Positions 1 to 64,000 of a stretch of 64,000 nt of DNA are shown here, in pieces; positions within the stretch are counted from its first letter, which is position 1; every line of letters begins with the position of its first letter. The DNA lies in the NCBI RefSeq assembly GCF_000801335.2, contig NZ_JSEH01000015.1, forward strand, positions 1 to 64,000. Reading direction: 5' to 3'. Source of the DNA: Desulfovibrio sp. TomC (GTDB taxonomy: Bacteria > Desulfobacterota > Desulfovibrionia > Desulfovibrionales > Desulfovibrionaceae). Both the position numbers and the translations under genes were made by a program. Below the pieces are notes generated by a model, which was not told where the DNA came from, did no database searches, and saw nothing but the letters and a program-made list of their open reading frames with translations.

Positions 1-2
1 GA

Positions 3-794
3 AATTTTGATTTCCCCACGCAGCCCGTCGATTACATTATCCACGCCGCTGCCGAAGCCAGCGCCGCCCTCAATCATGACGCGCCCCTGGTTATGTTCGA
101 TACTATTGTCGAGGGTACCCGACGGGTCCTGGAGTACGCTCAACGCAGCCAGACCCGGCGATTGCTGTGCGTGAGTTCTGGAGCCGTCTACGGCCGCCAG
201 CCCGAGGATATGGTCTCCATGGCTGAGACCTTCGAGGGGCGGCCAGACCCACTGGTTTCCGGCAATGCATACGGTATGGGGAAATGCGTGGCAGAATTTA
301 TGTGCGCAACAATTGCGGCGCAGGGGAGGTTGGTCATCCCTATCGCCCGGCCGTTTGCCTTTCTCGGTCCATTCTTGCCATTGGACAGGCATTTTGCCGC
401 AGGAAATTTTCTGGCCGATGTCTTGCGCGGTGGCCCCATCCGCATTCAAGGGGATGGTACGCCATATCGCTCCTATATGTATCCCACAGATCTCGTGGAA
501 TGGCTCTTCACAATTTTGCTTCGCGGTGCATCAGGCAGGGCTTACAATGTAGGGTCTGACGAAGCCGTTTCCATTGGTGAGCTTGCTGCAGTCATGGCCG
601 AAACAGCAGGCGGAATAGTCGTAACGACGGCTAAACAACCAGATCCTTCACGTTTGCCTTCGCGCTATGTGCCAAATATCGATCGATCCCGCCAGGAACT
701 CGGATTATATGTGCGCGTTGATTTGCGCCAGGCCGTGAACCGTTCATTGATTTCGTACCGCAATCAAACCGCCAAGGAAGATATATGCCGTTAA
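3..794 (+). CDS. NAD-dependent sugar epimerase/dehydratase (5' partial)
   Basis: Extended short-chain dehydrogenase (epimerase/dehydratase) family, acting on a nucleotide sugar in the cytoplasm. The frame is open back to base 3 with no start codon, so the N-terminal NAD-binding glycine motif lies outside the window; the ATG at 93 is internal. Visible are the strand IIHAAAEAS, the catalytic Ser region CVSSGAVYG and the YGMGK segment (YxxxK catalytic pair), then a C-terminal sugar-binding part with AYNVGSDEAVSIGEL. The stop overlaps the next gene by 10 bases, so the two are co-transcribed. The exact sugar cannot be told; the neighbours point to surface glycan synthesis. Confidence 0.88.
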   Translation, partial: NFDFPTQPVDYIIHAAAEASAALNHDAPLVMFDTIVEGTRRVLEYAQRSQTRRLLCVSSGAVYGRQPEDMVSMAETFEGRPDPLVSGNAYGMGKCVAEFMCATIAAQGRLVIPIARPFAFLGPFLPLDRHFAAGNFLADVLRGGPIRIQGDGTPYRSYMYPTDLVEWLFTILLRGASGRAYNVGSDEAVSIGELAAVMAETAGGIVVTTAKQPDPSRLPSRYVPNIDRSRQELGLYVRVDLRQAVNRSLISYRNQTAKEDICR

Positions 795-1720
795 TCAGTG
801 TTGTTACACCATGTTATAATGAAGAAGCGAATGTACACCTCCTTTATGAGAGAATTCGCTTAATATTTTCTACTCATTTTCCTAATTATGACTATGAGCA
901 TATTTATATTGATAATGCTTCGCGGGATACAACTGTCGCGCTGATTAAGCAGTTGTGCACTGTGGACAAGCGGGTTAAACTAATTGTCAACGCGAGAAAT
1001 TTTGGGCACATCCGTTCTCCTTTTTATGGTATGCTGCAGGCTCGAGGTGATGCTGTTGTTCTGATGGCCTCGGATCTTCAGGACCCTCCGGAAGTATTGG
1101 TGGATTTTATTCGCCAATGGGAGGCCGGCTATAAACTCGTGTTGGCCATAAAGAAACAGGAAATAAATTCCCCGATTATGGGATTTCTTCGTAAGAAGTA
1201 TTACCAGTTGCTGGCCATCCTGTCTGACGTGAGCATCACAAAAAATTTTACAGGCTTTGGTCTTTATGATCGTACGGTCATGGAGGAATTGAGGGTTCTT
1301 GGCGATGCATACCCATATCTCAGAGGTATTATTTCTGAGCTCGGGCATGAAGCCGCGTTGGTAGAATTCGTCAAACCTCCCCGTCGTGGCGGCATAACAC
1401 ACAACAATTTTTACACCCTCTATGACATGGCGATGTTGGGAATCACCAACCATTCTAAAGTGCCGCTTCGGCTGGCAACGATGTTCGGATTTTTGATGTC
1501 GGCCATTAGTATTTTAGTCGCAATCGGTTATCTCGTCTATAAATTATTGTTTTGGGATTTTTTTGCCGTTGGAATGGCACCTGTTATCGTTGGAATGTTC
1601 TTTTTCGGGTCAGTACAGTTGTTTTTCCTCGGAGTTGTTGGCGAATATGTCGGCTCCATCCACACACAAGTTTTAGCACGGCCCCTTGTTGTCGAAAAAG
1701 AACGTGTGAATTTTGATTAA
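785..1720 (+). CDS. Family 2 glycosyltransferase, polyprenyl-phosphate type, membrane anchored
   Basis: 311 residues. The N-terminal GT-A domain starts with SVVTPCYNEEAN and carries DLQDPPE, the usual acidic region of the DPM1/GtrB/ArnC group. Two hydrophobic segments at about 230-250 and 262-290 anchor the C terminus, as in GtrB-type enzymes that move a sugar from a nucleotide donor to undecaprenyl phosphate on the cytoplasmic side. The ATG at 785 overlaps the epimerase stop. The DNA is visibly AT-richer than the right-hand part of the window, as is common for acquired glycan genes. Donor sugar unknown. Confidence 0.88.
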   Translation: MPLISVVTPCYNEEANVHLLYERIRLIFSTHFPNYDYEHIYIDNASRDTTVALIKQLCTVDKRVKLIVNARNFGHIRSPFYGMLQARGDAVVLMASDLQDPPEVLVDFIRQWEAGYKLVLAIKKQEINSPIMGFLRKKYYQLLAILSDVSITKNFTGFGLYDRTVMEELRVLGDAYPYLRGIISELGHEAALVEFVKPPRRGGITHNNFYTLYDMAMLGITNHSKVPLRLATMFGFLMSAISILVAIGYLVYKLLFWDFFAVGMAPVIVGMFFFGSVQLFFLGVVGEYVGSIHTQVLARPLVVEKERVNFD

Positions 1721-2493
1721 TTCAAGAAATAATTGCAGGTAAGGAATTGTTTATTTGTTTTTATTGATTAGCGCATTGATTTGAGCAGTGTGAGCTGTTT
1801 TTTGCTGGAGTAAGTGAACTAACATTGCACGGGCTGGAGGTACCTGAATGACATCGGCATGAGATAAAGACTGAAATCAAAAGCTGTGATATTTGCTTGC
1901 TTGGAGTTTTATACTTTTTACACGTAATGGATAAGTTCTTTTAACGCAATGATGGCGGCAGTGTTGGCTGTATATGCTAATACTATGTATGACGTTCGTT
2001 CGCTCGCTGTGCCAAGATACTGTTGCTAGGTTGTTTGACTTTATGAGAGAACAAAAAAACACGTGACATATCTTCTTTACTTCCAGTCTGTGCTGAACTT
2101 TCTGTCTATACCAATTAGTAGTTGTTGCTGTCGAGATCTCGCTTTTAATGCTACTTGAGCATTTTTTAGTGGAGAATTAATTATTTTGTGATGCGATAAA
2201 TTTAGCTTTTTGCAATTGTACAACTGTACGCTCTAATTCGTTCATTACATGCGTCCTGTAACTTAGTTAATGATATAGTATTGTTGTGTGTGTAGCGTGA
2301 TTTGATAGCAGCATGGGCTGTTGCTCAAGTCTGTCAGTATCGGCTACCTTTTTCGGTGCTTCATTTGTTTGTTTCAATAATCTCATTTAGATGGTTGCAA
2401 ATTCATCCAGATATTGATGCTTGCATGAGTGTTTGTTAAAGAGTTCGATTGTCTCAATGACATGTTACTTCGACCTATGGAATCATTCATACT
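1721..2493. other. AT-rich intergenic region, no gene recognised
   Basis: About 770 bases of AT-rich DNA between the glycosyltransferase and the next membrane protein. I see no convincing coding frame, tRNA or transposase remnant. It probably contains the promoter of the gene at 2494, but I could not pick one with confidence. Confidence 0.6.
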
Positions 2494-3726
2494 ATGAGAA
2501 TCTCTGGGCCTATTGCGCGACATTGGACCATTGGACTTGTCGTCGCCATCATGTTGGCTTCCATTGCTTTCGATCTGAGTAAGTTGCTAGAATCTTACCC
2601 GACAGGATATGTCTGGTCCGAACTTCTTATCAATTACCAAGGGGGCTTTGTTCGGCGAGGGGCATTTGGCGAAGTTGTTCTGCGCCTGTGGCCGATGATT
2701 ACTCCCTTGTGGAGCTCGGCTATTGTGTTGACTGTTTTGTATTTGGCCTTCGTGTGGTTTGCAGTGCGGCTTTTCCGGTTCATGGATATGGCTATGATAC
2801 TGCTTTTTGTCTTTTCTCCAGGACTTTTTGCTTTCTGGATCTGGGATTATGGCGTGTTTGGTCGCAAAGAAATAGTGGCCATGGTGTTGTACATGGCTCT
2901 CGTTGACGCGGCTTTGACTGCATGGCGTGAGAATCCTGGGAGGCGAGGACTTGTGGCGCGGTATGTGGGGCTTAACATCTTGTTGCTCTTCGTGAGCCTT
3001 GTCCATGAACTCGTCGTCTTTTTTATTCCTTTTTACTTGGTTATCCTCAGGCTGTCCGACTCGAGGGGCCTGCGTCGGCTGGAAACAGTTTTGCAGGGGG
3101 CTACGCTCGTCGTCGTGCCGGCAATGGTATTTCTGGCTATGTTCGCCCTGCGCACTGAAAATGCCGCTCAAGCCATAGCAGCCTCTTGGGAGGCGCTTTT
3201 TCCGCATCTGACCTTTGCTCCGGATGCAGGGGCACTCCATTTTTTTTCCATGACCATGGCCGAAGGCATTTCGATCAGTCTTCATGTGATGCGCACGTCG
3301 CCTACCAACTGGCACTATCTCATTCTGGGCGTCTTATCCCTACTCCCCTTGGTCTATATGTTGCCCTTGTGCCGGAGCGGGCTGGGTCGTTTTCGTGCCG
3401 CCGGCTGGTGGAACAGGATGTTGCTTTTAGGCTGTCTGATGCTTCCCTTGGTCTTATTCTGTATCGGCATGGATTATGGTCGATGGGTCAATCAAATCAT
3501 ATTTCACTGGTATGTGCTGATGGTGTTTTTGGCTGCCAAGAGTGATATTTTGCAGCCATTGCCTGGAGATACTGTGATCGTCTGGTCTGGTTATTCGATG
3601 GATCGTTCGCGTTATGTTATTGTCGGTATCGTTCTATCACTGATCTTGAGCTGCATTGGCATGCGTCACTTTGTTACCGCTGGGGATAGTCCTATTGCAT
3701 GGTTGCCGCTCAGAATGTTTTTGTAG
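2494..3726 (+). CDS. Polytopic membrane protein of a glycan cluster, function unknown
   Basis: 410 residues with about nine or ten hydrophobic segments along the whole length. The first loop contains NYQGGFVRRGAFGEV, and later there are the short charged motifs GRKE and VHELVVFF. I do not recognise a defined enzyme family. The length and layout resemble uncharacterised membrane proteins found in O-antigen or exopolysaccharide clusters, possibly GT-C-like or polymerase-like proteins, but no catalytic motif can be assigned. The ATG at 2494 has only a weak ribosome-binding site. The gene is AT-rich like its neighbours and isolated by long spacers on both sides. Confidence 0.75.
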   Translation: MRISGPIARHWTIGLVVAIMLASIAFDLSKLLESYPTGYVWSELLINYQGGFVRRGAFGEVVLRLWPMITPLWSSAIVLTVLYLAFVWFAVRLFRFMDMAMILLFVFSPGLFAFWIWDYGVFGRKEIVAMVLYMALVDAALTAWRENPGRRGLVARYVGLNILLLFVSLVHELVVFFIPFYLVILRLSDSRGLRRLETVLQGATLVVVPAMVFLAMFALRTENAAQAIAASWEALFPHLTFAPDAGALHFFSMTMAEGISISLHVMRTSPTNWHYLILGVLSLLPLVYMLPLCRSGLGRFRAAGWWNRMLLLGCLMLPLVLFCIGMDYGRWVNQIIFHWYVLMVFLAAKSDILQPLPGDTVIVWSGYSMDRSRYVIVGIVLSLILSCIGMRHFVTAGDSPIAWLPLRMFL

Positions 3727-3910
3727 TTTTTTACATATTTTTATAGACATAATAACTTCTTTTAGTAGATCTAAGCAAGATCTTGGGATAGATTTTTATT
3801 ATAATGATCTTTTAGATATGGTTTTTTTATAAAGTGTATCTTGCCTGAAAGTATTGCATGGCTCATGTGTGTTTGAGTGCTAATGCTAATATTTTGCTGG
3901 TATTCGCAGA

Positions 3911-5986
3911 GTGTCTGTCCGCATAGGGAAGTATTCAATAGGGTATCGTGGTATGGATTTTTTACGACAAGCGACTCTTCTTTCCGTTGATTTGTACCAA
4001 TGGTTGGCCTTCGTATCCACCATTGCGGCCCTTCTGTTCGCAGTGATTAGCGTGCGTCGATCTTCATGGTCAATCATGGCCTATGGAATCGCTGTGTCAG
4101 CCTTGTGCCTGCTTGGACGCTTTCCTGTCTTATTCTCGCCTTCTCTGTCTGACGAAAGTGAACAGATTACTGCGGCACTGGCTGTACTCGCGCACGAACA
4201 GTTTTTTGGGCGTGTTTTTATTGGCACACATGGCCCGGGGATGACCTTGCTCTTGGTTGGTCTCAACTGGCTTGGAATGCCACTTGATAGCTATTCTGTT
4301 CACCTCTTCGTTTTATTTTGCCAATTTTGTACTGGTTGGTGTTTGTTGGTTTTGTTGAGGAAATGTGGTGTTGCATCGCTAGCGCCATTAGTCAGTTTAT
4401 CTTTTTTCTTCTTTGTGGCTTTTACCCGAGAAAAGCAGCTTGTTTTGTACAACGCTGAAATAATTACTAGTATTTTCCCGCTGTTAGCGACTATTTTTCT
4501 CTTGCACTATAGGGCTCGGCTGCAACGCCTTCCTCTCCTGTTGGCAGGATTATGTCTCGGATTTATTTCTTTTTTTAAGATACAATTTATTCCACATTTA
4601 GTAATACTATTCGTTTTTTTTATTTTTGCAATTTTGACATATTCCCATTATAAAAAGCGTGATTTTTTGCTGTTTATTGCAATTGCTATTTTGCCGACTA
4701 TTGGGATGGCTCTTTATAGTTTTGTCCAACCAGCTGTCATTGCGTATTACAAAAAATCTTTTGTTTGGCAGTTTGGCTATATCGCAGAGATTTCCCCAGG
4801 AATACGCGAAAAGTTCACCACGTTTATTTATCTTGTTGCGAATGGTCTTGCTACAAAACAGGAATCTGCCCTTTTTATTACGGCCTTGTTCGTTCCATTT
4901 GTCGTGGCGGCGTCTCTAGCTTTTTATGCTCCTCTGTATCGAAAAGCGCAGCACTTTTGTCCTTCAGGACATGATGCCTTACTGGTATTAAGCTTGCTTG
5001 TTGTCGCCGTTCTTGCCTCCATTGCGCCTGGTCGGCCGTTTCTTCATTATATTCTGACATATGTACCATTTCTTTTTCTCGCTTATGGATTGGCGCTACA
5101 GGTTTTTTGGGAGGAAGGTGGCCGGAAGGGACTGCTCGTCTTGACGGCAGCCACGAGTCTGCTTTTTCCGCTCTCTGCATTGACCAGTCCCGAGGTTCGC
5201 ATGCCGGCTTGGGGACTTGATGATTTTTCAACTCCATTTCTTAATGTGCTCAAACAATGCACGCAAGGCAACGGCAGCCTCCTTGTTACGCATCCTCACT
5301 ATGAGTTGTATGTGCTGACTCGATCTGTCCCGCCCATGCCGGAAACAACTGATTTGTTTGATTATAAAAAGCGACTGGCTGTTGATCCAAAAGAATTCAT
5401 GGATGTATTTCAACGACATCCACCCAGCGTTGTGCTTGAGACTGATAGAGGTGATAAGAATTTTCAAATCGATCAGGTGTTTCCAATGCTCCAGGAGGTG
5501 CTTGATCGGGACTATGTCGCTTGTGCGACGCAACCGACGACAATTTTGTGGTGCCGCCTGAAGCCAGAATGGACTGTTATTGACGACTTGTTGCCTTGTT
5601 ATATACATATTTATAATTTGTCTGGCCTAGAAAAAAACACATCACCTGACTATGTTTACCGATGGACGACAGATGCAGCGACTCATATTGACTTTTTAGA
5701 TCATGGCACAAGGTATAAATTGACGTTGCAACTCGTAAGTCCTCTTTTTGATCAGACAGTATCTATTGTTTTAAACGAACACGTAGTGGCTGAATTTGCT
5801 GTTCCAAAAGGGAATGATCCAAATATGGCAACACGCCACAATGTATTGATACAAACGGTAAACGGCTCGAATAAGCTGTCTTTGCACCTCTCACGAGTCA
5901 ATGTTGGCGAGGAGAGACCTTTGCCGCAAGAAACCCGGGCCTTGGGCGTTCAGGTGTTGGAAATGTCCTTTTCCCAACAACCATGA
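3911..5986 (+). CDS. GT-C-type integral membrane glycosyltransferase (putative)
   Basis: 691 residues. About ten membrane segments occupy residues 30-430. The first extracytoplasmic loop carries an acidic motif, LSDESEQIT, the position and type of the DE/ED motif used by GT-C enzymes (PMT/ArnT class) to bind lipid-linked sugar donors. The last ~250 residues are a soluble periplasmic domain. This fits transfer of a sugar from polyprenyl phosphate, matching the polyprenyl-phosphate glycosyltransferase upstream, but the acceptor is unknown. Start: GTG at 3911 gives the longest frame; ATG at 3953 is an alternative, and neither has a strong ribosome-binding site. AT-rich composition. Confidence 0.72.
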   Translation: MSVRIGKYSIGYRGMDFLRQATLLSVDLYQWLAFVSTIAALLFAVISVRRSSWSIMAYGIAVSALCLLGRFPVLFSPSLSDESEQITAALAVLAHEQFFGRVFIGTHGPGMTLLLVGLNWLGMPLDSYSVHLFVLFCQFCTGWCLLVLLRKCGVASLAPLVSLSFFFFVAFTREKQLVLYNAEIITSIFPLLATIFLLHYRARLQRLPLLLAGLCLGFISFFKIQFIPHLVILFVFFIFAILTYSHYKKRDFLLFIAIAILPTIGMALYSFVQPAVIAYYKKSFVWQFGYIAEISPGIREKFTTFIYLVANGLATKQESALFITALFVPFVVAASLAFYAPLYRKAQHFCPSGHDALLVLSLLVVAVLASIAPGRPFLHYILTYVPFLFLAYGLALQVFWEEGGRKGLLVLTAATSLLFPLSALTSPEVRMPAWGLDDFSTPFLNVLKQCTQGNGSLLVTHPHYELYVLTRSVPPMPETTDLFDYKKRLAVDPKEFMDVFQRHPPSVVLETDRGDKNFQIDQVFPMLQEVLDRDYVACATQPTTILWCRLKPEWTVIDDLLPCYIHIYNLSGLEKNTSPDYVYRWTTDAATHIDFLDHGTRYKLTLQLVSPLFDQTVSIVLNEHVVAEFAVPKGNDPNMATRHNVLIQTVNGSNKLSLHLSRVNVGEERPLPQETRALGVQVLEMSFSQQP

Positions 5987-6231
5987 CTCTCAAATCTGTC
6001 CCATGCAGGGGGTGGCGAGAAGCTCCCGTGACGCTCACCCCGCGAGCAGTCGTCAGTGGGGTGGGCCTTGCCTGCGTTCACTGGACGGGGGGGATGCTTT
6101 TGACTTAATCATTCAGGACGCGCGTAAAACTGTATTGCCAACGTCAAAGCCGGCATACGGTCCTGATGTCCGGGGACGTTTGGGACGGACGGCCAACAGT
6201 TTGGCGAGATTGAGTCTTCCCTTCGTGCCCT

Positions 6232-6852
6232 CTATTTCCCAAATGTTATCCAATGGCCAGCGTCCTCACGGGTAATTGTGAAGTGCTCAATACCGGCGGC
6301 CCGCAAGAACTTGGCGTGGGTTTCCGGTTCCGTCCCCGGCCGTGGCGGTGGAATTCCCTGCGCCCAACGGGGATCGCGGCCGGCCATCTGGCGGCAGATG
6401 GCTTCCCGGATCAATGGCGGCCCAAGTCCGCCGCCGAGATAGGCCCGGCCTTTGGGCGACAAAACCCGGCGGACTTCGGCAAAAGCCTTGGGCAGATCCT
6501 TCCAGAACATGAGGGAACCGCGGCTGACGGCCAGATCGACGCTGCCGTCTTGAAGCGGCAGGGCATGGACATCGGCCAAGAGGGGCACGGCCCGCTTGGC
6601 CAGACCCTGTTGTGCCGCGCCACGAACTGCCGCCTGGAGCATGGCCGGCGACTGGTCAAGCAGGACGGCGAAACAGGCACTGGCAGCCGCCACGGACAGT
6701 CCGAGTTGGCCCCCGCCGCAGCCCAGGTCGAGACACAAGCCGCGCCTGATGCCGGATTGGTAGATAAAAGTGTCGGCATAATACGGGTATAGCGGGGCAA
6801 AGACGTCCCGGCTGATGGCCAGAAAGGCTGCAACATCCTGCTTGTCGCCCAT
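6232..6852 (-). CDS. Class I SAM-dependent methyltransferase (operon A)
   Basis: 206 residues, cytoplasmic. Motif I is GLCLDLGCGGG (about 38-48), followed by LLDQSPAM and DVHALPLQDGSVDLAVSRG, the standard Rossmann methyltransferase order. I chose ATG 6852 because an AGGAGG box sits just upstream; the frame is open further upstream but without a good start. It is the last gene of the seven-gene operon that begins with the TonB receptor. It is a paralogue of the methyltransferase at 17672-18319: both share GIRxGLCLDxGxGG and a VSRGSxxFW segment after motif IV. The methylated substrate is unknown; the context suggests the compound imported by the operon. Confidence 0.85.
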   Translation of the reverse strand: MGDKQDVAAFLAISRDVFAPLYPYYADTFIYQSGIRRGLCLDLGCGGGQLGLSVAAASACFAVLLDQSPAMLQAAVRGAAQQGLAKRAVPLLADVHALPLQDGSVDLAVSRGSLMFWKDLPKAFAEVRRVLSPKGRAYLGGGLGPPLIREAICRQMAGRDPRWAQGIPPPRPGTEPETHAKFLRAAGIEHFTITREDAGHWITFGK

Positions 6853-6925
6853 ACGGCCTCCTGCCTGCGGTCCGTCATCAGCCTCTAGGCTTCCAGAATC
6901 GCCCTGGCCCTCTCTATGCATGCCC

Positions 6926-8074
6926 TCAACCCGCTCCAATCGCCTTGTCCTGGCGGTGGATGACGGCCATGAGCCCCTGGTTGTAGAGGTTTCGGGCAAA
7001 GCACTCGCAGGCGATGTCGCAACCCGTGGTCATGTGCATGAACATGCTGCGGTTGCCAACGGCGATACTGCGGCCCGGATAAGCCTCGCCAATGGTCCCC
7101 GACGGCAAGGCTGTGAAATAGCCTGAGAACGGGTAGGGTTTGCGCTCAATGTCGTCGAGGTAGTAACGGTAGCCGCCGTTGTGTTCAAACACGCGGTGGC
7201 TGCCTGTTGTCAGGGCCAGATACTGGCTGTCGCCCGGTTCGTAGCAGTACCAGCTCCGGCCGTTGCGGCAGGCCGTAAACGGCATTGTGAAATCATCGCA
7301 GCCCAGCCCTTCCAGAAAGGCGATGGCCACCTTTTCCCGGCCAAGTCGGGCCAGGATCGCGTTTTTTACGTCAGTAATTGACGCCACGCCCTCCAGGTTG
7401 GCTGAAACCGGCACAAAGTAGCTTGGGGCCGGCAGCATGACCAGCCGGCGAAGGGATGTGGTGTTGAAGTAGTGGCCAAGCCGGGCCACGGCCATCTGTT
7501 CGGGCAGACGGGTCCCATTCTCCGGGCCGCCGCCAAACAGCTCCAGGATTTCTTCCCGCGTGGCCACCCGCTCCAGACCGGGATGCCCGGTGAGCCGGTC
7601 CATGTCCCGGGGCGAAAGTCCATACAGTCCGGCATAGCGGGCCGACCAGTTGCTGGCTACGGCCAGTCCGTCCAGGCCTGTCAGGTCGATGGGGGTCGCC
7701 GCCTCGGTCATGTCGCCCGTGCCGACAATCACGGTGGTAAAGCCCGACTCCCGAGAAAACCGTTCCACTTCGGCAAAGGCCGCATCGCGCATCTCCGTCC
7801 TCTCGGCCGCGGTCAGCGGCGAATAGCGCGAGGAATAGTACTGCCGGGCATAGGTCAGAAAGGCAAAGCCCGGATTGTACTGCTCTATGAGGTCAAGAGC
7901 CGTGTCGGTCACCCAACTGTTGCCGCGCGGGTCCCGGTCGCCGGGAAAGGGATGACGGGCCAGCACGCCTTTGACCGTGCCGGTGAGCGGCGAATCAGTC
8001 GCTTCGATTTTATGTCCGGTGCGTAGATCCACCACCTGCTGCCACTGCCTTGCATCCAAAATGGCCAGACTCAT
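6926..8074 (-). CDS. Unrecognised 382-residue protein of the uptake/radical-SAM operon
   Basis: I do not recognise the family. No signal peptide or membrane segment, so probably cytoplasmic. The stretch with YGLSPRDMDRLTGHPGLERV and a preceding TVIVGTGDM loosely recalls the C-terminal part of alkaline-phosphatase-superfamily phosphodiesterases, but the N-terminal nucleophile region is missing, so I do not assign it. Near the C terminus is a Cys cluster GCDIACECF (CX3CXC) that could bind metal or an Fe-S centre. The start is ATG 8074, behind GGGGAGGT, overlapping the radical SAM stop (ATGA). Translational coupling to the radical SAM gene suggests the two proteins act together. Confidence 0.8.
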   Translation of the reverse strand: MSLAILDARQWQQVVDLRTGHKIEATDSPLTGTVKGVLARHPFPGDRDPRGNSWVTDTALDLIEQYNPGFAFLTYARQYYSSRYSPLTAAERTEMRDAAFAEVERFSRESGFTTVIVGTGDMTEAATPIDLTGLDGLAVASNWSARYAGLYGLSPRDMDRLTGHPGLERVATREEILELFGGGPENGTRLPEQMAVARLGHYFNTTSLRRLVMLPAPSYFVPVSANLEGVASITDVKNAILARLGREKVAIAFLEGLGCDDFTMPFTACRNGRSWYCYEPGDSQYLALTTGSHRVFEHNGGYRYYLDDIERKPYPFSGYFTALPSGTIGEAYPGRSIAVGNRSMFMHMTTGCDIACECFARNLYNQGLMAVIHRQDKAIGAG

Positions 8075-9078
8075 ATGCGCACCTCCCCAGCGTTCCAGTT
8101 CACCCGCGTGCCGAGCAGGGCGATGCGTCCGCCGCACTGGAGGCAGACGTTGCCCTGGCAGCGGAACATGTCGAGCTTGTCCCCGCCGCAGCCCAGGCTG
8201 TGGCGCGTAATCACTTCCGCGCCGCAGCCGGGACAGCGGGTGCCGACCCACTCGGATCCGATGAAATTGTGGAAATACAGGTAGGGCAGGCTGGTCCGAA
8301 GTTTTTCCAGCCGCTGGTTTATGTCTTCGATATTGGGATAGTCGCGTTTGCTCATCTTGTGGGTCGGCAGCAACCGGAAAACATGCCAGGGGATGTTCGG
8401 GTTGATGTCGGCCAAAATGGCGGCCATGGCATCCAGTTCGTGGTCGTTTTCACCGTCGATGACCGGAGTGGTCACCTCGACGTGGCAAAGCCGGGACAGC
8501 TCGCGGATGTTGCGCACGACCGGGCCGCTGTCGGCAATGCCCAGACATTCGCCGCAAAACGTCGGGTCCAGGCCCTTGAGGCTGACGTTTATAAACGAGA
8601 AGATCTCCCCCAAAAGGGCCGTGGCCAAGGGGGTGGCGTAACCGTTGGTCAGGCAGCCCATGGGCATGTTGGCCGCCTTGGCCGCCCGGGAGACGCGGGC
8701 CAGGGTCGGCAACGACACTGTGGGCTCATTGATGGAGAAGACGATGGAATGGCACCCCTGCTTGCGGGCCAGGGCCACGAGTTGTTCGGGACCGATGTCG
8801 AGCAGGATGTCGGTCAGGGAAGCCGGGTCTTCCTTGGCCGCGTAGGCATTGGCGCAGTAGCGGCAATCCAGGTTGCAGCCGGCCGTGCCGACCACCATGC
8901 ACCGACTGCCGGGGTAGGCGTGGTAAAAGGGAATCGTTTCCACCCGGGACACGGCATAGGCGCACCACTTGTCCGGGAAGCGCTCGACAAGCTGGCCATC
9001 GGTGTTGGCATACATGCGGCAAAAGCCGTGCCGGCCCTCTTCGAGGCGGCAGTACCGCTCACAGTAGTTGCATTGCAT
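8071..9078 (-). CDS. Radical SAM enzyme, AmmeMemoRadiSam/PflA-like (operon A)
   Basis: 335 residues. The radical SAM CX3CX2C triad is GCNLDCRYC (Cys 68, 72, 75), which holds the 4Fe-4S cluster that cleaves S-adenosylmethionine. Four further Cys at 3, 6, 10 and 20 lead the protein, as in AmrS-type enzymes, and a C-terminal zinc-ribbon-like set (CPGC at 282, CLQC at 312) closes it. Start ATG 9078 places these Cys at exactly the same residues as in the paralogue at 15857-17662. The gene follows the ECF transporter T gene and overlaps the next gene by four bases. The substrate is unknown; an oxygen-sensitive modification of an imported molecule is inferred. Confidence 0.88.
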   Translation of the reverse strand: MQCNYCERYCRLEEGRHGFCRMYANTDGQLVERFPDKWCAYAVSRVETIPFYHAYPGSRCMVVGTAGCNLDCRYCANAYAAKEDPASLTDILLDIGPEQLVALARKQGCHSIVFSINEPTVSLPTLARVSRAAKAANMPMGCLTNGYATPLATALLGEIFSFINVSLKGLDPTFCGECLGIADSGPVVRNIRELSRLCHVEVTTPVIDGENDHELDAMAAILADINPNIPWHVFRLLPTHKMSKRDYPNIEDINQRLEKLRTSLPYLYFHNFIGSEWVGTRCPGCGAEVITRHSLGCGGDKLDMFRCQGNVCLQCGGRIALLGTRVNWNAGEVRI

Positions 9079-9253
9079 GGCATGTCCTTTTTGGCGTTGC
9101 GGCGGCGGTCGACTCGACCGGTCCACCGTCAGGCGTCACGTGGTATGGCATGGCCCCAGGTGCCAATCTCCGTCCAGGCTGACGCGGCATTGATTTTCTC
9201 CTTGGCGACGGACAGGGACGGCAAGCGCCGCAAATGTTGCGGGCCGGCCTGCC

Positions 9254-9979
9254 TCAGGCTCCCGGGCGCAGCCACTGCCAGGCAAAACCCGTCCAGGGCA
9301 GGACTGCGGCAAGGTAAAAACAGGCGTCTCCGACGCTCAGGGGTGTGCGGACGACCGCCTCCGGCCGGTCGCCGGCCAGACCCCGCAGTTCCAGGGACAG
9401 GGCCAATTCCGTGGCCCGGCGCATCTGGGCCAGAAAGACCGGTACAAAAAGCGGCAGGAACTGCGAAGGGCGCATCAGCCGTTTGGCCTCAAAGCCGCGC
9501 GCCCGCTGCACCTCCACCACCCGCAGGCTCATGGCGAACATGGCCGGCAAAAGGCTGGTTAAGGCTGAGACGAACAGGACGGCCTTGCCCGGCAGGCCAA
9601 GGCTTCGAAGCGACAGCAGCATGTCGGAAAAACTCGTCCACTTGACCACCAGGACATCGACCAACAGCACGATGAGAAGGCGCAGGGAGAACACTCCGAG
9701 CCAAGCCAGGCCAAGCAGCATCCCCTCGCGCCAGTTGGCCGCTTTTTCGATGCCGCCCAGGAGAAAAAGGAGCAGCAGGGTCGGCAGCCCCAGGACCGAG
9801 ACGCCGAAAATCAGGCTGACGCTGCGGTCCCAGACGCCGGAAACCAGGAGTAGGATGGATACGGCTACGACAATGGCCAACAGGATGCGCCAGTCCTCAC
9901 AGAGAAAAGCATAGGCGCACAGGGAAACGGCAAAGAGGAATTTGCTCACCGCGCTGGCGCGGCGCAGGCTACGCACCAT
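9254..9979 (-). CDS. ECF transporter T component (transmembrane coupling protein)
   Basis: About 241 residues with five or six hydrophobic segments. Near the C terminus are two Ala-Arg-Gly-type motifs, QRARGF and LELRGL, the coupling-helix motifs by which EcfT contacts the ATPase dimer. It passes ATP hydrolysis energy from the A-A' subunit to the substrate-binding S component in the inner membrane. ATG 9979 has a GGAGGG box and overlaps the ATPase stop by 11 bases. The frame remains open upstream inside the ATPase gene, but that extension is antisense-like proline-rich sequence and not part of the protein. Confidence 0.88.
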   Translation of the reverse strand: MVRSLRRASAVSKFLFAVSLCAYAFLCEDWRILLAIVVAVSILLLVSGVWDRSVSLIFGVSVLGLPTLLLLFLLGGIEKAANWREGMLLGLAWLGVFSLRLLIVLLVDVLVVKWTSFSDMLLSLRSLGLPGKAVLFVSALTSLLPAMFAMSLRVVEVQRARGFEAKRLMRPSQFLPLFVPVFLAQMRRATELALSLELRGLAGDRPEAVVRTPLSVGDACFYLAAVLPWTGFAWQWLRPGA

Positions 9980-11393
9980 CGCGTCCCTCCGGGTTGGGGA
10001 CATCGGAAACGATGCGGCCGCTGTCCAGCCGGACAATGCGGCTGGCGGCCATGGACGCAAAGGCCTGTTCGTGGGTGGCCACGAGTACGGCCGCCCCTTG
10101 GCCGGCCCGATCGAGCACGGTTTGGGCCATAACGGCCATGGAGGCGTTATCCAGGCCCGTGGTCGGTTCATCCAGGCAAAGGATCGTCGGATCGGCCACC
10201 AGTACCGAGGCCAGGCACAGGCGGCGTTTTTCCCCGAAACTCAAGGAAAAGGGCGAGCGCTCCAGCATCCGGTCCAGCCCAAGTCCGGCCAGCTCCCGGG
10301 TCACGCAGGCCGTGCGGGCAGGCTCGGGTATATCCAGGTTGGCCAGCCAGTAGCCGCACTCTGCCGCCACGGTATGGGCAAAAATCTGTTCATCGGGATT
10401 CTGAAACATCAGTCCCACGGCGCGGCCACAGGTCAGGCCAGCAGCCAGGGCCACGCGCCCGGTCCGGGGTTTGGCCAGGGCCTTGGCCAGGCGCAGCAGG
10501 GTGGATTTGCCGGAACCGTTTGGCCCCATGAGGGCCACGACCTCACCCGACCGCACGGCCAGATTAATGTCGTCAAGCACCTTGTCGGTCGTGCCGTAGC
10601 CAAAAGACACCCCTTCAAAGGCCAGCGTCGGCGCGTCCGCTGCCTGGCGCACGGCTGGGCCCGCCGTCCAGGCCGGCGATGAAAGCCGGCCCGGCGGCAG
10701 GGGACGGCTGCCCGGAAACGCTGCGGCTGGGCCGTCATAGACGAGCCGGCCGTTTTCCAGTGCCAGATAGCGGTCAGCGAAACCGGACAACCGGTCCAGA
10801 TCGTGCTCGATGACCATGACGACCAGCCCGGTTTCGCGGCTGAGCCTGTCGAGATGGGCAAAGAGCCGGTCGGCCGTGGCCGCGTCGAGATAGCTCGTCG
10901 GTTCGTCAAGGAGCAGCACCTTGGGCCGGATGGCCAGCATGGACAGGACTGCGGTCAGCTGCTTCTGGCCAAGCGACAGCGTGCCCAGGGCGATCTCGGC
11001 CCGGCCGGCCAGGCCGTAGAGGCCAAGCAGTTCGATTGCTGCTGTGCGGCACTCGGCCTCGGCCATGCCCCTGGCCCGCAGCCCCAGGGTCATTTCCTCG
11101 CTGATCGTGGCGCAAAAGAGCTGGGCTTCTGGGTTTTGGCCGACGATGCCGGCAAATCCGACCGGAGCGCCGGCCAGACCGTCACAGCCGTTAAGGACCA
11201 GCCCGCCCTTGGTGCGACCAGCCAGGGCCAGCCGGTGCGCGCCGCACAGATGATAGCCCAGGGTGGACTTGCCGGCCCCGGACGGTCCGACGATGCCCAC
11301 CCGTTCTCCCGGCCGGATCGTCAGGGTCACGTCGGCCAGGACCGGCTCGTCCGTGCCGACCGGGGTAAACGTCAGTTCCCGACAGGCAATCAT
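9969..11393 (-). CDS. Fused ECF transporter ATPase (A-A', two ABC domains)
   Basis: 474 residues with two ABC ATPase domains in one chain. Domain 1: Walker A GPSGAGKST (about 36-44), signature LSLGQKQ, Walker B LLLDEPTSYLD. Domain 2: Walker A GPNGSGKST (about 290-298), signature LSFGEKRR, Walker B LCLDEPTTGLD. This is the energising module of energy-coupling-factor importers for vitamins and transition metals. The ATG at 11393 overlaps the S-component stop (ATGA), and the gene is followed by the T component, so the whole importer is encoded here. A dedicated (group I) arrangement with its own S component suggests a single specific substrate. Confidence 0.93.
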   Translation of the reverse strand: MIACRELTFTPVGTDEPVLADVTLTIRPGERVGIVGPSGAGKSTLGYHLCGAHRLALAGRTKGGLVLNGCDGLAGAPVGFAGIVGQNPEAQLFCATISEEMTLGLRARGMAEAECRTAAIELLGLYGLAGRAEIALGTLSLGQKQLTAVLSMLAIRPKVLLLDEPTSYLDAATADRLFAHLDRLSRETGLVVMVIEHDLDRLSGFADRYLALENGRLVYDGPAAAFPGSRPLPPGRLSSPAWTAGPAVRQAADAPTLAFEGVSFGYGTTDKVLDDINLAVRSGEVVALMGPNGSGKSTLLRLAKALAKPRTGRVALAAGLTCGRAVGLMFQNPDEQIFAHTVAAECGYWLANLDIPEPARTACVTRELAGLGLDRMLERSPFSLSFGEKRRLCLASVLVADPTILCLDEPTTGLDNASMAVMAQTVLDRAGQGAAVLVATHEQAFASMAASRIVRLDSGRIVSDVPNPEGRDGA

Positions 11394-11968
11394 GGCAGGC
11401 GCAGCATGGCGACAATGTGCAGCCCGGAAATCCGTTTCCAGACGACCAGGGCCAGATAGACGCCAAAGCCGTTGATGACGAGGGAAGTGAGGAGCGAAAT
11501 ACCGAAAAAGACCTGGGTGGCCGTGGCCCAGGGCATCCCCATGGCCACGCGCACGACCATGGCGGCGCAGGGGCCAAGGATGCCGCCGACCAGGATGGCC
11601 ACGTAGGCCCGGCCCACAGGCATCCGGGTTAGCAGCAGAGAAAACAGGAGATCGAACACCACCCCCTGGGTCAGGGCCGGTATCAGTTTCATGAAGCCGG
11701 GCTGGCCCCCGGCCGCCGGCATAAGCACGGCGGCCAGGAGTCCCCAGGCCAGTTCGAAACAGATAAGCGTGCCGAACCGGTCAAGCATCAGCCGGACCAG
11801 GACCATGAGCATGACCGAGACCACCATCTCCAGCCGGGCCACCTCGTGGATGGCCGTCACCTGGAGGGCGGTCTTGAAGACCAGCCCCCAGCCGAAGTCC
11901 AGGGCCACGACCGAGGCGAAAAACACCACCTGGGCCGTGGACAGTTCCTTGAGTCTTAGAACTTGCAC
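11390..11968 (-). CDS. ECF transporter S component, substrate unknown
   Basis: 192 residues, very hydrophobic, with about six membrane helices, the size and form of an ECF substrate-binding (S) subunit. The start is GTG 11968, overlapping the TonB receptor stop by 13 bases. I cannot assign a vitamin or metal: the N-terminal His-containing helix that marks CbiM/NikM cobalt-nickel types is not evident, and no thiamin, biotin or riboflavin signature was recognised. Direct coupling to an outer-membrane TonB receptor is telling, because such receptors bring in molecules too big or too scarce for porins, such as corrinoids and metal chelates. Confidence 0.8.
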   Translation of the reverse strand: MQVLRLKELSTAQVVFFASVVALDFGWGLVFKTALQVTAIHEVARLEMVVSVMLMVLVRLMLDRFGTLICFELAWGLLAAVLMPAAGGQPGFMKLIPALTQGVVFDLLFSLLLTRMPVGRAYVAILVGGILGPCAAMVVRVAMGMPWATATQVFFGISLLTSLVINGFGVYLALVVWKRISGLHIVAMLRLP

Positions 11969-14055
11969 GTCAGCTCCAAAAAGAGCATCCGGCCGGGGTT
12001 TTCTCCATTGGAATTGCGATAATCGATATAACGGTGGTCCAGGATGTTCTGGGCCGACAGGGACAGCTCCATGTGCTCGCCGTATTCAAAGAAATCGAGA
12101 TTGCGCCATATCTTGCCGTTGAGCAAGGCATGGGGCGATATTGTGGTGTTGCTGGTGTTGATGTCGTCGCTGTACATTTCACCGACATACTGCACGGCCA
12201 ACTTGTTGTTGATGTATTTGTTGAGCCAGGTAAATCCGACGTTGGCCGAGTTCTGCGGCGTATAGGAGAGCAGTTTCCCGACCAGATCCGGCCGGCCGGG
12301 GAAATCGGTGATCCGGGAATCATTGAAGGTGTAGTTGGCAAAGAGCGAGAATTTCTTGAGCACGTCGATGTCCATGAACTTGAACGGATCGTACTCGGCA
12401 TTGAGTTCCATGCCCCAGATCTGGACTTCGCCGACGTTTTGCTTCTGGCTTATGCCCTTGGATACGTTGACGTAGTACTGGAAGTCATGGCCCACAGAGA
12501 AGTAGCCTGAACCGGACAGCTTCAGGTTGTCCAGGGGCTGGTAGTCGGATCCGACTTCGAATGTATCGAGGTTTTCCGGTCCGAGGCTCGGGTTGGATAT
12601 TTTGTAGCCGCCCTTCATCTTGCCGGTGCGGTACATGTCGTCGAGCAGCGGAGCCCGGAAGGCATGGGCATAGGACAGGTAGGCGCTTAAATTGTCCATG
12701 AAGAAGTATTTGGCCGAGGCGCGCGGACTCCACTGGTCCCAGGTGTGGTCGGAATAATTGCTGGTATAGGAGTTCAGCGAACTGATGTTGGTGTCGTAGC
12801 GGCCGTCATAGGTGGTGGCGTTGTCGTAACGAAGCCCGGCCAGGAAGATCAGCTTGTCGTCGAGAAAACGCATCTGGTCTTGGAGAAAGCCGCCCAGCGT
12901 GCGGATCTTACCGTAATCCGTGGCAAAGGTGATGGTGCCGGTGCGGGAGTAGTCCGTGCCGTCCATCAGGCCGTCACGGTAGTCGAAGCCGGCGGTGAAG
13001 GTGTGCGGCCCCCAGACCCGGGAGACGTTGGTCATGACGCCGAGTTCCTGGCGATTGACCTTGGAGTCGGTGCGGCTGTAGGAATCGATGTACTTTTGTA
13101 CGTCGCTGGAATCCGTGATGCTTTCCTGGGTCCGATCGTAATTGGTGTCGTTAAAGTAGACGTTTATGAGTCCTGTCCAGCCTTCGTAGCCGAGGTTCAG
13201 CCGTCCCTGCCAGGCCCCGGTGTCGTAGGCGCGATGCACGCCGTTGTAGGCAAAGATTTCTTTGCCTTCGCCAACGCTCTGATTATCCTTTGTATACTGC
13301 AACTCAAGGCTATTGGACTCGTTAAAGTCCCAGCCAACTTTGCCGTTGATGGTCTTTTCCGTGATGTAGTTCTTCACGGTGTACCGGGTTTGCTCGTCGC
13401 TCGGAACGTTTTTGTAGCCTGGGGAATCATGGTAAAAGGCCGATACCCGGCCCCACAGGCCCTTTTTTTCCTCGGCGGTGCGAAATCCGGCGATGCCGCG
13501 CAACTGCCAGTCGTCATAGGTGCCATACTGGGTGGAGACGCGGCCCTCGGCAATTTTGGTGGGCTTTTGGGTGATGATGTTGATGACGCCGCCCATGGCG
13601 TTGTTGCCGTAAATGGAGGCCGCCGGCCCTTTGAGAATTTCGATGCGCTGGACATCTTCCATGTTGATCCGGTTCCAGTTGACGTCGCCCATGTCCGAGG
13701 AGTTCATGGGCACGCCGTCAAGTAAAACCAGCGTGCGTCCCTGCTCGTTGCCAAGACCGCGCAGGGTCAGGGTGGACTTGAAGCTGTAGGGGCCGTTGGC
13801 CCGTTCCAGGTGCGCCCCGGAGATGTAGGAGAGGGCCTCGTCCACGGTCTGGACGGGCATTTCTTTGAGATCCTCGCGGCTTATGACCTCGACCCGGCCG
13901 GGTATGCTCTTGAGCGGTTCTTCGGTGCGGGTGGCCGTGACCACCATCTCATCCATCTCATGGTTCGCGGCGTCGCCTTTGTCCGGTCCAGCGGCCAAAA
14001 GCGGCAGCGGCAGGGCCAAAATCGCCGAAATGGCCAAGCCAACAATCCCTCTCAT
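11956..14055 (-). CDS. TonB-dependent outer-membrane receptor
   Basis: 699 residues. A signal peptide (MRGIVGLAISAILALPLPLL) is followed by a TonB-box-like segment (DEMVVTATRTEEP), then the plug domain with TLTLRGLGNEQGRTLVLLDG and GPAASIYGNNAMGGVINII, then a 22-strand-type barrel ending in aromatic F (LELTCKF), as outer-membrane proteins do. BtuB/cirA-like class. ATG 14055 is chosen for the G-rich ribosome-binding site and the signal peptide. It is the first gene of operon A and divergent from tonB at 14496, which presumably powers it. The ligand is unknown; corrinoid, siderophore or other metallophore are the usual choices. Confidence 0.94.
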   Translation of the reverse strand: MRGIVGLAISAILALPLPLLAAGPDKGDAANHEMDEMVVTATRTEEPLKSIPGRVEVISREDLKEMPVQTVDEALSYISGAHLERANGPYSFKSTLTLRGLGNEQGRTLVLLDGVPMNSSDMGDVNWNRINMEDVQRIEILKGPAASIYGNNAMGGVINIITQKPTKIAEGRVSTQYGTYDDWQLRGIAGFRTAEEKKGLWGRVSAFYHDSPGYKNVPSDEQTRYTVKNYITEKTINGKVGWDFNESNSLELQYTKDNQSVGEGKEIFAYNGVHRAYDTGAWQGRLNLGYEGWTGLINVYFNDTNYDRTQESITDSSDVQKYIDSYSRTDSKVNRQELGVMTNVSRVWGPHTFTAGFDYRDGLMDGTDYSRTGTITFATDYGKIRTLGGFLQDQMRFLDDKLIFLAGLRYDNATTYDGRYDTNISSLNSYTSNYSDHTWDQWSPRASAKYFFMDNLSAYLSYAHAFRAPLLDDMYRTGKMKGGYKISNPSLGPENLDTFEVGSDYQPLDNLKLSGSGYFSVGHDFQYYVNVSKGISQKQNVGEVQIWGMELNAEYDPFKFMDIDVLKKFSLFANYTFNDSRITDFPGRPDLVGKLLSYTPQNSANVGFTWLNKYINNKLAVQYVGEMYSDDINTSNTTISPHALLNGKIWRNLDFFEYGEHMELSLSAQNILDHRYIDYRNSNGENPGRMLFLELTCKF

Positions 14056-14246
14056 AATCCCCCCTTGCGTGTTGCTCCATCGCCTGCTTTGGACACGACG
14101 TCCGTTCTTCGCTCTTTTTGCCTGTCGTCGGGACAGTGTTTGGAACCGGATTCCGAGCCGCAAACGCCGGAATCAGCGGCCGCAGGAGAGAGGCTTCCCC
14201 TGAGGCCTGCCGAGGCTGGCAGCGAAACACACGGCACAGAGTCCAT
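14056..14246 (-). promoter_or_regulatory. Long leader of the TonB-receptor operon, potentially structured
   Basis: About 190 bases separate the predicted transcription start from ATG 14055. The RNA could form several stems, among them GATTCCG/CGGAATC and CTGTC/GACAG. I looked for cobalamin, TPP and FMN riboswitch consensus boxes and found none. It may be an unclassified leader or simply untranslated sequence. Confidence 0.35.
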
Positions 14247-14251
14247 TGCTC

Positions 14252-14279
14252 TTTATACTGTCACGGCAATTTCAAACAA
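14252..14279 (-). promoter_or_regulatory. Predicted sigma-70 promoter of operon A
   Basis: On the minus strand TTGTTT (14279-14274), a 16-base spacer, and TATAAA (14257-14252). The -10 is close to consensus. It abuts the inverted repeat at 14280-14303 and reads toward the TonB receptor. Confidence 0.5.
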
Positions 14280-14303
14280 CAGAATACTGTGTTGAGTATT
14301 CTG
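14280..14303. promoter_or_regulatory. Perfect inverted repeat, likely operator
   Basis: CAGAATACT and AGTATTCTG form perfect 9-base arms around a 6-base spacer. The site touches the predicted -35 box of operon A and lies between it and the divergent tonB gene. This is the placement of a regulator binding site controlling one or both directions. It does not match the Fur or NikR consensus as I know them. Confidence 0.5.
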
Positions 14304-14370
14304 GCGAGTGTATGATTGTGTATAGCAAAACATGAGACCGGTTGTGGCTGCTAAAAGAACGGGCTCATGC

Positions 14371-14399
14371 TTGACACTGCGGACTTAATAGACAAGAAT
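14371..14399 (+). promoter_or_regulatory. Weak candidate promoter for tonB
   Basis: TTGACA at 14371 is a perfect -35; 17 bases later AAGAAT is a poor -10. It lies about 100 bases before the tonB start. Offered as a candidate only. Confidence 0.3.
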
Positions 14400-14495
14400 T
14401 TCAATTACTGCAATAGATCACGTTTCAATGTTTGTCCGTGATCGCTGGCGTAGCAGAATGTACTGTCGCTGTTTTAAAAACTTTCGTGACACTGG

Positions 14496-15587
14496 ATGAA
14501 TGCCATGCAGCTCAGCCATGATGCCAACGCGCCTGTTCCCGATCCGGCAGGGCTAGGCGACGTCTCCCCAGAGTTGCGCTCCTGGCCGGGGTCTGCATCC
14601 CAAGCCGCCTGGGCCTTTACTCTCGACCCAGCCGTCCTCCGGGATTGCCTGCTGGAACGACCTGACAGGCCGGCTGCCGGCGCGCGGTGGTGGCCCGGGC
14701 TGTTGGCTTCAGCCGGACTGCACGGACTGGTTGCGGCTGCGCTGGTCGTCTGCGCCGTGCTTGCCGGCCCGGCGCCAGAACCGCCCTTGGCGGTCATTGG
14801 GCATTTCGACCTGGGAGGGCTTGACGGCGGCGGTCCGGTCGGCGGCGACGGACAGGACAGTGGTTTGGACGGCGCGGCCCGAACGGCCACGGCGGTTTCC
14901 CCCACCGAAGCCGCCACGTCTGTCGAAGCTGCCGCGCCAACTTCGCAACCCAGTGCCCGGACTGAAACCGATCCGCCGGCCGAGCCAACACCCCAGCCGA
15001 TCCCTGAGCCGCCGGCCGTGCCCACGCCCGATCTCGACCGTCGGACCCCGCCGCCCAAACCACGAGCCACGACGAAGGCCCACCCCAAAGCAGTGGCGGC
15101 CAGAGCACAGCCAGCCGGGCCGCCGTCGGCCCAACCGGCTGAGACCGAGGCCGGGCATGTCTCGGCGACAGGCACGGGCTCCGGGGCGAATGCCGGGGAA
15201 GGCAACGGACAGGGACGTTTGGGCGAGGGGCCGGGCAAAGGTCTGACTCCCGGGGCCGGCCCTGGGGGCAACGGCGACGGCCAGGGGCACGGCGGAATGT
15301 ATGTCGGCGAATTCGGCCGGGGAGACGGGCCGACGTTCCGGCATCGTTCGCCGTTGCGCTATCCCGACGCCGCCAGGCGGACAGGCCAGGAGGGCAAGGT
15401 GCGCCTTCGCCTGGAGATCGATGCCGAAGGCGTATTGCGAAATGTTTCGGTGGTCGAACACACCGGACTTGAGTTCGTGGAGGAGGCCCTGCGGGCCATC
15501 AAGGCCTCGACGTTTTACCCGGCCAAGCGACAGGGCCGGCCAGAGCCCTGCCATGCCTTGCTGACCATCCGCTTTGCCCTGGGCTGA
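14496..15587 (+). CDS. TonB family energy-transducing protein
   Basis: 363 residues. A cytoplasmic head of about 65 residues, one membrane helix (about 68-90), a long Pro/Ala/Gly-rich periplasmic linker and a C-terminal TonB_C domain (last ~85 residues: YPDAARRTGQEGKVRLRLEI, then FVEEALRAIKASTFYPA). Carries proton-motive energy to outer-membrane receptors, presumably the one encoded divergently at 11956-14055. It is longer than the usual ~240 residues, with an extended head and linker. No exbB or exbD is in the window, so these must be supplied from elsewhere. ATG 14496 or the in-frame ATG 14505 could be the start; neither has a clear ribosome-binding site. Confidence 0.9.
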   Translation: MNAMQLSHDANAPVPDPAGLGDVSPELRSWPGSASQAAWAFTLDPAVLRDCLLERPDRPAAGARWWPGLLASAGLHGLVAAALVVCAVLAGPAPEPPLAVIGHFDLGGLDGGGPVGGDGQDSGLDGAARTATAVSPTEAATSVEAAAPTSQPSARTETDPPAEPTPQPIPEPPAVPTPDLDRRTPPPKPRATTKAHPKAVAARAQPAGPPSAQPAETEAGHVSATGTGSGANAGEGNGQGRLGEGPGKGLTPGAGPGGNGDGQGHGGMYVGEFGRGDGPTFRHRSPLRYPDAARRTGQEGKVRLRLEIDAEGVLRNVSVVEHTGLEFVEEALRAIKASTFYPAKRQGRPEPCHALLTIRFALG

Positions 15588-15811
15588 TCGGGCCTAAGCG
15601 CCCAAGTTCCCTTGAACAAACACAAGACCGGTATTCACCTGCTGTTGGTCGAAACATTCCGGTTCGCGCCAGTCAGGAACACGTGCGTCTACAATCTTTG
15701 ACCAGCCCAGGAGCACCTTTTCCACTCCAGGGGCGGCGCCATGCCCTCGTGCTGTGTTCGGTCATTTCAATGATGGTTTTCCAAGCGCCGAGGCTTGAAT
15801 TTATTGTTTTT

Positions 15812-15842
15812 ATTCACAAAAACAGAAATATTTTTTGTGAAT
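15812..15842. terminator. AT-rich hairpin between convergent operons
   Basis: Perfect 11-base arms (ATTCACAAAAA and its complement) around a 9-base loop, between the end of tonB and the end of operon B. The arms give T-rich runs on either strand, so it may end transcription in both directions, though the stem is poor in GC. A protein-binding role is also possible. Confidence 0.5.
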
Positions 15843-15856
15843 GCGACACGAGCAGG

Positions 15857-17662
15857 TCAACCGGCAGCGCTGGGAGCAACCTCGGTGAAGCGCCAGAATC
15901 GGTTCGGTTTGGCAAAGGAACGGTTGATCGTGGCGACCGGGAAATCCTGCCCGAAAATATGGCGATGGTAGTCGCGCGCATCCTTTTCGATATCGAATGA
16001 GTACCGGTCCGGATGGAGCATGTTGGCCAGATAACGCAGGCCAAGCACCCATTTGGGCGCGCCGAAATCGCTGGTCGGAATAGGCGCAGTATGTATGCGA
16101 CCGGAACGCACCGCTGACACATCGAGCCCGGATTCCCTGCACTCCTGGCAAAACGCTTTGGGATCGTTGGATATAAATGAGGAAATGAAAATGACCTCCG
16201 GGTCGAGGTGTTTGAAGGTTGCCGCCGGAATGGTAATGCCGGGCCTGCCTTCCAGTTCGAGAGACGTGTTGACGCTGTTCCCCCCGGCGACGCCGACCAG
16301 GTGATTTTCGAAACGGTCCCCTTTGATGGCAAAAAGCGGTTTGCCCATGGCGTAGTAGGTTCGAGGCCGGCACGCGGGGGGAATGTCGTTGGCCAGCACC
16401 GGGGCGATCATGGTCGCTAAATAGTCAACCAACCAAGCAGCCTTGTCGTTGCGACCGAGCACGTCGCCGAAGTGCCGGATGAGTCTGAAATAGCCGTCAA
16501 TGGTTTGGATGTCCTGGTGCAGTTGCGGGAGCATACGCTTTGCCAGCAGATGTTCCCAGACCCCGACCACCTGGGCCTGGGTGGTTGCGCCCATAGCCAG
16601 ACACATGGATTCGACGATCTCAAGCCCCCGGGTAAATGGATAGCCGCCCTGGAAGGCTCCTTCCCGCAAGGCCGGGGGGGAGACAGGGCCCTTGATGACC
16701 GGGTCGCTGCCGCAGCGCGCACAGGCCACGGCGTTGTCGGCCACGCCCGGGGCCAGCGAGAGCAGGCGTGCACCCATGGGGCCGTAGAAGTCCCGGTGAA
16801 CGATGGTCTCGCCGCACGCGGGGCAAACCGTATCCAGCCCCCGCGTCCCCGGGGTGTTGAAGACATAGGTAAAGGGCAGGATGCGGCGCAGCTCGGCGGC
16901 AAAGGCCTCGGTGTCGGCAATGGGTGGTTCGAGGGCCGGGTCGGCCGATTCGATGGGGACAAACCGCATGAGTTGCAAGACGAGGGTTGGGGATATCCCG
17001 GCCAGGGTTTGGGCCAGTAACCGGGTATCCTGACGGTTGTCGCTGCGGTCCATGCAGGCCACTTCCACGTGCACGCCATGGGCAACGAGCAACCGGATGT
17101 TACGCAGGACCACGCCCGGATCGCCGCCGCCGCAGGCGCGCACCGACGCGGCAGTCATCCCCTTGACGCCGATGTTGATGCAATCGAGAAGTCCGATAAG
17201 CGGTTGCAAAGACGTTTCGGTAAAATAGGCATTGGAGGCACAGCCGACCAAAAGTCCCTGGCTTTTGGCGGCCCGGGCCACGCGCACAAAGGTCTGATAG
17301 GAGGCCAGCGGGTCGTTCATCAAAAAAGCAATGCCCTTGCATCCCTTGGCCACGGCCATGGCCACCACGCTTTCCGGGGAAAGCTGGCGCAAGGCCGGGC
17401 TGTCCGGCCGCATTTCCCGGGCGGTGACCGTGGAAATGCAGCCTGGGCAGTCGAAGTTGCACCCGATGGTGCTCACTTGCAGGAACGGCGCGCCAGGATG
17501 GAAATGGAGCAGCGGGATGGTTTCCACGGAGATGGGGCTGGCGACCAGATAACGGTCGGGGAAGCGTTCGACCATGGCCTCCCCGATATTGGCGTAGCGG
17601 CCGCAGGCGCCGTTGGCTCCGGCCGGAACGTGGCAACTTCGCTCACAAATGGGACACAGCAT
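15857..17662 (-). CDS. Radical SAM enzyme fused to half of a periplasmic-binding-protein fold
   Basis: 601 residues. The N-terminal ~320 residues match the operon A radical SAM enzyme: Cys 3, 6, 10 and 20, the triad GCNFDCPGC at 68, 72 and 75, and a zinc-ribbon (CPAC about 280, CARC about 314). Residues ~335-575 instead resemble the C-terminal lobe of FecB/BtuF-type binding proteins; WVLGLRYLANMLHP parallels LGVKWLANALYP in the binding protein at 20226-21284. There is no signal peptide, so the binding lobe is cytoplasmic. ATG 17662 is preferred over GTG 17671 because it aligns the Cys residues with the paralogue. Last gene of operon B. Substrate capture or delivery by the lobe is inferred. 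Confidence 0.85.
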   Translation of the reverse strand: MLCPICERSCHVPAGANGACGRYANIGEAMVERFPDRYLVASPISVETIPLLHFHPGAPFLQVSTIGCNFDCPGCISTVTAREMRPDSPALRQLSPESVVAMAVAKGCKGIAFLMNDPLASYQTFVRVARAAKSQGLLVGCASNAYFTETSLQPLIGLLDCINIGVKGMTAASVRACGGGDPGVVLRNIRLLVAHGVHVEVACMDRSDNRQDTRLLAQTLAGISPTLVLQLMRFVPIESADPALEPPIADTEAFAAELRRILPFTYVFNTPGTRGLDTVCPACGETIVHRDFYGPMGARLLSLAPGVADNAVACARCGSDPVIKGPVSPPALREGAFQGGYPFTRGLEIVESMCLAMGATTQAQVVGVWEHLLAKRMLPQLHQDIQTIDGYFRLIRHFGDVLGRNDKAAWLVDYLATMIAPVLANDIPPACRPRTYYAMGKPLFAIKGDRFENHLVGVAGGNSVNTSLELEGRPGITIPAATFKHLDPEVIFISSFISNDPKAFCQECRESGLDVSAVRSGRIHTAPIPTSDFGAPKWVLGLRYLANMLHPDRYSFDIEKDARDYHRHIFGQDFPVATINRSFAKPNRFWRFTEVAPSAAG

Positions 17663-17671
17663 GGCAACCAC

Positions 17672-18319
17672 CTATCGGATCGCCGTCTCGGCTGAGACGG
17701 GCTTACGAATTTGCACCCACACGCCGTAGGGATCGGCCAACACCGTGGCCTGGGGCACCTGGGCCTTGGCCAGCACCGTGTCGAGGTATCCCTCCTCTTT
17801 CCAGGCGTTTCGCGTGTCTGCCTGGCCTTCCCCTGTCCACTTGGGGCGCATGGCCCGGACCTCTTCAAGCGTTTGGTAGTGGCTGAAACCACAGCCGATA
17901 AGCCCGTAGCCGCCCGGAGCCAGTACGCGGAGGATTTCCCGAAATGCGGCCACATGGTCCGGCCAAAACGGGATCGAGCCCCGACTGACCAGCAGGTCCA
18001 CCGTTGCGTTCTCCACCGGCATGGCCGTGACGTCGGCCTCCAGAAAGCGGAACCGCTCCGGGGCCAAGCCATGGTGCACAACATTTTCCCGGGCCATGGT
18101 AAGGACGTCCGGCGCGGCGTCCAGGCCGAGCATGGCGCAGTCGGTGATCTTGGCCAGTTCGATCAGCACCGCAGCGCCGCCAGTGCCGACATCCAGGCAC
18201 AGCCCGTTTCGGATGCCGCAATCGTCTACAATCTGCCGGGCAAGCAGGGGATACATGGCGGCAAACCGGTGGGAAGCAGTGTAGCGGTAAAAATCCTTGT
18301 CCGTGTCCGTTTTGTCCAT
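17672..18319 (-). CDS. Class I SAM-dependent methyltransferase (operon B)
   Basis: 215 residues. Motif I GLCLDVGTGGA (about 39-49), then LGLDAAPDVL and DVTAMPVENATVDLLVSRG. Paralogue of the operon A methyltransferase (206 residues), sharing the unusual GIRxGLCLD entry and VSRGSxxFWxD segment, so both probably act on related substrates. ATG 18319 follows an AGGAGC box and lies 10 bases after the ABC ATPase stop; its own stop overlaps or abuts the start of the radical SAM fusion gene. The frame is open upstream inside the ATPase gene but lacks a good start there. Cytoplasmic. Confidence 0.86.
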   Translation of the reverse strand: MDKTDTDKDFYRYTASHRFAAMYPLLARQIVDDCGIRNGLCLDVGTGGAAVLIELAKITDCAMLGLDAAPDVLTMARENVVHHGLAPERFRFLEADVTAMPVENATVDLLVSRGSIPFWPDHVAAFREILRVLAPGGYGLIGCGFSHYQTLEEVRAMRPKWTGEGQADTRNAWKEEGYLDTVLAKAQVPQATVLADPYGVWVQIRKPVSAETAIR

Positions 18320-18329
18320 ACGGCTGCTC

Positions 18330-19178
18330 CTATTGGGGGCGTCGGGCTTCGTGGTTGATTGGCCGGGCCACGTCCTGGGAGGAAGTCCGATCCGGCCCGC
18401 TGCGGCCGATACGATCGGGAATGCAGACCCGGATGGTTTCATTCATGGAAAATACCGAGATATCCGCATCGTAGAGGCGGCTTAAGTTGTCGCGCGTAAC
18501 GACCGCACGGGGCGCGCCGTCGGCGACCACCTGTCCCTCGCGCAGCAACAGCACGTGGTCCGCCACCCACAGGGCGTGGTCTGGGCAGTGGGTGGTCATG
18601 ACGCAGGTATGCCCCTCGGCGCACAACTCCTGGAGGATGGCCAGAAATTTTGCCTGATGCCCGAAATCCAGGCCGGTTATGGGTTCGTCGAGCACCAGGG
18701 CCTCGGCCTGCTGGGCCAGAGCCCTAGCCAGCATGGTCAGTTGCCGCTGGCCGCCGCTTAAGCGCGTGACGGGAATATGGGCCAGATGCCCGATGGAGAA
18801 TCGCTCCAGCGCCGCCTGGGCGATGTCCCGGTCCTTTTGGGCGGGACGTCCGAAAACCGAAGCGCCGACGGCCCGGCCCATCAACACCATTTCCAAGGCG
18901 GTGTAGGCAAAGGGGATATGATGCAACTGGGGCACGTAGGCCACTCGCCGGGCCATCTCCGGTCTGGACAGGGCATGGGCCACGCGGCCGGAAACTAGCA
19001 AACGGCCAGCGGCCGGGGTAAGCAGCCCGAGCATGAGCCGCAAGAGGGTGGTCTTGCCGCAGCCGTTTGGTCCCAACAGACAGACAAGTTCTCCCGCCCC
19101 TAGCTGAAACGAGACCCGGCGCAGAACGGGCGTGCCGTTGTAGGCAAAGGCCAGGTCTTCGGCCGCAAACACAGACAT
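18330..19178 (-). CDS. ABC transporter ATPase, iron-chelate/corrinoid type (FecE/BtuD-like)
   Basis: 282 residues. Walker A GPNGCGKTT, Q-loop YVPQLHH, signature LSGGQRQ, Walker B ALVLDEPITGLD and switch His in MTTHCPDHA. A typical FecE/FhuC/BtuD ATPase with a C-terminal extension of about 45 residues that I cannot interpret. ATG 19178 lies just past the permease stop. With the permease and binding protein upstream it forms a complete inner-membrane importer for large metal-containing compounds such as siderophores, haem or corrinoids. Confidence 0.92.
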   Translation of the reverse strand: MSVFAAEDLAFAYNGTPVLRRVSFQLGAGELVCLLGPNGCGKTTLLRLMLGLLTPAAGRLLVSGRVAHALSRPEMARRVAYVPQLHHIPFAYTALEMVLMGRAVGASVFGRPAQKDRDIAQAALERFSIGHLAHIPVTRLSGGQRQLTMLARALAQQAEALVLDEPITGLDFGHQAKFLAILQELCAEGHTCVMTTHCPDHALWVADHVLLLREGQVVADGAPRAVVTRDNLSRLYDADISVFSMNETIRVCIPDRIGRSGPDRTSSQDVARPINHEARRPQ

Positions 19179-19179
19179 A

Positions 19180-20229
19180 TTACCCCCAGGACTTCCGGGC
19201 GTTTCGCAAAACAAGCGGAAAAAACGGGATGCCGACCAGGGCGGTCAGGATGCCCAGGGGGATTTCCACGCCAAAGGCCAGACGGGACACATCGTCCACC
19301 AGCAACAGGTAGATCCCGCCAAGCAGGGCGGCAGTGGGCAACAGCGCCCGGTTGCTCGGGCCGACCAGCATGCGTCCGGCGTGGGGGATGATAAGCCCCA
19401 CCCAGCCGACCAGTCCGGCGATGGAGACGGTGGCGGCGCAAAGGATCGTGGAGACGGCGATGAGTCCCAGCCGGACCCGGCCGACGTTGAGCCCCAGGCT
19501 TTTGGCTTCCTCGTCGCCAAGGCTCAGCAGGTCGAGCTGGCGGGACATGAGAAACAGTCCGGCCATGCCGAGGCAAAAGATCGGAGCGGCCCGGCCGACC
19601 GTCCCGGCATCGGCCCGGGACAGGCCGCCCATCAACCAATAGGTGATGGCCGGGAGTTGGTCAGTCGGATCGGCCACATATTTGACCGCCGAGAGCAGGG
19701 CTGTGAACAGGGCTGTGCTGATGACGCCGCCCAGGATGAGCAACAACAAGCGGTCGCCCTGGCATACGCGGGCCAGCGTCAAGGCCAGCCCCACAGCGAC
19801 AAGCCCCCCGCCAAAGGCGCAGCCCTGGATGGCCAGCCAGGAACCTTTCGCCAGCATGCCCAGGGCCGCGCCAAAGGATGCGCCGGCCAGGACGCCAAGC
19901 AGCCCCGGCGAGACCAGGGGATTGACGAACATGGACTGGAAGGCCGCGCCTGAGGTGGAAAGGGCCGCGCCGACCAGAATCGCGGCCATAAGGCGTGGGG
20001 CGCGGATGTCGAAGAGCACGATCCTAACCAAGCCCAGTCGCGTATCCTCGGGGGGCGTCACCCTGCCCAGCGCGTGGAGCAGGGCGCGCCACTGATCGGC
20101 TAGGGCGATGGGATAGTTGCCGGCCGTCAGCGACCAGACGGTTGCCGCCAGCAAGACGATGCCCAGCAGCCAGGGGGTCACGAACACCCTGGCTGCCGGA
20201 TGGGAAACCTCGGAGTGGTCGGACCTCAC
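19180..20229 (-). CDS. FecCD/BtuC-family ABC transporter permease
   Basis: 349 residues, about ten membrane helices. Family hallmarks are RAPRLMAAILVGAALSTSGA, NPLVSPGLLGVLAGA and the late segment GLVGWVGLIIPHAGRMLVG. The homodimer forms the channel for siderophore, haem or vitamin B12 import. GTG 20229 overlaps the binding-protein stop (GTGA), indicating translational coupling in operon B. Confidence 0.93.
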   Translation of the reverse strand: MRSDHSEVSHPAARVFVTPWLLGIVLLAATVWSLTAGNYPIALADQWRALLHALGRVTPPEDTRLGLVRIVLFDIRAPRLMAAILVGAALSTSGAAFQSMFVNPLVSPGLLGVLAGASFGAALGMLAKGSWLAIQGCAFGGGLVAVGLALTLARVCQGDRLLLLILGGVISTALFTALLSAVKYVADPTDQLPAITYWLMGGLSRADAGTVGRAAPIFCLGMAGLFLMSRQLDLLSLGDEEAKSLGLNVGRVRLGLIAVSTILCAATVSIAGLVGWVGLIIPHAGRMLVGPSNRALLPTAALLGGIYLLLVDDVSRLAFGVEIPLGILTALVGIPFFPLVLRNARKSWG

Positions 20230-21284
20230 GGCTTGCCGGCGTCCTTTTGCCCCAAAAACTCCCGGGCTTGGGCTTCGGTCACGTCTTCGTTCCAGAAGAG
20301 CTTGAAGAAATCCCGGGTCTCCCGGACCATGTCATAGGGGAACACCTCAGGGTACAGGGCGTTGGCCAGCCATTTCACACCCAACAGGCGCATGAAGGAT
20401 GGCGGACGGTCAAACCAGTTCAGCGGCAGATCGGGGATATTGAGCACCCGGCCTTGTTGCACCGCCGGGACCGCGGCCCAAAGGGGAGAGGTCAGGATCA
20501 TGTCGCGGCACTTGGCGTCCTGGGCCAGGATAACCTGGGGCGCGTAGCTGAGCACGGTTTCCATGGTGACCTTGTCCATGCCGTACCGCCGGGTCTGGGG
20601 GGCCGGGTGGACATTGCGGCCGCCGGCCAGTTCCAGGACCAGGGTGTGAAAGGACCCCCGGCCGTCTGTGTAAAGCCCGTCGCCGCCTTCGGCATAGTAG
20701 ACGGTCAGGCGTTTGTCCTCGGGAATGGAAGCCACGCCTTTGTCAATGTCGGCCAGGGTCCGCTCGGCATAGGCGGCGAGCGCCTCCCCCCGGTCCTTTT
20801 TGTCAAACACTTCGCCCAAGAGGCGCAGGGCCTTGGGGTAGGCCGCAAGCGATTCACTCTCAATGTGCACGACCGGAATGCGCATGGTCGTAAAAAACGC
20901 TTCGAAATCTTCATTGCCCTTGGCCATGGACCCGCTGATGACGCAATCCGGCGCAGCCTTGAGCAACGCCTCCTTGTTGGGCGTCATACCCTGGCCGAAA
21001 AAACCGCCAAGCACCGGCAGATCACGGGCGCACGGGGCAAACCAGTCCCGGGCCGTCTTGGTCTGGGGGTAATTCCAGCCCACCAGCAGACAGGGATCAA
21101 GGGCGTAGACGAGCAACGCATCCGGCGGGGAAAGCGCATAGACCCGTTTGGGAAAGTCAGGTGTCGTCACGGTCTGCCCGGACATATCCGTGAAGGTTGC
21201 AGCCGCTGCAGGTGCGACAGCCAGGCAACAAAGCAGGAGCAAGATCAGGATCAGACGGAGACAAGGAGGGGCAGGGCGGTGCAT
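20226..21284 (-). CDS. Periplasmic substrate-binding protein (FecB/BtuF-like)
   Basis: 352 residues. The signal peptide MHRPAPPCLRLILILLLLCC ends near APAAAA; Cys residues in the hydrophobic core make a lipoprotein possible but not clear. The mature part starts FTDMSGQTVTTPDFPKRVYAL, the usual entry of helical-backbone (type III) binding proteins, and ends with a lobe containing LGVKWLANALYPEVF. It hands ligand to the adjacent FecCD-like permease. ATG 21284 has an AAGGAAG box. First gene of operon B; its C-terminal lobe is the one duplicated in the radical SAM fusion at the operon's end. Confidence 0.92.
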   Translation of the reverse strand: MHRPAPPCLRLILILLLLCCLAVAPAAAATFTDMSGQTVTTPDFPKRVYALSPPDALLVYALDPCLLVGWNYPQTKTARDWFAPCARDLPVLGGFFGQGMTPNKEALLKAAPDCVISGSMAKGNEDFEAFFTTMRIPVVHIESESLAAYPKALRLLGEVFDKKDRGEALAAYAERTLADIDKGVASIPEDKRLTVYYAEGGDGLYTDGRGSFHTLVLELAGGRNVHPAPQTRRYGMDKVTMETVLSYAPQVILAQDAKCRDMILTSPLWAAVPAVQQGRVLNIPDLPLNWFDRPPSFMRLLGVKWLANALYPEVFPYDMVRETRDFFKLFWNEDVTEAQAREFLGQKDAGKP

Positions 21285-22071
21285 GGCATACTTCCTTTCG
21301 TGTCGGACGTGTTGCGCGGTAGGGTGCGGCAGACTGCTCCCCGGCTCGGGGCGTTTCTCCGGGCCGCAACAACTCTGTCCGGCCCCGATGAGTATCCAAG
21401 AGAGTATATCCCTTGGACAAAAACGGAGGCAATGTGACACTGCGTTGATGTTTGTTCGTAATTGCGGGTAGTTGGCTTGGAACTTGTAATTATTAACTCG
21501 CACGAATAGGCCGGTTGCGCGGCCTGTTCCGCAACGGGACGAGATTTATGGAGAATGCCTCTGGATCAGGGGAGTACGATTTCTCTGGTCGGTGGAAAGC
21601 GATTGTCCAACACAGTCAGGAAAGGGCTTCATAAGGAATTTTCTGGTTTCGGGTGCACTCGTGCGGGGCCGAAATGAAAGTCTTTATTTTTTTGTTGGTC
21701 GCGGATCAGGCAGTGCCCTTGCCTTTGGCTGCCAGCGTGTTGGGATGCCGGGATTTTGGGAAGTTGGCTCGCGTATGTTCTCCGTCAGTTCTTTGGAGGA
21801 TTGGCATAGGATGCCACATAATTATTCAAAATAGTGTCAAAAAACCTCGATGCAGCACTTCCCTTGAAGGGCTGCCGCTGCGCCATCGGCCTCTTTCTGC
21901 GCCAACCGCACCGACTTTGTCGCTAATGTATTGATTGCGAGTCTGATATGCTCCATATTAGGCACAGGGCCAGGCTGGGGTGTCTATTCGTTTTCGCCCA
22001 GCTATGCTCGCCAGCGTCACCGCATAGGCCCAGAAGAGGTCCAGATTGTTGTGGCGACCAGGAGGACGACA
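21285..22071. other. Divergent intergenic region, no gene recognised
   Basis: About 790 bases between operon B (leftward) and the MEDS gene (rightward). It holds the promoters for both. I see a small inverted repeat CCAAG/CTTGG at about 21389-21411 near two AGTAT repeats, and no Fur-like palindrome. Short open frames around 21592-21934 have no ribosome-binding site or recognisable product. Confidence 0.55.
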
Positions 22072-22725
22072 ATGCACATCACAACGACAAATCAGCCGCC
22101 ATTGGCGCTTGGATTTGGAAATTATACTTGCAACTGGGGAACCCATTTCTGCGGCCTCTACGAAACGGAAGCCGAGCGAGACGAAATTATCATGGGATTT
22201 CTGGCCCATGGAGCGCAAGCAGGGGATCTTCAGTGTTACGTCCCGGCTGAGCGAACAATTGAAGATTTCAGGCACGAGTTTTCGAAACATTGCCCCTTGT
22301 GTGAACAATATCTAGCTGACCAGAATACGATGAAGATTCATTCTGCCAAGGATATATACTACCCGGACGGAACATTCTCTCCTTGGGACATGGAGGATGC
22401 ATTAAATGATGTTTTTGAGAAAAGCCAAAGAAACGGGAAACGAAATGTTCGGACCGCAGCGGAGATGGTCTGGGCGCTTGAAGCCATTCCCGGAGTGGAC
22501 CATCTTATGGCTTACGAATCGAGGCTCAATTACTTTATTGCGGAAAAACCATGGATCAGTATTTGTCTGTACAATGTGACAAAATTTGATGGCAAGACGA
22601 TTCTGCAGGTCCTGCAAACGCATCCCTATACTATCAGCCAAGGCGTGGTCACCGAAAATCCTTTCTTCCAGGATCCAGACATCTGGCTTGCGAAAAATGC
22701 CCCTGAGTTCCTCCGACGTGGCTGA
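22072..22725 (+). CDS. MEDS-domain sensory protein
   Basis: 217 residues, soluble. The whole protein matches the MEDS (methanogen/methylotroph, DcmR sensory) domain layout: GTHFCGLYETEAERDEIIMG, then LAHGAQAGDLQCYV, an acidic middle, and a C-terminal MAYESRLNYF segment. Such domains are thought to sense small hydrocarbon-like ligands or redox state, but the ligand is unknown here. ATG 22072 follows a strong AGGAGG. Its end overlaps the following hybrid histidine kinase by 29 bases, so the pair is co-expressed and the MEDS protein probably feeds the kinase. Confidence 0.82.
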   Translation: MHITTTNQPPLALGFGNYTCNWGTHFCGLYETEAERDEIIMGFLAHGAQAGDLQCYVPAERTIEDFRHEFSKHCPLCEQYLADQNTMKIHSAKDIYYPDGTFSPWDMEDALNDVFEKSQRNGKRNVRTAAEMVWALEAIPGVDHLMAYESRLNYFIAEKPWISICLYNVTKFDGKTILQVLQTHPYTISQGVVTENPFFQDPDIWLAKNAPEFLRRG

Positions 22726-24862
22726 TCAACAGGACGTCGCGCACGATCTGTTTCTGCTCCTGCTCAACCTGTCGCAATTCTCAGACAGGAAGCTGGTCAT
22801 CAGGGTCTTTGCAGAAGCTGCAAGCGCGCTTTGGCCTACGCTTTCTTTGTCCTATGTCGAGACCGCGCCCCCGGACCAACCAACGGTCCTGAGTCTGGAC
22901 ACCTTGAAGAACAATTATGGCGGCTTCCTGATCAAAGGGGAGCTCGACGCCCTCCCTTCCCAGAAGCGAAAGCTGCTGGGCAACGCCGTGAGCCTGCTCG
23001 CGCTGCTGTTGGAACGTCTGGAGCAGCAGCAGCAACTTCAGGACCGCGGGCAAACGCTGGAGAATGAAGTCGCTGTCCGGACAAAGGAACTTGCCGCCCG
23101 AAACCAAGAACTGGAAAAGGAAGTTGCCCAGCGCAAGCGGGCCGAGGCGCATCTCCAACGCACATCCGCCGTCAACAAAGCCCAGGCGGACATCGCCAGT
23201 GCCCTCACCCGGCCAGAATCCTCGATTGAGGACATCGCTGAGGTTGTTTACCGGTGTGCTTTGAAGATCACCGAAAGCGCCTACGGATTCGTCTCGTCCA
23301 TTGATCCAAAGACGCAGGAAAATGCTGCCCCCATGCGTCCCGATCCGCGACAAGCGGAACAGTGCCTTGTCAAACCAGATTCGGGAATCTGTTTTCCCAA
23401 CGATCCAGGCAGGTTTGCTGTATTCCGGGGGGCCGCTTTGTATCGCGGGCAGCCGTTTTGCGCCAACGCCCCAGACAGCCGCCTGACTGGTTTTGTTGTG
23501 CCGCCCGGGCATATGCCCATTGAGCGGATCATGGCTGTGCCGGCTGTTTATCGAGGGGAACTTTTCGGCGAAATCGTCTTGGCCAATTCGAAACGGGACT
23601 ACACAGAGGATGATTCGGCTGCCGTTACAGTCTTTGCCAACCTTTTTGCTTTGGCCGTGTACAGGATGCGCGCTCTGGAAGAACTCCTCAAGGCGAAAGA
23701 CTCCGCCGAGACAGCCAGCAAAGCCAAGTCTGAATTCCTGGCCAACATGAGCCATGAGATCCGCACGCCGCTCAACGGCATTCTCGGCATGCTTCAACTG
23801 ATGGGAAGCACCCCGCTTGACGGCGAACAACAAGAGTACCTCCTCGCAGCAATGAAATCCTCCCAGCGTCTCACGCGTCTTTTGTCGGACATCCTCGACC
23901 TGTCCAGGATCGAGGCGGGGAAAATGGCCATCCATGAAGAGGTGTTTGAGATAGCAGTCCAGCGGGATCTCATTGTTGATCTTTTTGCCATGGAGGCAGG
24001 CGAGAAAGGGGTTGGACTGGATTTTTTCATTGATGAGCGTATGCCGTCGCACCTTATCGGGGACAAGTCACGTCTCCAACAGATCCTTTTTAACTTGGTT
24101 GGAAACGCCATAAAATTTACGGATACGGGCAGCGTGCGGGTTGATGCGACGCCTCTCGGTTTGCAAAATGGCTTATTGCGCGTCCTTTTCGTTGTTCAGG
24201 ACACTGGAATAGGCATTGCGGACGACTTGCTCCGGATTGTTTTCCAACCTTTCACCCAGGCCGAGGATTCCTACACTCGCCGTTTCCAGGGGGCCGGATT
24301 AGGGCTTTCCATTGTTCAAAAACTGCTCCGCATGATGCACGGAGAAATGGCTATCGACAGTGGTGAAGGTCTGGGCACGACAGTGTACTGCTCCCTGCCG
24401 TTCAAACTGACTGACTCTCTGCACAGTCATGAGGAACAGGCCGAGCAAGCGGAGAGCCTCCGAAAGGACCGGCCGTTACGCATACTTTTCGCAGAAGACG
24501 ATGCGGTGAATTTGATGGCCGGCCAGCGGTTGCTTGAGAAGTCGGGTTACATCGTCGCCACGGCTGTGGATGGTCATGGAGCCATCATGCGTCTTAGAGA
24601 CCAGGAATTCGACCTGATTCTCATGGATATTCAGATGCCCGGCATGGATGGTGTGGCGGCTACCAGAGCGATTCGGGAAGGGAAGGCCGGCCAGGATAAG
24701 GCAAACATCCCGATCATCGCCATGACGGCCTATTCTATGACGGGCGATAGAGAGAAATTCCTGGCTGCCGGGATGGACGACTACGTCGCAAAGCCGGTCG
24801 CCTTGGCCGAGTTGCAAACCGTCATTAACAGAGTGATGGTTGGAATGAATTCGGCGGTATGA
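22697..24862 (+). CDS. Hybrid sensor histidine kinase/response regulator
   Basis: 721 residues, no membrane helix. Order: an N-terminal part with a coiled coil (about 95-175), a GAF-like domain (about 185-335), HisKA with [11 protein letters not shown] (His about 353), HATPase with [15 protein letters not shown] and GAGLGL, then a receiver domain with phospho-acceptor [10 protein letters not shown] (Asp about 644) and lysine in DDYVAKP. Cytoplasmic phosphorelay kinase. The ATG at 22697 lies inside the MEDS gene end and has a weak ribosome-binding site, consistent with coupling. No phosphotransfer domain is in this protein, so another protein must accept the phosphate. Output unknown. Confidence 0.9.
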
Positions 24863-25107
24863 GCATGAGCTCCAGGGGAGAAGGCATCGCAAGGCAGCCC
24901 CGGGTGATTGTCTGACGGCCAGGCGGGGCAGGCTGGATGAGTCGCATCTGCACAGCACCGTCTCTGGTGTCAGCTGCCTGGAGAGAATGACTTAAGGGGG
25001 TGGCTTCCTGCGAAGCAGAGCGGCAATTCCTGAAGGTGGCAGAAGAGGGTGGTGAGGCCGCGGGACGGCCTGGAAAGCCCCGCCTCCAAGCGGTTTGCCG
25101 GTCATGT

Positions 25108-25791
25108 TTACCGGGGCAGGAATTCTTCGGAAACGCAGGGAGGTTGTGAATATGGCGCCGCAGGCGGAGGGCGGCGCTCCAAGAGGCTGGAGGTTACAGC
25201 CGTGGGCATGCGGTGTGGTTCGCACAGCCCCAGGCGCAGGGCCGAAACGAAGTCCTCGCGGCAGCGCACAGGGGCGCGGAGGCGGGTAGCCACTTTCCCC
25301 AGTTCGGCGAGGCTGTGGGCATCGCTTCCCCCCAGAGCCACGAGATTGCGGCGTTGGACCAGGGCCAGGGCCTGTTCGTTGGCTGTGGCCGGGTTGCGGC
25401 CGTTGATCGCCTCGACCAGCCGGCAGTCAGGGGAACTCAAAATATGCTCCTGGACAGCACGTCCTGGCCGAAAGGGATGGGCGGCAACGGCGACGCCGCC
25501 GGCCGCATCGACCAGCGGCAACATCTCCTCGGCATGAAGACCGAAGGGGAGACTGGCAAATGGTCCAAAAACAAGAAAGTCGCCCTGAGGCGTGGTATAT
25601 TCCATGCCCACAATCACGCACAGACCGTCAGGTTGCATGCCTTCATGGAGACCATGAACAGCATTCATGGTTTCATGGTCGGTGATGCAGACGCCGTCCA
25701 GGCCTCGACGCCTGGAGTGTTTGAGGATATCAGAGAGTGGGAGCTGGCTGCATGAGGAGCGATCCGTGTGCACATGGATATCGAAGAGCAT
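25108..25791 (-). CDS. PHP-domain metal-dependent phosphoesterase
   Basis: 227 residues. The N-terminal metal motif is DIHVHTDRSS, followed by ITDHETM, VGMEYTT, VAAHPFRPG and a late GGSDAHS, the spaced His/Asp/Glu ligands of PHP (polymerase and histidinol phosphatase) enzymes that hydrolyse phosphoesters with a trinuclear metal site. The substrate may be a nucleotide or a sugar phosphate and cannot be told. The last ~30 residues are Pro-rich and unconserved in look. Divergent from the phosphoglycerate mutase gene with a short shared promoter region (25792-25896). Confidence 0.87.
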   Translation of the reverse strand: MLFDIHVHTDRSSCSQLPLSDILKHSRRRGLDGVCITDHETMNAVHGLHEGMQPDGLCVIVGMEYTTPQGDFLVFGPFASLPFGLHAEEMLPLVDAAGGVAVAAHPFRPGRAVQEHILSSPDCRLVEAINGRNPATANEQALALVQRRNLVALGGSDAHSLAELGKVATRLRAPVRCREDFVSALRLGLCEPHRMPTAVTSSLLERRPPPAAPYSQPPCVSEEFLPR

Positions 25792-25896
25792 GCGGCTTCT
25801 TTAGAGCAAATACCCGAATGTGACAAATATCGTTTCCTGATGTAACGCCTTGCATGCGATAGAAGCAGTCTATGGAACCGCCATCCACAGGTACGT

Positions 25897-27258
25897 ATGT
25901 CCAGGAAATGTCTCCTTATTGTGCTGGACGGTCTGGGTGACCGCAGCTACGAGGTTTTTGGGGGGAAGACGCCGCTCCAGGCCGCCTGGACGCCGACCCT
26001 GGACCGCCTGGCCCGCGAAGGGGCCAACGGCCTGTTTCACGCCGGCCTGCTTGGGCAAGCCTTGCCCAGTGAAAACGCCCATTTCGCCATGTTCGGCTAT
26101 CCTGCTGCGGCGTTTCCAGGTCGGGGGGCCATTGAGGCCTTGGGGGCCGGCGTCGATCTCAAGCCTGATCAGATGGCGGTCCTGGCGCATTTCGTGTCGG
26201 CGGCCGATGATGCCGGACGGCTGCGTATCCTGCGGGACAAGGCCGGACCTGTGGCAGCGGCGGAGGTTGCCGCTTTGCTGGCGGCCGTGGGCGTCTTTGA
26301 GGCTCAGGGCGTTGCCATTCGATTCCATCCCACCCAAGGGCTTTTTGGCGTCTTGACGCTGACCGGCGACGTCTCCCCGCTTGTAACCGATTCCAACCCC
26401 ATGCGCGACGGCGTCTTTGCCTCGCAGATTCTTCCCCTGGCCACGGCCGCCGCCGACCCGGAGGAACTGCTTCGGGCAAAGCGCACGGCCCTGGCCCTGA
26501 CGCACTATCTTGGCTGGGTGCATCGCCGGCTGGCCGTCCATCCCCTCAATGATCGGCGGCAACGGCAGAATCTGCCTGTCGTCAACGCCATGGTGACCCA
26601 GCGGGCAGGACGGCTGCGGCCTATCGTTGCCTTTGCCGAGCGTTTTGGACTGCGCGGCGCATCCATCGCATCCGGGGCCATGTTTCATGGCCTGGCCCGG
26701 CTGCTGGGGCTGCACCCCATACCCGTATCCGACACGGCCGATCCCGGCCGGGACCTGGCCGAACGTCTGGGACTGGCGCGTCAGGCTTTGCAGGACTTCG
26801 ACGTCATCCACGTGCATACCAAGGCCCCGGACGAGGCGGCCCATCGCAAGGACCCGCTTCGCAAGCAAGCGGTCATCGCGTCGCTGGACCAGGGGCTGGC
26901 CGAAGGATTGCGGCCGCTGTGGGATGACCCGGAGTTGCTGGTGCTGGTCACTGCAGATCACTCCACGCCAAGCGGCGGGCCGCTTATTCACTCGGGAGAG
27001 GCCGTGCCTTTGGTTTTGCGCGGTCGCGGCCAGCGCAGGGACGGCGTGGCCTTTTTTGACGAAGTCTCGGCCGCTGCCGGCTGCCTGGGCCAGGTCCGTG
27101 GGCCGGAGCTTATGCTGCTCGTGCTCAACGCCCTTGAGTTGTCCAAGCTTGAGGGGATCATGGATACGCCTGAGGATCGTCCCTATTGGCCCGGACCGTA
27201 TGCGCCGTTTGTCCTGCCGCCGCCAAAAACTGGAGAAGGGGGAGGTGGTGATGCCTAA
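25897..27258 (+). CDS. apgM: 2,3-bisphosphoglycerate-independent phosphoglycerate mutase, archaeal (ApgM) type
   Basis: 453 residues, alkaline-phosphatase superfamily. N-terminal metal motif LIVLDGLGDRS, the segment TPTLDRLA, substrate loop NAHFAMFGY, and C-terminal metal ligands HVHTKAPDEAAH and TADHSTPSG. Interconverts 3- and 2-phosphoglycerate in glycolysis and gluconeogenesis. The archaeal form is common in anaerobes. ATG 25897 gives the family N terminus directly. Its stop overlaps the next gene's start by eight bases. Confidence 0.88.
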   Translation: MSRKCLLIVLDGLGDRSYEVFGGKTPLQAAWTPTLDRLAREGANGLFHAGLLGQALPSENAHFAMFGYPAAAFPGRGAIEALGAGVDLKPDQMAVLAHFVSAADDAGRLRILRDKAGPVAAAEVAALLAAVGVFEAQGVAIRFHPTQGLFGVLTLTGDVSPLVTDSNPMRDGVFASQILPLATAAADPEELLRAKRTALALTHYLGWVHRRLAVHPLNDRRQRQNLPVVNAMVTQRAGRLRPIVAFAERFGLRGASIASGAMFHGLARLLGLHPIPVSDTADPGRDLAERLGLARQALQDFDVIHVHTKAPDEAAHRKDPLRKQAVIASLDQGLAEGLRPLWDDPELLVLVTADHSTPSGGPLIHSGEAVPLVLRGRGQRRDGVAFFDEVSAAAGCLGQVRGPELMLLVLNALELSKLEGIMDTPEDRPYWPGPYAPFVLPPPKTGEGGGGDA

Positions 27259-27832
27259 CGTGCCCCAGGCCGTGATCCATGGCCGGTTCCAGGTGCTCCA
27301 CAATGATCATTTGCGGTACCTGCTGGCGGGCAAGGCCCTGTGCGACCGGCTGGTGATCGGCGTCACCAACCCCGACCCGAGCCACACCCGGCATGATCCG
27401 GCCGACCCGTTGCGCAGCCTGGAGAGCTCCAATCCGTTGACCTATTTCGAGCGGGCGCAACTGCTGCATGCGGTCCTGGCCGAGGCCGGCCTTTCACCGC
27501 AGGAATTTTTCGTTGTGCCTTTCCCCATCAATCTCCCGGAATTGTACCGGCATTATGTCCCGCTTGATGCCCTGTTTCTGGTGAGCATCTACGACGAGTG
27601 GGGGCGGCGCAAGCTCAAGTACTTCGAGAGCTTGACGCTGCATACCCACGTGTTGTGGGAGGTCCCGCCCGAAGACAAGGGATTAAGCGCGACCGAGGTG
27701 CGTCGCCGGATGGGGGCGGGCGAGCCGTGGGAGCATCTGGTCCCGCCGGCAGCGGCAGGGCTGCTGCGGCAGTGGCGCATTCCCGAACGTCTGTCCGGAC
27801 AGGCCGAGGCTGCCGCCGGACGGCCCGGTTGA
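27251..27832 (+). CDS. Nucleotidyltransferase, nicotinamide-nucleotide adenylyltransferase-like
   Basis: 193 residues. N-terminal HGRFQVLHNDHLRYL is the (H/T)xGH-type nucleotide-binding entry of the NadM/cytidylyltransferase-like family, here with HNDH instead of HxGH. A late LSATEVRRRM matches the ISxTxIR motif that holds the ATP phosphates. Likely joins ATP and NMN to NAD, but another adenylyl transfer is possible because of the variant motif. ATG 27251 follows GGAGGT and overlaps the apgM stop. The frame extends far upstream inside apgM, which is a shadow. Confidence 0.8.
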   Translation: MPNVPQAVIHGRFQVLHNDHLRYLLAGKALCDRLVIGVTNPDPSHTRHDPADPLRSLESSNPLTYFERAQLLHAVLAEAGLSPQEFFVVPFPINLPELYRHYVPLDALFLVSIYDEWGRRKLKYFESLTLHTHVLWEVPPEDKGLSATEVRRRMGAGEPWEHLVPPAAAGLLRQWRIPERLSGQAEAAAGRPG

Positions 27833-27896
27833 GTTATCGGCTGGACTGGCGGCTGGTTGGCTGGCGATGTGACGGGCGCTTTGTCCCGCTGCCGCC

Positions 27897-27921
27897 GGGA
27901 CCGGCTGCGGAGACCGGTCCC
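27897..27921. terminator. Hairpin between convergent genes
   Basis: GGGACCGG and CCGGTCCC form perfect 8-base arms between the adenylyltransferase and opgH stops. There is no T-run, so intrinsic termination is uncertain. Confidence 0.35.
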
Positions 27922-27937
27922 AGCGTCGGGCGTCGAC

Positions 27938-30403
27938 TCAGTGCCAGGCCGCAAACCAGCGCTGGCGCAAGGTTTCCTCGGGCAGCAGCCAGACCGCTCG
28001 GTGCGCGGCGGTCAGGGCGGCGGGGTCTTCCAACAGGGCTGATTTTTCGGCCCGGGTGAGGCCTCCGGGACCAAACCGCACAGCCTTGTCCACAAGTTCC
28101 TGGCGCGCGGCCGCGTCTCCCCGTCCGGCCCGGGAGGGGCGGCTGAGCAGTCCGAGCCGTCGGCAGCAAGCCGTCGGATCGACCACGGCCAGGGCCACGC
28201 CGTGCTCCCGGGATATGGACAACGGCCGGGGGGCCTTCGCGTTTTGTTCGTGGAAAGCCGCCATTTCCGAGAGTTCGCGCGGCGTGTCCACCTCTTCGGG
28301 AATCAGCAGCAGCCCGAGGGACTTGAGCCACCGGCCAAGGCCGGGCAGGCTGGTGGCCACGGACAAGGGAATGGCCAGGAGCAGCGGCCCGAAAATGGGG
28401 CACACCCACCAGAAGAATTCCCGGTTGTACAGAAAAAGCGTCCCGGCCCACAGGCCGGCCAGCAACGTGCCGCCAAGATGGAAGCGCACCGCCTCGGACC
28501 AGGGGGTGGAGCGGTCGTCGCGCACTTGCCGCCCCCAGCCGGTCTCCCGGCCAAGCAGGGTGATGCTGACGAATTTGCTGTGAAAAAGCATGCGCACCGG
28601 AGCCAGCAGCGACGAGACAAACACCTCGATGACCATGCTGATTGCCAGCCGCCAGAAACCGCCGAAAAGCCGGCGGCGGCCTTTAACCAGAACCAGGAAA
28701 GCGGCAAAAATCTTGGGCAGAAAGAGCAGCACGCCGGTCGTGGCCAGCAGGCTCAAGGCCCACCACGGTTCCCAGATCGGCCACTCGGGAAACAGTGTGC
28801 GCGTCGGCGGGAAATACGTGGGCGGGGTCAGGGACTCGATGATGGCCTCGGCCGTGGACACGGCCAGAAACAGGAACCAGAGCAGGGCCGAGCCGTAGGC
28901 CATGACGCCGTTTAGAAACAAGGCCCGGTGGACAGGAATGAAGCCCCGGGTGAAGACCAGCCGCAGATGCTGCATGTTGCCCTTGCACCAGCGCCGGTCC
29001 CGGGCCAGTTCGGCCAGGAGGTTCGGCGGCGCTTCCTCGTAGCTCCCAGGCAGGTCGTAGGCCAGCCAGACGCTCCAGCCGGCCCGGCGCATGAGCGCGG
29101 TCTCGACGAAATCGTGGCTGGAGATTTCACCGCCCAGGGGCGGCTTGCCGGACAACCGGGGCAGGGCGCAGTGGCGCATGAAGGGCTTGATGCGAATGAG
29201 CGCGTTATGCCCCCAGAACTGGGCGTCGCCGAGCAGCCAATAACTCAGGCCGGCAGAGAACATGGGGCCGTAGAGGTGGCTGGCGAACTGCTGCAATCTG
29301 GCCAGAAAGGTCTCGCGTCCGACAATGGCCGGGACGGACTGCAGAATGCCCACCTCCCGTCTGGCCTCCATGACGGCCACCATGCGGGCGATGGTTTCGC
29401 CGCTCATGACGCTGTCGGCGTCCATGACCAGCATATAGACGTAGTTGGCTCCGAAGCGGCGGCAAAAGTCCGCGATATTGCCGCTTTTCATCTTGGTGTT
29501 GACCCGGCGGCGGCGATAAAAAATGCGGTCCCGCCCGTCCAGACGGTCCCGCAGGCCGGCCCAGGCCGCCTCTTCTTCGGCCCAGGCTTCCGGGTCCCGG
29601 GTGTCGCTTAAAATGAAGAAATCGTACCGGTCGATGCCGGCGTCGCGGGCCAGGGAGCGGTAGACGGCTTCGATGCCGGCCGTGACCCGGTCCATGTCCT
29701 CGCCGTACACCGGAAAGACGATGGCCGTGCGCACGTCGGCCCGGGCCGGGGCGTCCGAGGCCTGGGGCCGGGTGACGGCAAAGCGGTCAAAGCGCCGGAT
29801 CAAGGTGCAAAAACCGACCATGGCCGTCCAGAAGCCGACGGAGATCCAGGCAAAGAGCATGGCAAAGACCACCAGCAGGACTTTTTCCAGCGCCGTGCCG
29901 CCCTCGTGGGGCAGGACCGAGGCCATGCGCAGGACGGCAAAGGCGGTTGGCGCGAAGATGAGCACGGCCAACACCATGCGGCGACGGCCGGCCACGGTGC
30001 TCCAGGTCTGCTCGGGCAGCGTGTCCGGCGCGGTCGAGCTTTTGGGCGGGTGTCCCTCTTCCGGCGGGGGCGTGCCCACGGCCTTGGCCACTGCCTTGCG
30101 CCAAACCCGCAGCCCCATGCTTTCCGGGGCCATGGGCGTGCGGCAAAGCGGCGGTGTCGGGCGAAGGTCAGGATCGGGCCGGGGGGTGTTAAGACGCGCC
30201 ATCAGATCGGTCATGGCCAGCCGGGTTGCCTCGGGAGCGCCGACGTCGGGAGGGAGCCGGTCAAGGCTTTCCAGCGCCGTCTCCAGGCGCGCCGGTTCCG
30301 GCAGGGGCAAGCGGCGCAGATAGGCCATGACCCGCGCCCCGACCCCGTCGAGCCAGCCCCCGGCGCGACGGGCGTCGCTTGACGTCGCAGTGTCCTGGCT
30401 CAT
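27938..30403 (-). CDS. opgH: Glucans biosynthesis glucosyltransferase H
   Basis: 821 residues. An N-terminal cytoplasmic stretch of ~145 residues, two membrane helices, the family 2 glycosyltransferase domain and a cluster of C-terminal helices. Motifs in order: TAIVFPVYGED, MLVMDADSVMSGE, SHDFVETALMRRAGW and RDRRWCKGN (QxxRW-like). Builds the beta-1,2-linked glucose backbone of osmoregulated periplasmic glucans from UDP-glucose while moving it across the inner membrane. ATG 30403 overlaps the opgG stop (ATGA). The window's UDP-glucose dehydrogenase draws on the same UDP-glucose pool. Confidence 0.93.
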   Translation of the reverse strand: MSQDTATSSDARRAGGWLDGVGARVMAYLRRLPLPEPARLETALESLDRLPPDVGAPEATRLAMTDLMARLNTPRPDPDLRPTPPLCRTPMAPESMGLRVWRKAVAKAVGTPPPEEGHPPKSSTAPDTLPEQTWSTVAGRRRMVLAVLIFAPTAFAVLRMASVLPHEGGTALEKVLLVVFAMLFAWISVGFWTAMVGFCTLIRRFDRFAVTRPQASDAPARADVRTAIVFPVYGEDMDRVTAGIEAVYRSLARDAGIDRYDFFILSDTRDPEAWAEEEAAWAGLRDRLDGRDRIFYRRRRVNTKMKSGNIADFCRRFGANYVYMLVMDADSVMSGETIARMVAVMEARREVGILQSVPAIVGRETFLARLQQFASHLYGPMFSAGLSYWLLGDAQFWGHNALIRIKPFMRHCALPRLSGKPPLGGEISSHDFVETALMRRAGWSVWLAYDLPGSYEEAPPNLLAELARDRRWCKGNMQHLRLVFTRGFIPVHRALFLNGVMAYGSALLWFLFLAVSTAEAIIESLTPPTYFPPTRTLFPEWPIWEPWWALSLLATTGVLLFLPKIFAAFLVLVKGRRRLFGGFWRLAISMVIEVFVSSLLAPVRMLFHSKFVSITLLGRETGWGRQVRDDRSTPWSEAVRFHLGGTLLAGLWAGTLFLYNREFFWWVCPIFGPLLLAIPLSVATSLPGLGRWLKSLGLLLIPEEVDTPRELSEMAAFHEQNAKAPRPLSISREHGVALAVVDPTACCRRLGLLSRPSRAGRGDAAARQELVDKAVRFGPGGLTRAEKSALLEDPAALTAAHRAVWLLPEETLRQRWFAAWH

Positions 30404-32010
30404 GATTTCCCCGGCGTTACGGCGTAGCTCCAGGTCTCACTGACGCTTTTATCGTCGAATTTCAAAAAGGCCCGCAATTCAATGGGGGCGCGCTTTTCCG
30501 GCAGGATGCCCTGCAAGGTGGAGCCGCCCTCGAAAGCGATGGCAAAGGTCAGGCGGAAACCGCCGGTGACGGGATTTCTAAAGCACTGTTGCGACAGCAG
30601 CTTGGCTCCCGGCCCGACACTGACCACCGCTTCGGCCTTGGCATCGGGTTTAAGCGCGGGCAGCTTGTCGCCCTGGAAATCGACAACGAAAAAGCGGCTG
30701 TCCTTGTCCGGCTGGGACGAGCGGGTGGCCGTGGCTCGGACCCCGGGCGGCAAGCCGGCCGGCGCTTCAAGCCAGCGCATGCGGTAATCGAAGCGCAGCG
30801 GCGTTCCAGGCGCGACCGTCGCCTTGGGACTGAAATAGGCCACCACATTGTCGTGGATCTCCTGATCAGACGGGATCAACACCATCTCCACCCGCCCCGG
30901 CCCCCAGTCGCCGCGCGGCTCGATCCAAAGGCTTGGGCGTTTTTCATACCGCGCTTCCGTGTCCTGGTAGTTGTTAAACTCCGTGTCGCGTTGCAACAGG
31001 CCAAAACCCTTGAGGCTGTCCGCCTCGAAGCCGTTGACCAGGAGGGTGGCGGGGTTCTGGGCCGGTCGCCAGAGCCATTCCCCATTGCCGAAATGCACGA
31101 GCAAGCCGTCGGAGTCATGCACCTCGGGACGCCAGTCCATGCGACTGCCCGGCAGGGAGTTTTCACCGTAGAGGAACATGCTGGTCAGCGGCGCGATGCC
31201 GAGTTTTTTGATCGGGGTGCGCGGGAAAATGCGGGAGGTGACGTCCATGACGGTTTCACGGCCAGGGGCGATCGTGAAGGCGTAGGCCCCGGTCAGACTG
31301 TCGCTGTCCAGGAGGGCATAGATGGTCAGCCCCTTGGCGGCGTTGGCAGGGGTGGGTTTGACAATCCAGAACTCGCGAAACCAGGGAAATTCTTCGCCCT
31401 CAGGTTCAGCCGTATTGATGGCCAGGCCCCGGGCCGACAGGCCGTAGGCCTGCCCCTTGGCCACGGCCCGAAAATAGGACGCGCCCAGGAACACGGTGAA
31501 CTCATCCAGATACGACTTGGTATTGATGGCGCTATGGATACGGAAGCCGGCAGCCCCGATGTCCGTTGGCAGCTGATCCGCAAGGTCTTTGACCTGACTG
31601 TAATCGAACATGGCCTTGGTCACAACCAAAGGCTCGACCTTGTCTCCGTCAATGCTATGCAGTTTGACTGTACGGTCGTAGAGAAATCCTGGATGGAAAA
31701 ATTGCAGCTCATAGGGCGAGTTCTTTTTTGCAAAAAAGCGGGTGTCTGGTCTGAAACGTATTTTCCGCCAGGTGTCGTAATCAAGCTTGCGCAGCGCTTC
31801 CGGTATGGGAGGCGGGGCCTGGAAAGGAACCGTGGCCAGTTTCTGGGCTTCCTGCACAACATTTTCAAAGGTGAACGGTCCTGCCGCGGCCAGGGCGGCC
31901 AGGGCGGGAGAGAGGAATGCCGCGAATACCAGTGCGACAGAAAACCTTGCCAGACTGTGCATGAAATACATCGGAACGACGCGCCGCCATGTTTCTGCTC
32001 TGCTCTTCAT
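30400..32010 (-). CDS. opgG: Periplasmic glucan biosynthesis protein G/D
   Basis: 536 residues from ATG 32010. The signal peptide is the hydrophobic run after MHSLARFSV, with probable cleavage near ALAALAAAG. The mature part has the MdoG/OpgG features: YDTWRKIRFRPD near the start, ELQFFHPGFLYDRTV, EFPWFREFWIVKP, and a C-terminal Ig-like half. It branches or matures the glucan made by OpgH in the periplasm. OpgG and OpgD are hard to separate by eye; the position before opgH favours OpgG. ATG 31971 is an alternative start. Expected to be under osmotic control, although no operator is visible. Confidence 0.9.
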   Translation of the reverse strand: MKSRAETWRRVVPMYFMHSLARFSVALVFAAFLSPALAALAAAGPFTFENVVQEAQKLATVPFQAPPPIPEALRKLDYDTWRKIRFRPDTRFFAKKNSPYELQFFHPGFLYDRTVKLHSIDGDKVEPLVVTKAMFDYSQVKDLADQLPTDIGAAGFRIHSAINTKSYLDEFTVFLGASYFRAVAKGQAYGLSARGLAINTAEPEGEEFPWFREFWIVKPTPANAAKGLTIYALLDSDSLTGAYAFTIAPGRETVMDVTSRIFPRTPIKKLGIAPLTSMFLYGENSLPGSRMDWRPEVHDSDGLLVHFGNGEWLWRPAQNPATLLVNGFEADSLKGFGLLQRDTEFNNYQDTEARYEKRPSLWIEPRGDWGPGRVEMVLIPSDQEIHDNVVAYFSPKATVAPGTPLRFDYRMRWLEAPAGLPPGVRATATRSSQPDKDSRFFVVDFQGDKLPALKPDAKAEAVVSVGPGAKLLSQQCFRNPVTGGFRLTFAIAFEGGSTLQGILPEKRAPIELRAFLKFDDKSVSETWSYAVTPGKS

Positions 32011-32124
32011 ACCTGTCGCTATCCTTTCTTCGGGTCGCACGCCTTGGGCCTGCTCCCCTCGATCCATTGTTGACAACACATGCCGGCCTGGGAGTTCCCT
32101 CTCCGGGCGGGCCAGACGTACTGT

Positions 32125-32153
32125 TTAATATGGCGTCTGCGCTGGCATGACAA
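32125..32153 (-). promoter_or_regulatory. Predicted sigma-70 promoter of opgGH
   Basis: Minus strand: TTGTCA (32153-32148), 17-base spacer, TATTAA (32130-32125). Transcription would start near 32118, about 108 bases before opgG. Confidence 0.5.
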
Positions 32154-32729
32154 CGAAAGTTTGTCTGCCGTTCCGGCCGGCCGAATCAGCCGGGCAGGCT
32201 GCAGTCGGGCAAGGTCGGCTCGGGAGAAGGCGAATGGCCGGTCGTGGCCGGAATGATAGTCCTTTCTTGGTCTTTTGGCACGGCTTCTTCAAGGGGTGCA
32301 CCTCCACGTGGAGGAGACTCCCTGCGACGCCGTCAGGGAATACGGAGTGGACACCTCATCCCCCGAAAGACCGGTTGTGGTCTCAATGAATGGGGAATGG
32401 ACGAAGACGCCGCCGACTTCGCCACGGGCGCTGGTGTGGAATAGGACCAGGAACGTTGCATGCAGGTGGGGGAAAAGCGCCAGGGAGTTCTCTGGTCCAA
32501 GAGCGTCGGATACGCTGCCACAGAAGGGATACGGGCCGGCACGACTACGTCCTGCATCCCGGGCATCGCGCCTTGTCGGTCCAAAGGCCAGGGCCTGGAG
32601 GGGGGCCTCCACCGGGCCTTGGCCTTTGGCTGATACGGAGGCCGGCATGCCTGTTGGTTTTGAGCCAACGATGTCTCTTCCCGAGTGCCGTCCCGTGTAT
32701 GTACCGAAACGAATCTGGCGAACGCAATC
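32154..32729. other. Intergenic region without a supported gene
   Basis: About 575 bases upstream of opgG and downstream of the SulP gene. Open frames of 60-150 codons cross it in several frames but none has a ribosome-binding site, domain or codon pattern I trust. Its main feature is the long hairpin at 32581-32629. Confidence 0.5.
32581..32629. repeat. Long GC-rich inverted repeat
   Basis: Two 18-base arms (starting CCAAAGGCC and ending GGCCTTTGG) match at 16 of 18 positions, with both mismatches able to form G-U pairs in RNA. The 13-base loop contains a second, alternative stem (GGAGG/CCTCC). No T-run follows on either strand. It lies about 100 bases past the SulP stop. Confidence 0.75.
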
Positions 32730-34919
32730 CTAGCCCACGGAAAAGGCGCGGAGTCTGGGCCGCCGGACCGGACCCGTGGGCGGCGTGTTCAGGCGACAGG
32801 CCGTGGTCAATGGGCAGCGGGCCTCGGTACTGTCCTGGTGGGTGTTGTCATGGACGCTGCAGATGGCCTTTTCGACGGTTGCATAGATATGGTCCAGGCC
32901 GAGTTTGTTTAACAGGCCGCTGCGGCTCATAATGGCCATGACCGTATCGTTGACGCCGGACAGGGAGATATCGACGCCCCGGCTGCGGCAACGGTCAATG
33001 ACCAGGGACAGTGCTTCTTCTCCGGAGGCGTCCATATCGTTGATGCCCTTGGCCACCATGATGATGTGCTTGAGCTTTTTCTTCGATTGCAGACGGGAGG
33101 TGATGGATTCATCCAGGAAACTGGCATTGGCGAAAAAAAGCGGTCCATTGAAGCGGACGACATCGACGTGCGGGCACAGGGCCAGGCCGTAGAGGGTGGC
33201 GTCGCGCAGTTCGCCTTTCTCGGTCCGGGCCAGGGAACTGACCATGGGGCGCATATTCCGGTACAAAAAGACCCCAAGGGACAGGGCCACGCCGATCATG
33301 ATGCCCTTGTCGAGGTGGGGGGCGAAGGCCAGGGTGGCCCCGAAGCTGATGATGGAGATGGCTCCGTCATACCAGGCAACCTTCCAGGCATGCACGAAGC
33401 TCGAGGGGTGGATAAGCCCGATGACCGCCATCATGATGACGGCCGCCAGGGTGCACTGGGGCAGATGGTACAAAAGCGGCGTGAAAAAGAGCAGGGACAC
33501 GACGACCACGCCGGTAGTGAACACGCTGGAAAATCCGGTTTTTGCTCCGGCTTGCAGATTGACGGCCGAGCGGGAGAAGGAACCGGACGTGGGGTAGCTG
33601 TGGCTAAACGCGCCGAGTATATTAGCCAGCCCCTGGCCGATGAGTTCCTGGTTCGGATCAAGGCTCTGGCCGGTCTTGCCGGCGATGGCCTTGGCAATGG
33701 AAATGGCCTCCATAAAACCAAGCAAGGCGATAATGGCGGCATAGGGCAGCAGTTGGAGCATGACCGCGAGGTCCATCTTCGGGATAGCGAGACTCGGCAG
33801 GCCGGCCGGCACGGCGCCAACCACGCTGCCGCCCCCGACCATGGTCAGGCTCGCCTGATCCAGGGCTTTGTTGCCAACCTTGATGCGCCACGTGCGACCG
33901 TCGGTCTGGGCGTCTGGCGGCGTCATGCCAAGTGGATAAAAGGTTGTTTTCCCCTCCGGTCCCGGCACGCCCTCAAAGAGCATGGCCCGCAATCGTCCCT
34001 TGGCTTGTCTGGCCGTGTCCTGGGCGATGTCCATTTCCAGGATGATGCGGCTCAGTTCATGTTCGCCGTCCACGGCGGTGAAGCGTTCATCCTGGGCCTT
34101 GGCCTTTTCTATCGTCGCGGTCAGGGCTGTGCGTGTCCTGGCCAAGGTGGCCTGGGCCTCAATGGCGGCATTGTACTGGGCCGTATCGGCCTGGGCCTGG
34201 GGATCGGCGATACTCTGGACGTCAATGACGACATTGTGCTCAAACCCGGTGACCCAGGCAAAAACCGTGGTCAGGGCCACGGCGACAAGCACATTGGGGA
34301 CCCGTGGCGCATAGCGTTTGAGCAGAAACATTACGGCAAAGGCAAACACCCCAAGGGCGAGCGTTGGCCAGTGCGTGTAGTGCATGGCCGCCGAGAACAC
34401 CCGCATAATGGTCTGGTAGTGGTGTTCGGCATTGTCCACGGACACGCCGAACATTTTGGAAAGCTGGCTGGTGGCGATGATGATGGCTGCGGCGTTGGTG
34501 AACCCGGACACCACCGGGTGCGAGAGGAAGTTGACCACCAGACCCAGACGCAAAAGGCCCAGGCAGAGTTGGAAAACGCCGACCACCAGGGCCAGGAGCA
34601 CGGCGTAGGCGATGAAACTTTCGCTGCCGGCGGTCGCCAATGGTTCAAGGCTGGCGGCGGTCATGAGGGAAACAACGGCCACCGGCCCTGTGGCCAGCTG
34701 TCGGCTGGAACCGAACAAGGCGGCGATAAGCGGCGGCAGGAACGAAGCATACAGGCCGTAGTACGGGGGCAGCCCGGCTAATTGGGCATAGGCCATACTC
34801 TGCGGAATGAGCACCAGGGCCACGGTCAGGCCGGCCATGAAGTCCATTTTCAGGTGCTCAGACGAGTAGTTCTTGAACCAACCGAGGAACGGAACGACTT
34901 TCAGCGCAAGTGTTGGCAT
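32730..34919 (-). CDS. SulP family anion transporter with STAS domain
   Basis: 729 residues. Membrane domain with the SulP signature PQSMAYAQLAGLPPYYGLYA and FGSSRQLATGPVAV; later helices include GFMEAISIAKA and HSYPTSGSFSRSAVN. A cytoplasmic STAS domain (about 590-690) follows. Likely imports sulfate or another anion such as bicarbonate by proton or sodium coupling. Odd: about 125 extra residues (roughly 233-362), hydrophilic and partly coiled coil, interrupt the membrane domain just before the AVPAGLPSL segment. ATG 34919 has an AGAGGGG box. No linked carbonic anhydrase or sulfate gene is nearby. Confidence 0.92.
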   Translation of the reverse strand: MPTLALKVVPFLGWFKNYSSEHLKMDFMAGLTVALVLIPQSMAYAQLAGLPPYYGLYASFLPPLIAALFGSSRQLATGPVAVVSLMTAASLEPLATAGSESFIAYAVLLALVVGVFQLCLGLLRLGLVVNFLSHPVVSGFTNAAAIIIATSQLSKMFGVSVDNAEHHYQTIMRVFSAAMHYTHWPTLALGVFAFAVMFLLKRYAPRVPNVLVAVALTTVFAWVTGFEHNVVIDVQSIADPQAQADTAQYNAAIEAQATLARTRTALTATIEKAKAQDERFTAVDGEHELSRIILEMDIAQDTARQAKGRLRAMLFEGVPGPEGKTTFYPLGMTPPDAQTDGRTWRIKVGNKALDQASLTMVGGGSVVGAVPAGLPSLAIPKMDLAVMLQLLPYAAIIALLGFMEAISIAKAIAGKTGQSLDPNQELIGQGLANILGAFSHSYPTSGSFSRSAVNLQAGAKTGFSSVFTTGVVVVSLLFFTPLLYHLPQCTLAAVIMMAVIGLIHPSSFVHAWKVAWYDGAISIISFGATLAFAPHLDKGIMIGVALSLGVFLYRNMRPMVSSLARTEKGELRDATLYGLALCPHVDVVRFNGPLFFANASFLDESITSRLQSKKKLKHIIMVAKGINDMDASGEEALSLVIDRCRSRGVDISLSGVNDTVMAIMSRSGLLNKLGLDHIYATVEKAICSVHDNTHQDSTEARCPLTTACRLNTPPTGPVRRPRLRAFSVG

Positions 34920-35431
34920 GATCCCCTCTTTACATTCCAGAACAGGCGCCCTGATTGCTGCCGCAGCTTAAATTTCGATTGGCCCTGCAGCATGCGGGTC
35001 TGCTGCACCCACCGTCTCGAAATGCGTTTGCCAGTGGCGGCGGCCGATGGACCTTTTCAGTGATTCTTTGAGCAACCAGCCCGCCGGCATGTTTCAAACG
35101 TGAACATTCTGAGAAAGCAAGGTTCGCGCCAGAATTCACATAGTTTCAATATGATGAAATAACAGTGTTTTTTGTAAAATTTTTGGAAAGAGCCAGGGTA
35201 GGCGTTGCATATTGCAGCACTTGTCGCCTCGGACGGAGGGCAGTGTTGCATATCGTAACGTCAAATGCGGTGCGTTCCTGGCGCAGCCTGGCTTCGTCGC
35301 CAGGGGCGCAAGACGGCGCTGTTTCAAAGTGCAACGATCTCGTGGGGGAACACGCCCGAGCACGGTCCTCCATCGGACTGGAGGATGGTTTGGAAATGCG
35401 ATACCAATTTTCCAAACGTGAAGGATGTGCC
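34920..35431. promoter_or_regulatory. Divergent intergenic region with direct repeats
   Basis: About 510 bases between the SulP gene and the BMP lipoprotein gene. The centre (35100-35190) is AT-rich. GTTGCATAT occurs at 35204-35212 and again at 35245-35253, 41 bases apart, about four helix turns, which could be paired regulator sites. No gene is seen. Confidence 0.4.
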
Positions 35432-36610
35432 ATGAACCGCGCCCACATGCTCCTGCTGGTCCCAGTCCTTTGCCTTGTGTGCGCTTGCGGCGTCCTGGCC
35501 GCTGGCCAGCCGCTGGTGTTTGGCCTGCTGCTCGTTGGCCCTGCCAATGACAAAGGCTACAGCCAGGCCCAGTATGAGGGCGGCAAGTACGTCGAGGCCC
35601 GCCTGCCCGGCGCGAAAATGCTCTATCTCGACAAGGTCAATCCCACCGATCGGCCCGGCGTCACCATCCCGCAGGTTGTGGATGATCTGGCGGCCAAGGG
35701 CGCGACCCTGATCATTGCCGGTTCCGACGACATGAAGGACGGCATCCACGAAGCGGCTGCGCAGCATCCTGGTCTGACGTTTCTTCACGTTTCCGGCGAC
35801 GGGGCGTTAACCGGCGTTGCTCCCAAAAACCTGGGCAATCTGTTTCTCAAAATGGAATACGCCAAGATGATGGCCGGCTTTGCGGCGGCCATGACCACCA
35901 GAACCGGCAAGATTGGCTATCTCGGGCCGCTTATAAATGACGAGACCCGCCGCGTGGCCAACGCCGCCTACCTCGGCGCGCGCCATGCCTGGGTCGCGGT
36001 GCGGGGCAGGAAGGCCGAAGACCTTGCCTTCAAGGTCAATTGGATTGGTTTTTGGTTCAACATTCCCGGCGTGACCTCCGATCCCAATCAGGTGGCCGGT
36101 TCCCTTGTTGACCAAGGCTACGACGTCGTCATCTCCGGCCTTGATACCCCGGAAGCCCTGAGTGTGGCCGCAGCCCGCCACAAGGCCGGGGCCGAAATCT
36201 GGGCCTTGCCGTACATGTACAAGTCGGCCTGCCAGGGTGCGCCCGAGGTCTGTCTGGGCGTGCCGTATTTCAACTGGGGACCGCCGCTCCTGGCCGTGGC
36301 CAGTGCCGTGGCCGCTGGTACTTACAAACCGGCGTTTGAATGGTTGTCCCCGAATTTTGCAGCCTTGAATGATCCCGACGCCAGTCCTGTCGGCTTCATG
36401 CCCGGTCAGGCCCTCTCGCCGGAAGTCCAGAAGGCCTTGGAACAGTTTGCGGCCGAACTGGGTTCGGGCCGGCTCGATCTCTATGCCGGGCCGCTGGCCT
36501 ACCAGGATGGGACGGTTTTCGTTGCGTCCGGCCATACGCCCACGGACAGGGAGCTGTGGTTTTGCCCCAAGCTCTTGCGCGGCATGGAAGGAGCCAGCGC
36601 CTCCCAGTAA
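35432..36610 (+). CDS. BMP family ABC transporter substrate-binding lipoprotein
   Basis: 392 residues. N-terminal signal MNRAHMLLLVPVLCLVCAC with a possible lipobox around VCAC. The mature start FGLLLVGPANDKGYSQAQYEG is the hallmark of the BMP/PnrA family, which binds purine nucleosides or similar ligands. DDLAAKGATLIIAGS and EYAKMMAGFAAAM also fit. ATG 35432 follows AAGGAT; the longer upstream frame has no signal peptide. The usual permease and ATPase genes are absent on both sides, so it is an orphan binding protein or works with a remote transporter. Confidence 0.88.
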   Translation: MNRAHMLLLVPVLCLVCACGVLAAGQPLVFGLLLVGPANDKGYSQAQYEGGKYVEARLPGAKMLYLDKVNPTDRPGVTIPQVVDDLAAKGATLIIAGSDDMKDGIHEAAAQHPGLTFLHVSGDGALTGVAPKNLGNLFLKMEYAKMMAGFAAAMTTRTGKIGYLGPLINDETRRVANAAYLGARHAWVAVRGRKAEDLAFKVNWIGFWFNIPGVTSDPNQVAGSLVDQGYDVVISGLDTPEALSVAAARHKAGAEIWALPYMYKSACQGAPEVCLGVPYFNWGPPLLAVASAVAAGTYKPAFEWLSPNFAALNDPDASPVGFMPGQALSPEVQKALEQFAAELGSGRLDLYAGPLAYQDGTVFVASGHTPTDRELWFCPKLLRGMEGASASQ

Positions 36611-36674
36611 CACCGGGTTAGCCGAGACGCCGGCTCCACTGGACGGCGCGCGCGAGTGCGGCCATAGTGCGGCC

Positions 36675-38537
36675 ATGGCGCGCACACCGATCAAACAACC
36701 TGATTTTTTGCCCATGACCCGGGCCGAGATGGACCGTCTCGGCTGGGACAGTCTCGATATCCTGCTTGTTTCCGGCGATGCGTATGTGGACCATCCGTCC
36801 TTTGGCGTGCCGCTTTTAGGTCGCTGGCTGATCAGCCACGGCTACAAGACCGGGATCATCGCCCAACCCCGCTGGGAGCTTGCGGCCGGGGAACCGGGCG
36901 ACGTCGCCGCCATGGGCCGGCCACGGCTGTTTGCCGGGGTCTCGGCTGGGTCGCTTGACTCCATGCTGGCCCACTACACTGCCTTTCGCAAAAAGCGCTC
37001 CGACGACGCCTATACACCGGGCGGCCTGGCCGGAGCCCGCCCCAACCGGGCCTGCATCGTCTACACCAACCTTGTGCGCCGGGCCTTTCCGGGGTTGCCG
37101 GTAGCCCTGGGCGGCATCGAGGCGTCGCTTCGGCGGGTGAGCCAGTACGATTTCTGGTCTCAGTCCCTGCGCAAATCCATTCTTCTGGACGCCAAGGCCA
37201 GCGTGGTGCTGTACGGCATGGCCGAGCACGCCATCCTGGCCCTGGCCCAGGGGCTGGACCGGCTGGAGGAGGAGGGCGGCGAACTGGTCCATACCCTGGC
37301 CGCCATCCCCGGTGCGGCCTATGCCCGAAAGGCCGGCGACTACCCCGAGGACGCCCCGGCCGAGGCCGTGATCGAACTGCCCTCCCACGAGGCCATTCTG
37401 GCCGAGCCGAAGCTGTTGCTCACGGCAACCTTGGAGTGTGAGCGGCAGGTGCATCAAAACCGCCAGACGGCAGTGCAGCGCGTAGGCGATCGCATGGTGG
37501 TGCTCACGCCGCCCGGCCCGGGGCTGGACGGCACGGGACTCGACGCCCTGTATGCCTTGCCGTTTACCAAAGAACCCCATCCGTCCTACAGCCAGCCCAT
37601 CCCGGCGGCGGCCATGATCCGGGGCAGCCTTAACATCCATAGGGGTTGCGCCGGCGGCTGCTCCTTTTGCACCCTGGCCCTGCACCAGGGCCGGGCCATC
37701 CGGTCGCGCAGCCGGGGCTCTGTCCTGGCCGAGGCGGCCCGGTTGGCCGAGGTCCGGGGCTTTGACGGCAGTGTGAGCGACGTGGGCGGCCCAAGCGCCA
37801 ACATGTGGGGCGGGCGGTGTACGGGCGATATGGCCGTGTGCCCCCGGGCAAGCTGCCTCACACCCAAAATCTGCCGGCATTTTGCGGTGGACCAGGGAGC
37901 ATTTGTGGATCTGCTGGAAGCCGTGGCCGCCGTGCCCGGGGTGCGCCATGTGCGGGTGGCCAGCGGCTGGCGCATGGACCTCGGGCTGGCTGACGAGAAA
38001 GCGCTTGGCCGGATGGTCCGCGATTTTACCGGCGGACAGGCCAAGGTGGCCCCGGAGCACAAAAGCGACCGGGTGCTGCGGCTCATGCGAAAGCCGCCGT
38101 TTGCCGTGTTTGAGCGGTTTATCAAGCTTTTTGCCCGGGAATCCGGCCGGGCCGGCAAGGAACAGTATGTCGTCCCCTACCTCATGAGCGCTTTTCCGGG
38201 CTGCACCGTGGCCGACATGCAGGAGATGGCCGCCTGGTTCACCGGCCGGGGCTGGAAGCCCAATCAGGTCCAGTGCTTCATTCCCCTGCCCGGGACGGCT
38301 GCGGCCGCCATGTACTTTGCCGGAATCGACCTGGAGGGCAACCCGCTTCATGTGGCGGATTCCGACGCCGAGCGGCTGCGCCAGCACGCTGCCCTTGGCG
38401 GCGAACGCGACAAGCGCCTGGGCCACAAGCCGGGTGCGCCGTCACGTCCGGCCGGCGGCCGGCCTGTCCCCAAAAACGGACCCAAACCCGGCTTCAAGCC
38501 CGGCCAGGGGCGAGCCCGAGGCGGTGGCAGCCGCTAG
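36675..38537 (+). CDS. YgiQ family radical SAM protein
   Basis: 620 residues. FLPMTRAEMDRLGWDSLDIL and SGDAYVDHPSFG open the protein, as in YgiQ/UPF0313. The radical SAM triad is GCAGGCSFC (CX3CX2C) at about residue 320, and KVAPEHKSDRVL and QVQCFIPLPGT follow. It ends with a basic Gly/Pro-rich tail. Biochemical role unknown; the family is widespread in bacteria and archaea and probably modifies RNA or small molecules. ATG 36675 is close to the family start but has a poor ribosome-binding site. The frame extends upstream within the BMP gene as a shadow. Confidence 0.88.
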   Translation: MARTPIKQPDFLPMTRAEMDRLGWDSLDILLVSGDAYVDHPSFGVPLLGRWLISHGYKTGIIAQPRWELAAGEPGDVAAMGRPRLFAGVSAGSLDSMLAHYTAFRKKRSDDAYTPGGLAGARPNRACIVYTNLVRRAFPGLPVALGGIEASLRRVSQYDFWSQSLRKSILLDAKASVVLYGMAEHAILALAQGLDRLEEEGGELVHTLAAIPGAAYARKAGDYPEDAPAEAVIELPSHEAILAEPKLLLTATLECERQVHQNRQTAVQRVGDRMVVLTPPGPGLDGTGLDALYALPFTKEPHPSYSQPIPAAAMIRGSLNIHRGCAGGCSFCTLALHQGRAIRSRSRGSVLAEAARLAEVRGFDGSVSDVGGPSANMWGGRCTGDMAVCPRASCLTPKICRHFAVDQGAFVDLLEAVAAVPGVRHVRVASGWRMDLGLADEKALGRMVRDFTGGQAKVAPEHKSDRVLRLMRKPPFAVFERFIKLFARESGRAGKEQYVVPYLMSAFPGCTVADMQEMAAWFTGRGWKPNQVQCFIPLPGTAAAAMYFAGIDLEGNPLHVADSDAERLRQHAALGGERDKRLGHKPGAPSRPAGGRPVPKNGPKPGFKPGQGRARGGGSR

Positions 38538-38713
38538 TGTGCCGCCGCACGCAAAATACGAAAGGTTTATCCACAGAAAAAAAGCACTTTTACGGTGTTG
38601 TCTCGGGGGATGACTGAAACGAATTTCGCGGGCGCGGCACTCGGCCGGATACGGTTATGCCGACCGAACTCCGGGTTGTGTCCTTGGCCGTGCCGCCCGA
38701 CCTTAACAAGCAA

Positions 38714-38787
38714 CTGCCGGCCGGCGGCTCCTCCCCCCGATTCGGGGCCTGTCCGTGTTTCGGGCAGGGGGAGCCGTCGGCCGGCAG
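38714..38787. terminator. Very large GC-rich hairpin in a convergent intergenic region
   Basis: Arms of about 18 bases (CTGCCGGCCGGCGGCTCC at 38714, its near-complement ending at 38787) enclose an inner CCCCGA.../...GGGG stem. It lies in the ~310-base gap between the YgiQ stop and the FecR-like stop and probably acts as a transcription end, though no T-run follows. A smaller repeat GACACC/GGTGTC is at 38808-38829. No gene in this gap. Confidence 0.55.
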
Positions 38788-38847
38788 TGTCGTTGGCGGG
38801 GTCGCTGGACACCCGCCACTGGTGGTGTCTTCGGACGCTGGCGGCTG

Positions 38848-39504
38848 CTATTCCCAGTTGGCCAGGGCGGCATTGTCCGGATGGGCTTCGCGCAACTGGC
38901 GCAGGGCCTCGGCCAGCTGGCGTCGCTGTCCGAGGCGGGTCAGTTCTTCCAGCAAAACAATGTCCGGGCCGACGTCGCCAGGGGCGGCAGTCTTGCGGAG
39001 TTCAGCCACCTGTCCTTCTACTTCGGCCAGTTGGGCGCGTTCCTCATCACTGAGTGTCTTGTCTTCGGGCAGGGTGACCTCGCGGGTCTTGACCTGGGCT
39101 GTGGCCTGTTCGCCGCCCTGGGTCAGGATGGACGAGGCCTCGCCGCCGGCCGGCCTGGCCCGAAGCGGCAATTTTTCCACCACCGGCGGAATGGTGCTGT
39201 CCGGGCTTTGGCCGCCGTCGGCAGTGATGAGGATGGTGGCCGGACCGGTCCAAGCTTCACGCTGGCCCTTTTGCAGGAAAGCCAGTTGCACTTCGGCCCC
39301 GCGACCCAGTTCCAGCCGCTCGCCTTCGCGCAAGCGGGTGAAGAGTTCCAGGGGTTTTTTGAGGCCTTCCGTCCCGGACAAGGTTACCGGGCCGTTGACT
39401 GTTGAGACGAGGCAGACCAGACGAGGGGCATCGGCCCAGGCTGTCGCGGCCAGAAAGGACGCCGCAACCAGCAGGGACAATGAAAATACGATAGCGCGAC
39501 GCAT
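38848..39504 (-). CDS. Periplasmic FecR-like protein
   Basis: 218 residues. A signal peptide (first ~24 residues, ending ATAWA) is followed by a beta-rich domain with VNGPVTLSG and LREGERLELGRGAEVQLAF, which resembles FecR domains. A helical, charged C-terminal part ends in repeats of LxQLREA type. ATG 39504 has AAGGAG. It lies 24 bases after the CHASE2 cyclase gene, a pairing seen repeatedly in bacteria, and may provide the periplasmic partner for the cyclase's CHASE2 sensor. Exact role unknown. Confidence 0.75.
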   Translation of the reverse strand: MRRAIVFSLSLLVAASFLAATAWADAPRLVCLVSTVNGPVTLSGTEGLKKPLELFTRLREGERLELGRGAEVQLAFLQKGQREAWTGPATILITADGGQSPDSTIPPVVEKLPLRARPAGGEASSILTQGGEQATAQVKTREVTLPEDKTLSDEERAQLAEVEGQVAELRKTAAPGDVGPDIVLLEELTRLGQRRQLAEALRQLREAHPDNAALANWE

Positions 39505-39528
39505 GACTGCTCCTTTCCTCTTTTTCTA

Positions 39529-41373
39529 TTATTCGTGCGCTAGGCCCAGGATTTCCAGGGCCGGCACGGGTTCGCTCTTGCCTTTGACCCGGGCTTGTTC
39601 CTTCCGCCCGGTCACCACGCCCGGGCCAGCCATGTCGACCACCGTCTGGCTGGCCACCACCGGGCAACCCATTTCCTTGGTAAAGCCTTCCAGGCGCGAG
39701 GCCGTGTTGACGGTGTCGCCGATGACCGTGAAATCCAGGCGCTGCTTCGATCCGATGTTGCCGACAACCGCCGGGCCGCTGTGCAGGCCAACGCCAATAC
39801 GAAACCGCCACTGCCCAAGCTGGGGGAAGCGGTTTCGCATCCAAGTTTCAAACTCCATTGAAGCAGTAACCATGCCAAGGGCGGTGGCAAGGGCCTGATA
39901 GGCATGTTTGGGATCGGCCAGGGGTGCGCCGAATACAGCCATGACCGCGTCGCCGATGAATTTGTCGATCATGCCGCCGTTGGCCAGGATGATGTCGCAG
40001 ACCTTGGAAAAATAGACATTTAAGAGTTCCACGACTTCCTCGGCCGAGAGTTTTTCACTTAATGTCGTGAAATCGCGGATATCCGAGAACAAGATCGTGA
40101 CCGTGGCCAGGGAGCCGCCAAGGGCCGGCGGCTTGCCGCTGGCCAGGATGGCGTTGATGGCCGATTCCGACACGTATTTGCCAAAAGCTTGGCGGATATG
40201 GGTTTTTTCGCGTTCGCCACGGGTTAAGCGCACGGCATTGGCTCCGGCCCAGGTGGCGACCAAGCCAAGGTCGAGTCCGGCCAGGGGCAGGAGCAGGCCC
40301 CTGAGAAAGAGGGCGTAGCCCAGGCCGAAAGCGCCAAGCCCCAGGCACAAACCGGCCAGGGCCGAGCGGCCGGGGCCGAACCGGGCGCAGGCCAGGGAAC
40401 AGGCGGCCAGAAACGGCAGCCAGACGGCCGAGGCCGCCCCCAGGCCGACCGGCGACAGGCTGCGGCCGGCCAGCATGGCTTCGATGATGTTGGCGTGGAT
40501 CTCCGGGCCGGGCATGAATTCCTTGGGCGCGCCGAAAAGCGGCAGCGAATAGGGCGAGGCCAACCGGTCATGCGCCCCGTGGATGTCGATGCCGAGAATG
40601 ACGATCTTGCCGGCCAAGGCCTGGACCTGCGGGTCGTTTAAGGCATCCGGGGCCAGCAGCCGGGCAAAGCTCACAGGGGCAAAGGTGCCGGGCGGGCCGG
40701 CATAGGGAATGGGCCGGGGGGCAAGGGCCTTGCGGTCGTCCAAGCCGGCCAGTCCCGGAGCGTTCGGGACGGCCTTTTTCGCCAAGGCAGCGGCAAAGGA
40801 CAGGCGCGGCTCGCCCTCGCCGTACAGGGCCGGGGCAAAGCGGCGCACCACGCCATCGCGGTCCAACGGCACGTTGGTCAGGCCCAGGTCGGCCTCGTGG
40901 CGAGGCAAGGCGAGCAGATAGTCCGTGGCCGGCAGGCTAAATGACGCCTCGCCGGACTCGGTGGACACGCTGGCGGCCAGGATGGTCTGCCCCTTGGACA
41001 GTTCCAGCATAAATTCCCGATCGAAATCGCGGCTGGTGTCCGCCCCGATAATGTCCATCCAGGTGACGGGACTGAGCGCCGGCTGGATGTCCATGCCCAC
41101 GGCCACGGCCCCGACCTGACGCAGCCGGGCCAGAATCTTGGCGTAGAGCGGCCCCCAAAAGACCAGCGGCCGGTCGGGTTCAGCGGTGAGCGCCTCGTCG
41201 TCGAGCAGGGCCACGGCCACATGGCTCGGCTCGTAGCGTTTGCCGGCGACGACGTGCCACAGATCGGACGTCCAGGCGTCCACGCGCCGGGCTGGCTCAA
41301 GCGAACTGGTAAAAAGCCCGGCGACCAGGGCGGCCAGGGTCAGACTGGTGTAGAAGATGGGCTTAAAGTGCAT
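39529..41373 (-). CDS. CHASE2-domain adenylate/guanylate cyclase
   Basis: 614 residues. N-terminal helix, a periplasmic CHASE2 domain (about 35-300), three membrane helices (about 305-370) and a class III nucleotide cyclase domain: VTILFSDIRDFTTLSE (metal Asp), GDAVMAVFGAP and DFTVIGDTVNTASRLEG. It makes cAMP (or cGMP) in response to a periplasmic cue. The FTTLSE and IGDTVN segments favour adenylate cyclase. ATG 41373 has only a weak ribosome-binding site. Operon with the FecR-like gene. Confidence 0.92.
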   Translation of the reverse strand: MHFKPIFYTSLTLAALVAGLFTSSLEPARRVDAWTSDLWHVVAGKRYEPSHVAVALLDDEALTAEPDRPLVFWGPLYAKILARLRQVGAVAVGMDIQPALSPVTWMDIIGADTSRDFDREFMLELSKGQTILAASVSTESGEASFSLPATDYLLALPRHEADLGLTNVPLDRDGVVRRFAPALYGEGEPRLSFAAALAKKAVPNAPGLAGLDDRKALAPRPIPYAGPPGTFAPVSFARLLAPDALNDPQVQALAGKIVILGIDIHGAHDRLASPYSLPLFGAPKEFMPGPEIHANIIEAMLAGRSLSPVGLGAASAVWLPFLAACSLACARFGPGRSALAGLCLGLGAFGLGYALFLRGLLLPLAGLDLGLVATWAGANAVRLTRGEREKTHIRQAFGKYVSESAINAILASGKPPALGGSLATVTILFSDIRDFTTLSEKLSAEEVVELLNVYFSKVCDIILANGGMIDKFIGDAVMAVFGAPLADPKHAYQALATALGMVTASMEFETWMRNRFPQLGQWRFRIGVGLHSGPAVVGNIGSKQRLDFTVIGDTVNTASRLEGFTKEMGCPVVASQTVVDMAGPGVVTGRKEQARVKGKSEPVPALEILGLAHE

Positions 41374-41598
41374 GGAGTTGGCTGGGTAGGCTGGAGATTG
41401 CGGTGTTTAGCCGAATTAGTTCCTTGGGCGAGGAACCAGTATCCCGCACTCGGCCGGCGGCGTCCACGCAAATCTAGGACCCTGGCTCGTTGCCCCCAGC
41501 GCAATTCGTCATTGCCGGGCCGGCAAAAGAGCGTAGAAGGGAAGGTATCGTCCCGTCAGCTGCGGCGGACGCTTTCACCCGCAACCAAGGGGGCTTTT

Positions 41599-41742
41599 AT
41601 GCTGCTCAACATGCACATCCAACCCATTATCGCGCTTATTGCCGGCATCCTGATCCTGGTCATGCCGCGCCTGCTCAACCTCGTCGTGGCCATTTATCTC
41701 ATTGCCATCGGCGTCCTGGGGCTGGTGGGCGGGAGGCTGTAG
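41599..41742 (+). CDS. Small membrane protein, DUF3096 type
   Basis: 47 residues: almost entirely two hydrophobic helices, with IQPIIALIAGILILVMPRLL and IYLIAIGVLGL. The length and the ALIAGILILxMPRLLN pattern match the DUF3096 family of tiny inner-membrane proteins of unknown function. ATG 41599 follows AAGGGGG. The frame is open far upstream, but only this part looks like protein. A strong terminator follows. Confidence 0.8.
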   Translation: MLLNMHIQPIIALIAGILILVMPRLLNLVVAIYLIAIGVLGLVGGRL

Positions 41743-41778
41743 TCGCTGCCGCAGCAACAGACCCGCCGGCCACGCAAA

Positions 41779-41828
41779 AACCGCCGGCTCCGGGACAAAA
41801 TCCCCGGGCCGGCGGTTGGCATTTTTTT
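41779..41828. terminator. Bidirectional rho-independent terminator
   Basis: AACCGCCGGC...GCCGGCGGTT stem (one internal mismatch) with a T7 run to the right and an A5 run to the left, so it can serve both the small + gene and acs on the - strand. Confidence 0.85.
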
Positions 41829-41842
41829 GCTGGCGGCTTCGA

Positions 41843-43828
41843 CTAATTGCCAAACAGCCGCTTCTTGCCCTCGATGAGCTCCGTCACCACACTCGGGTCG
41901 GCCAAGGTCGAGGTGTCGCCCAGGCTGTCCACTTCGTTGGAGGCGATCTTGCGCAGAATCCGGCGCATGATCTTGCCGCTGCGGGTCTTGGGCAGGCCCG
42001 GGGCGAATTGGATCACTTCCGGGGCGGCAATGGGGCCGATTTCCTTGCGCACATGGAGTTTGAGGCCCTTTAAGAGTTCCTCGCTCTCGTCGTAACCGGC
42101 TTTGAGCGTCACATAGGCGTAGATGCACTGGCCCTTGATGTCGTGGGGCATGCCGACCACGGCCGCCTCGGCCACGGTCGGGTGCGAGACCAGGGCGGAT
42201 TCGATCTCGGCCGTGCCCATGCGGTGCCCGGAGACGTTTATGACGTCGTCCACCCGGCCCATGATCCAGAAATAGCCGTCTTCGTCCCGGCGCGCGCCGT
42301 CGCCGGATTCGTAGCAGCCCTTGAACCCCGAGAAGTACTGCTGCTTGAAGCGGTCTTGCGCGCCCCAGATGCCGCGCAACATGCCCGGCCAGGGTTTGCG
42401 GATGACCAGGAAGCCGCCCTGGTTGGGACCGACTTCCTTGTTCTCCACGTCAACGATGGCGACGTCGATGCCGGGCAGCGGCAGGGAGGCCGAACCGGGC
42501 TTGAGCGGCGTGGCGTAGGGCAAGGGCGAGATCATGAGCCCGCCGGTTTCGGTCTGCCACCAAGTGTCCACGATGGGCAGCTTCGAGTGGCCGATATGCT
42601 CGTGGTACCACATCCAGGCCTCGGGGTTGATGGGTTCGCCAACCGACCCGAGGATGCGCAGCGAGGACAAGTCGTGTTTTTGGGTCCAGGCCGGGCCGGA
42701 CTTCATGAGCGAGCGGATGACGGTCGGGGCAGTGTAGAAAATGTTGACCTTGAACTTGGAGCAAATCTGCCAGAACCGGTCCGGGGCCGGGTAGGTGGGC
42801 ACGCTCTCGAACATGAGCGAGGTGGCCCCCAGGGCCAGCGGTCCGTAGACGATGTAGGAATGGCCGGTGATCCAGCCGATGTCGGCGGTGCACCAGTGGA
42901 TGTCGTCGTCTTTGAGATCGAAGACGATCTGCGAGGTGTGGGCGGCGTAGGTCAGATAGCCGCCGGTGGTGTGGTAGACGCCCTTGGGCTTGCCGGTGGA
43001 GCCGGAGGTGTAGAGGATAAAGAGCACATCCTCGGCGTCCATGCTCTCGGGCGGACAGTCGCCTTCCACATCGTGGTCGGCCATGACGTCATGCCACCAG
43101 ACATCGCGGCCGGGCATCATGGCGACCTCGTTGCCGGCATGGCGCAGCACGACACATTTTTCGATGGTGGGGCATTCCTTGAGGGCTTCGTCGGCATTGG
43201 GCTTGAGCGGAATGGTCTTGCCCGAGCGGATGACGGCGTCGCTGACCACGATCAGTTTGGACTCGCAGTCGTTGATGCGGTCGCGCAGGCTGTGGGCGGA
43301 AAAGCCGGCGAAAACGATGCTATGCGGCGCGCCGATGCGGGCGCAGGCCAGCATGGCAATGGCCAGCTCCGGCACCATGGGCAGGTACAGGCTGACCCGG
43401 TCGCCCTTTTTGACGCCCATTTTTTTGAGCACGTTGGCGAACCGGCAGACCTCGTCGTGGAGCATCTGGTAGGTGTAGGTGCGCACGTCCTCGTCTTTTT
43501 CGCCCTGCCAGATGAGCGCCGCCTTGTTGCGTCGGCCGTTGGTCAGGTGGCGGTCCAGGCAGTTGTAGGTGGCATTGAGCTTGCCGCCGGCGAACCAGTT
43601 GATCTCGGGCGTATTGAAATCGTACTCAAGGACCTTGTCCCAGGGCGCGTCCCAGGTGAGCAGCTCGCTGGCCCGCTCGCCCCAGTAGCCTTCCGGGTCT
43701 TCGATGGAGCGTTTGTAGATGGCGCGGTATTCGTCCAGGCTCTTGATATGGGCGGTGTCGCGGCCGGCGAGCGGCGGATCAAACGTGCGTCCTTCCTGCT
43801 GGAGGCTTTGGATATTGTCGGCAGTCAT
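41843..43828 (-). CDS. acs: Acetyl-CoA synthetase
   Basis: 661 residues, full length. Adenylation-family motifs: [12 protein letters not shown] (phosphate loop), [28 protein letters not shown], and the acetylatable lysine in RSGKIMRR. Activates acetate with ATP and CoA. Starts at ATG 43828 behind GGGGGG. In sulfate reducers it supports acetate assimilation or recovery. A terminator follows at 41779-41828. The long open frame on the opposite strand is a codon-bias shadow. Confidence 0.97.
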
Positions 43829-44269
43829 GAATTCCCCCCGTGTTTGGGATTATGCGTCGCGTCTGGCGGACCATGCCGTGAAAGTATTCGGCCCGGCCAG
43901 CGATATTCGGCCAGTGGCTGCAACAACGTGATAATCGTATTGGCCTGAAGATTAAAGACCGTTTACCGAGAAATCGTAGCCGTTCGCCGAGGGGCCGAAC
44001 AATCGTCGGCGCGGCAAGGAGGCAGGGGCCTGCCGCCAGGGTCGGCCTTGGCCCGGATGGCGGGCGATCCCGAGCCGGCGCTATTGGGGCGAGCGGGCGG
44101 GACCGTCGGCTATGGGATCGTCTTGCCGCTTGGAAAAAGAAGAGACCAGTGCGTTGCCGTGCCTTGGCGCTGGCCTTTACGGCGGGGAGGGCCTGGCTGG
44201 TCGTCCGGAAACGCGAAAAGCCGGCTTGTCGCCGGCTTTTCCAAAACGCGCAAGGAAGCGCAGGACAGG
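43829..44269. other. Intergenic region with one terminator
   Basis: About 440 bases upstream of acs. Apart from the hairpin at 44215-44241, I see no gene; the acs promoter should lie near 43860-44000 but I could not pick clear boxes. Confidence 0.5.
44215..44241 (-). terminator. Terminator of the zinc-ribbon gene
   Basis: Perfect 11-base arms GAAAAGCCGGC/GCCGGCTTTTC around a 5-base loop, 29 bases past the stop at 44270. The stem ends in a T4 run on the minus strand. Confidence 0.75.
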
Positions 44270-45031
44270 CTATTCGGCCGTAGCCTCGGCCCCGTCCTCG
44301 TTGGCCGTGGCCTCGGATTCGATGTGCTGGCTCCAATAGATCAGGCGCTGGCAGTTGGGGCAGCTTAAAATCTGGATGCCCTTTTGCAGCTCGATAAAAG
44401 CCTGGGGCGGAATGGCGATGTGGCAGCCCGAGCAGATGCCGGCGTTGACCGGCACGATGACCGGATTTTTGAGGCGTGACCGGATGAACTCGTAGCGCTG
44501 CAGGATGGGCTTGGGCACGGCCTGGCCGGCTTCGGAGCGGCGCAGTTTCAGTTCGCCCAGCCGGGCTTCGGCCTGCTTGAGGCGGTCGTCCAGGCTCTGG
44601 CGGGCGATGCTCAGTTCACTGTCGAGTTCCTTGGCCTGGCCGTCGATTTCGGCCAGCTCGCCGTTTTGGCGGGACAGTTCCTCAGACACCGTGATCTTTT
44701 CTTCCTCACGGCCCCGGTTCTGCTTTTCCAGATTGTCCATCTCGCGCATCATGGCGTGATATTCCTTCTGGTTGCCCACCTGCATCATCTTGCTTTTGCT
44801 CTTTTTGAGCCGCACGGAATCGCTTTCGATCTCCGAATCCAACCGCTTTTGCTGGTCGTTTAAATACTTGAGTTTGTCGCGAACGATTTCAGCGCTGTCC
44901 TCAATGTCCTGGCGACGCTTTTCAAGCTCGGTGATCTGCTGGGGAGCCCGCTTGAGTTCATCCTGCAACAGGACGATTTCGTCGTCGACTTTCTGCAGGA
45001 CCACGAGCTGTTCAATCTGTTTCAAATACAT
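44270..45031 (-). CDS. Coiled-coil protein with C4-type zinc ribbon
   Basis: 253 residues. Residues ~5-180 are a long charged coiled coil; the C terminus has CSGCHIAIPPQ and CPNCQRLIYW, the C4 zinc ribbon of the DUF164/zf-RING_7 family. Function not established; the family is often next to nif3, as here (19 bases downstream of it). ATG 45031 follows GGAGA. Cytoplasmic. Confidence 0.9.
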   Translation of the reverse strand: MYLKQIEQLVVLQKVDDEIVLLQDELKRAPQQITELEKRRQDIEDSAEIVRDKLKYLNDQQKRLDSEIESDSVRLKKSKSKMMQVGNQKEYHAMMREMDNLEKQNRGREEEKITVSEELSRQNGELAEIDGQAKELDSELSIARQSLDDRLKQAEARLGELKLRRSEAGQAVPKPILQRYEFIRSRLKNPVIVPVNAGICSGCHIAIPPQAFIELQKGIQILSCPNCQRLIYWSQHIESEATANEDGAEATAE

Positions 45032-45049
45032 GACTGTCTCTCCGAGTGG

Positions 45050-46078
45050 TTATTCGGTCCGGGGGGTGGCGGTCCCGTCCGGAAAATGCGCGGCGATGGG
45101 GTCGGCGCCTGCGAAAAAGCGGACTTCGGGTCCGTTTGGGCCAAACGCAGCCGCAAGATCGGCGGCAAAATGCCGCATCATGACTTCTTCCAGGGAAAAG
45201 TGTCCGACGTCAATGAGGCATCGGCCCGGCGGCACGGCCTGGGCCTGATGGTATTTGAGGTCGCCGGTGACGTAGACGTCGGCTCCGGCGGCAAAGGCCC
45301 GGGCGGCCATGTCCGCCCCGGAGCCGGGACAGTAGGCCAGGCGGGCGACGGTCGCCGGCAGTTGGCCGGCCAGGGTGAAAAAGGAACGGGGCAGCAGACT
45401 GGCCAGCCGGTCGAGAAAGGCGCTGCCGTCCGTCGGCTGGGGCAGATCGCCTACCAGGCCGTAGCCGTAGGTTTCAAAGGGTTCGGCCAGTTCCGTGACT
45501 GCAAGCAGCGTTGCGTCCGGAATGGCGGTCAAAAAGGCGGCGGCCACGGCGCGGCGGCTCCCGGCCGGGCAGACGACATCCAGGCCGTCGGGGCTCAGGC
45601 TTGCGGTCGTGACCCGGGGCAGGGCGGCCAGGGCCTCGTTTGCGATCCCGGCGCTTGCCGGTGCGCCGTAGCGCAGGGAGACAAAGGGCGTGCGTCCGGC
45701 CGGCTCCAGGATGCAGCGGTTCTCCAGGGCCAGGGCATCGGCCAGCCAGCCGGCCGGGCCGTCGGTAACCACATCCAGGGAGGTGTGGGCGCTGTAGAGG
45801 GTGGCTCCGTGCCCAAGGACCAGGGACAGGACGCGGTGGTAGTCATCGACGCGGTCGGGCAGCCGCGGGGTCAAGGCCAGGGGGTGGTGGGTCAGGACGA
45901 CTTGCGCTCCCCAGGCCAGGGCGTCGGCGATGACGCCGGGCAGCGGATCGAGGGCCACGGCCAGCCGATCGCAGACGACACCCGTGCCGGCGATCTGGAT
46001 GCCCGAGCGGTCCCAGGACGCAGCCCGGGCCGGGACGGCCACGGCTTCGATGCGCTCAATGAGGTCAGTTACGCGCAT
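45050..46078 (-). CDS. Nif3-like dinuclear metal centre protein
   Basis: 342 residues. N-terminal WDRSGIQIAG and LTHHPLALTPR, then YSAHTSLDVV, and C-terminal TGDLKYHQA and DVGHFSLE, which supply the His/Asp/Glu residues of the NIF3/YbgI two-metal site. Often annotated GTP cyclohydrolase I type 2 homologue; true activity unclear. A ~100-residue inserted middle domain is usual in the long form. In an operon with the zinc-ribbon gene. A terminator lies directly upstream of its ATG, so its promoter or read-through supply is not obvious. Confidence 0.9.
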   Translation of the reverse strand: MRVTDLIERIEAVAVPARAASWDRSGIQIAGTGVVCDRLAVALDPLPGVIADALAWGAQVVLTHHPLALTPRLPDRVDDYHRVLSLVLGHGATLYSAHTSLDVVTDGPAGWLADALALENRCILEPAGRTPFVSLRYGAPASAGIANEALAALPRVTTASLSPDGLDVVCPAGSRRAVAAAFLTAIPDATLLAVTELAEPFETYGYGLVGDLPQPTDGSAFLDRLASLLPRSFFTLAGQLPATVARLAYCPGSGADMAARAFAAGADVYVTGDLKYHQAQAVPPGRCLIDVGHFSLEEVMMRHFAADLAAAFGPNGPEVRFFAGADPIAAHFPDGTATPRTE

Positions 46079-46084
46079 AGTCCA

Positions 46085-46131
46085 ACAAAAAAGGCGCTTT
46101 TCGAGGCCTTGTGGGCATAAAAGCGCCTTTG
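46085..46131 (-). terminator. Terminator after the tRNA gene
   Basis: Arms AGGCGCTTTT and AAAAGCGCCT with a run of six T on the minus strand. It ends only seven bases before the Nif3 start codon and about 80 bases after the tRNA, so it separates the two genes or attenuates read-through. Confidence 0.8.
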
Positions 46132-46210
46132 CGGTATCTCCCGGGTCGCCGCTTTGGCGGATAAGGCTGTCTCGGGATGGGTGACGGGATAGATCATGAA
46201 TCCTTCGTCG

Positions 46211-46286
46211 TGGTGGGCCTACCAGGATTCGAACCTGGGACCTGCCGGTTATGAGCCGGTGGCTCTACCAACTGAGCTATAGGCCC
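46211..46286 (-). tRNA. tRNA with CAU anticodon (Met elongator or Ile2)
   Basis: 76 bases including an encoded CCA. Clover-leaf: acceptor GGGCCTA/TAGGCCC, D arm GCTC/GAGC, anticodon loop CTCATAA, T arm CCAGG/CCTGG with TTCGAAT. G1-C72 rules out the initiator type. CAU is shared by elongator Met and by Ile2 (lysidine-modified), and I cannot choose with certainty. The top pair of the anticodon stem is an A27-C43 mismatch. Same strand as the flanking thioredoxin-reductase-like and Nif3 genes. Confidence 0.95.
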
Positions 46287-46350
46287 ATGCCGCGTTGCGA
46301 ACTCCAATTTATATGGCGTGCGGCATGGTCCTGTCAAGATGTGGCCGGCC

Positions 46351-47256
46351 TCAGGAACCGGCCTTGCCGGCGCGTTCCTTGATATGGGCAATGGCCGCCC
46401 GGCCGGCCTTGGCTCCTTCGCCCACGGCCACGCTGATCTGCATGAAATGCCCGACACAGTCGCCGGCGGCAAATACCCCGGGAACATTGGTCTTTTGTTC
46501 GTGGTCGGCCTCAATGAACGCACCAGAGGTGGCCACCCCGAGGGTCTTGGCAAAATCCAAAGCCGAGGCCTGTCCCATGGCCACAAAGAGGCCTTCGGCC
46601 TCAATTGTCGTGCCGTCTTCCAGTTCTGCCCCGGTCATGGCCGGTTCGCCAGCCAACCGGACGATCTTGGCCGTGGACACCGGAATGCCGGCTTCGGCCA
46701 GGCTGGCGGCAAATCGCGCATCCATGGCCGGTTCCTTGCCCTGGGTGTAAATGGTGACATTGGAGGTGAAATTGGTCAGCTCCAGGGCCTGATTGGCGGC
46801 GTAGTTGCCTTCGCCGACCACCACGACCTTGCGTCCCCGGAAAAAAAAGCCGTCGCAGCTCACGCAGTAAGACACGCCCTTGCCGTCGTAGTCAGCGATG
46901 TTGGCGATGCCCGGGCGTACGCGGTTGACGCCGGCGGCGATGACGATCGCTTCGGCGTCGTATTCGCCCTTGTCGGTGACGCAGTGAAACGAGCCGTCCT
47001 CGGCCATGTGCACGGCCAGCACCCGCTGGCAGACGATGGCCGTCCCGAAACGCTCGGCCTGGCGCAGACCCCGCTCGATAAGATCGCGTCCGGAAATGGT
47101 TTCCGGAAAGCCGAAATAGTTGTCGATGTCGTAATCGCCGGCGATCTTGGGCTCGCAGCCGGCCACGACCGTGTCCATGCCGGCCCTGGACGTGTAAATG
47201 GCTGCGGACAGGCCGGCCGGTCCGGAGCCGATGATCAGGCATTGGGTACGTTTCAT
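46351..47256 (-). CDS. Thioredoxin-reductase-like flavoprotein
   Basis: 301 residues. FAD motif IIGSGPAGLSAAIY, redox pair CVSC (Cys 131 and 134), NAD(P) motif VVVVGEGNYAANQALE, and a C-terminal FAD segment GVFAAGDCVGHFMQI. Passes electrons from NAD(P)H to a thioredoxin or a similar disulfide protein. CVSC replaces the classical CATC, and GEGNYAA lacks the usual GGGDSA, so its partner and cofactor preference may differ from E. coli TrxB. No thioredoxin gene is adjacent. ATG 47256 follows GGGAG. Confidence 0.88.
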   Translation of the reverse strand: MKRTQCLIIGSGPAGLSAAIYTSRAGMDTVVAGCEPKIAGDYDIDNYFGFPETISGRDLIERGLRQAERFGTAIVCQRVLAVHMAEDGSFHCVTDKGEYDAEAIVIAAGVNRVRPGIANIADYDGKGVSYCVSCDGFFFRGRKVVVVGEGNYAANQALELTNFTSNVTIYTQGKEPAMDARFAASLAEAGIPVSTAKIVRLAGEPAMTGAELEDGTTIEAEGLFVAMGQASALDFAKTLGVATSGAFIEADHEQKTNVPGVFAAGDCVGHFMQISVAVGEGAKAGRAAIAHIKERAGKAGS

Positions 47257-47439
47257 ATGTTTCTCCCTTGCCGCGCCGACCAGGTCTTCTTACAAGAGTT
47301 GGCGCAGGCTACGGCCAGCAGCCGACCGGTTTCCCGGGCGGCAGGCGGTCCGCCCCGCGTTGTCACGGCGGCAGACCTCAAGTACCATGCGCACTTGAGC
47401 CGGGATTGGCAAGACCCATGCGTTTCAAAGGAGGCTGGT

Positions 47440-50202
47440 ATGGCCGAGTCGCAGCAAAGACCAGTTGCACTGACTCTGGATCAGGGGCAAAGCCTCTACG
47501 AGAAGGCTCCGGTGATGTTCCATTCCATCGACAAGGAGGGCCGGCTGCTGTCGGTCAATGCCTTGTGGCGTCGTGTGCTTGGCTACGAAGCACACGACGT
47601 CATCGGTCGTCACCTCGGCGAATTCATGACGGAAGCCTCCCGGGGCGAGCTCAATGAAACCTTGCCACTGTTTATCCGCGAGGGCCGGGTTACGGAGAAG
47701 GCTTACCAGATGGTGGCCGGCGATGGCCGCATCCTCGACGTGCTGCTTTCGGCCGTGGGCGAATACGATGCATCGGGTGCATTCATCCGGTCCCTGGCTG
47801 CCATCAAGGACATCACCGAGCGGCGGCGTACGGAACGCGCCTTGGCCAAAAGCGAGGAATTGTTCCGACTGGCCTTTGAAAACGCCAACGAGGGGATGAC
47901 CATTGTTGGCATCGACGGACGTTTTCTCCGGGTCAACGAGGCGTTATGTCATTTCTTCGGGTACGATGAAGCCACATTGCTCGGGAAAACCGTCAACGAT
48001 GTGGCCGCATCCGGCGCCGAGGCAGTCAGTCCTCGCCATATTTCACTGGCCTTGGCCGGGGTGCGGGAGCAGTTTCGCTTCGAAAAACGCTACCGGCATG
48101 CCTCTGGAAAGGAGATATGGGGCCGGGTGTCGTCCAAAATGGTGCGGGGGGAAGACGGAGAGCCGCTGTATTTCATTTCCCATGTGCTGGATGTGACTGC
48201 GGTGCAGCAAAGTGCCGAGCAGCTTACCCTGCACGCCAACACTTTGGAGGCGCTGCTGCTTCTTGGCCGGATGCGCGAGGCTGATCTCGAGGAACTCGGC
48301 CGTTTCATCTTGGCCCGGGGCGTGGAACTGACCGCCAGCAGCGGCGGCATGGCGGCCATGTCCAATTCCCAGACTGGTGATTTTGTCGTCCTGGCCGCCA
48401 CTGCGCAGGCTTTGGAAGTCTTCGGTCTGCCGGAATCGACCCAACGCTTTACCGCAGCCGAGGCCCCGGCCCTGTTTCGGGCCGGTCAGGACGGACCGTT
48501 TCAGATCGGCGACGCCGCCATCCGGCAACTGGTCGTTCCCATGCGGGATGATCCGGCAACCGTGCTCCTGCTCGCGGTTATGGGGCGGGCCACCCCGTAT
48601 GGCGATGACGATACGCGTCGCCTGACGCTGCTTGGCGAAGGGGTGCTTGGCCACGTCAAAGAACGCTGCCGGGAACTGGATCTGACCCGGGCCAGACAGC
48701 AGGCCGAGGCCGCCAGTCAGGCCAAAAGCGGTTTTCTGGCCAACATGAGCCATGAGATCCGCACGCCGCTCTCCGGCATCATCGGGTTGGCCCAGATGAC
48801 CCTGACTCAAAATCCCAGGCCGGAACTCCGGGAGAACCTGGAGCTTATCCTGGACTCCTCCCGGTCTCTGCTCGGTATCGTCAACGATATTCTGGATTTT
48901 TCCAAGATCGAGGCCGGCAAGATGGAGTTTTTGCCGGTGGATTTCGATCCCCGCGACACCTTGGACCGGACCATGAAGCCGTTCCAGTTTTCGGCCCGGC
49001 AAAAGGGGCTGACCCTTGACGTACACATCGATCCCCAGGTGCCGGCCATGGTTCACGGCGACCCCGACCGCATCATGCAGGTGGTGCGCAACCTCGTCGG
49101 CAACGCGCTGAAGTTTACCGATCAAGGCGAAGTGGAGGTGTCCCTGGCCCTGGCCCGGCCGGGCGACCCGATGCTGGTGGCCTGCACCGTGCGCGACACC
49201 GGCATCGGCATCCCCGAGGACAGACATCATGAGCTGTTCCAGGTCTTTTCCCAGCTGGAATCCACCCGCACCAAACGGTTCGGCGGCACAGGCCTTGGGC
49301 TGGCCATCAGCCGGCGGTTGGTGGAAATGATGGGCGGGGGCATTGATGTCGAGAGCGTGCCGGGCCAGGGCAGTACGTTTTCTTTTACCGTGTCCCTGCG
49401 TCCGGCCAGCGAAACGCCGCAGGAAGTCGAGCGCCCACAGGGAATGTCCCAGGCCGGCGGCTTTGCCGGACTCAAAGTGCTTCTGGCCGAGGATAATCAG
49501 GTCAATCGGCTTTTCCTGAAACATTTTCTGTCCGAGGCCGGTTGTCAGGTCCGTCTGGCCGGGTCCGGCACCCAGGCTTTGGAGCAGTTGTGCCAGGAGC
49601 CAGCGGACCTGGTCCTTATGGACATTCAGATGCCGGAGATGGACGGGGCCGAAGCCACCCGGCGCATCCGCGCCGGCGAGGCCGGCGAGGCGGCCCGGGG
49701 GATGCCGGTGGTGGCGCTGACCGCCTACAGCATGAAGGGCGACCGGGAACGGTTCTTGTCCGTCGGCCTGGATGATTATGTGTCCAAACCGGTGGACGTG
49801 GATGAGCTCTTCATGGTCATGCGCCGGGTGCTCGACCGGCCGGGTGGGAATGAGCGGCCCATGCTGCCGGCTGCGCCGGCCATGGACATGGCCTACTACG
49901 AGGAGCGGGGAAAGACGGCCTTTGCCCGGGAAATCTGCCGGATGTTCCTGGAAGAAAGTCCGCAGGTGGTGGCGAGCCTGGAGCAGGCCGTGCGCGAGGA
50001 AAATTGGGAAGCCGCCGGCGACGCTGCCCACTCGTTGCTCGGCATGGCTGTGCCGCTTCGGGCCAGGGCGCTGACCGAAGGGGCGCGACGGCTTCAGGAA
50101 GCCGGCCTGAGCGGCGATGCAGACGGCTGCCGGGAAGCCTGCCGGCTCGTTTCAGATGAACTCGACCGGGTTCAGGCCGCCATCCGCGATCTGCTTGAGT
50201 AG
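47440..50202 (+). CDS. Multidomain hybrid sensor kinase (PAS-PAS-GAF-HK-REC-HPt)
   Basis: 920 residues, no membrane helix. Two PAS domains (about 20-130 and 140-260), a GAF-like domain (about 270-410), HisKA with [11 protein letters not shown] (His about 438), HATPase with NLVGNALKF, DTGIGI and GTGLGL, receiver with LMDIQMPEMDG (Asp about 728) and a C-terminal HPt domain with AAHSLLGMA (His about 864). All relay steps except the final regulator are in one chain. ATG 47440 follows AAAGGAGG; the open frame continues far upstream only as a shadow. Signal and output unknown. Confidence 0.93.
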   Translation: MAESQQRPVALTLDQGQSLYEKAPVMFHSIDKEGRLLSVNALWRRVLGYEAHDVIGRHLGEFMTEASRGELNETLPLFIREGRVTEKAYQMVAGDGRILDVLLSAVGEYDASGAFIRSLAAIKDITERRRTERALAKSEELFRLAFENANEGMTIVGIDGRFLRVNEALCHFFGYDEATLLGKTVNDVAASGAEAVSPRHISLALAGVREQFRFEKRYRHASGKEIWGRVSSKMVRGEDGEPLYFISHVLDVTAVQQSAEQLTLHANTLEALLLLGRMREADLEELGRFILARGVELTASSGGMAAMSNSQTGDFVVLAATAQALEVFGLPESTQRFTAAEAPALFRAGQDGPFQIGDAAIRQLVVPMRDDPATVLLLAVMGRATPYGDDDTRRLTLLGEGVLGHVKERCRELDLTRARQQAEAASQAKSGFLANMSHEIRTPLSGIIGLAQMTLTQNPRPELRENLELILDSSRSLLGIVNDILDFSKIEAGKMEFLPVDFDPRDTLDRTMKPFQFSARQKGLTLDVHIDPQVPAMVHGDPDRIMQVVRNLVGNALKFTDQGEVEVSLALARPGDPMLVACTVRDTGIGIPEDRHHELFQVFSQLESTRTKRFGGTGLGLAISRRLVEMMGGGIDVESVPGQGSTFSFTVSLRPASETPQEVERPQGMSQAGGFAGLKVLLAEDNQVNRLFLKHFLSEAGCQVRLAGSGTQALEQLCQEPADLVLMDIQMPEMDGAEATRRIRAGEAGEAARGMPVVALTAYSMKGDRERFLSVGLDDYVSKPVDVDELFMVMRRVLDRPGGNERPMLPAAPAMDMAYYEERGKTAFAREICRMFLEESPQVVASLEQAVREENWEAAGDAAHSLLGMAVPLRARALTEGARRLQEAGLSGDADGCREACRLVSDELDRVQAAIRDLLE

Positions 50203-50300
50203 CCCGCATCAGACGGCGCTTTGGGGCCGGTAGACCCCAAAGCGCCTGCCGCGGTCGTCCCGGTCCACAGCCCGCCGGATTGCCGACCAGCGCCAAAAGT

Positions 50301-50377
50301 CCCTCGAAAAACTTCTCCCACCAAGGGGGTCCGGGGGGGATTATCCCCCCCGGCCGCCGGAGGCACTCTTTTTTTCT
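50301..50377 (-). repeat. Dispersed hairpin element, copy 1
   Basis: Perfect 10-base arms CCGGGGGGGA/TCCCCCCCGG with loop TTA (50331-50353), followed on the + strand by CCGCCGGAGGCACTCTTTTT. Lies between two convergent genes (hybrid kinase and WD40 protein). Shares the flank with copies at 55161, 60825 and 61039 while the stem differs. Confidence 0.8.
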
Positions 50378-50378
50378 A

Positions 50379-51398
50379 CTAAGCCAGACGCATGAAAAAC
50401 GCCGGACCGCCGTCGCTGCCGCCGGCCAGACGCCGGCCGTCGGGGGACCAGCTCAGGCAGGTGACCCGGTGGCTTTCCAGGGCGAATAACGGGGCCGCGC
50501 CCCGGCGGTCCACGCTACCCAGAAACACCACGCCGCCGTCAAAGCCGCCGGCCACCAGGGGCATGGCCGGGTGGGCGGCCACGGCCCCGAGCATCCCGTG
50601 CTCAAAGGCTCCGAAAACCACCGCTTCCCGGGCGGCCGGATCGACATCGGCCCCAACCGGCCAGCCCACAAAGGCCTGTTCGCCTCCGGTCCACAGCGTA
50701 TTCCCGTCGTGGGCAAAGGACAGGCAGCGCACCTTGGCCGGATAGCCCTCCAGCAGATAGCCGGCCGATTGGGCCAGGTCGTAGACCCGCACGCTCTTGT
50801 CCTGGGTGGCCAGGGCCATCCGGTCGCCGTCCGGGGAGAACACTACCGTCAGGTTGGAGCCGGGTCCATCCAGGCGGTTGCCGGTCGCGCCAGGGCGCAC
50901 CGGGGCGTAGACGGTCACGCCGTCGTAGTGGCTGGCGGCCAGGGCGCGGCCGTCGGAGCTGGCGGCCAGACCGGCGATGGTGCTTGGCAGTTCGGGCAGC
51001 TGGCTTGGCGTCAGGTCGTCGCCGGTAAAAAGGACAACGTGTTTGCCGACCGCAGCGGCGAGCACCCGGCCGGTGGCGCAGGCCGCCACATGTTCAACCC
51101 ACTGGCCCGGAAAGGCGGCCAGCTCCCGCGCCCCGGTTTCCGGGGTGGTGAGCATCACCCGGCCGTCGTCGCCGCCGCTTAAAAAACCCAGGGGCGAGGC
51201 GGCCAGACACAGGGCCGCGCCGGTATGGGCGGCGACAAAATCGGTCTCGCCGGTGTCCGGGTCGAGCAGGGCAATGCGGCCGTCGCCCAGAGCATAGGCG
51301 ACGGTCTCGCCGTCAGTGGCAAAGGTGCAACCGGCCACATAGGACCCAAAATCCGTCTTGAGCAGCCCGGAGAGTTCGGCGTCAGGGGTAAACGTCAT
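50379..51398 (-). CDS. WD40-repeat beta-propeller protein
   Basis: 339 residues, soluble. Repeated ~40-residue blades, seen as VVFSPDGDRMALATQDKSVR, CLSFAHDGNTLWTGG, AAHPAMPLVAGGFDGGV and CLSWSPDGRRLAGGSDGG, give about seven blades. A scaffold, no catalytic motif. Its ATG shares one base with the CobW-family GTPase stop (TAATG), so the two are coupled; this WD40/CobW pairing recurs in other bacteria and suggests the propeller is a partner or client of the metal-handling GTPase. Confidence 0.87.
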   Translation of the reverse strand: MTFTPDAELSGLLKTDFGSYVAGCTFATDGETVAYALGDGRIALLDPDTGETDFVAAHTGAALCLAASPLGFLSGGDDGRVMLTTPETGARELAAFPGQWVEHVAACATGRVLAAAVGKHVVLFTGDDLTPSQLPELPSTIAGLAASSDGRALAASHYDGVTVYAPVRPGATGNRLDGPGSNLTVVFSPDGDRMALATQDKSVRVYDLAQSAGYLLEGYPAKVRCLSFAHDGNTLWTGGEQAFVGWPVGADVDPAAREAVVFGAFEHGMLGAVAAHPAMPLVAGGFDGGVVFLGSVDRRGAAPLFALESHRVTCLSWSPDGRRLAGGSDGGPAFFMRLA

Positions 51399-52372
51399 TA
51401 TTTTTCCTCCCGGGCCGCACAGCCGGCAAGCCCTTGTTTGAGCGCTTCGCGGTCGAGGTCGCGGCCGATGAACACAGCCCGACTCTGGCGCGTTTCGCCC
51501 GCAGCCCAGGGCGTGCCCCAGGCGGTTTCCAGAAACATGTGCACCCCGTGGAAAATAAACCGCTGCTTGGCGCCGGCCACAGCCATGATGCCCTTGGACC
51601 GATAGATATCCTGGCCTTTTGTTTGAAGGAGCGTGCTTAAAAACTCGCCCAGCTCCTCGGCGTCCAGGGGGGCGTCGCTAGTCAGGCTGACCGACTCGAT
51701 GCCGTGTTCCTGGATGTGGTTGCTCGTGGCGGCCTCGGCCAGGACAGGCTGGCCGAAGAGGAGTTTGCCGAGGTCGAAGGCGTTGCGGTCAAGCAGCGTG
51801 GCAATGGGCACGTCGCAACGCACGGCCTCGACAATTTGCGCCGTGTCGTTCACGCGCCCCACGGTCTGGCGGATTTGCTCCAGTACTTCCGGGGCCACGA
51901 GGTCGGTCTTATTGAGGATGACCAGATCGGCGTAGACCACCTGTTCCAGGACCTGCCGGTTTTCGGCGGCGTGGCGAGTGAAATGCATGGCGTCGATGAC
52001 GGCGGTCACGGAATCGAGACGGAAGGCCTCACGGGTATCCTCGTCCATGGCAAAGGTCTGCACGATGGAGGCGGGATCGGCCAGTCCGGTGGTTTCAAGC
52101 AGCACGGCGTCGTAGGCTCCCCGGCGTTTGGCCAGCCCGGAAAGCACGCGGATGAGGTCGCCGCGCACGGAGCAGCAGATACAGCCATTATTCATGAGAT
52201 AGATCTCCTCGTCGGAGGAGACAACCAGATCGTTGTCGATGCCGATCTCGCCGAATTCGTTGACGATGACGACAAAACGACGGCCGTGGTTCTCGGTGAG
52301 CAGGCGGTTTAACAGCGTGGTCTTGCCGGCCCCGAGAAAGCCGGTGAGTACGGTGACGGGAATGGAAGCCAT
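51398..52372 (-). CDS. CobW/COG0523-family GTPase (metal chaperone)
   Basis: 324 residues. Walker [10 protein letters not shown] (11-19), the metal-binding CxCC in GCICCS (Cys 64, 66, 67), ETTGLADP, base motif NKTD, and a C-terminal CobW_C domain (about 220-315). Such GTPases deliver zinc, cobalt or other metals to client proteins, often when the metal is scarce. ATG 52372 has a GGGGGG box. Downstream of a small gene and a Fur-like palindrome (52728-52746), and upstream of a WD40 protein, forming a three-gene operon. Confidence 0.93.
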
Positions 52373-52477
52373 AAAAATCCCCCCGGGGTTGAACTACGGA
52401 CCGGGGGGTATCACCAAACCGGGCAAAGGGCCAGTCGGGAAGGAACCGGATGGCACGGAAGTACCGGTCAAACCGGA

Positions 52478-52693
52478 TCAGTTGCAACGCGTATCGCCAT
52501 AGGCCAGTTCAAAATCGACCAGTTCGCGGCTCCGGGCTACGGCGCGGTCTTCGGTGTTGCCGGCCACGCCCAGGTGGGACACGAGACGCCCGCAACTATC
52601 GCGGATGTCGGCGGCAAAGGATGCGCAGTAATCGCCTCGCGGGGTCAGGTCGATCTGATAGCCCTTATAATTGTCATGCAGGAAGGTGTTCAT
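52478..52693 (-). CDS. Small hypothetical protein leading the CobW operon
   Basis: 71 residues, no signal peptide or membrane helix. Contains YKGYQIDLTPRGDYCASFAA and two further Cys (DSCGR and a C-terminal TRCN). Unrecognised. ATG 52693 has an excellent AGGAGG box and the gene starts right after the Fur-like palindrome, which argues that it is real and metal regulated. 105 bases separate it from the CobW gene. It may be a small metal-responsive or accessory protein, but this is inference. Confidence 0.72.
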   Translation of the reverse strand: MNTFLHDNYKGYQIDLTPRGDYCASFAADIRDSCGRLVSHLGVAGNTEDRAVARSRELVDFELAYGDTRCN

Positions 52694-52727
52694 GGTAACT
52701 CCTCCTGATTCTCTCCTCTTTATCTAC

Positions 52728-52746
52728 AATGATATTAATAATCATT
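52728..52746. promoter_or_regulatory. Fur/Zur-like operator
   Basis: AATGATATTAATAATCATT. Its core TGATATT-A-ATAATCA fits the 7-1-7 Fur consensus TGATAAT-n-ATTATCA at 12 of 14 positions. It overlaps a plausible minus-strand promoter (TTGCCA, 17-18 bases, TTAATA-like) and lies 35 bases before the 71-codon gene. Repression by Fur, Zur or a relative under metal sufficiency is inferred. Confidence 0.6.
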
Positions 52747-52797
52747 TTCATACACTTGGCAAGACGGTAGGATTTTGACGTGATTTCGTCCAAAAAT

Positions 52798-52836
52798 GTA
52801 AAAAGAACGCCGCCCCGTGGAGAGACGGAGCGGCGT
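52798..52836 (-). terminator. Rho-independent terminator
   Basis: ACGCCGC/GCGGCGT arms with TTCTTTTTAC following on the minus strand; ends the 52933-53181 gene. Confidence 0.75.
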
Positions 52837-52932
52837 ATGGTCCGCGACGGGAGAGGGGGGGGCCGGCGCGGGCCAAATATCAGCCGGGGCCGACCGGGCG
52901 GACGGTGCGCCCCCCGGCGTTTCGGTTGTCGC

Positions 52933-53181
52933 CTACTCGTCGACCTTGCCGATGGTGGTCACGCAGCAGATTTTATCCCACGAGTAGTAGGTGTTAAGCG
53001 TTTCTTCGCCTTGCTTGACGGTGATGCGCACGAATTCGTCGCCCAAAAACAGGGTGGCGCTTTCGTAGATCTTGCCGTCGTTGATCTGGATTTTCACACC
53101 TTTGCGCAGTTTGCGGGAAAGGGTCCCATGGACCGGCGAAGAGGCGTATTCGAAGACTTTTTCAAGTGTTTGCTTCTGCAT
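52933..53181 (-). CDS. Small hypothetical protein (82 residues)
   Basis: 82 residues, beta-rich in look: KGVKIQINDGKIYESATLFL, DEFVRITVKQG, then YYSWDKICCVTTIGK with a Cys pair. No signal peptide or membrane helix. The small-barrel pattern could be Sm-like or SH3-like, but I cannot assign it. ATG 53181 is preceded by AAGGAG at a good distance and a terminator follows, so it is a real monocistronic gene. Confidence 0.75.
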   Translation of the reverse strand: MQKQTLEKVFEYASSPVHGTLSRKLRKGVKIQINDGKIYESATLFLGDEFVRITVKQGEETLNTYYSWDKICCVTTIGKVDE

Positions 53182-53463
53182 GATTGGTAGCTCCTTTTGA
53201 CAAATTTAGACAAATCTCTGCTCGGCTATCCCTTACCCCTTCTGGGTCAAAAATCAATGTCAAAAATGGAGCAGGGTAACTGCTTCGCGTGACTTTAAAT
53301 TAAATAAATAAAATAGGATGTTGCGTTTATAAAGGCAGGGTGAGGCGAGTCGCTTTGGCGGAGGGAGGCCCGAACCTTGCCCAGGAAGAGTCGTCCGCTC
53401 GGGAGAAAAGAAATTATGACGAAAAGGGCAATGTCGGATGGGCGGGAAGGGCAAGGAAAAGAC

Positions 53464-53496
53464 AACGCCGGTCCACCCTGGCGGCGGACCGGCGTT
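53464..53496 (-). terminator. Terminator of the universal stress gene
   Basis: Perfect 11-base arms AACGCCGGTCC/GGACCGGCGTT with an 11-base loop and a GTCTTTTCC tail on the minus strand. Confidence 0.75.
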
Positions 53497-53509
53497 ACGG
53501 CAGACGGGA

Positions 53510-53962
53510 TCAGTCGGCCTTGATCTCGGGGCGCATGGACAGCACCGGTACCGCGGCGGTCTTGATAACCTTTTCGGCCACGGAGCCGAACAGAATCTTG
53601 TCGATGCCCTTGCGGCCGTGGGTACCCAGCACGATCATATCCGCGCTGACTTCCTCGGCAGCCCGGACGATCTCCTCGGCGGCATAGCCGGACACGACCC
53701 GGCCTTCGACCGGGACGCCCTTGAAGTATTCCTTCACAAAGGAATCCATGGTGTCCGACGCGCCGCTGACGATGCCGGACACGAAATCATCGATGTAGCT
53801 GGCCTGGACATGGAACTCGACATATTGGGTCAGGGACGGGGCCACATACAGGGCCACGACTTTGGCGCCAAGGGCCGCAGCCAGGGTCTTGGCGTATTCG
53901 GCCACCTTGGGGCTGACTTCCGAAAAATCCAGGGCGCACAAAATGGTCTTGATGGCAACCAT
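53510..53962 (-). CDS. Universal stress protein (UspA family)
   Basis: 150 residues, one Usp domain. IKTILCALDFSE at the start and the ATP-binding GTHGRKG followed nine residues later by GS near the end. Dimeric cytoplasmic nucleotide-binding protein linked to stress survival. ATG 53962 follows GAGGAG. Monocistronic with its own terminator. Confidence 0.94.
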   Translation of the reverse strand: MVAIKTILCALDFSEVSPKVAEYAKTLAAALGAKVVALYVAPSLTQYVEFHVQASYIDDFVSGIVSGASDTMDSFVKEYFKGVPVEGRVVSGYAAEEIVRAAEEVSADMIVLGTHGRKGIDKILFGSVAEKVIKTAAVPVLSMRPEIKAD

Positions 53963-54050
53963 GGCTTGCTCCTCGCGTGTTTCGGGTTACGGGCCGGATA
54001 ACTCTAGCACGGCAGGATACAAAGCAAAAGATGCTTTTCGCGACATTATG

Positions 54051-55121
54051 CTAGCGGCTACGAAGCACGCGCCGCTGGCGGAAGCGTTCGATGGGATCGG
54101 CGACCACGTGGTTGAGCGCCACACTGACGGCAACAGTCGCGACCAGGGCGATGACCGGCAGATGGCTGCGGCCGCAGGCGTATTCAACCACCATGATGAC
54201 CGTCCAGTGGGTGATGTAAATGGGATAGGACAGCTCGCCGATGGCCCGGTCAAAGGCCATTTTCTTGGTCAGCCGGAACAGGAAGGGAATGGACAGCACG
54301 GTTGCGGCATAAAGATAGAGTTCTTTGCCCATAAACCCGGGCAGGAACTGGTAGCCCACGATGGCGGCCAGATAGAGGCCGGCGACTTTCCAGAGGGTTG
54401 CCTGGGGAATGGCCACGGGTTTGAGGGCCGCGTAGAGCCGGTAGGCCAGGATGCCGAGCAGGAAAAAGCCGCATTCCACCGGAAAGAACCGCTGTTTCCA
54501 GGGGTCAAAGGGCAGATCGACCAGATAGACCAGGGCACGCAAGGCAAAGCTCGCCCCGGCCAGGACCAGGAGCAGCCCGGTGCTGCGGCGCGCCAGCCAG
54601 GGGGCCAGGGCATAAAACACCAATTCCAGGGACACGGTCCAGGCTTGGGGGATGAGCAGGAAAAACCAGGCGGGTGTTGCCCGGTACAGGGCATCGGTAC
54701 TGAAAACCAGACTGCCGGCGTCGGTAATATGGCTGAAAAACAGCAGATCCTGGCCGAAGATCGTCAGGTTGGCAGCGGCGAGCAGGGCGGCCGTGCCGGG
54801 CGCGAGTTTGTCAAGCCAGGTCTGCCACGGCCCGAGGAGCAGGGCGGTGTGCAGGCCGAATTTGAAGACCAGGGAGATGCCCAGGGACAGAAACAACACC
54901 GCCCAATACAAGGGAAAGAGGCGCAGAAAGCGGTTTGAGAAAAAAAGCCGCGTCTGTCCCGGACCGTTGTATTTTTCAGTCAGGATCAGGGCCATGTAAA
55001 ACCCAGATATAATAAAAAAAACTTTGATGGCCATATAGGCGTCGGTCATCACCAAGCCATAGAGCGGCCCGGTGTGGTTGATGACCACGGCGACGGCCAG
55101 GAGAAATCGCACCAGACCCAT
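54051..55121 (-). CDS. Membrane acyltransferase, family 3 (OafA/YrhL-like)
   Basis: 356 residues, about ten membrane helices. Near the N terminus are the catalytic-His region VVINHTGP and KVFFIISGFYMAL, then RFLRLFPLYW, all typical of acyltransferase-3 proteins. These add acetyl or other acyl groups to surface glycans, peptidoglycan or small molecules. No SGNH domain is fused. The acceptor is unknown; the glycan genes at the left end of the window are possible clients. Followed upstream by repeat copy 2 and cimA. Confidence 0.9.
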   Translation of the reverse strand: MGLVRFLLAVAVVINHTGPLYGLVMTDAYMAIKVFFIISGFYMALILTEKYNGPGQTRLFFSNRFLRLFPLYWAVLFLSLGISLVFKFGLHTALLLGPWQTWLDKLAPGTAALLAAANLTIFGQDLLFFSHITDAGSLVFSTDALYRATPAWFFLLIPQAWTVSLELVFYALAPWLARRSTGLLLVLAGASFALRALVYLVDLPFDPWKQRFFPVECGFFLLGILAYRLYAALKPVAIPQATLWKVAGLYLAAIVGYQFLPGFMGKELYLYAATVLSIPFLFRLTKKMAFDRAIGELSYPIYITHWTVIMVVEYACGRSHLPVIALVATVAVSVALNHVVADPIERFRQRRVLRSR

Positions 55122-55160
55122 GCGGTATCGTTGCCTCTCGTTTATGCAGTTCTCCCGGTG

Positions 55161-55206
55161 AGGGGTCCGGGGGCTACTCTCCCCCCGGCCGCCGGAGGCA
55201 CTCTTT
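55161..55206 (-). repeat. Dispersed hairpin element, copy 2
   Basis: CCGGGGG/CCCCCGG arms with an 8-base loop, then the conserved CCGCCGGAGGCACTCTTT flank. Located between two minus-strand genes (cimA and acyltransferase). Confidence 0.75.
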
Positions 55207-55233
55207 CTGCCTTCTCTCTTTCTTCAACTCCAC

Positions 55234-56859
<1,626 letters not shown>

Positions 56860-56960
56860 AGTGTGTCGCTTGTGGGTGTCGGGGCGCGGTCGCCTGACGC
56901 GCCCCGGCTGTGTGCAGTGGCGGCCGTCCGGGGACAGATGGGTGTTCCCGAACGGCCCAG

Positions 56961-56987
56961 GGCGCGAAACAGGCGATGTTTCGCGCC
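56961..56987. terminator. Perfect hairpin after lysC
   Basis: GGCGCGAAACA/TGTTTCGCGCC, 11-base arms with a 5-base loop, ten bases past the lysC stop. A second one, GGGGCGCG/CGCGCCCC, is at 56881-56905. No T-run; they may dampen transcription into cimA. Confidence 0.45.
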
Positions 56988-56996
56988 AAACCCGCC

Positions 56997-58229
56997 CTAG
57001 CAGGCCTTGATCGGAGCCTGGGACAGCCCGAAGGCGTCGTGTAGGGTCCGAACGGCGAGTTCGAGGTACTTTTCCTCGATCAGGCAGGTAATCTTAATCT
57101 CGGAGGTGGCGATCATCAGAATATTGATGTTTTCCTTCTTGAGGATGGTGAACATCATGGAGGCGACGCCGGAGTGGCTGCGCATCCCCACGCCAATGAC
57201 CGAGACCTTGCAGACGTTGGTGTCGTGCTGGATTTCCGCCGCGCCGATTTCCGGCTTGAGCCTTCCCAGGATATCCATGGTCTTGTCCAGGTTGCCCCGG
57301 GAGATGGTAAAGGTCATGTCGGTGCGGCCTTCGCGGCCGGTGTTCTGGATGATCATGTCCACCAGAATGCCGGCCTCGGCAATGGGGGAGAAGATGGCGG
57401 CGGCCACGCCTGGGCGGTCGATGACGTTTCTGACCGTGATGCGGCACTGGTCCTTGTCGTAGGCGATGCCCGAAACCAGCACGTCTTCCATTTCCGTATC
57501 CTCCGAAGTGACCAGGGTGCCGGGATCGTCGGTAAACGTCGAGCGGACCCGAACCGGTACGTTGTATTTCTTGGCTAATTCCACCGAACGAATCTGCAGG
57601 ACTTTGGCCCCCATGCTGGAGAATTCCAGCATCTCGTCATAGGAAATGCGGTCGAGCTTTCGGGCCGTGCTGCACAGGTTGGGATCGGTGGTGTAGACGC
57701 CGTTGACATCGGTATAGATTTCGCAGACCTCGGCATCAAGGGCCGCGGCCAGGGCCACGCCGGTGGTGTCGGAGCCGCCCCGACCCAGGGTGGTCGGCCG
57801 GCCGAGGCAGTCAACCCCCTGGAAGCCGGCCACCACCAGGACGTCGTAGTCCTCAAGCAGCCCCAAGAGGCGCGGGGTGTCGATTTCCATGATGCGCGCC
57901 CGGGTGAAATTGGAATTGGTGGTGATGGGAATCTGAAAGCCGAGCAGGGACCGGGCGCGAAGCCCCGCATCTTTGCACAGCATGGCGAAAAGGGCCACGG
58001 ACACCTGTTCGCCGGTAGTCACCATCACGTCGAGTTCAGCCGGATCGGGATCAGGGGAAAATTCCCGGGCCAGTTCGAGCAGCCGGTTGGTTTCGCCGGA
58101 CATGGCCGAAAGGGCCACCACCAGTTTGTACCCGGCGGCGTGGGCTTTTTGCGCCCGGTTAAGGACCAGGCGCATCCGCTCCAGGCCCTTCACCGACGTG
58201 CCGCCGTATTTTTGCACCATAATCCGCAT
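56997..58229 (-). CDS. lysC: Aspartate kinase
   Basis: 410 residues. N-terminal VQKYGGTSVKGLERM, catalytic FQGVDCLGRPTTLGRGGSDTT, and two C-terminal ACT domains (about 265-400) for feedback by lysine or threonine. First step of lysine, threonine and methionine synthesis. ATG 58229 follows GGAGG; a longer open frame upstream enters the tsaE gene and is not coding here. About 44 bases downstream of tsaE. Confidence 0.96.
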   Translation of the reverse strand: MRIMVQKYGGTSVKGLERMRLVLNRAQKAHAAGYKLVVALSAMSGETNRLLELAREFSPDPDPAELDVMVTTGEQVSVALFAMLCKDAGLRARSLLGFQIPITTNSNFTRARIMEIDTPRLLGLLEDYDVLVVAGFQGVDCLGRPTTLGRGGSDTTGVALAAALDAEVCEIYTDVNGVYTTDPNLCSTARKLDRISYDEMLEFSSMGAKVLQIRSVELAKKYNVPVRVRSTFTDDPGTLVTSEDTEMEDVLVSGIAYDKDQCRITVRNVIDRPGVAAAIFSPIAEAGILVDMIIQNTGREGRTDMTFTISRGNLDKTMDILGRLKPEIGAAEIQHDTNVCKVSVIGVGMRSHSGVASMMFTILKKENINILMIATSEIKITCLIEEKYLELAVRTLHDAFGLSQAPIKAC

Positions 58230-58273
58230 GGTAGCCTCCAAAAAATGCCGGGGGACAGGCTTCCCCGGATAGC

Positions 58274-58783
58274 TCAGTCGTCCACAAGATCCGGGCAGAC
58301 CGCAGCCAGGGCGGCCAGGGCGGCACAGCCCCGTTCCCCGCTGGCGCTCATCCGACATAACCGGCCGGACGCGGCCGGCAGCCAGTCGCATTCCAGCCGG
58401 TGGGGCGGATGCATGTCCCGGGGCAGATGCTCGGCCCATTCCACGACCACGATGGCGTCGTTTTCCGCCGCCGCTTCCAGGTGTTCCTCAACCGATGGAT
58501 CGCCGCCGGGTATCCGGTAGAGATCGACGTGGAACACTTCCGGCCGGGTCGGGTAGACATTGACGATGTTGAAACTCGGACTGGCCACTTCGGCGTCGTC
58601 CCCGCCGGGCAGCGCGCCGGCCAGTCCCCGGACCAGGGTGGTTTTGCCCGATCCGAGGTCCCCGCGCAAGAGCAGGGAGGCCCGCCTGGCCGCATCGGCC
58701 AGGATAGCGGCCAAGGCCCGGCCAAGGGCCAAGGTGGCTGCCTCATCCGGCAGCCGCAAGGAAAGAGTGGGGCTGGAAGCCAT
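58274..58783 (-). CDS. tsaE: tRNA threonylcarbamoyladenosine biosynthesis ATPase TsaE
   Basis: 169 residues. Walker A GDLGSGKTTLVRGLA, then SPSFNIVNVYP and the Walker-B-like HVDLYRI, and VVVEWAEHLP, the standard TsaE signature. Partner of TsaB and TsaD in t6A modification of ANN-decoding tRNAs. 8 bases downstream of the CBS gene and upstream of lysC. Confidence 0.93.
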   Translation of the reverse strand: MASSPTLSLRLPDEAATLALGRALAAILADAARRASLLLRGDLGSGKTTLVRGLAGALPGGDDAEVASPSFNIVNVYPTRPEVFHVDLYRIPGGDPSVEEHLEAAAENDAIVVVEWAEHLPRDMHPPHRLECDWLPAASGRLCRMSASGERGCAALAALAAVCPDLVDD

Positions 58784-58791
58784 GCGCCGGA

Positions 58792-59244
58792 CTATTTTTT
58801 TAACAGCGTGCCCAGGATGTCCTGCATCCCGATGATGCCGACAATGACGCCGCCGTCCACCACCGGAATGGTGTGGTAGCCCTTGTCGGTCATAAGCGTG
58901 GCCACTTCGTCGATGGGGGTGGCCGAGGTCACCGTCACCGGGGAGGCGGTCATGGCGTGGAAAGCGGTCAGGGCCGACATCTTTTCCACTTCCCGATCCA
59001 GGTCCTTCATGGAACCAAGCGGAATAAAGCCGTCAAGGAGCGAGAAGACCGAGGGCAGGGAGAGCTTTTTCTGCTGGGCCACCAGATCGGACTGGCACAG
59101 GATGCCGGTGATGGTTCCGGCGGCATTGACCACGGGAACGCCGTTATAACCCTTGTCTAAAAGGAGCTGGGCGGCGGCGCTGATTTCAGTGTCTTCGGCG
59201 ATGGTGACGACGTTTGCGGTCATCACGTCTTTGGCTGTGAGCAT
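58792..59244 (-). CDS. CBS-domain pair protein
   Basis: 150 residues, two CBS domains (about 5-60 and 90-148) with AKDVMTANVVTI, GVPVVNAAGTITGI and GYHTIPVVDGGVIVGIIG. Probably binds adenosine nucleotides and acts as a regulatory module; partner unknown. Sits 3 bases after the NAD(P)HX repair gene in the same operon. Confidence 0.9.
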   Translation of the reverse strand: MLTAKDVMTANVVTIAEDTEISAAAQLLLDKGYNGVPVVNAAGTITGILCQSDLVAQQKKLSLPSVFSLLDGFIPLGSMKDLDREVEKMSALTAFHAMTASPVTVTSATPIDEVATLMTDKGYHTIPVVDGGVIVGIIGMQDILGTLLKK

Positions 59245-59247
59245 CCG

Positions 59248-60792
59248 TTACTCCGTGAGGGCATGGGGCAGTATATTTGCGATTTCCGAGGCCAGATTGC
59301 CCCGCGCGGGATAAGCGTCGGCGAGCAATTCGCCAGCGCGTCCATGCCAATACACTGCAAGGCTGGCGGCGAGCAAGGGGGAAAGACCCCTGGCCGCGAG
59401 GCTCCCGGCCAATCCGGACAGCACGTCGCCCGAGCCGCCAACGGCCAGGTTGGGGGCGATGACCGGACTGACGGCAATCAGCCCGTCCGGCATGGCCACC
59501 ACTGTGGCCGGCCCCTTGAGCACGGCCACGCAGCCAAAGCGGGCGGCCAACTCCCGGGCCGAGGCCGGCCGGTCGGCTTCGATCCCGGCAATGTTCGTCC
59601 CGAGCAGCCGGGCCGCTTCGCCGGGATGGGGCGTCATAACGGCATTCGGGCCGATCTTTTGGGCCAGCTGCGGCGAGGCGGCCAGGAAATAGAGGGCGTC
59701 GGCGTCGAGAATGACCGGACAGGGCAGGGGGAGCAGGGCGTCCAGGAACCCGGCCGTGTCGCTGTGGCGGCCAAGGCCCGGCCCCAGGGCCACCGCCCCG
59801 GCTCCGGCCGCGAAATCGCGCACGGCTGCGGCATCGGCAGCGCAGAAATGGTGGCCCGATCCGATCGGCATGGTCATGACGTCGGGAAATCCAGCCTTGA
59901 GGGACACCTCGACCGCTCCGGGGCAGGCGATGCTGACCAGCCCCGATCCGGCCCGAAGCGCCCCCAGTCCGGCCAAAAGCGGTGCCCCGGTCAGGCCGCG
60001 GCTGCCGCCGACCACCACCACCCGCCCGGCGCTGCCCTTGTGCAGCGTCGGCGAAACCGGTCCCAGTGCGCCAAGGATGCGCCGGGTGATGCGCCCGGCC
60101 CGGCAGGGATGGCGCTCCCGCACAACTTTTGGAATGCCGATCTCGCGCACCAGCAGCCGCCCGACATATGGAGCGGCCTGCTCCGTCACCAACCCGGTTT
60201 TGGCCGCTTCAAAGGTCGCCGTGGCCTGGGCCGTCACCGCCACCGGCGAAGGCCGGCCGGTGGCGCCGTTCAGGCCTGACGGAATGTCCAGGGCAAAAAT
60301 ATACGACCGCTTGGCCAGCCCGTTGACCGCCGCAATCACGTCGGCCAGCTCCGGACGCACGGGGCCGCTCAGTCCCGTCCCCAGCAGGCCGTCGACCAGG
60401 ATGTCCGGCGCATCAATCCCGGACAAGTCCACTCGCGCCAGCGGCACCATCTCCAAGCCCAGCGTTGCCGCCAACCGGACATTATAGCCTGCAGCGCCCC
60501 GGTAGTTGCCCCTTGGCCGGGCCAGGGCCACCGTGACCCGCGCTCCCCGGTTGTCCAGATGTCTGGCCAAGGCCACGGCATCGCCGCCGTTGTTGCCCGG
60601 ACCAGCCAGGAGCAGCACCCGCTTGCCGGCCACCTTGCCCACCTCGCCAAGCAGGGCGTGCATGGCCTCTCGGCTGGCGTTCTCCATGAGCGCCAGAAAC
60701 GACATGCCGCACTCGGCCACACAGGCCGCATCCCACCCGGCAATTTCCGTCGGCGTCGGCAAGGGGTCAAAGTAACGATGGTCGAGGAGCAT
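59248..60792 (-). CDS. nnr: Bifunctional NAD(P)H-hydrate epimerase/dehydratase
   Basis: 514 residues. N-terminal epimerase domain (about 1-215) with LLLAGPGNNGGDAVALARHL and ALDIPSGLNGATG; C-terminal ADP-dependent dehydratase domain (about 225-505) with HKGSAGRVVVVGGS, ALGPGLG, VMTPHPGEAARLLG and the catalytic region LAVGGSGDVLSG. Repairs hydrated NADH and NADPH. ATG 60792 follows AAGGAG. First gene of the nnr-CBS-tsaE-lysC run. Confidence 0.95.
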   Translation of the reverse strand: MLLDHRYFDPLPTPTEIAGWDAACVAECGMSFLALMENASREAMHALLGEVGKVAGKRVLLLAGPGNNGGDAVALARHLDNRGARVTVALARPRGNYRGAAGYNVRLAATLGLEMVPLARVDLSGIDAPDILVDGLLGTGLSGPVRPELADVIAAVNGLAKRSYIFALDIPSGLNGATGRPSPVAVTAQATATFEAAKTGLVTEQAAPYVGRLLVREIGIPKVVRERHPCRAGRITRRILGALGPVSPTLHKGSAGRVVVVGGSRGLTGAPLLAGLGALRAGSGLVSIACPGAVEVSLKAGFPDVMTMPIGSGHHFCAADAAAVRDFAAGAGAVALGPGLGRHSDTAGFLDALLPLPCPVILDADALYFLAASPQLAQKIGPNAVMTPHPGEAARLLGTNIAGIEADRPASARELAARFGCVAVLKGPATVVAMPDGLIAVSPVIAPNLAVGGSGDVLSGLAGSLAARGLSPLLAASLAVYWHGRAGELLADAYPARGNLASEIANILPHALTE

Positions 60793-60824
60793 GACGATCT
60801 CCTTTATGAGAGGAAGAAAAAGAG

Positions 60825-60866
60825 AAGAATGCCTCCGGCGGCCGGGAGGGGGTTACCCCCTCCCGG
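60825..60866 (+). repeat. Dispersed hairpin element, copy 3 (opposite orientation)
   Basis: Conserved flank as AAGAATGCCTCCGGCGG, then perfect 11-base arms CCGGGAGGGGG/CCCCCTCCCGG with loop TTA. Upstream of nnr. Confidence 0.8.
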
Positions 60867-60878
60867 ACCCTCCCGGTC

Positions 60879-60928
60879 TGGGGGCTTTCGTCGGGGCAGT
60901 CAAAGCACTGCCCCGACGAAAGCCCCCA
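60879..60928. repeat. 22-base perfect inverted repeat
   Basis: Two fully complementary 22-base arms (beginning TGGGGGCTTTCG) around loop CAAAGC. The strongest hairpin in the window. It directly follows repeat copy 3 and precedes copy 4, in the gap between acpS and nnr. Confidence 0.9.
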
Positions 60929-61030
60929 AACAGGAAATATCCGAAAAGAGAAAAAAAGGGAGATAGCGTCCATTGTTCCACTTTCATTCACCGACTTGGT
61001 AACGCACCCAGACAAAAGACTTTCCCCCAG

Positions 61031-61080
61031 GTGGGATTCCAAAGGGCACTGCCCTTTGGCCGCCGGAGCATTCTTCCTCT
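61031..61080 (-). repeat. Dispersed hairpin element, copy 4
   Basis: Perfect 9-base arms CCAAAGGGC/GCCCTTTGG with loop ACT, then CCGCCGGAGCATTCTT. Immediately past the acpS stop. Confidence 0.75.
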
Positions 61081-61090
61081 CTCTTCTCTC

Positions 61091-61462
61091 CTATCCTTCC
61101 AATATCACCACCGCAGCGGCGGTGGCGCGGCTGTGGGTGATGCTGAGGTGCCAGGAGGTTGCGCCCAGGGCGGCGGCCCGGGCCAGGGCCGGGCCGGAAA
61201 GCGTCAGACTGGGGCGGCCGGCGGCGTTGGAGAGGATTTCCAGGGTGTGGAAGGCGACGCCTTGGGCAAAGCCGGTGCCGAGAGCCTTGGCTGCGGCTTC
61301 CTTGGCGGCGAACAGGCCGGCGGTGCGGGCCAGGGCAATGGCCGGCAGCGCGGCCCGCTCGGCCGGGGTGAGAATGCGGGCGGTGAACCGGTCGCCGAAC
61401 TGGGCGAGCGCGGCCTCGATGCGTTCGAGTTCCACCACGTCGATGCCAAGGCCGCAGATCAT
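61091..61462 (-). CDS. acpS: Holo-[acyl-carrier-protein] synthase
   Basis: 123 residues. GLGIDVVELERIEAA at the start (metal Asp), FAAKEAAAKALGTG (catalytic Glu/Lys) and a C-terminal WHLSITHSRATAAAVV. Moves 4'-phosphopantetheine from CoA to ACP. ATG 61462 lies 8 bases after the pdxJ stop, the classical pdxJ-acpS pair. Confidence 0.95.
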   Translation of the reverse strand: MICGLGIDVVELERIEAALAQFGDRFTARILTPAERAALPAIALARTAGLFAAKEAAAKALGTGFAQGVAFHTLEILSNAAGRPSLTLSGPALARAAALGATSWHLSITHSRATAAAVVILEG

Positions 61463-61470
61463 GGGCGGCT

Positions 61471-62196
61471 CTAGTCGGGAAAGCGGCTGATGACGGCGCA
61501 CATGGTGGAGACGGCCTCGACCAGGCCGGTCAGCACGGCCCGGGCAATGATGCTGTGGCCGATGGAATATTCGCTGATGCCGGAGGTTTCTTTGAAGGCA
61601 TATATGTTGTTGTAGTCGAGGCCGTGCCCGAGGTTGACGCCAAGGCCGGCCTGGCGGGCCAGAGGAATGGCGGCCAGCAGCCGGTCGAGTTCGATTTTGC
61701 GGGCGGCTGGGGTGGCGGCGTCGGCAAAGGCTCCGGTGTGGAGTTCGACGAAGGCTGCGCCAACGGCAACGGCAGCTTCGATCTGGCGCGGATCAGGGTC
61801 GATAAAAAGGCTGGTCGGGATGCCGGCATCGGCCAGGGAGGCGACATAGCCGGCCAGTTCGGTCTCGCGGCCGGCCACGCCAAGGCCGCCTTCGGTGGTC
61901 AGCTCCTGGCGTTTTTCCGGGACGAGGCAGACCATATCCGGCCGACGCTTGAGGGCAATGGCGCGCATTTCTTCGGTGGCGGCCATTTCCAGATGCAGGC
62001 GGGTCTTGACCGTCTCGCGCAAGACATGGACGTCGCGGTCGCCGATGTGCCGCCGGTCTTCGCGCAGATGGACGATTATGGCCCGGGCGCCGCCGAGTTC
62101 GGCCAGGGCGGCGGCAGCCACAGGATCGGGGCTTTGGGCCAGCCGGGCCTGACGGATGGTGGCCACATGATCGACGTTGACCGCAAGCAGGGGCAT
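61471..62196 (-). CDS. pdxJ: Pyridoxine 5'-phosphate synthase
   Basis: 241 residues. [15 protein letters not shown] at the start, [31 protein letters not shown] and GHGLDYNN near the end, with all PdxJ active-site stretches present. Last step of DXP-dependent vitamin B6 synthesis. ATG 62196 follows AAGGAG; the upstream extension of the frame is not coding. Confidence 0.97.
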
Positions 62197-62421
62197 GGCG
62201 CTCTCCTTAATACAGTATCTGGAAATGGTATGCGTTTTACAAGTTGGAGGCAACCGGGCAGGGCGGGCCGGGGATTATTGACAAACGTCCGACGAATCCG
62301 TAAGTGCGACTCACTTTCTTTGATGACGGGGCGCTGTCGCTTTTCTCTGGCAGTCTCCAGCCCCGTTCCCCGCCCGGCGCATGTCGCCCGCGGGGGCAAA
62401 CCCTAACAACGAGAATAGGTT

Positions 62422-63762
62422 ATGAATCTTTGTATCGTAGGAACCGGGTACGTTGGTTTGGTGAGCGCCGCCTGCTTCGCCGAGATGGGCAATGATGTCT
62501 GCTGCGTGGACGTCAATCCCACCATCGTCGAAAATCTGCGTCAGGGCAAAATCCACATCTACGAACCGGGACTCGATGAACTGGTCAAGCGCAACGTGGC
62601 CGAGGGCCGTCTGCGTTTCACCACCAAGGTTGCCGAGGGCATGGAGAACGCGCTGTTCGTGTTCGTCACTGTCGGCACCCCGCCCCGTGAAGACGGATCC
62701 TGCGACCTTTCGTTCGTGTATCAGGTGGCCCGCGACATTGGCGCCAACATGAAGGACTATAAGATCGTTGTCGACAAATCCACCGTGCCGGTTGGAACCG
62801 CCGACGAAGTGCGCAAGCTCATTGGCGAAGAGCTGAAAAAACGTGAAGAGCTCATTGAATTCGATGTGGTGTCCAATCCGGAGTTTTTGAAGGAAGGCGA
62901 CGCCATCAACGACTTTTTCAAACCTGACCGCGTTGTCGTCGGCACGGACAACGTGCGCACGGGCGAGCTGTTAAAGGCCTTGTACGCGCCTTATGCCCGC
63001 AGCCGCGAAAAGGTCATTGTCATGGGCGTGCGCTCGGCCGAGATGACCAAGTACGCCGCCAACTGCATGCTGGCCACCAAGATTTCGTTTATAAACGAAG
63101 TGGCCAACATCTGCGAGCAGGTCGGCGCGGATGTGCGCGACGTGCGCATGGGCATCGGTTCCGACCACCGCATCGGCTACCAGTTCATCTACCCGGGCCT
63201 GGGCTACGGCGGCTCCTGCTTCCCCAAGGACGTCAAGGCGCTGATCGACACCGCCCGCAAGATCGGCTTTGAGCCGGAACTGCTGGCCGCTGTGGATGAG
63301 GTCAACAAGCGTCAGAAGCATGTGCTGAGCAAAAAGATTGAGGAGTACTTCGCTCCCCAGGGCGGCGTCAAAGGCAAGACCCTGGCCCTGTGGGGCCTGG
63401 CTTTCAAGGCCAACACCGACGACGTCCGCGACGCCTCGGCTTTTGAGCTGATTGCCGATCTGACGGCCAAGGGGATGCGCGTGCTGGCCTATGACCCGGT
63501 TGCCGGTCCCAACACCCGGGCCCATTTCAAGGGCAACGACCTGCTGACCGTGGTCGAAGAGCAGTACGCGGTACTGGAAAAGGCCGACTGTCTGGCCGTG
63601 GTCACGGAATGGAACCAGTTCCGCAACCCGGATTTCGGCCGCATCAAAAAGACCCTCAAGGCCCCGATCATCTTCGACGGCCGTAACCTGTATTCCCCGC
63701 AGCTGTTGGCCGACCTCGGTCTGGTCTACTTCTGCATCGGTCGCCCGGCTCCCAAGTTCTAG
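62422..63762 (+). CDS. ugd: UDP-glucose 6-dehydrogenase
   Basis: 446 residues, full length. NAD motif GTGYVGLVSAACFAEMG, VDKSTVPVGTADEV, NPEFLKEGDAI, catalytic GGSCFPKD (Cys 266) and C-terminal LWGLAFKANTDDVRDA. Oxidises UDP-glucose to UDP-glucuronate for surface polysaccharides. Divergent from pdxJ, monocistronic, with a strong terminator. Confidence 0.97.
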   Translation: MNLCIVGTGYVGLVSAACFAEMGNDVCCVDVNPTIVENLRQGKIHIYEPGLDELVKRNVAEGRLRFTTKVAEGMENALFVFVTVGTPPREDGSCDLSFVYQVARDIGANMKDYKIVVDKSTVPVGTADEVRKLIGEELKKREELIEFDVVSNPEFLKEGDAINDFFKPDRVVVGTDNVRTGELLKALYAPYARSREKVIVMGVRSAEMTKYAANCMLATKISFINEVANICEQVGADVRDVRMGIGSDHRIGYQFIYPGLGYGGSCFPKDVKALIDTARKIGFEPELLAAVDEVNKRQKHVLSKKIEEYFAPQGGVKGKTLALWGLAFKANTDDVRDASAFELIADLTAKGMRVLAYDPVAGPNTRAHFKGNDLLTVVEEQYAVLEKADCLAVVTEWNQFRNPDFGRIKKTLKAPIIFDGRNLYSPQLLADLGLVYFCIGRPAPKF

Positions 63763-63787
63763 CCGACGATTGATCCATAACGGATGT

Positions 63788-63818
63788 AAGAGGGCGGGAA
63801 ACTGCCCTCTTTTTTTTG
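63788..63818 (+). terminator. Rho-independent terminator of ugd
   Basis: AGAGGGC/GCCCTCT arms with a run of eight T. Confidence 0.93.
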
Positions 63819-64000
63819 TCTGGGGGTGTTGTCAGTTGCACCCTGCCCTGGTCTGGGCGCAGCGGTGCGCACCGCCAGAGAGCGGGCAAGCCCCAATTCC
63901 ATGCCCGGCAACCCCGTCAGGGACGGGGCACACCAGGAGCCTTGGGCCAGCTCGGAAGGGCACATACGTGGCGGGGACAGGAAGCCGTGAAAGTGGGCTG
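63819..64000. other. GC-rich end region, possibly a structured RNA
   Basis: No coding frame I trust. Several stems: palindrome CGGTGCGCACCG (63863-63874), CCCCGTC/GACGGGG (63912-63928), and outer TGCCCT/AGGGCA pairing. Could be a small RNA or the leader of a gene beyond the window. Confidence 0.3.

Follow-up and report, generated by a model that had tools for sequence, protein, structure and literature searches.

Two operons flanking tonB in Desulfovibrio sp. TomC as candidate molybdenum- or tungsten-responsive import-and-process cassettes

Two minus-strand operons on either side of a tonB gene in Desulfovibrio sp. TomC (GTDB: Bacteria; Desulfobacterota; Desulfovibrionia; Desulfovibrionales; Desulfovibrionaceae) are read here, with a probability somewhat above one half (about 0.57), as molybdenum/tungsten-responsive cassettes in which uptake of a metal chelate would be followed by its anaerobic processing. 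That the cargo carries molybdenum or tungsten seems slightly likelier still. Both metals are essential to many anaerobes and are scarce where sulfide is high, and the results point to a widespread route for their acquisition that would run via outer-membrane receptors and radical enzymes. The operons, termed systems A and B, lie within nucleotides 6,232-21,284 of the window, by which we mean the whole 64,000-nt stretch analysed (positions 1-64,000, forward strand, of contig NZ_JSEH01000015.1, assembly GCF_000801335.2; the whole genome is 5.07 Mb).

Gene content assigned with Pfam and NCBIfam agrees with the first-pass annotation of this DNA, which had placed tonB between two minus-strand operons with unlike importers, each carrying a paralogous radical SAM enzyme and methyltransferase (Table 1). 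System A runs from 14055 down to 6232 and comprises seven genes in the order TonB-dependent receptor, putative ECF S component, double ECF ATPase, EcfT, the radical SAM enzyme rS1, the AP protein and the methyltransferase MT1. System B runs from 21284 down to 15857 and encodes a FecB-type binding protein, one FecCD permease, an ATPase, the methyltransferase MT2 and the radical SAM enzyme rS2; the intervening tonB gene is encoded on the plus strand. The AP gene had been overlooked, as had the binding-protein domain with which rS2 ends. With a CbiQ match in EcfT, and with two ABC_tran stretches and a cbiO match above cut-off in the double ATPase, system A encodes the coupling protein and ATPase parts of an ECF transporter, and the permease, binding protein and ABC ATPase of system B constitute a type II importer (FecBCD/MolBC-A). 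No family in Pfam or NCBIfam matched the putative S component, copies of which are found in related loci L040 (92% identical) and L041 (76% identical). The receptor is the sole PF00593 match in the TomC genome at E<=0.001. Among its NCBIfam matches, of which the 25 shown all fall below cut-off, models for haem and siderophore receptors rank first.

Table 1. Features of the two operons and the tonB region, in window coordinates.
Feature	Coordinates	Strand	Basis
MT1, class I methyltransferase, last system A gene	6232..6852	-	Methyltransf_11 68.2 bits; start inferred
AP, a 382-residue protein that regularly accompanies the radical SAM enzyme in system A	6926..8074	-	58 related loci
rS1, radical SAM enzyme	8071..9078	-	Radical_SAM 61.4 bits; AmmeMemoSam_rS 149.5 bits, below cut-off 220
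EcfT, transmembrane coupling protein	9254..9979	-	CbiQ PF02361 50.4 bits; start inferred
EcfAA', double ECF ATPase	9969..11393	-	ABC_tran, two stretches; TIGR01166 cbiO 231.2 bits, cut-off 211.8 exceeded
Putative ECF S component, 192 aa	11390..11968	-	Named from position and hydrophobic sequence
TonB-dependent outer-membrane receptor	11956..14055	-	PF00593 162.3 bits, PF07715 101.4 bits; start inferred
Weaker N14 inverted repeat	14260..14285	.	3 mismatches in window; 2 in L040
ATCACG-N14-CGTGAT site	14417..14442	.	Matches core of published Desulfovibrio molybdate-regulator site (PMC545781)
Further N14 repeat	14465..14490	.	2 mismatches; 2-mismatch copies also in L040 and L063
tonB	14496..15587	+	TonB_C 65.3 bits
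rS2, radical SAM domain fused to shortened FecB-type binding-protein domain	15857..17662	-	Radical_SAM 45.4 bits
MT2, class I methyltransferase	17672..18319	-	Methyltransf_11 65.3 bits; start inferred
FecE-type ATPase	18330..19178	-	ABC_tran 110.3 bits; start inferred
FecCD-type permease, single gene	19180..20229	-	PF01032 268.3 bits
FecB-type periplasmic binding protein	20226..21284	-	PF01497 83.5 bits

Cysteines 3, 6, 10, 20, 68, 72 and 75 coincide in rS1 and rS2, as had been claimed from the letters alone, when the starts are taken at 9078 and 17662, and the GIRxGLCLD and VSRGSxxFW motifs described for the methyltransferases are found in both MT1 and MT2. The identity is 35% over 303 residues for the radical SAM pair (E 3.6e-55) and 34% over 219 residues for the methyltransferases (E 7e-31). 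Both rS1 and rS2 match the superfamily model PF04055, with CxxxCxxC at Cys 68, 72 and 75. Given that both also match the AmmeMemoRadiSam radical SAM model TIGR04337 below its curated cut-off of 220 (149.5 and 95.4 bits, respectively), part of their mutual likeness belongs to a wider enzyme branch. They split from other radical SAM relatives with a support of 100 (FastTree), and five sequences in which a radical SAM enzyme is fused to AP fall outside the rS1 group, so that this group is not a single clade in the strict sense. A canonical AmmeMemo function for rS1 and rS2 was rejected in view of their separate clade in the tree, and no Pfam match to the AMMECR1 or Memo partners was obtained among the 13 proteins of both operons and tonB. 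Relatives of MT1 and MT2 form one family in which A-linked and B-linked members are intermixed. Rows were admitted to the trees only above a minimum match length (one of 88 was removed by length from the binding-protein tree), and possibly misleading long branches were flagged in the radical SAM, binding-protein and methyltransferase trees.

In fold comparison, rS2 matched the PFL-activating-enzyme fold at residues 33-267 (Z 19.1) and binding-protein folds at residues 346-577 (Z 14-20), where MolA tied with 4hn9 and YiuA. The AP protein had no Pfam match (window protein and nine members) and no NCBIfam match (window protein). Its AF2 model (pLDDT 92.5) was best matched by phosphonoacetate hydrolase 1ei6 (Z 9.9, rmsd 3.7, 215 of 382 residues aligned), which suggests, at a modest level, a fold of the alkaline phosphatase superfamily. 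Residues 1-245 of the model align on 135-407 of the 1ei6 chain. The AP profile found no match among PDB sequences and a circularly permuted profile found none in PDB or Pfam, so that the permuted order is taken from the fold alignment alone. Alignment A2 was built from 39 sequences picked out of the 58 loci and the G genomes, L074 being removed for a stop in its stretch. These findings would define AP as a nameless protein family.

Conservation of the gene arrangement was seen in the related loci, which come from Desulfobacterota, Firmicutes and metagenome-assembled genomes from other phyla. In 54 of the 58 AP loci, a radical SAM gene is found no more than 1.5 kb away from AP. A role linked to import, as first proposed, would place the homologues beside importers, and for system A they are found there: among the 36 loci with 5 kb of sequence to either side, 33 have a FecCD, EcfT or EcfS match no further than 5 kb away, and the figure for all 58, many of which are cut short, is 45. 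By contrast, seven comparison loci (L042-L048, 11.6-20 kb) around other radical SAM relatives of the same branch, taken as canonical AmmeMemo enzymes, contained no FecCD match. The methyltransferase did not hold as a constant partner in system A, a relative of MT1/MT2 being present within 6 kb in just 17/58 loci. Both radical SAM types occur together in four Desulfobacteraceae loci (L099, L101, L102 and L103), and modules are swapped between the two systems, with the window FecB falling in a 99-supported clade with FecBs from system A loci, those of Sporomusa among them. These shared loci, the FecB clade and the mixed methyltransferase family link systems A and B. The idea that they are chance neighbours was rejected, as they recur both apart and together. 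Molybdenum-related neighbours beyond Desulfovibrionaceae were few, with no background rate to set against them, and PBP_like genes, present in 48/48 genomes searched, carry little weight as the counts were unmapped to loci.

Also recurrent in the related loci are TrmO_N, FmdE and DUF364 genes and genes of one more methyltransferase family. They would suit a rather unlikely alternative, in which the radical SAM enzyme, AP and the methyltransferase build a molybdenum- or tungsten-binding metallophore or cofactor and the importers retrieve its loaded form; in the excerpted text of PMC2954201, a part in making flavin, pterin or siderophore-like compounds is proposed for DUF364. However, the 13 scanned proteins (two operons and tonB) included no recognisable exporter or peptide synthetase, and the binding-protein domain on rS2 fits an enzyme that receives cargo.

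A FecB profile from 14 relatives had MolA (3psa, E 3.3e-35) as its top PDB match with a known ligand, the ligand being read from the structure title, and the system B binding protein is, by its sequence, related to MolA. The MolA score stands little above that of 4hn9, annotated as iron-complex-binding (E 5.1e-31), and is followed by iron-siderophore YiuA (E 2.8e-25), haem-binding IsdE (E 8.3e-20; ligand from the title) and the best B12-binding protein (E 8.1e-15). According to the excerpted text of PMC4031551, both molybdate and tungstate are ligands of MolA, and the MolBC-A importer is of type II.

The regulatory site is shared, for system A in the window itself and for system B in its relatives. 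According to the excerpted text of PMC545781, cgGTCACg-N14-cGTGACCg precedes mod operons in two Desulfovibrio genomes. Its core, written as RTCACG-N14-CGTGAY (R where the published motif has G, a choice made after the window was seen), has three exact copies in the 5.07 Mb genome, one of them in the gap between tonB and the receptor. The second falls where an integrase-TOBE gene (PF00589 plus two TOBE stretches) begins; it overlaps the start of the longest reading frame there and could instead serve a divergent cytochrome operon. The third sits 131 bp ahead of an ORF that was judged porin-like by inspection and has no match in Pfam, and a nitrogenase-type gene (PF00148) lies about 3 kb away. 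A one-mismatch copy is found ahead of a molybdopterin-dependent hydroxylase gene pair, and two-mismatch copies ahead of one mod-type operon. A site with at most one mismatch was present in 8/8 system A gaps and 4/6 system B upstream regions, among the latter G007, where rS2 stands without Fec genes, against a background of 3 in 291,830 positions; several of these sites are homologous and the counts are therefore not independent. Alternative spacers of 8-20 gave at most one locus per set. Upstream of system B, the best site in the window had three mismatches (p 0.36) and L036 had none with fewer (p 0.31); a site with at most one mismatch is present in 4/5 of the related loci. Against shuffles, the core reached p<=0.05 in 11/14 regions, and the full 16-base published consensus did so in 8/14, with three mismatches in the window site (p 0.016). 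Around the ten PF13531 (ModA-type) genes of the TomC genome, with about 1.5 kb of flank, no site with at most one mismatch was found; one of the ten has a two-mismatch site pair, and scattered two-mismatch matches near five others look like chance. Regulation of system A of the molybdenum/tungsten (ModE/TunR) type appears well supported by these sequence matches.

The cassettes could also answer molybdenum scarcity by importing a different metal, such as iron, or vanadium to supply an alternative nitrogenase, a type of enzyme repressed by molybdenum in known bacteria. The exact site about 3 kb from the nitrogenase-type gene and the iron-siderophore binders matched by the FecB profile lean that way. 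We regard this as quite unlikely, given that MolA tops the profile matches of known ligand and that the Fur consensus, like those of NikR and Zur, reached p<=0.05 in 0/14 regions (PerR in 2/14). Uptake of a tetrapyrrole (corrinoid or haem) followed by radical ring processing is very improbable: the receptor is similar to TonB-hemin and BtuB models and both ECF and FecBCD transporters carry tetrapyrroles in known bacteria, but the B12 binders and IsdE match the FecB profile far less well than MolA, the regulatory site is of molybdate type, and an Rfam scan of the window and 13 related loci returned only a tRNA (window) and a tRNA-Sec (L077), with no cobalamin riboswitch at the gathering threshold.

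Of the first-pass annotation, the coupling of import to cytoplasmic processing, with related compounds for both operons, is supported; of the substrates it offered, the corrinoid is unsupported, no riboswitch having appeared at the gathering threshold in the window or the 13 loci, and the metal chelate is narrowed to molybdenum or tungsten by the regulatory site. Because the likeness of FecB to MolA is little above that to the iron-annotated protein, and because just one of the ten ModA-type genes has a (two-mismatch) site pair, our confidence in the molybdenum/tungsten cassettes and in a molybdenum or tungsten cargo was lowered a little, and that in the import of another metal was raised slightly. 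In the proposed sequence of events, a molybdenum- or tungsten-bearing complex would enter through the TonB-energised receptor and cross the inner membrane by the ECF transporter (system A) or the MolA-related FecBCD transporter (system B). In the cytoplasm, we infer, the enzymes would act on this cargo rather than build it, rS1 working jointly with AP, and rS2 by means of the importer-type binding domain that it carries itself. The methyltransferase may modify the ligand or the product, and the metal would finally be handed on. The operons are predicted to respond to molybdate or tungstate. A bolder version, which we consider doubtful, is that molybdenum or tungsten in organic complexes, perhaps foreign pterin cofactors, is salvaged by anaerobes through TonB-linked uptake, with the metal stripped inside the cell by a dedicated radical SAM enzyme, either rS2 with its own binding domain or rS1 with the permuted alkaline-phosphatase-fold AP; if true, it would represent radical-based metal release for these metals.

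Papers on single parts were found in the open-licence literature, and within it no description of such a cassette. By best NCBIfam match, rS1 and rS2 belong to the same enzyme branch as AmmeMemoRadiSam (TIGR04337) but differ in staying below the model cut-off and in separating from the other relatives with a support of 100 (FastTree). HutW/ChuW process haem anaerobically, an imported metal chelate being acted on by a radical SAM enzyme. The cassettes are alike in this outline, whereas rS1 and rS2 are of another enzyme family by best match, and evidence for haem is none. The TomC integrase-TOBE gene with its exact site resembles the tungstate-responsive regulator family TunR, reportedly described by Kazakov in 2013. 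The predicted Desulfovibrio molybdate regulon (Rodionov 2004, PMC545781) has the same inverted-repeat core and N14 spacer; in its excerpted text, by contrast, all sites lie before mod transport operons, and TonB, ECF and radical SAM genes are unnamed as members. Finally, system B resembles MolBC-A (HI1470-72), the molybdate/tungstate importer of Haemophilus influenzae, in its FecCD-type permease, FecE-type ATPase and MolA-related binding protein, and differs from it in the accompanying radical SAM enzyme and methyltransferase, in the nearby tonB and in the fusion of a binding domain to the enzyme in rS2.

Two minus-strand operons flanking a single tonB gene had been described in the first-pass annotation, and this layout holds. 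System A comprises a TonB-dependent receptor, which is the only PF00593 match found in a search of this genome, an ECF importer, the radical SAM (rSAM) enzyme rS1 and the methyltransferase MT1; system B comprises FecB, FecCD, an ATPase, MT2 and the second rSAM enzyme, rS2. The seven cysteines singled out earlier occupy identical positions in rS1 and rS2, the motifs GIRxGLCLD and VSRGSxxFW are found in both MT1 and MT2, and sequence comparison confirmed that the paralogy of each pair clearly exceeds chance. Absent from that account was AP, a protein of 382 residues encoded between rS1 and MT1. The AF2 model of AP (pLDDT 92.5) has phosphonoacetate hydrolase as its best fold match (Z 9.9, rmsd 3.7, 215 aligned; model residues 1-245 on chain residues 135-407), on a scale where top Z scores of 7 to 8 often arise between unrelated proteins, and suggests a core of alkaline-phosphatase type in permuted order. 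Profile and permuted-profile searches gave this permuted core no backing. The metal-binding residues of the alkaline phosphatase superfamily are not evident in AP by eye, and AP may therefore not be a phosphatase.

Features in the window and at related loci (L numbers; G000 is this genome)
Location	Strand	Feature	Observation
window 6232-14055	-	system A	
window 15857-21284	-	system B	
window 14417-14442		ATCACG-N14-CGTGAT	tonB/receptor gap; the window has no other exact core match
window 25897-27258		phosphoglycerate-mutase-type metalloenzyme	PF01676, PF10143
window 46214-46286	-	tRNA gene	sole Rfam match at gathering threshold in the window
L035 3066-4919		relative of porin-like protein	divergent from system B in G097; two one-mismatch sites between probable starts
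L068 7332-8216; L072 12960-13790		TrmO_N joined to FmdE-like stretch	repeated neighbour of rSAM-AP in Sporomusa and related hosts
L102 11097-11819 and relatives		deaminase-fold protein (dCMP_cyt_deam_1)	signal-like N-terminus; adjoins AP in several Desulfobacula-type loci
L107 306-1762		BPD_transp_1 permease and ATPase	upstream of rS1-AP (Moorella), so another importer type may replace Fec or ECF there
L138 9875-10795		DUF169 protein	directly after rS2, then formate/nitrite transporter
L161 6688-7881 (G000 C5)		integrase-TOBE gene (TunR-like)	exact and one-mismatch site at start; divergent cytochrome operon rich in CxxCH motifs
L162 5374-6960 (G000 C7)		porin-like protein	by eye, without Pfam match; Mo-type site upstream, nitrogenase-type gene nearby

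Full-length relatives of rS2 (49-79% identity) occur in five further genomes of a 99-genome family sample that counts this genome in. In the same sample, system A was found in G080, where the script called no EcfT, and on contig C9 of G058, and system B in G097, G031 and G091; no Fec gene was called alongside rS2 in G007 or on contig C26 of G058. A phylum-wide sample of 395 genomes yielded AP in 6. The C-terminal domain of rS2 turned up in 12 at E<=1e-15, but in four of those 12 the match was a weak one to an ordinary binding protein. Scanning the genome collection with an AP alignment gave 58 loci, hosted by Solidesulfovibrio, Sporomusa, Megamonas, Desulfobacula, Geobacter relatives and others; in 54 of them an rSAM gene is no more than 1.5 kb from AP. 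The modules are conserved and can occur apart from one another, and the importer is swapped, being ECF in the Solidesulfovibrio group and Fec in most other AP loci. Counting FecCD, EcfT and EcfS matches, 45/58 loci overall have one no more than 5 kb from AP, as do 33/36 with 5 kb of flank on both sides; the exceptions are L088, L092 and L093, though ECF-type matches are present in L092 and FecB-type ones in L093. No FecCD match turned up in the seven loci (L042-L048) that surround other rSAM relatives of the branch. An rSAM without N-terminal cysteines is fused in frame to AP in L060, L061, L062, L111-L114 and L119, with TonB, receptor and Fec genes present.

Systems A and B belong together. 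AP and full rS2 lie on the same strand, 1.3 to 3.7 kb apart, in L099, L101, L102 and L103. FastTree placed rS2 in one clade and other AmmeMemo-type rSAM relatives in a separate one (support 100 each), with rS1 nearly one clade, five rSAM-AP fusion sequences falling outside. The window FecB belongs to a clade (support 99) in which system A loci contribute 14 binding proteins and system B loci 9, and relatives of MT1 and MT2 form one family, split from MT3 (support 100), in which A-linked and B-linked members intermingle. The rS2 binding domains are one clade (support 100) that groups with four A-locus binding proteins (support 87), with long branches at that join.

Recurrent neighbours at the 58 AP loci, whose clusters take their names from Pfam matches of one or two representatives, include a TrmO_N/FmdE cluster and an FmdE cluster (12 loci each; the FmdE score in L072, 21.4 bits, is just under cut-off), a third methyltransferase family (16) and DUF364-type genes (8). 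A CobW/HypB-type GTPase occurs in L068 and L136, PBP_like regulators adjoin L087, L092 and L136, and L089 has MoeA, L105 a ModA-type protein and L136 a MoCF_biosynth gene with a ModA-type protein. These molybdenum-related neighbours, counted without a background, are only consistent with a molybdenum or tungsten (Mo/W) role.

The predicted molybdate-regulator site of two Desulfovibrio genomes is given in the excerpted text of PMC545781 as cgGTCACg-N14-cGTGACCg, and an integrase-MOP chimera is mentioned there within a modABC cluster. A core motif close to it, RTCACG-N14-CGTGAY, occurs exactly at three places in this genome. The first is the tonB/receptor gap. The second, where an integrase-TOBE gene begins, overlaps that gene's longest reading frame and has a cytochrome operon diverging from it on the other side. 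The third precedes a porin-like ORF by 131 bp. Allowing one mismatch, the forward pattern had 73 matches versus 16 for a reversed control, and one such copy lies ahead of two paired genes, the second of which encodes molybdopterin-binding domains. Two-mismatch copies begin 223 and 143 bp upstream of the first gene of a mod-type operon (modA assigned by PF13531, modB and modC by eye), a site pair with no counterpart at nine other PF13531 genes of this genome. Among relatives, the core with at most one mismatch is common to 8/8 system A gaps and 4/6 system B upstream regions (failing for the window's own system B and for L036), over a background of 3 in 291,830 positions; spacers of 8 to 20 except 14 gave at most one locus per set. 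In L039 (from G007) the site lies 90 bp upstream of rS2 itself, without Fec genes alongside, and L038 has one mismatch to the full published consensus. Versus shuffles (p<=0.05), the core stood out in 11/14 regions, the full consensus in 8/14, PerR in 2/14, and Fur, NikR and Zur in 0/14. System A very probably sits in a Mo/W regulon.

The arrangement is real and conserved, and is most likely a Mo/W acquisition system, with a probability of roughly 0.6 that its cargo carries Mo/W. Gene content, conservation, the exchange of importers and a common Mo-type site are results of the analysis; the working model that follows is inferred. Mo/W shortage would derepress the operons, the receptor would let a Mo/W complex in, ECF or FecBCD would carry it to the cell interior, and an rSAM enzyme might act on it there. 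Whether the rSAM enzymes process the cargo we judge evenly balanced, the main rival being that they are biosynthetic. The best hint that enzyme meets imported cargo is the binding-protein-like domain at the rS2 C-terminus. In the AF2 model of rS2 (pLDDT 88.5), residues 33-267 resemble PFL-activating enzyme (Z 19.1, rmsd 2.9, 223 aligned; NifB Z 17.1), and residues 346-577 match 4hn9 (Z 19.8), YiuA (18.2) and MolA (17.7), which are tied; this domain appears shortened, given that it aligns only about 220 of 320 residues.

In searches of an open-licence library we found no description of an acquisition system of this kind. Against PDB sequences, the FecB profile best matched 4pag from Sulfurospirillum (E 8.4e-108), followed by 4ovk (1.4e-45) and MolA 3psa (3.3e-35), with 4hn9 (5.1e-31), whose annotation points to iron complexes, YiuA (2.8e-25), IsdE (8.3e-20) and B12-binding proteins (8.1e-15 at best) below. 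According to the excerpted text of PMC4031551, MolA binds molybdate and tungstate, and MolBC-A is a type II importer.
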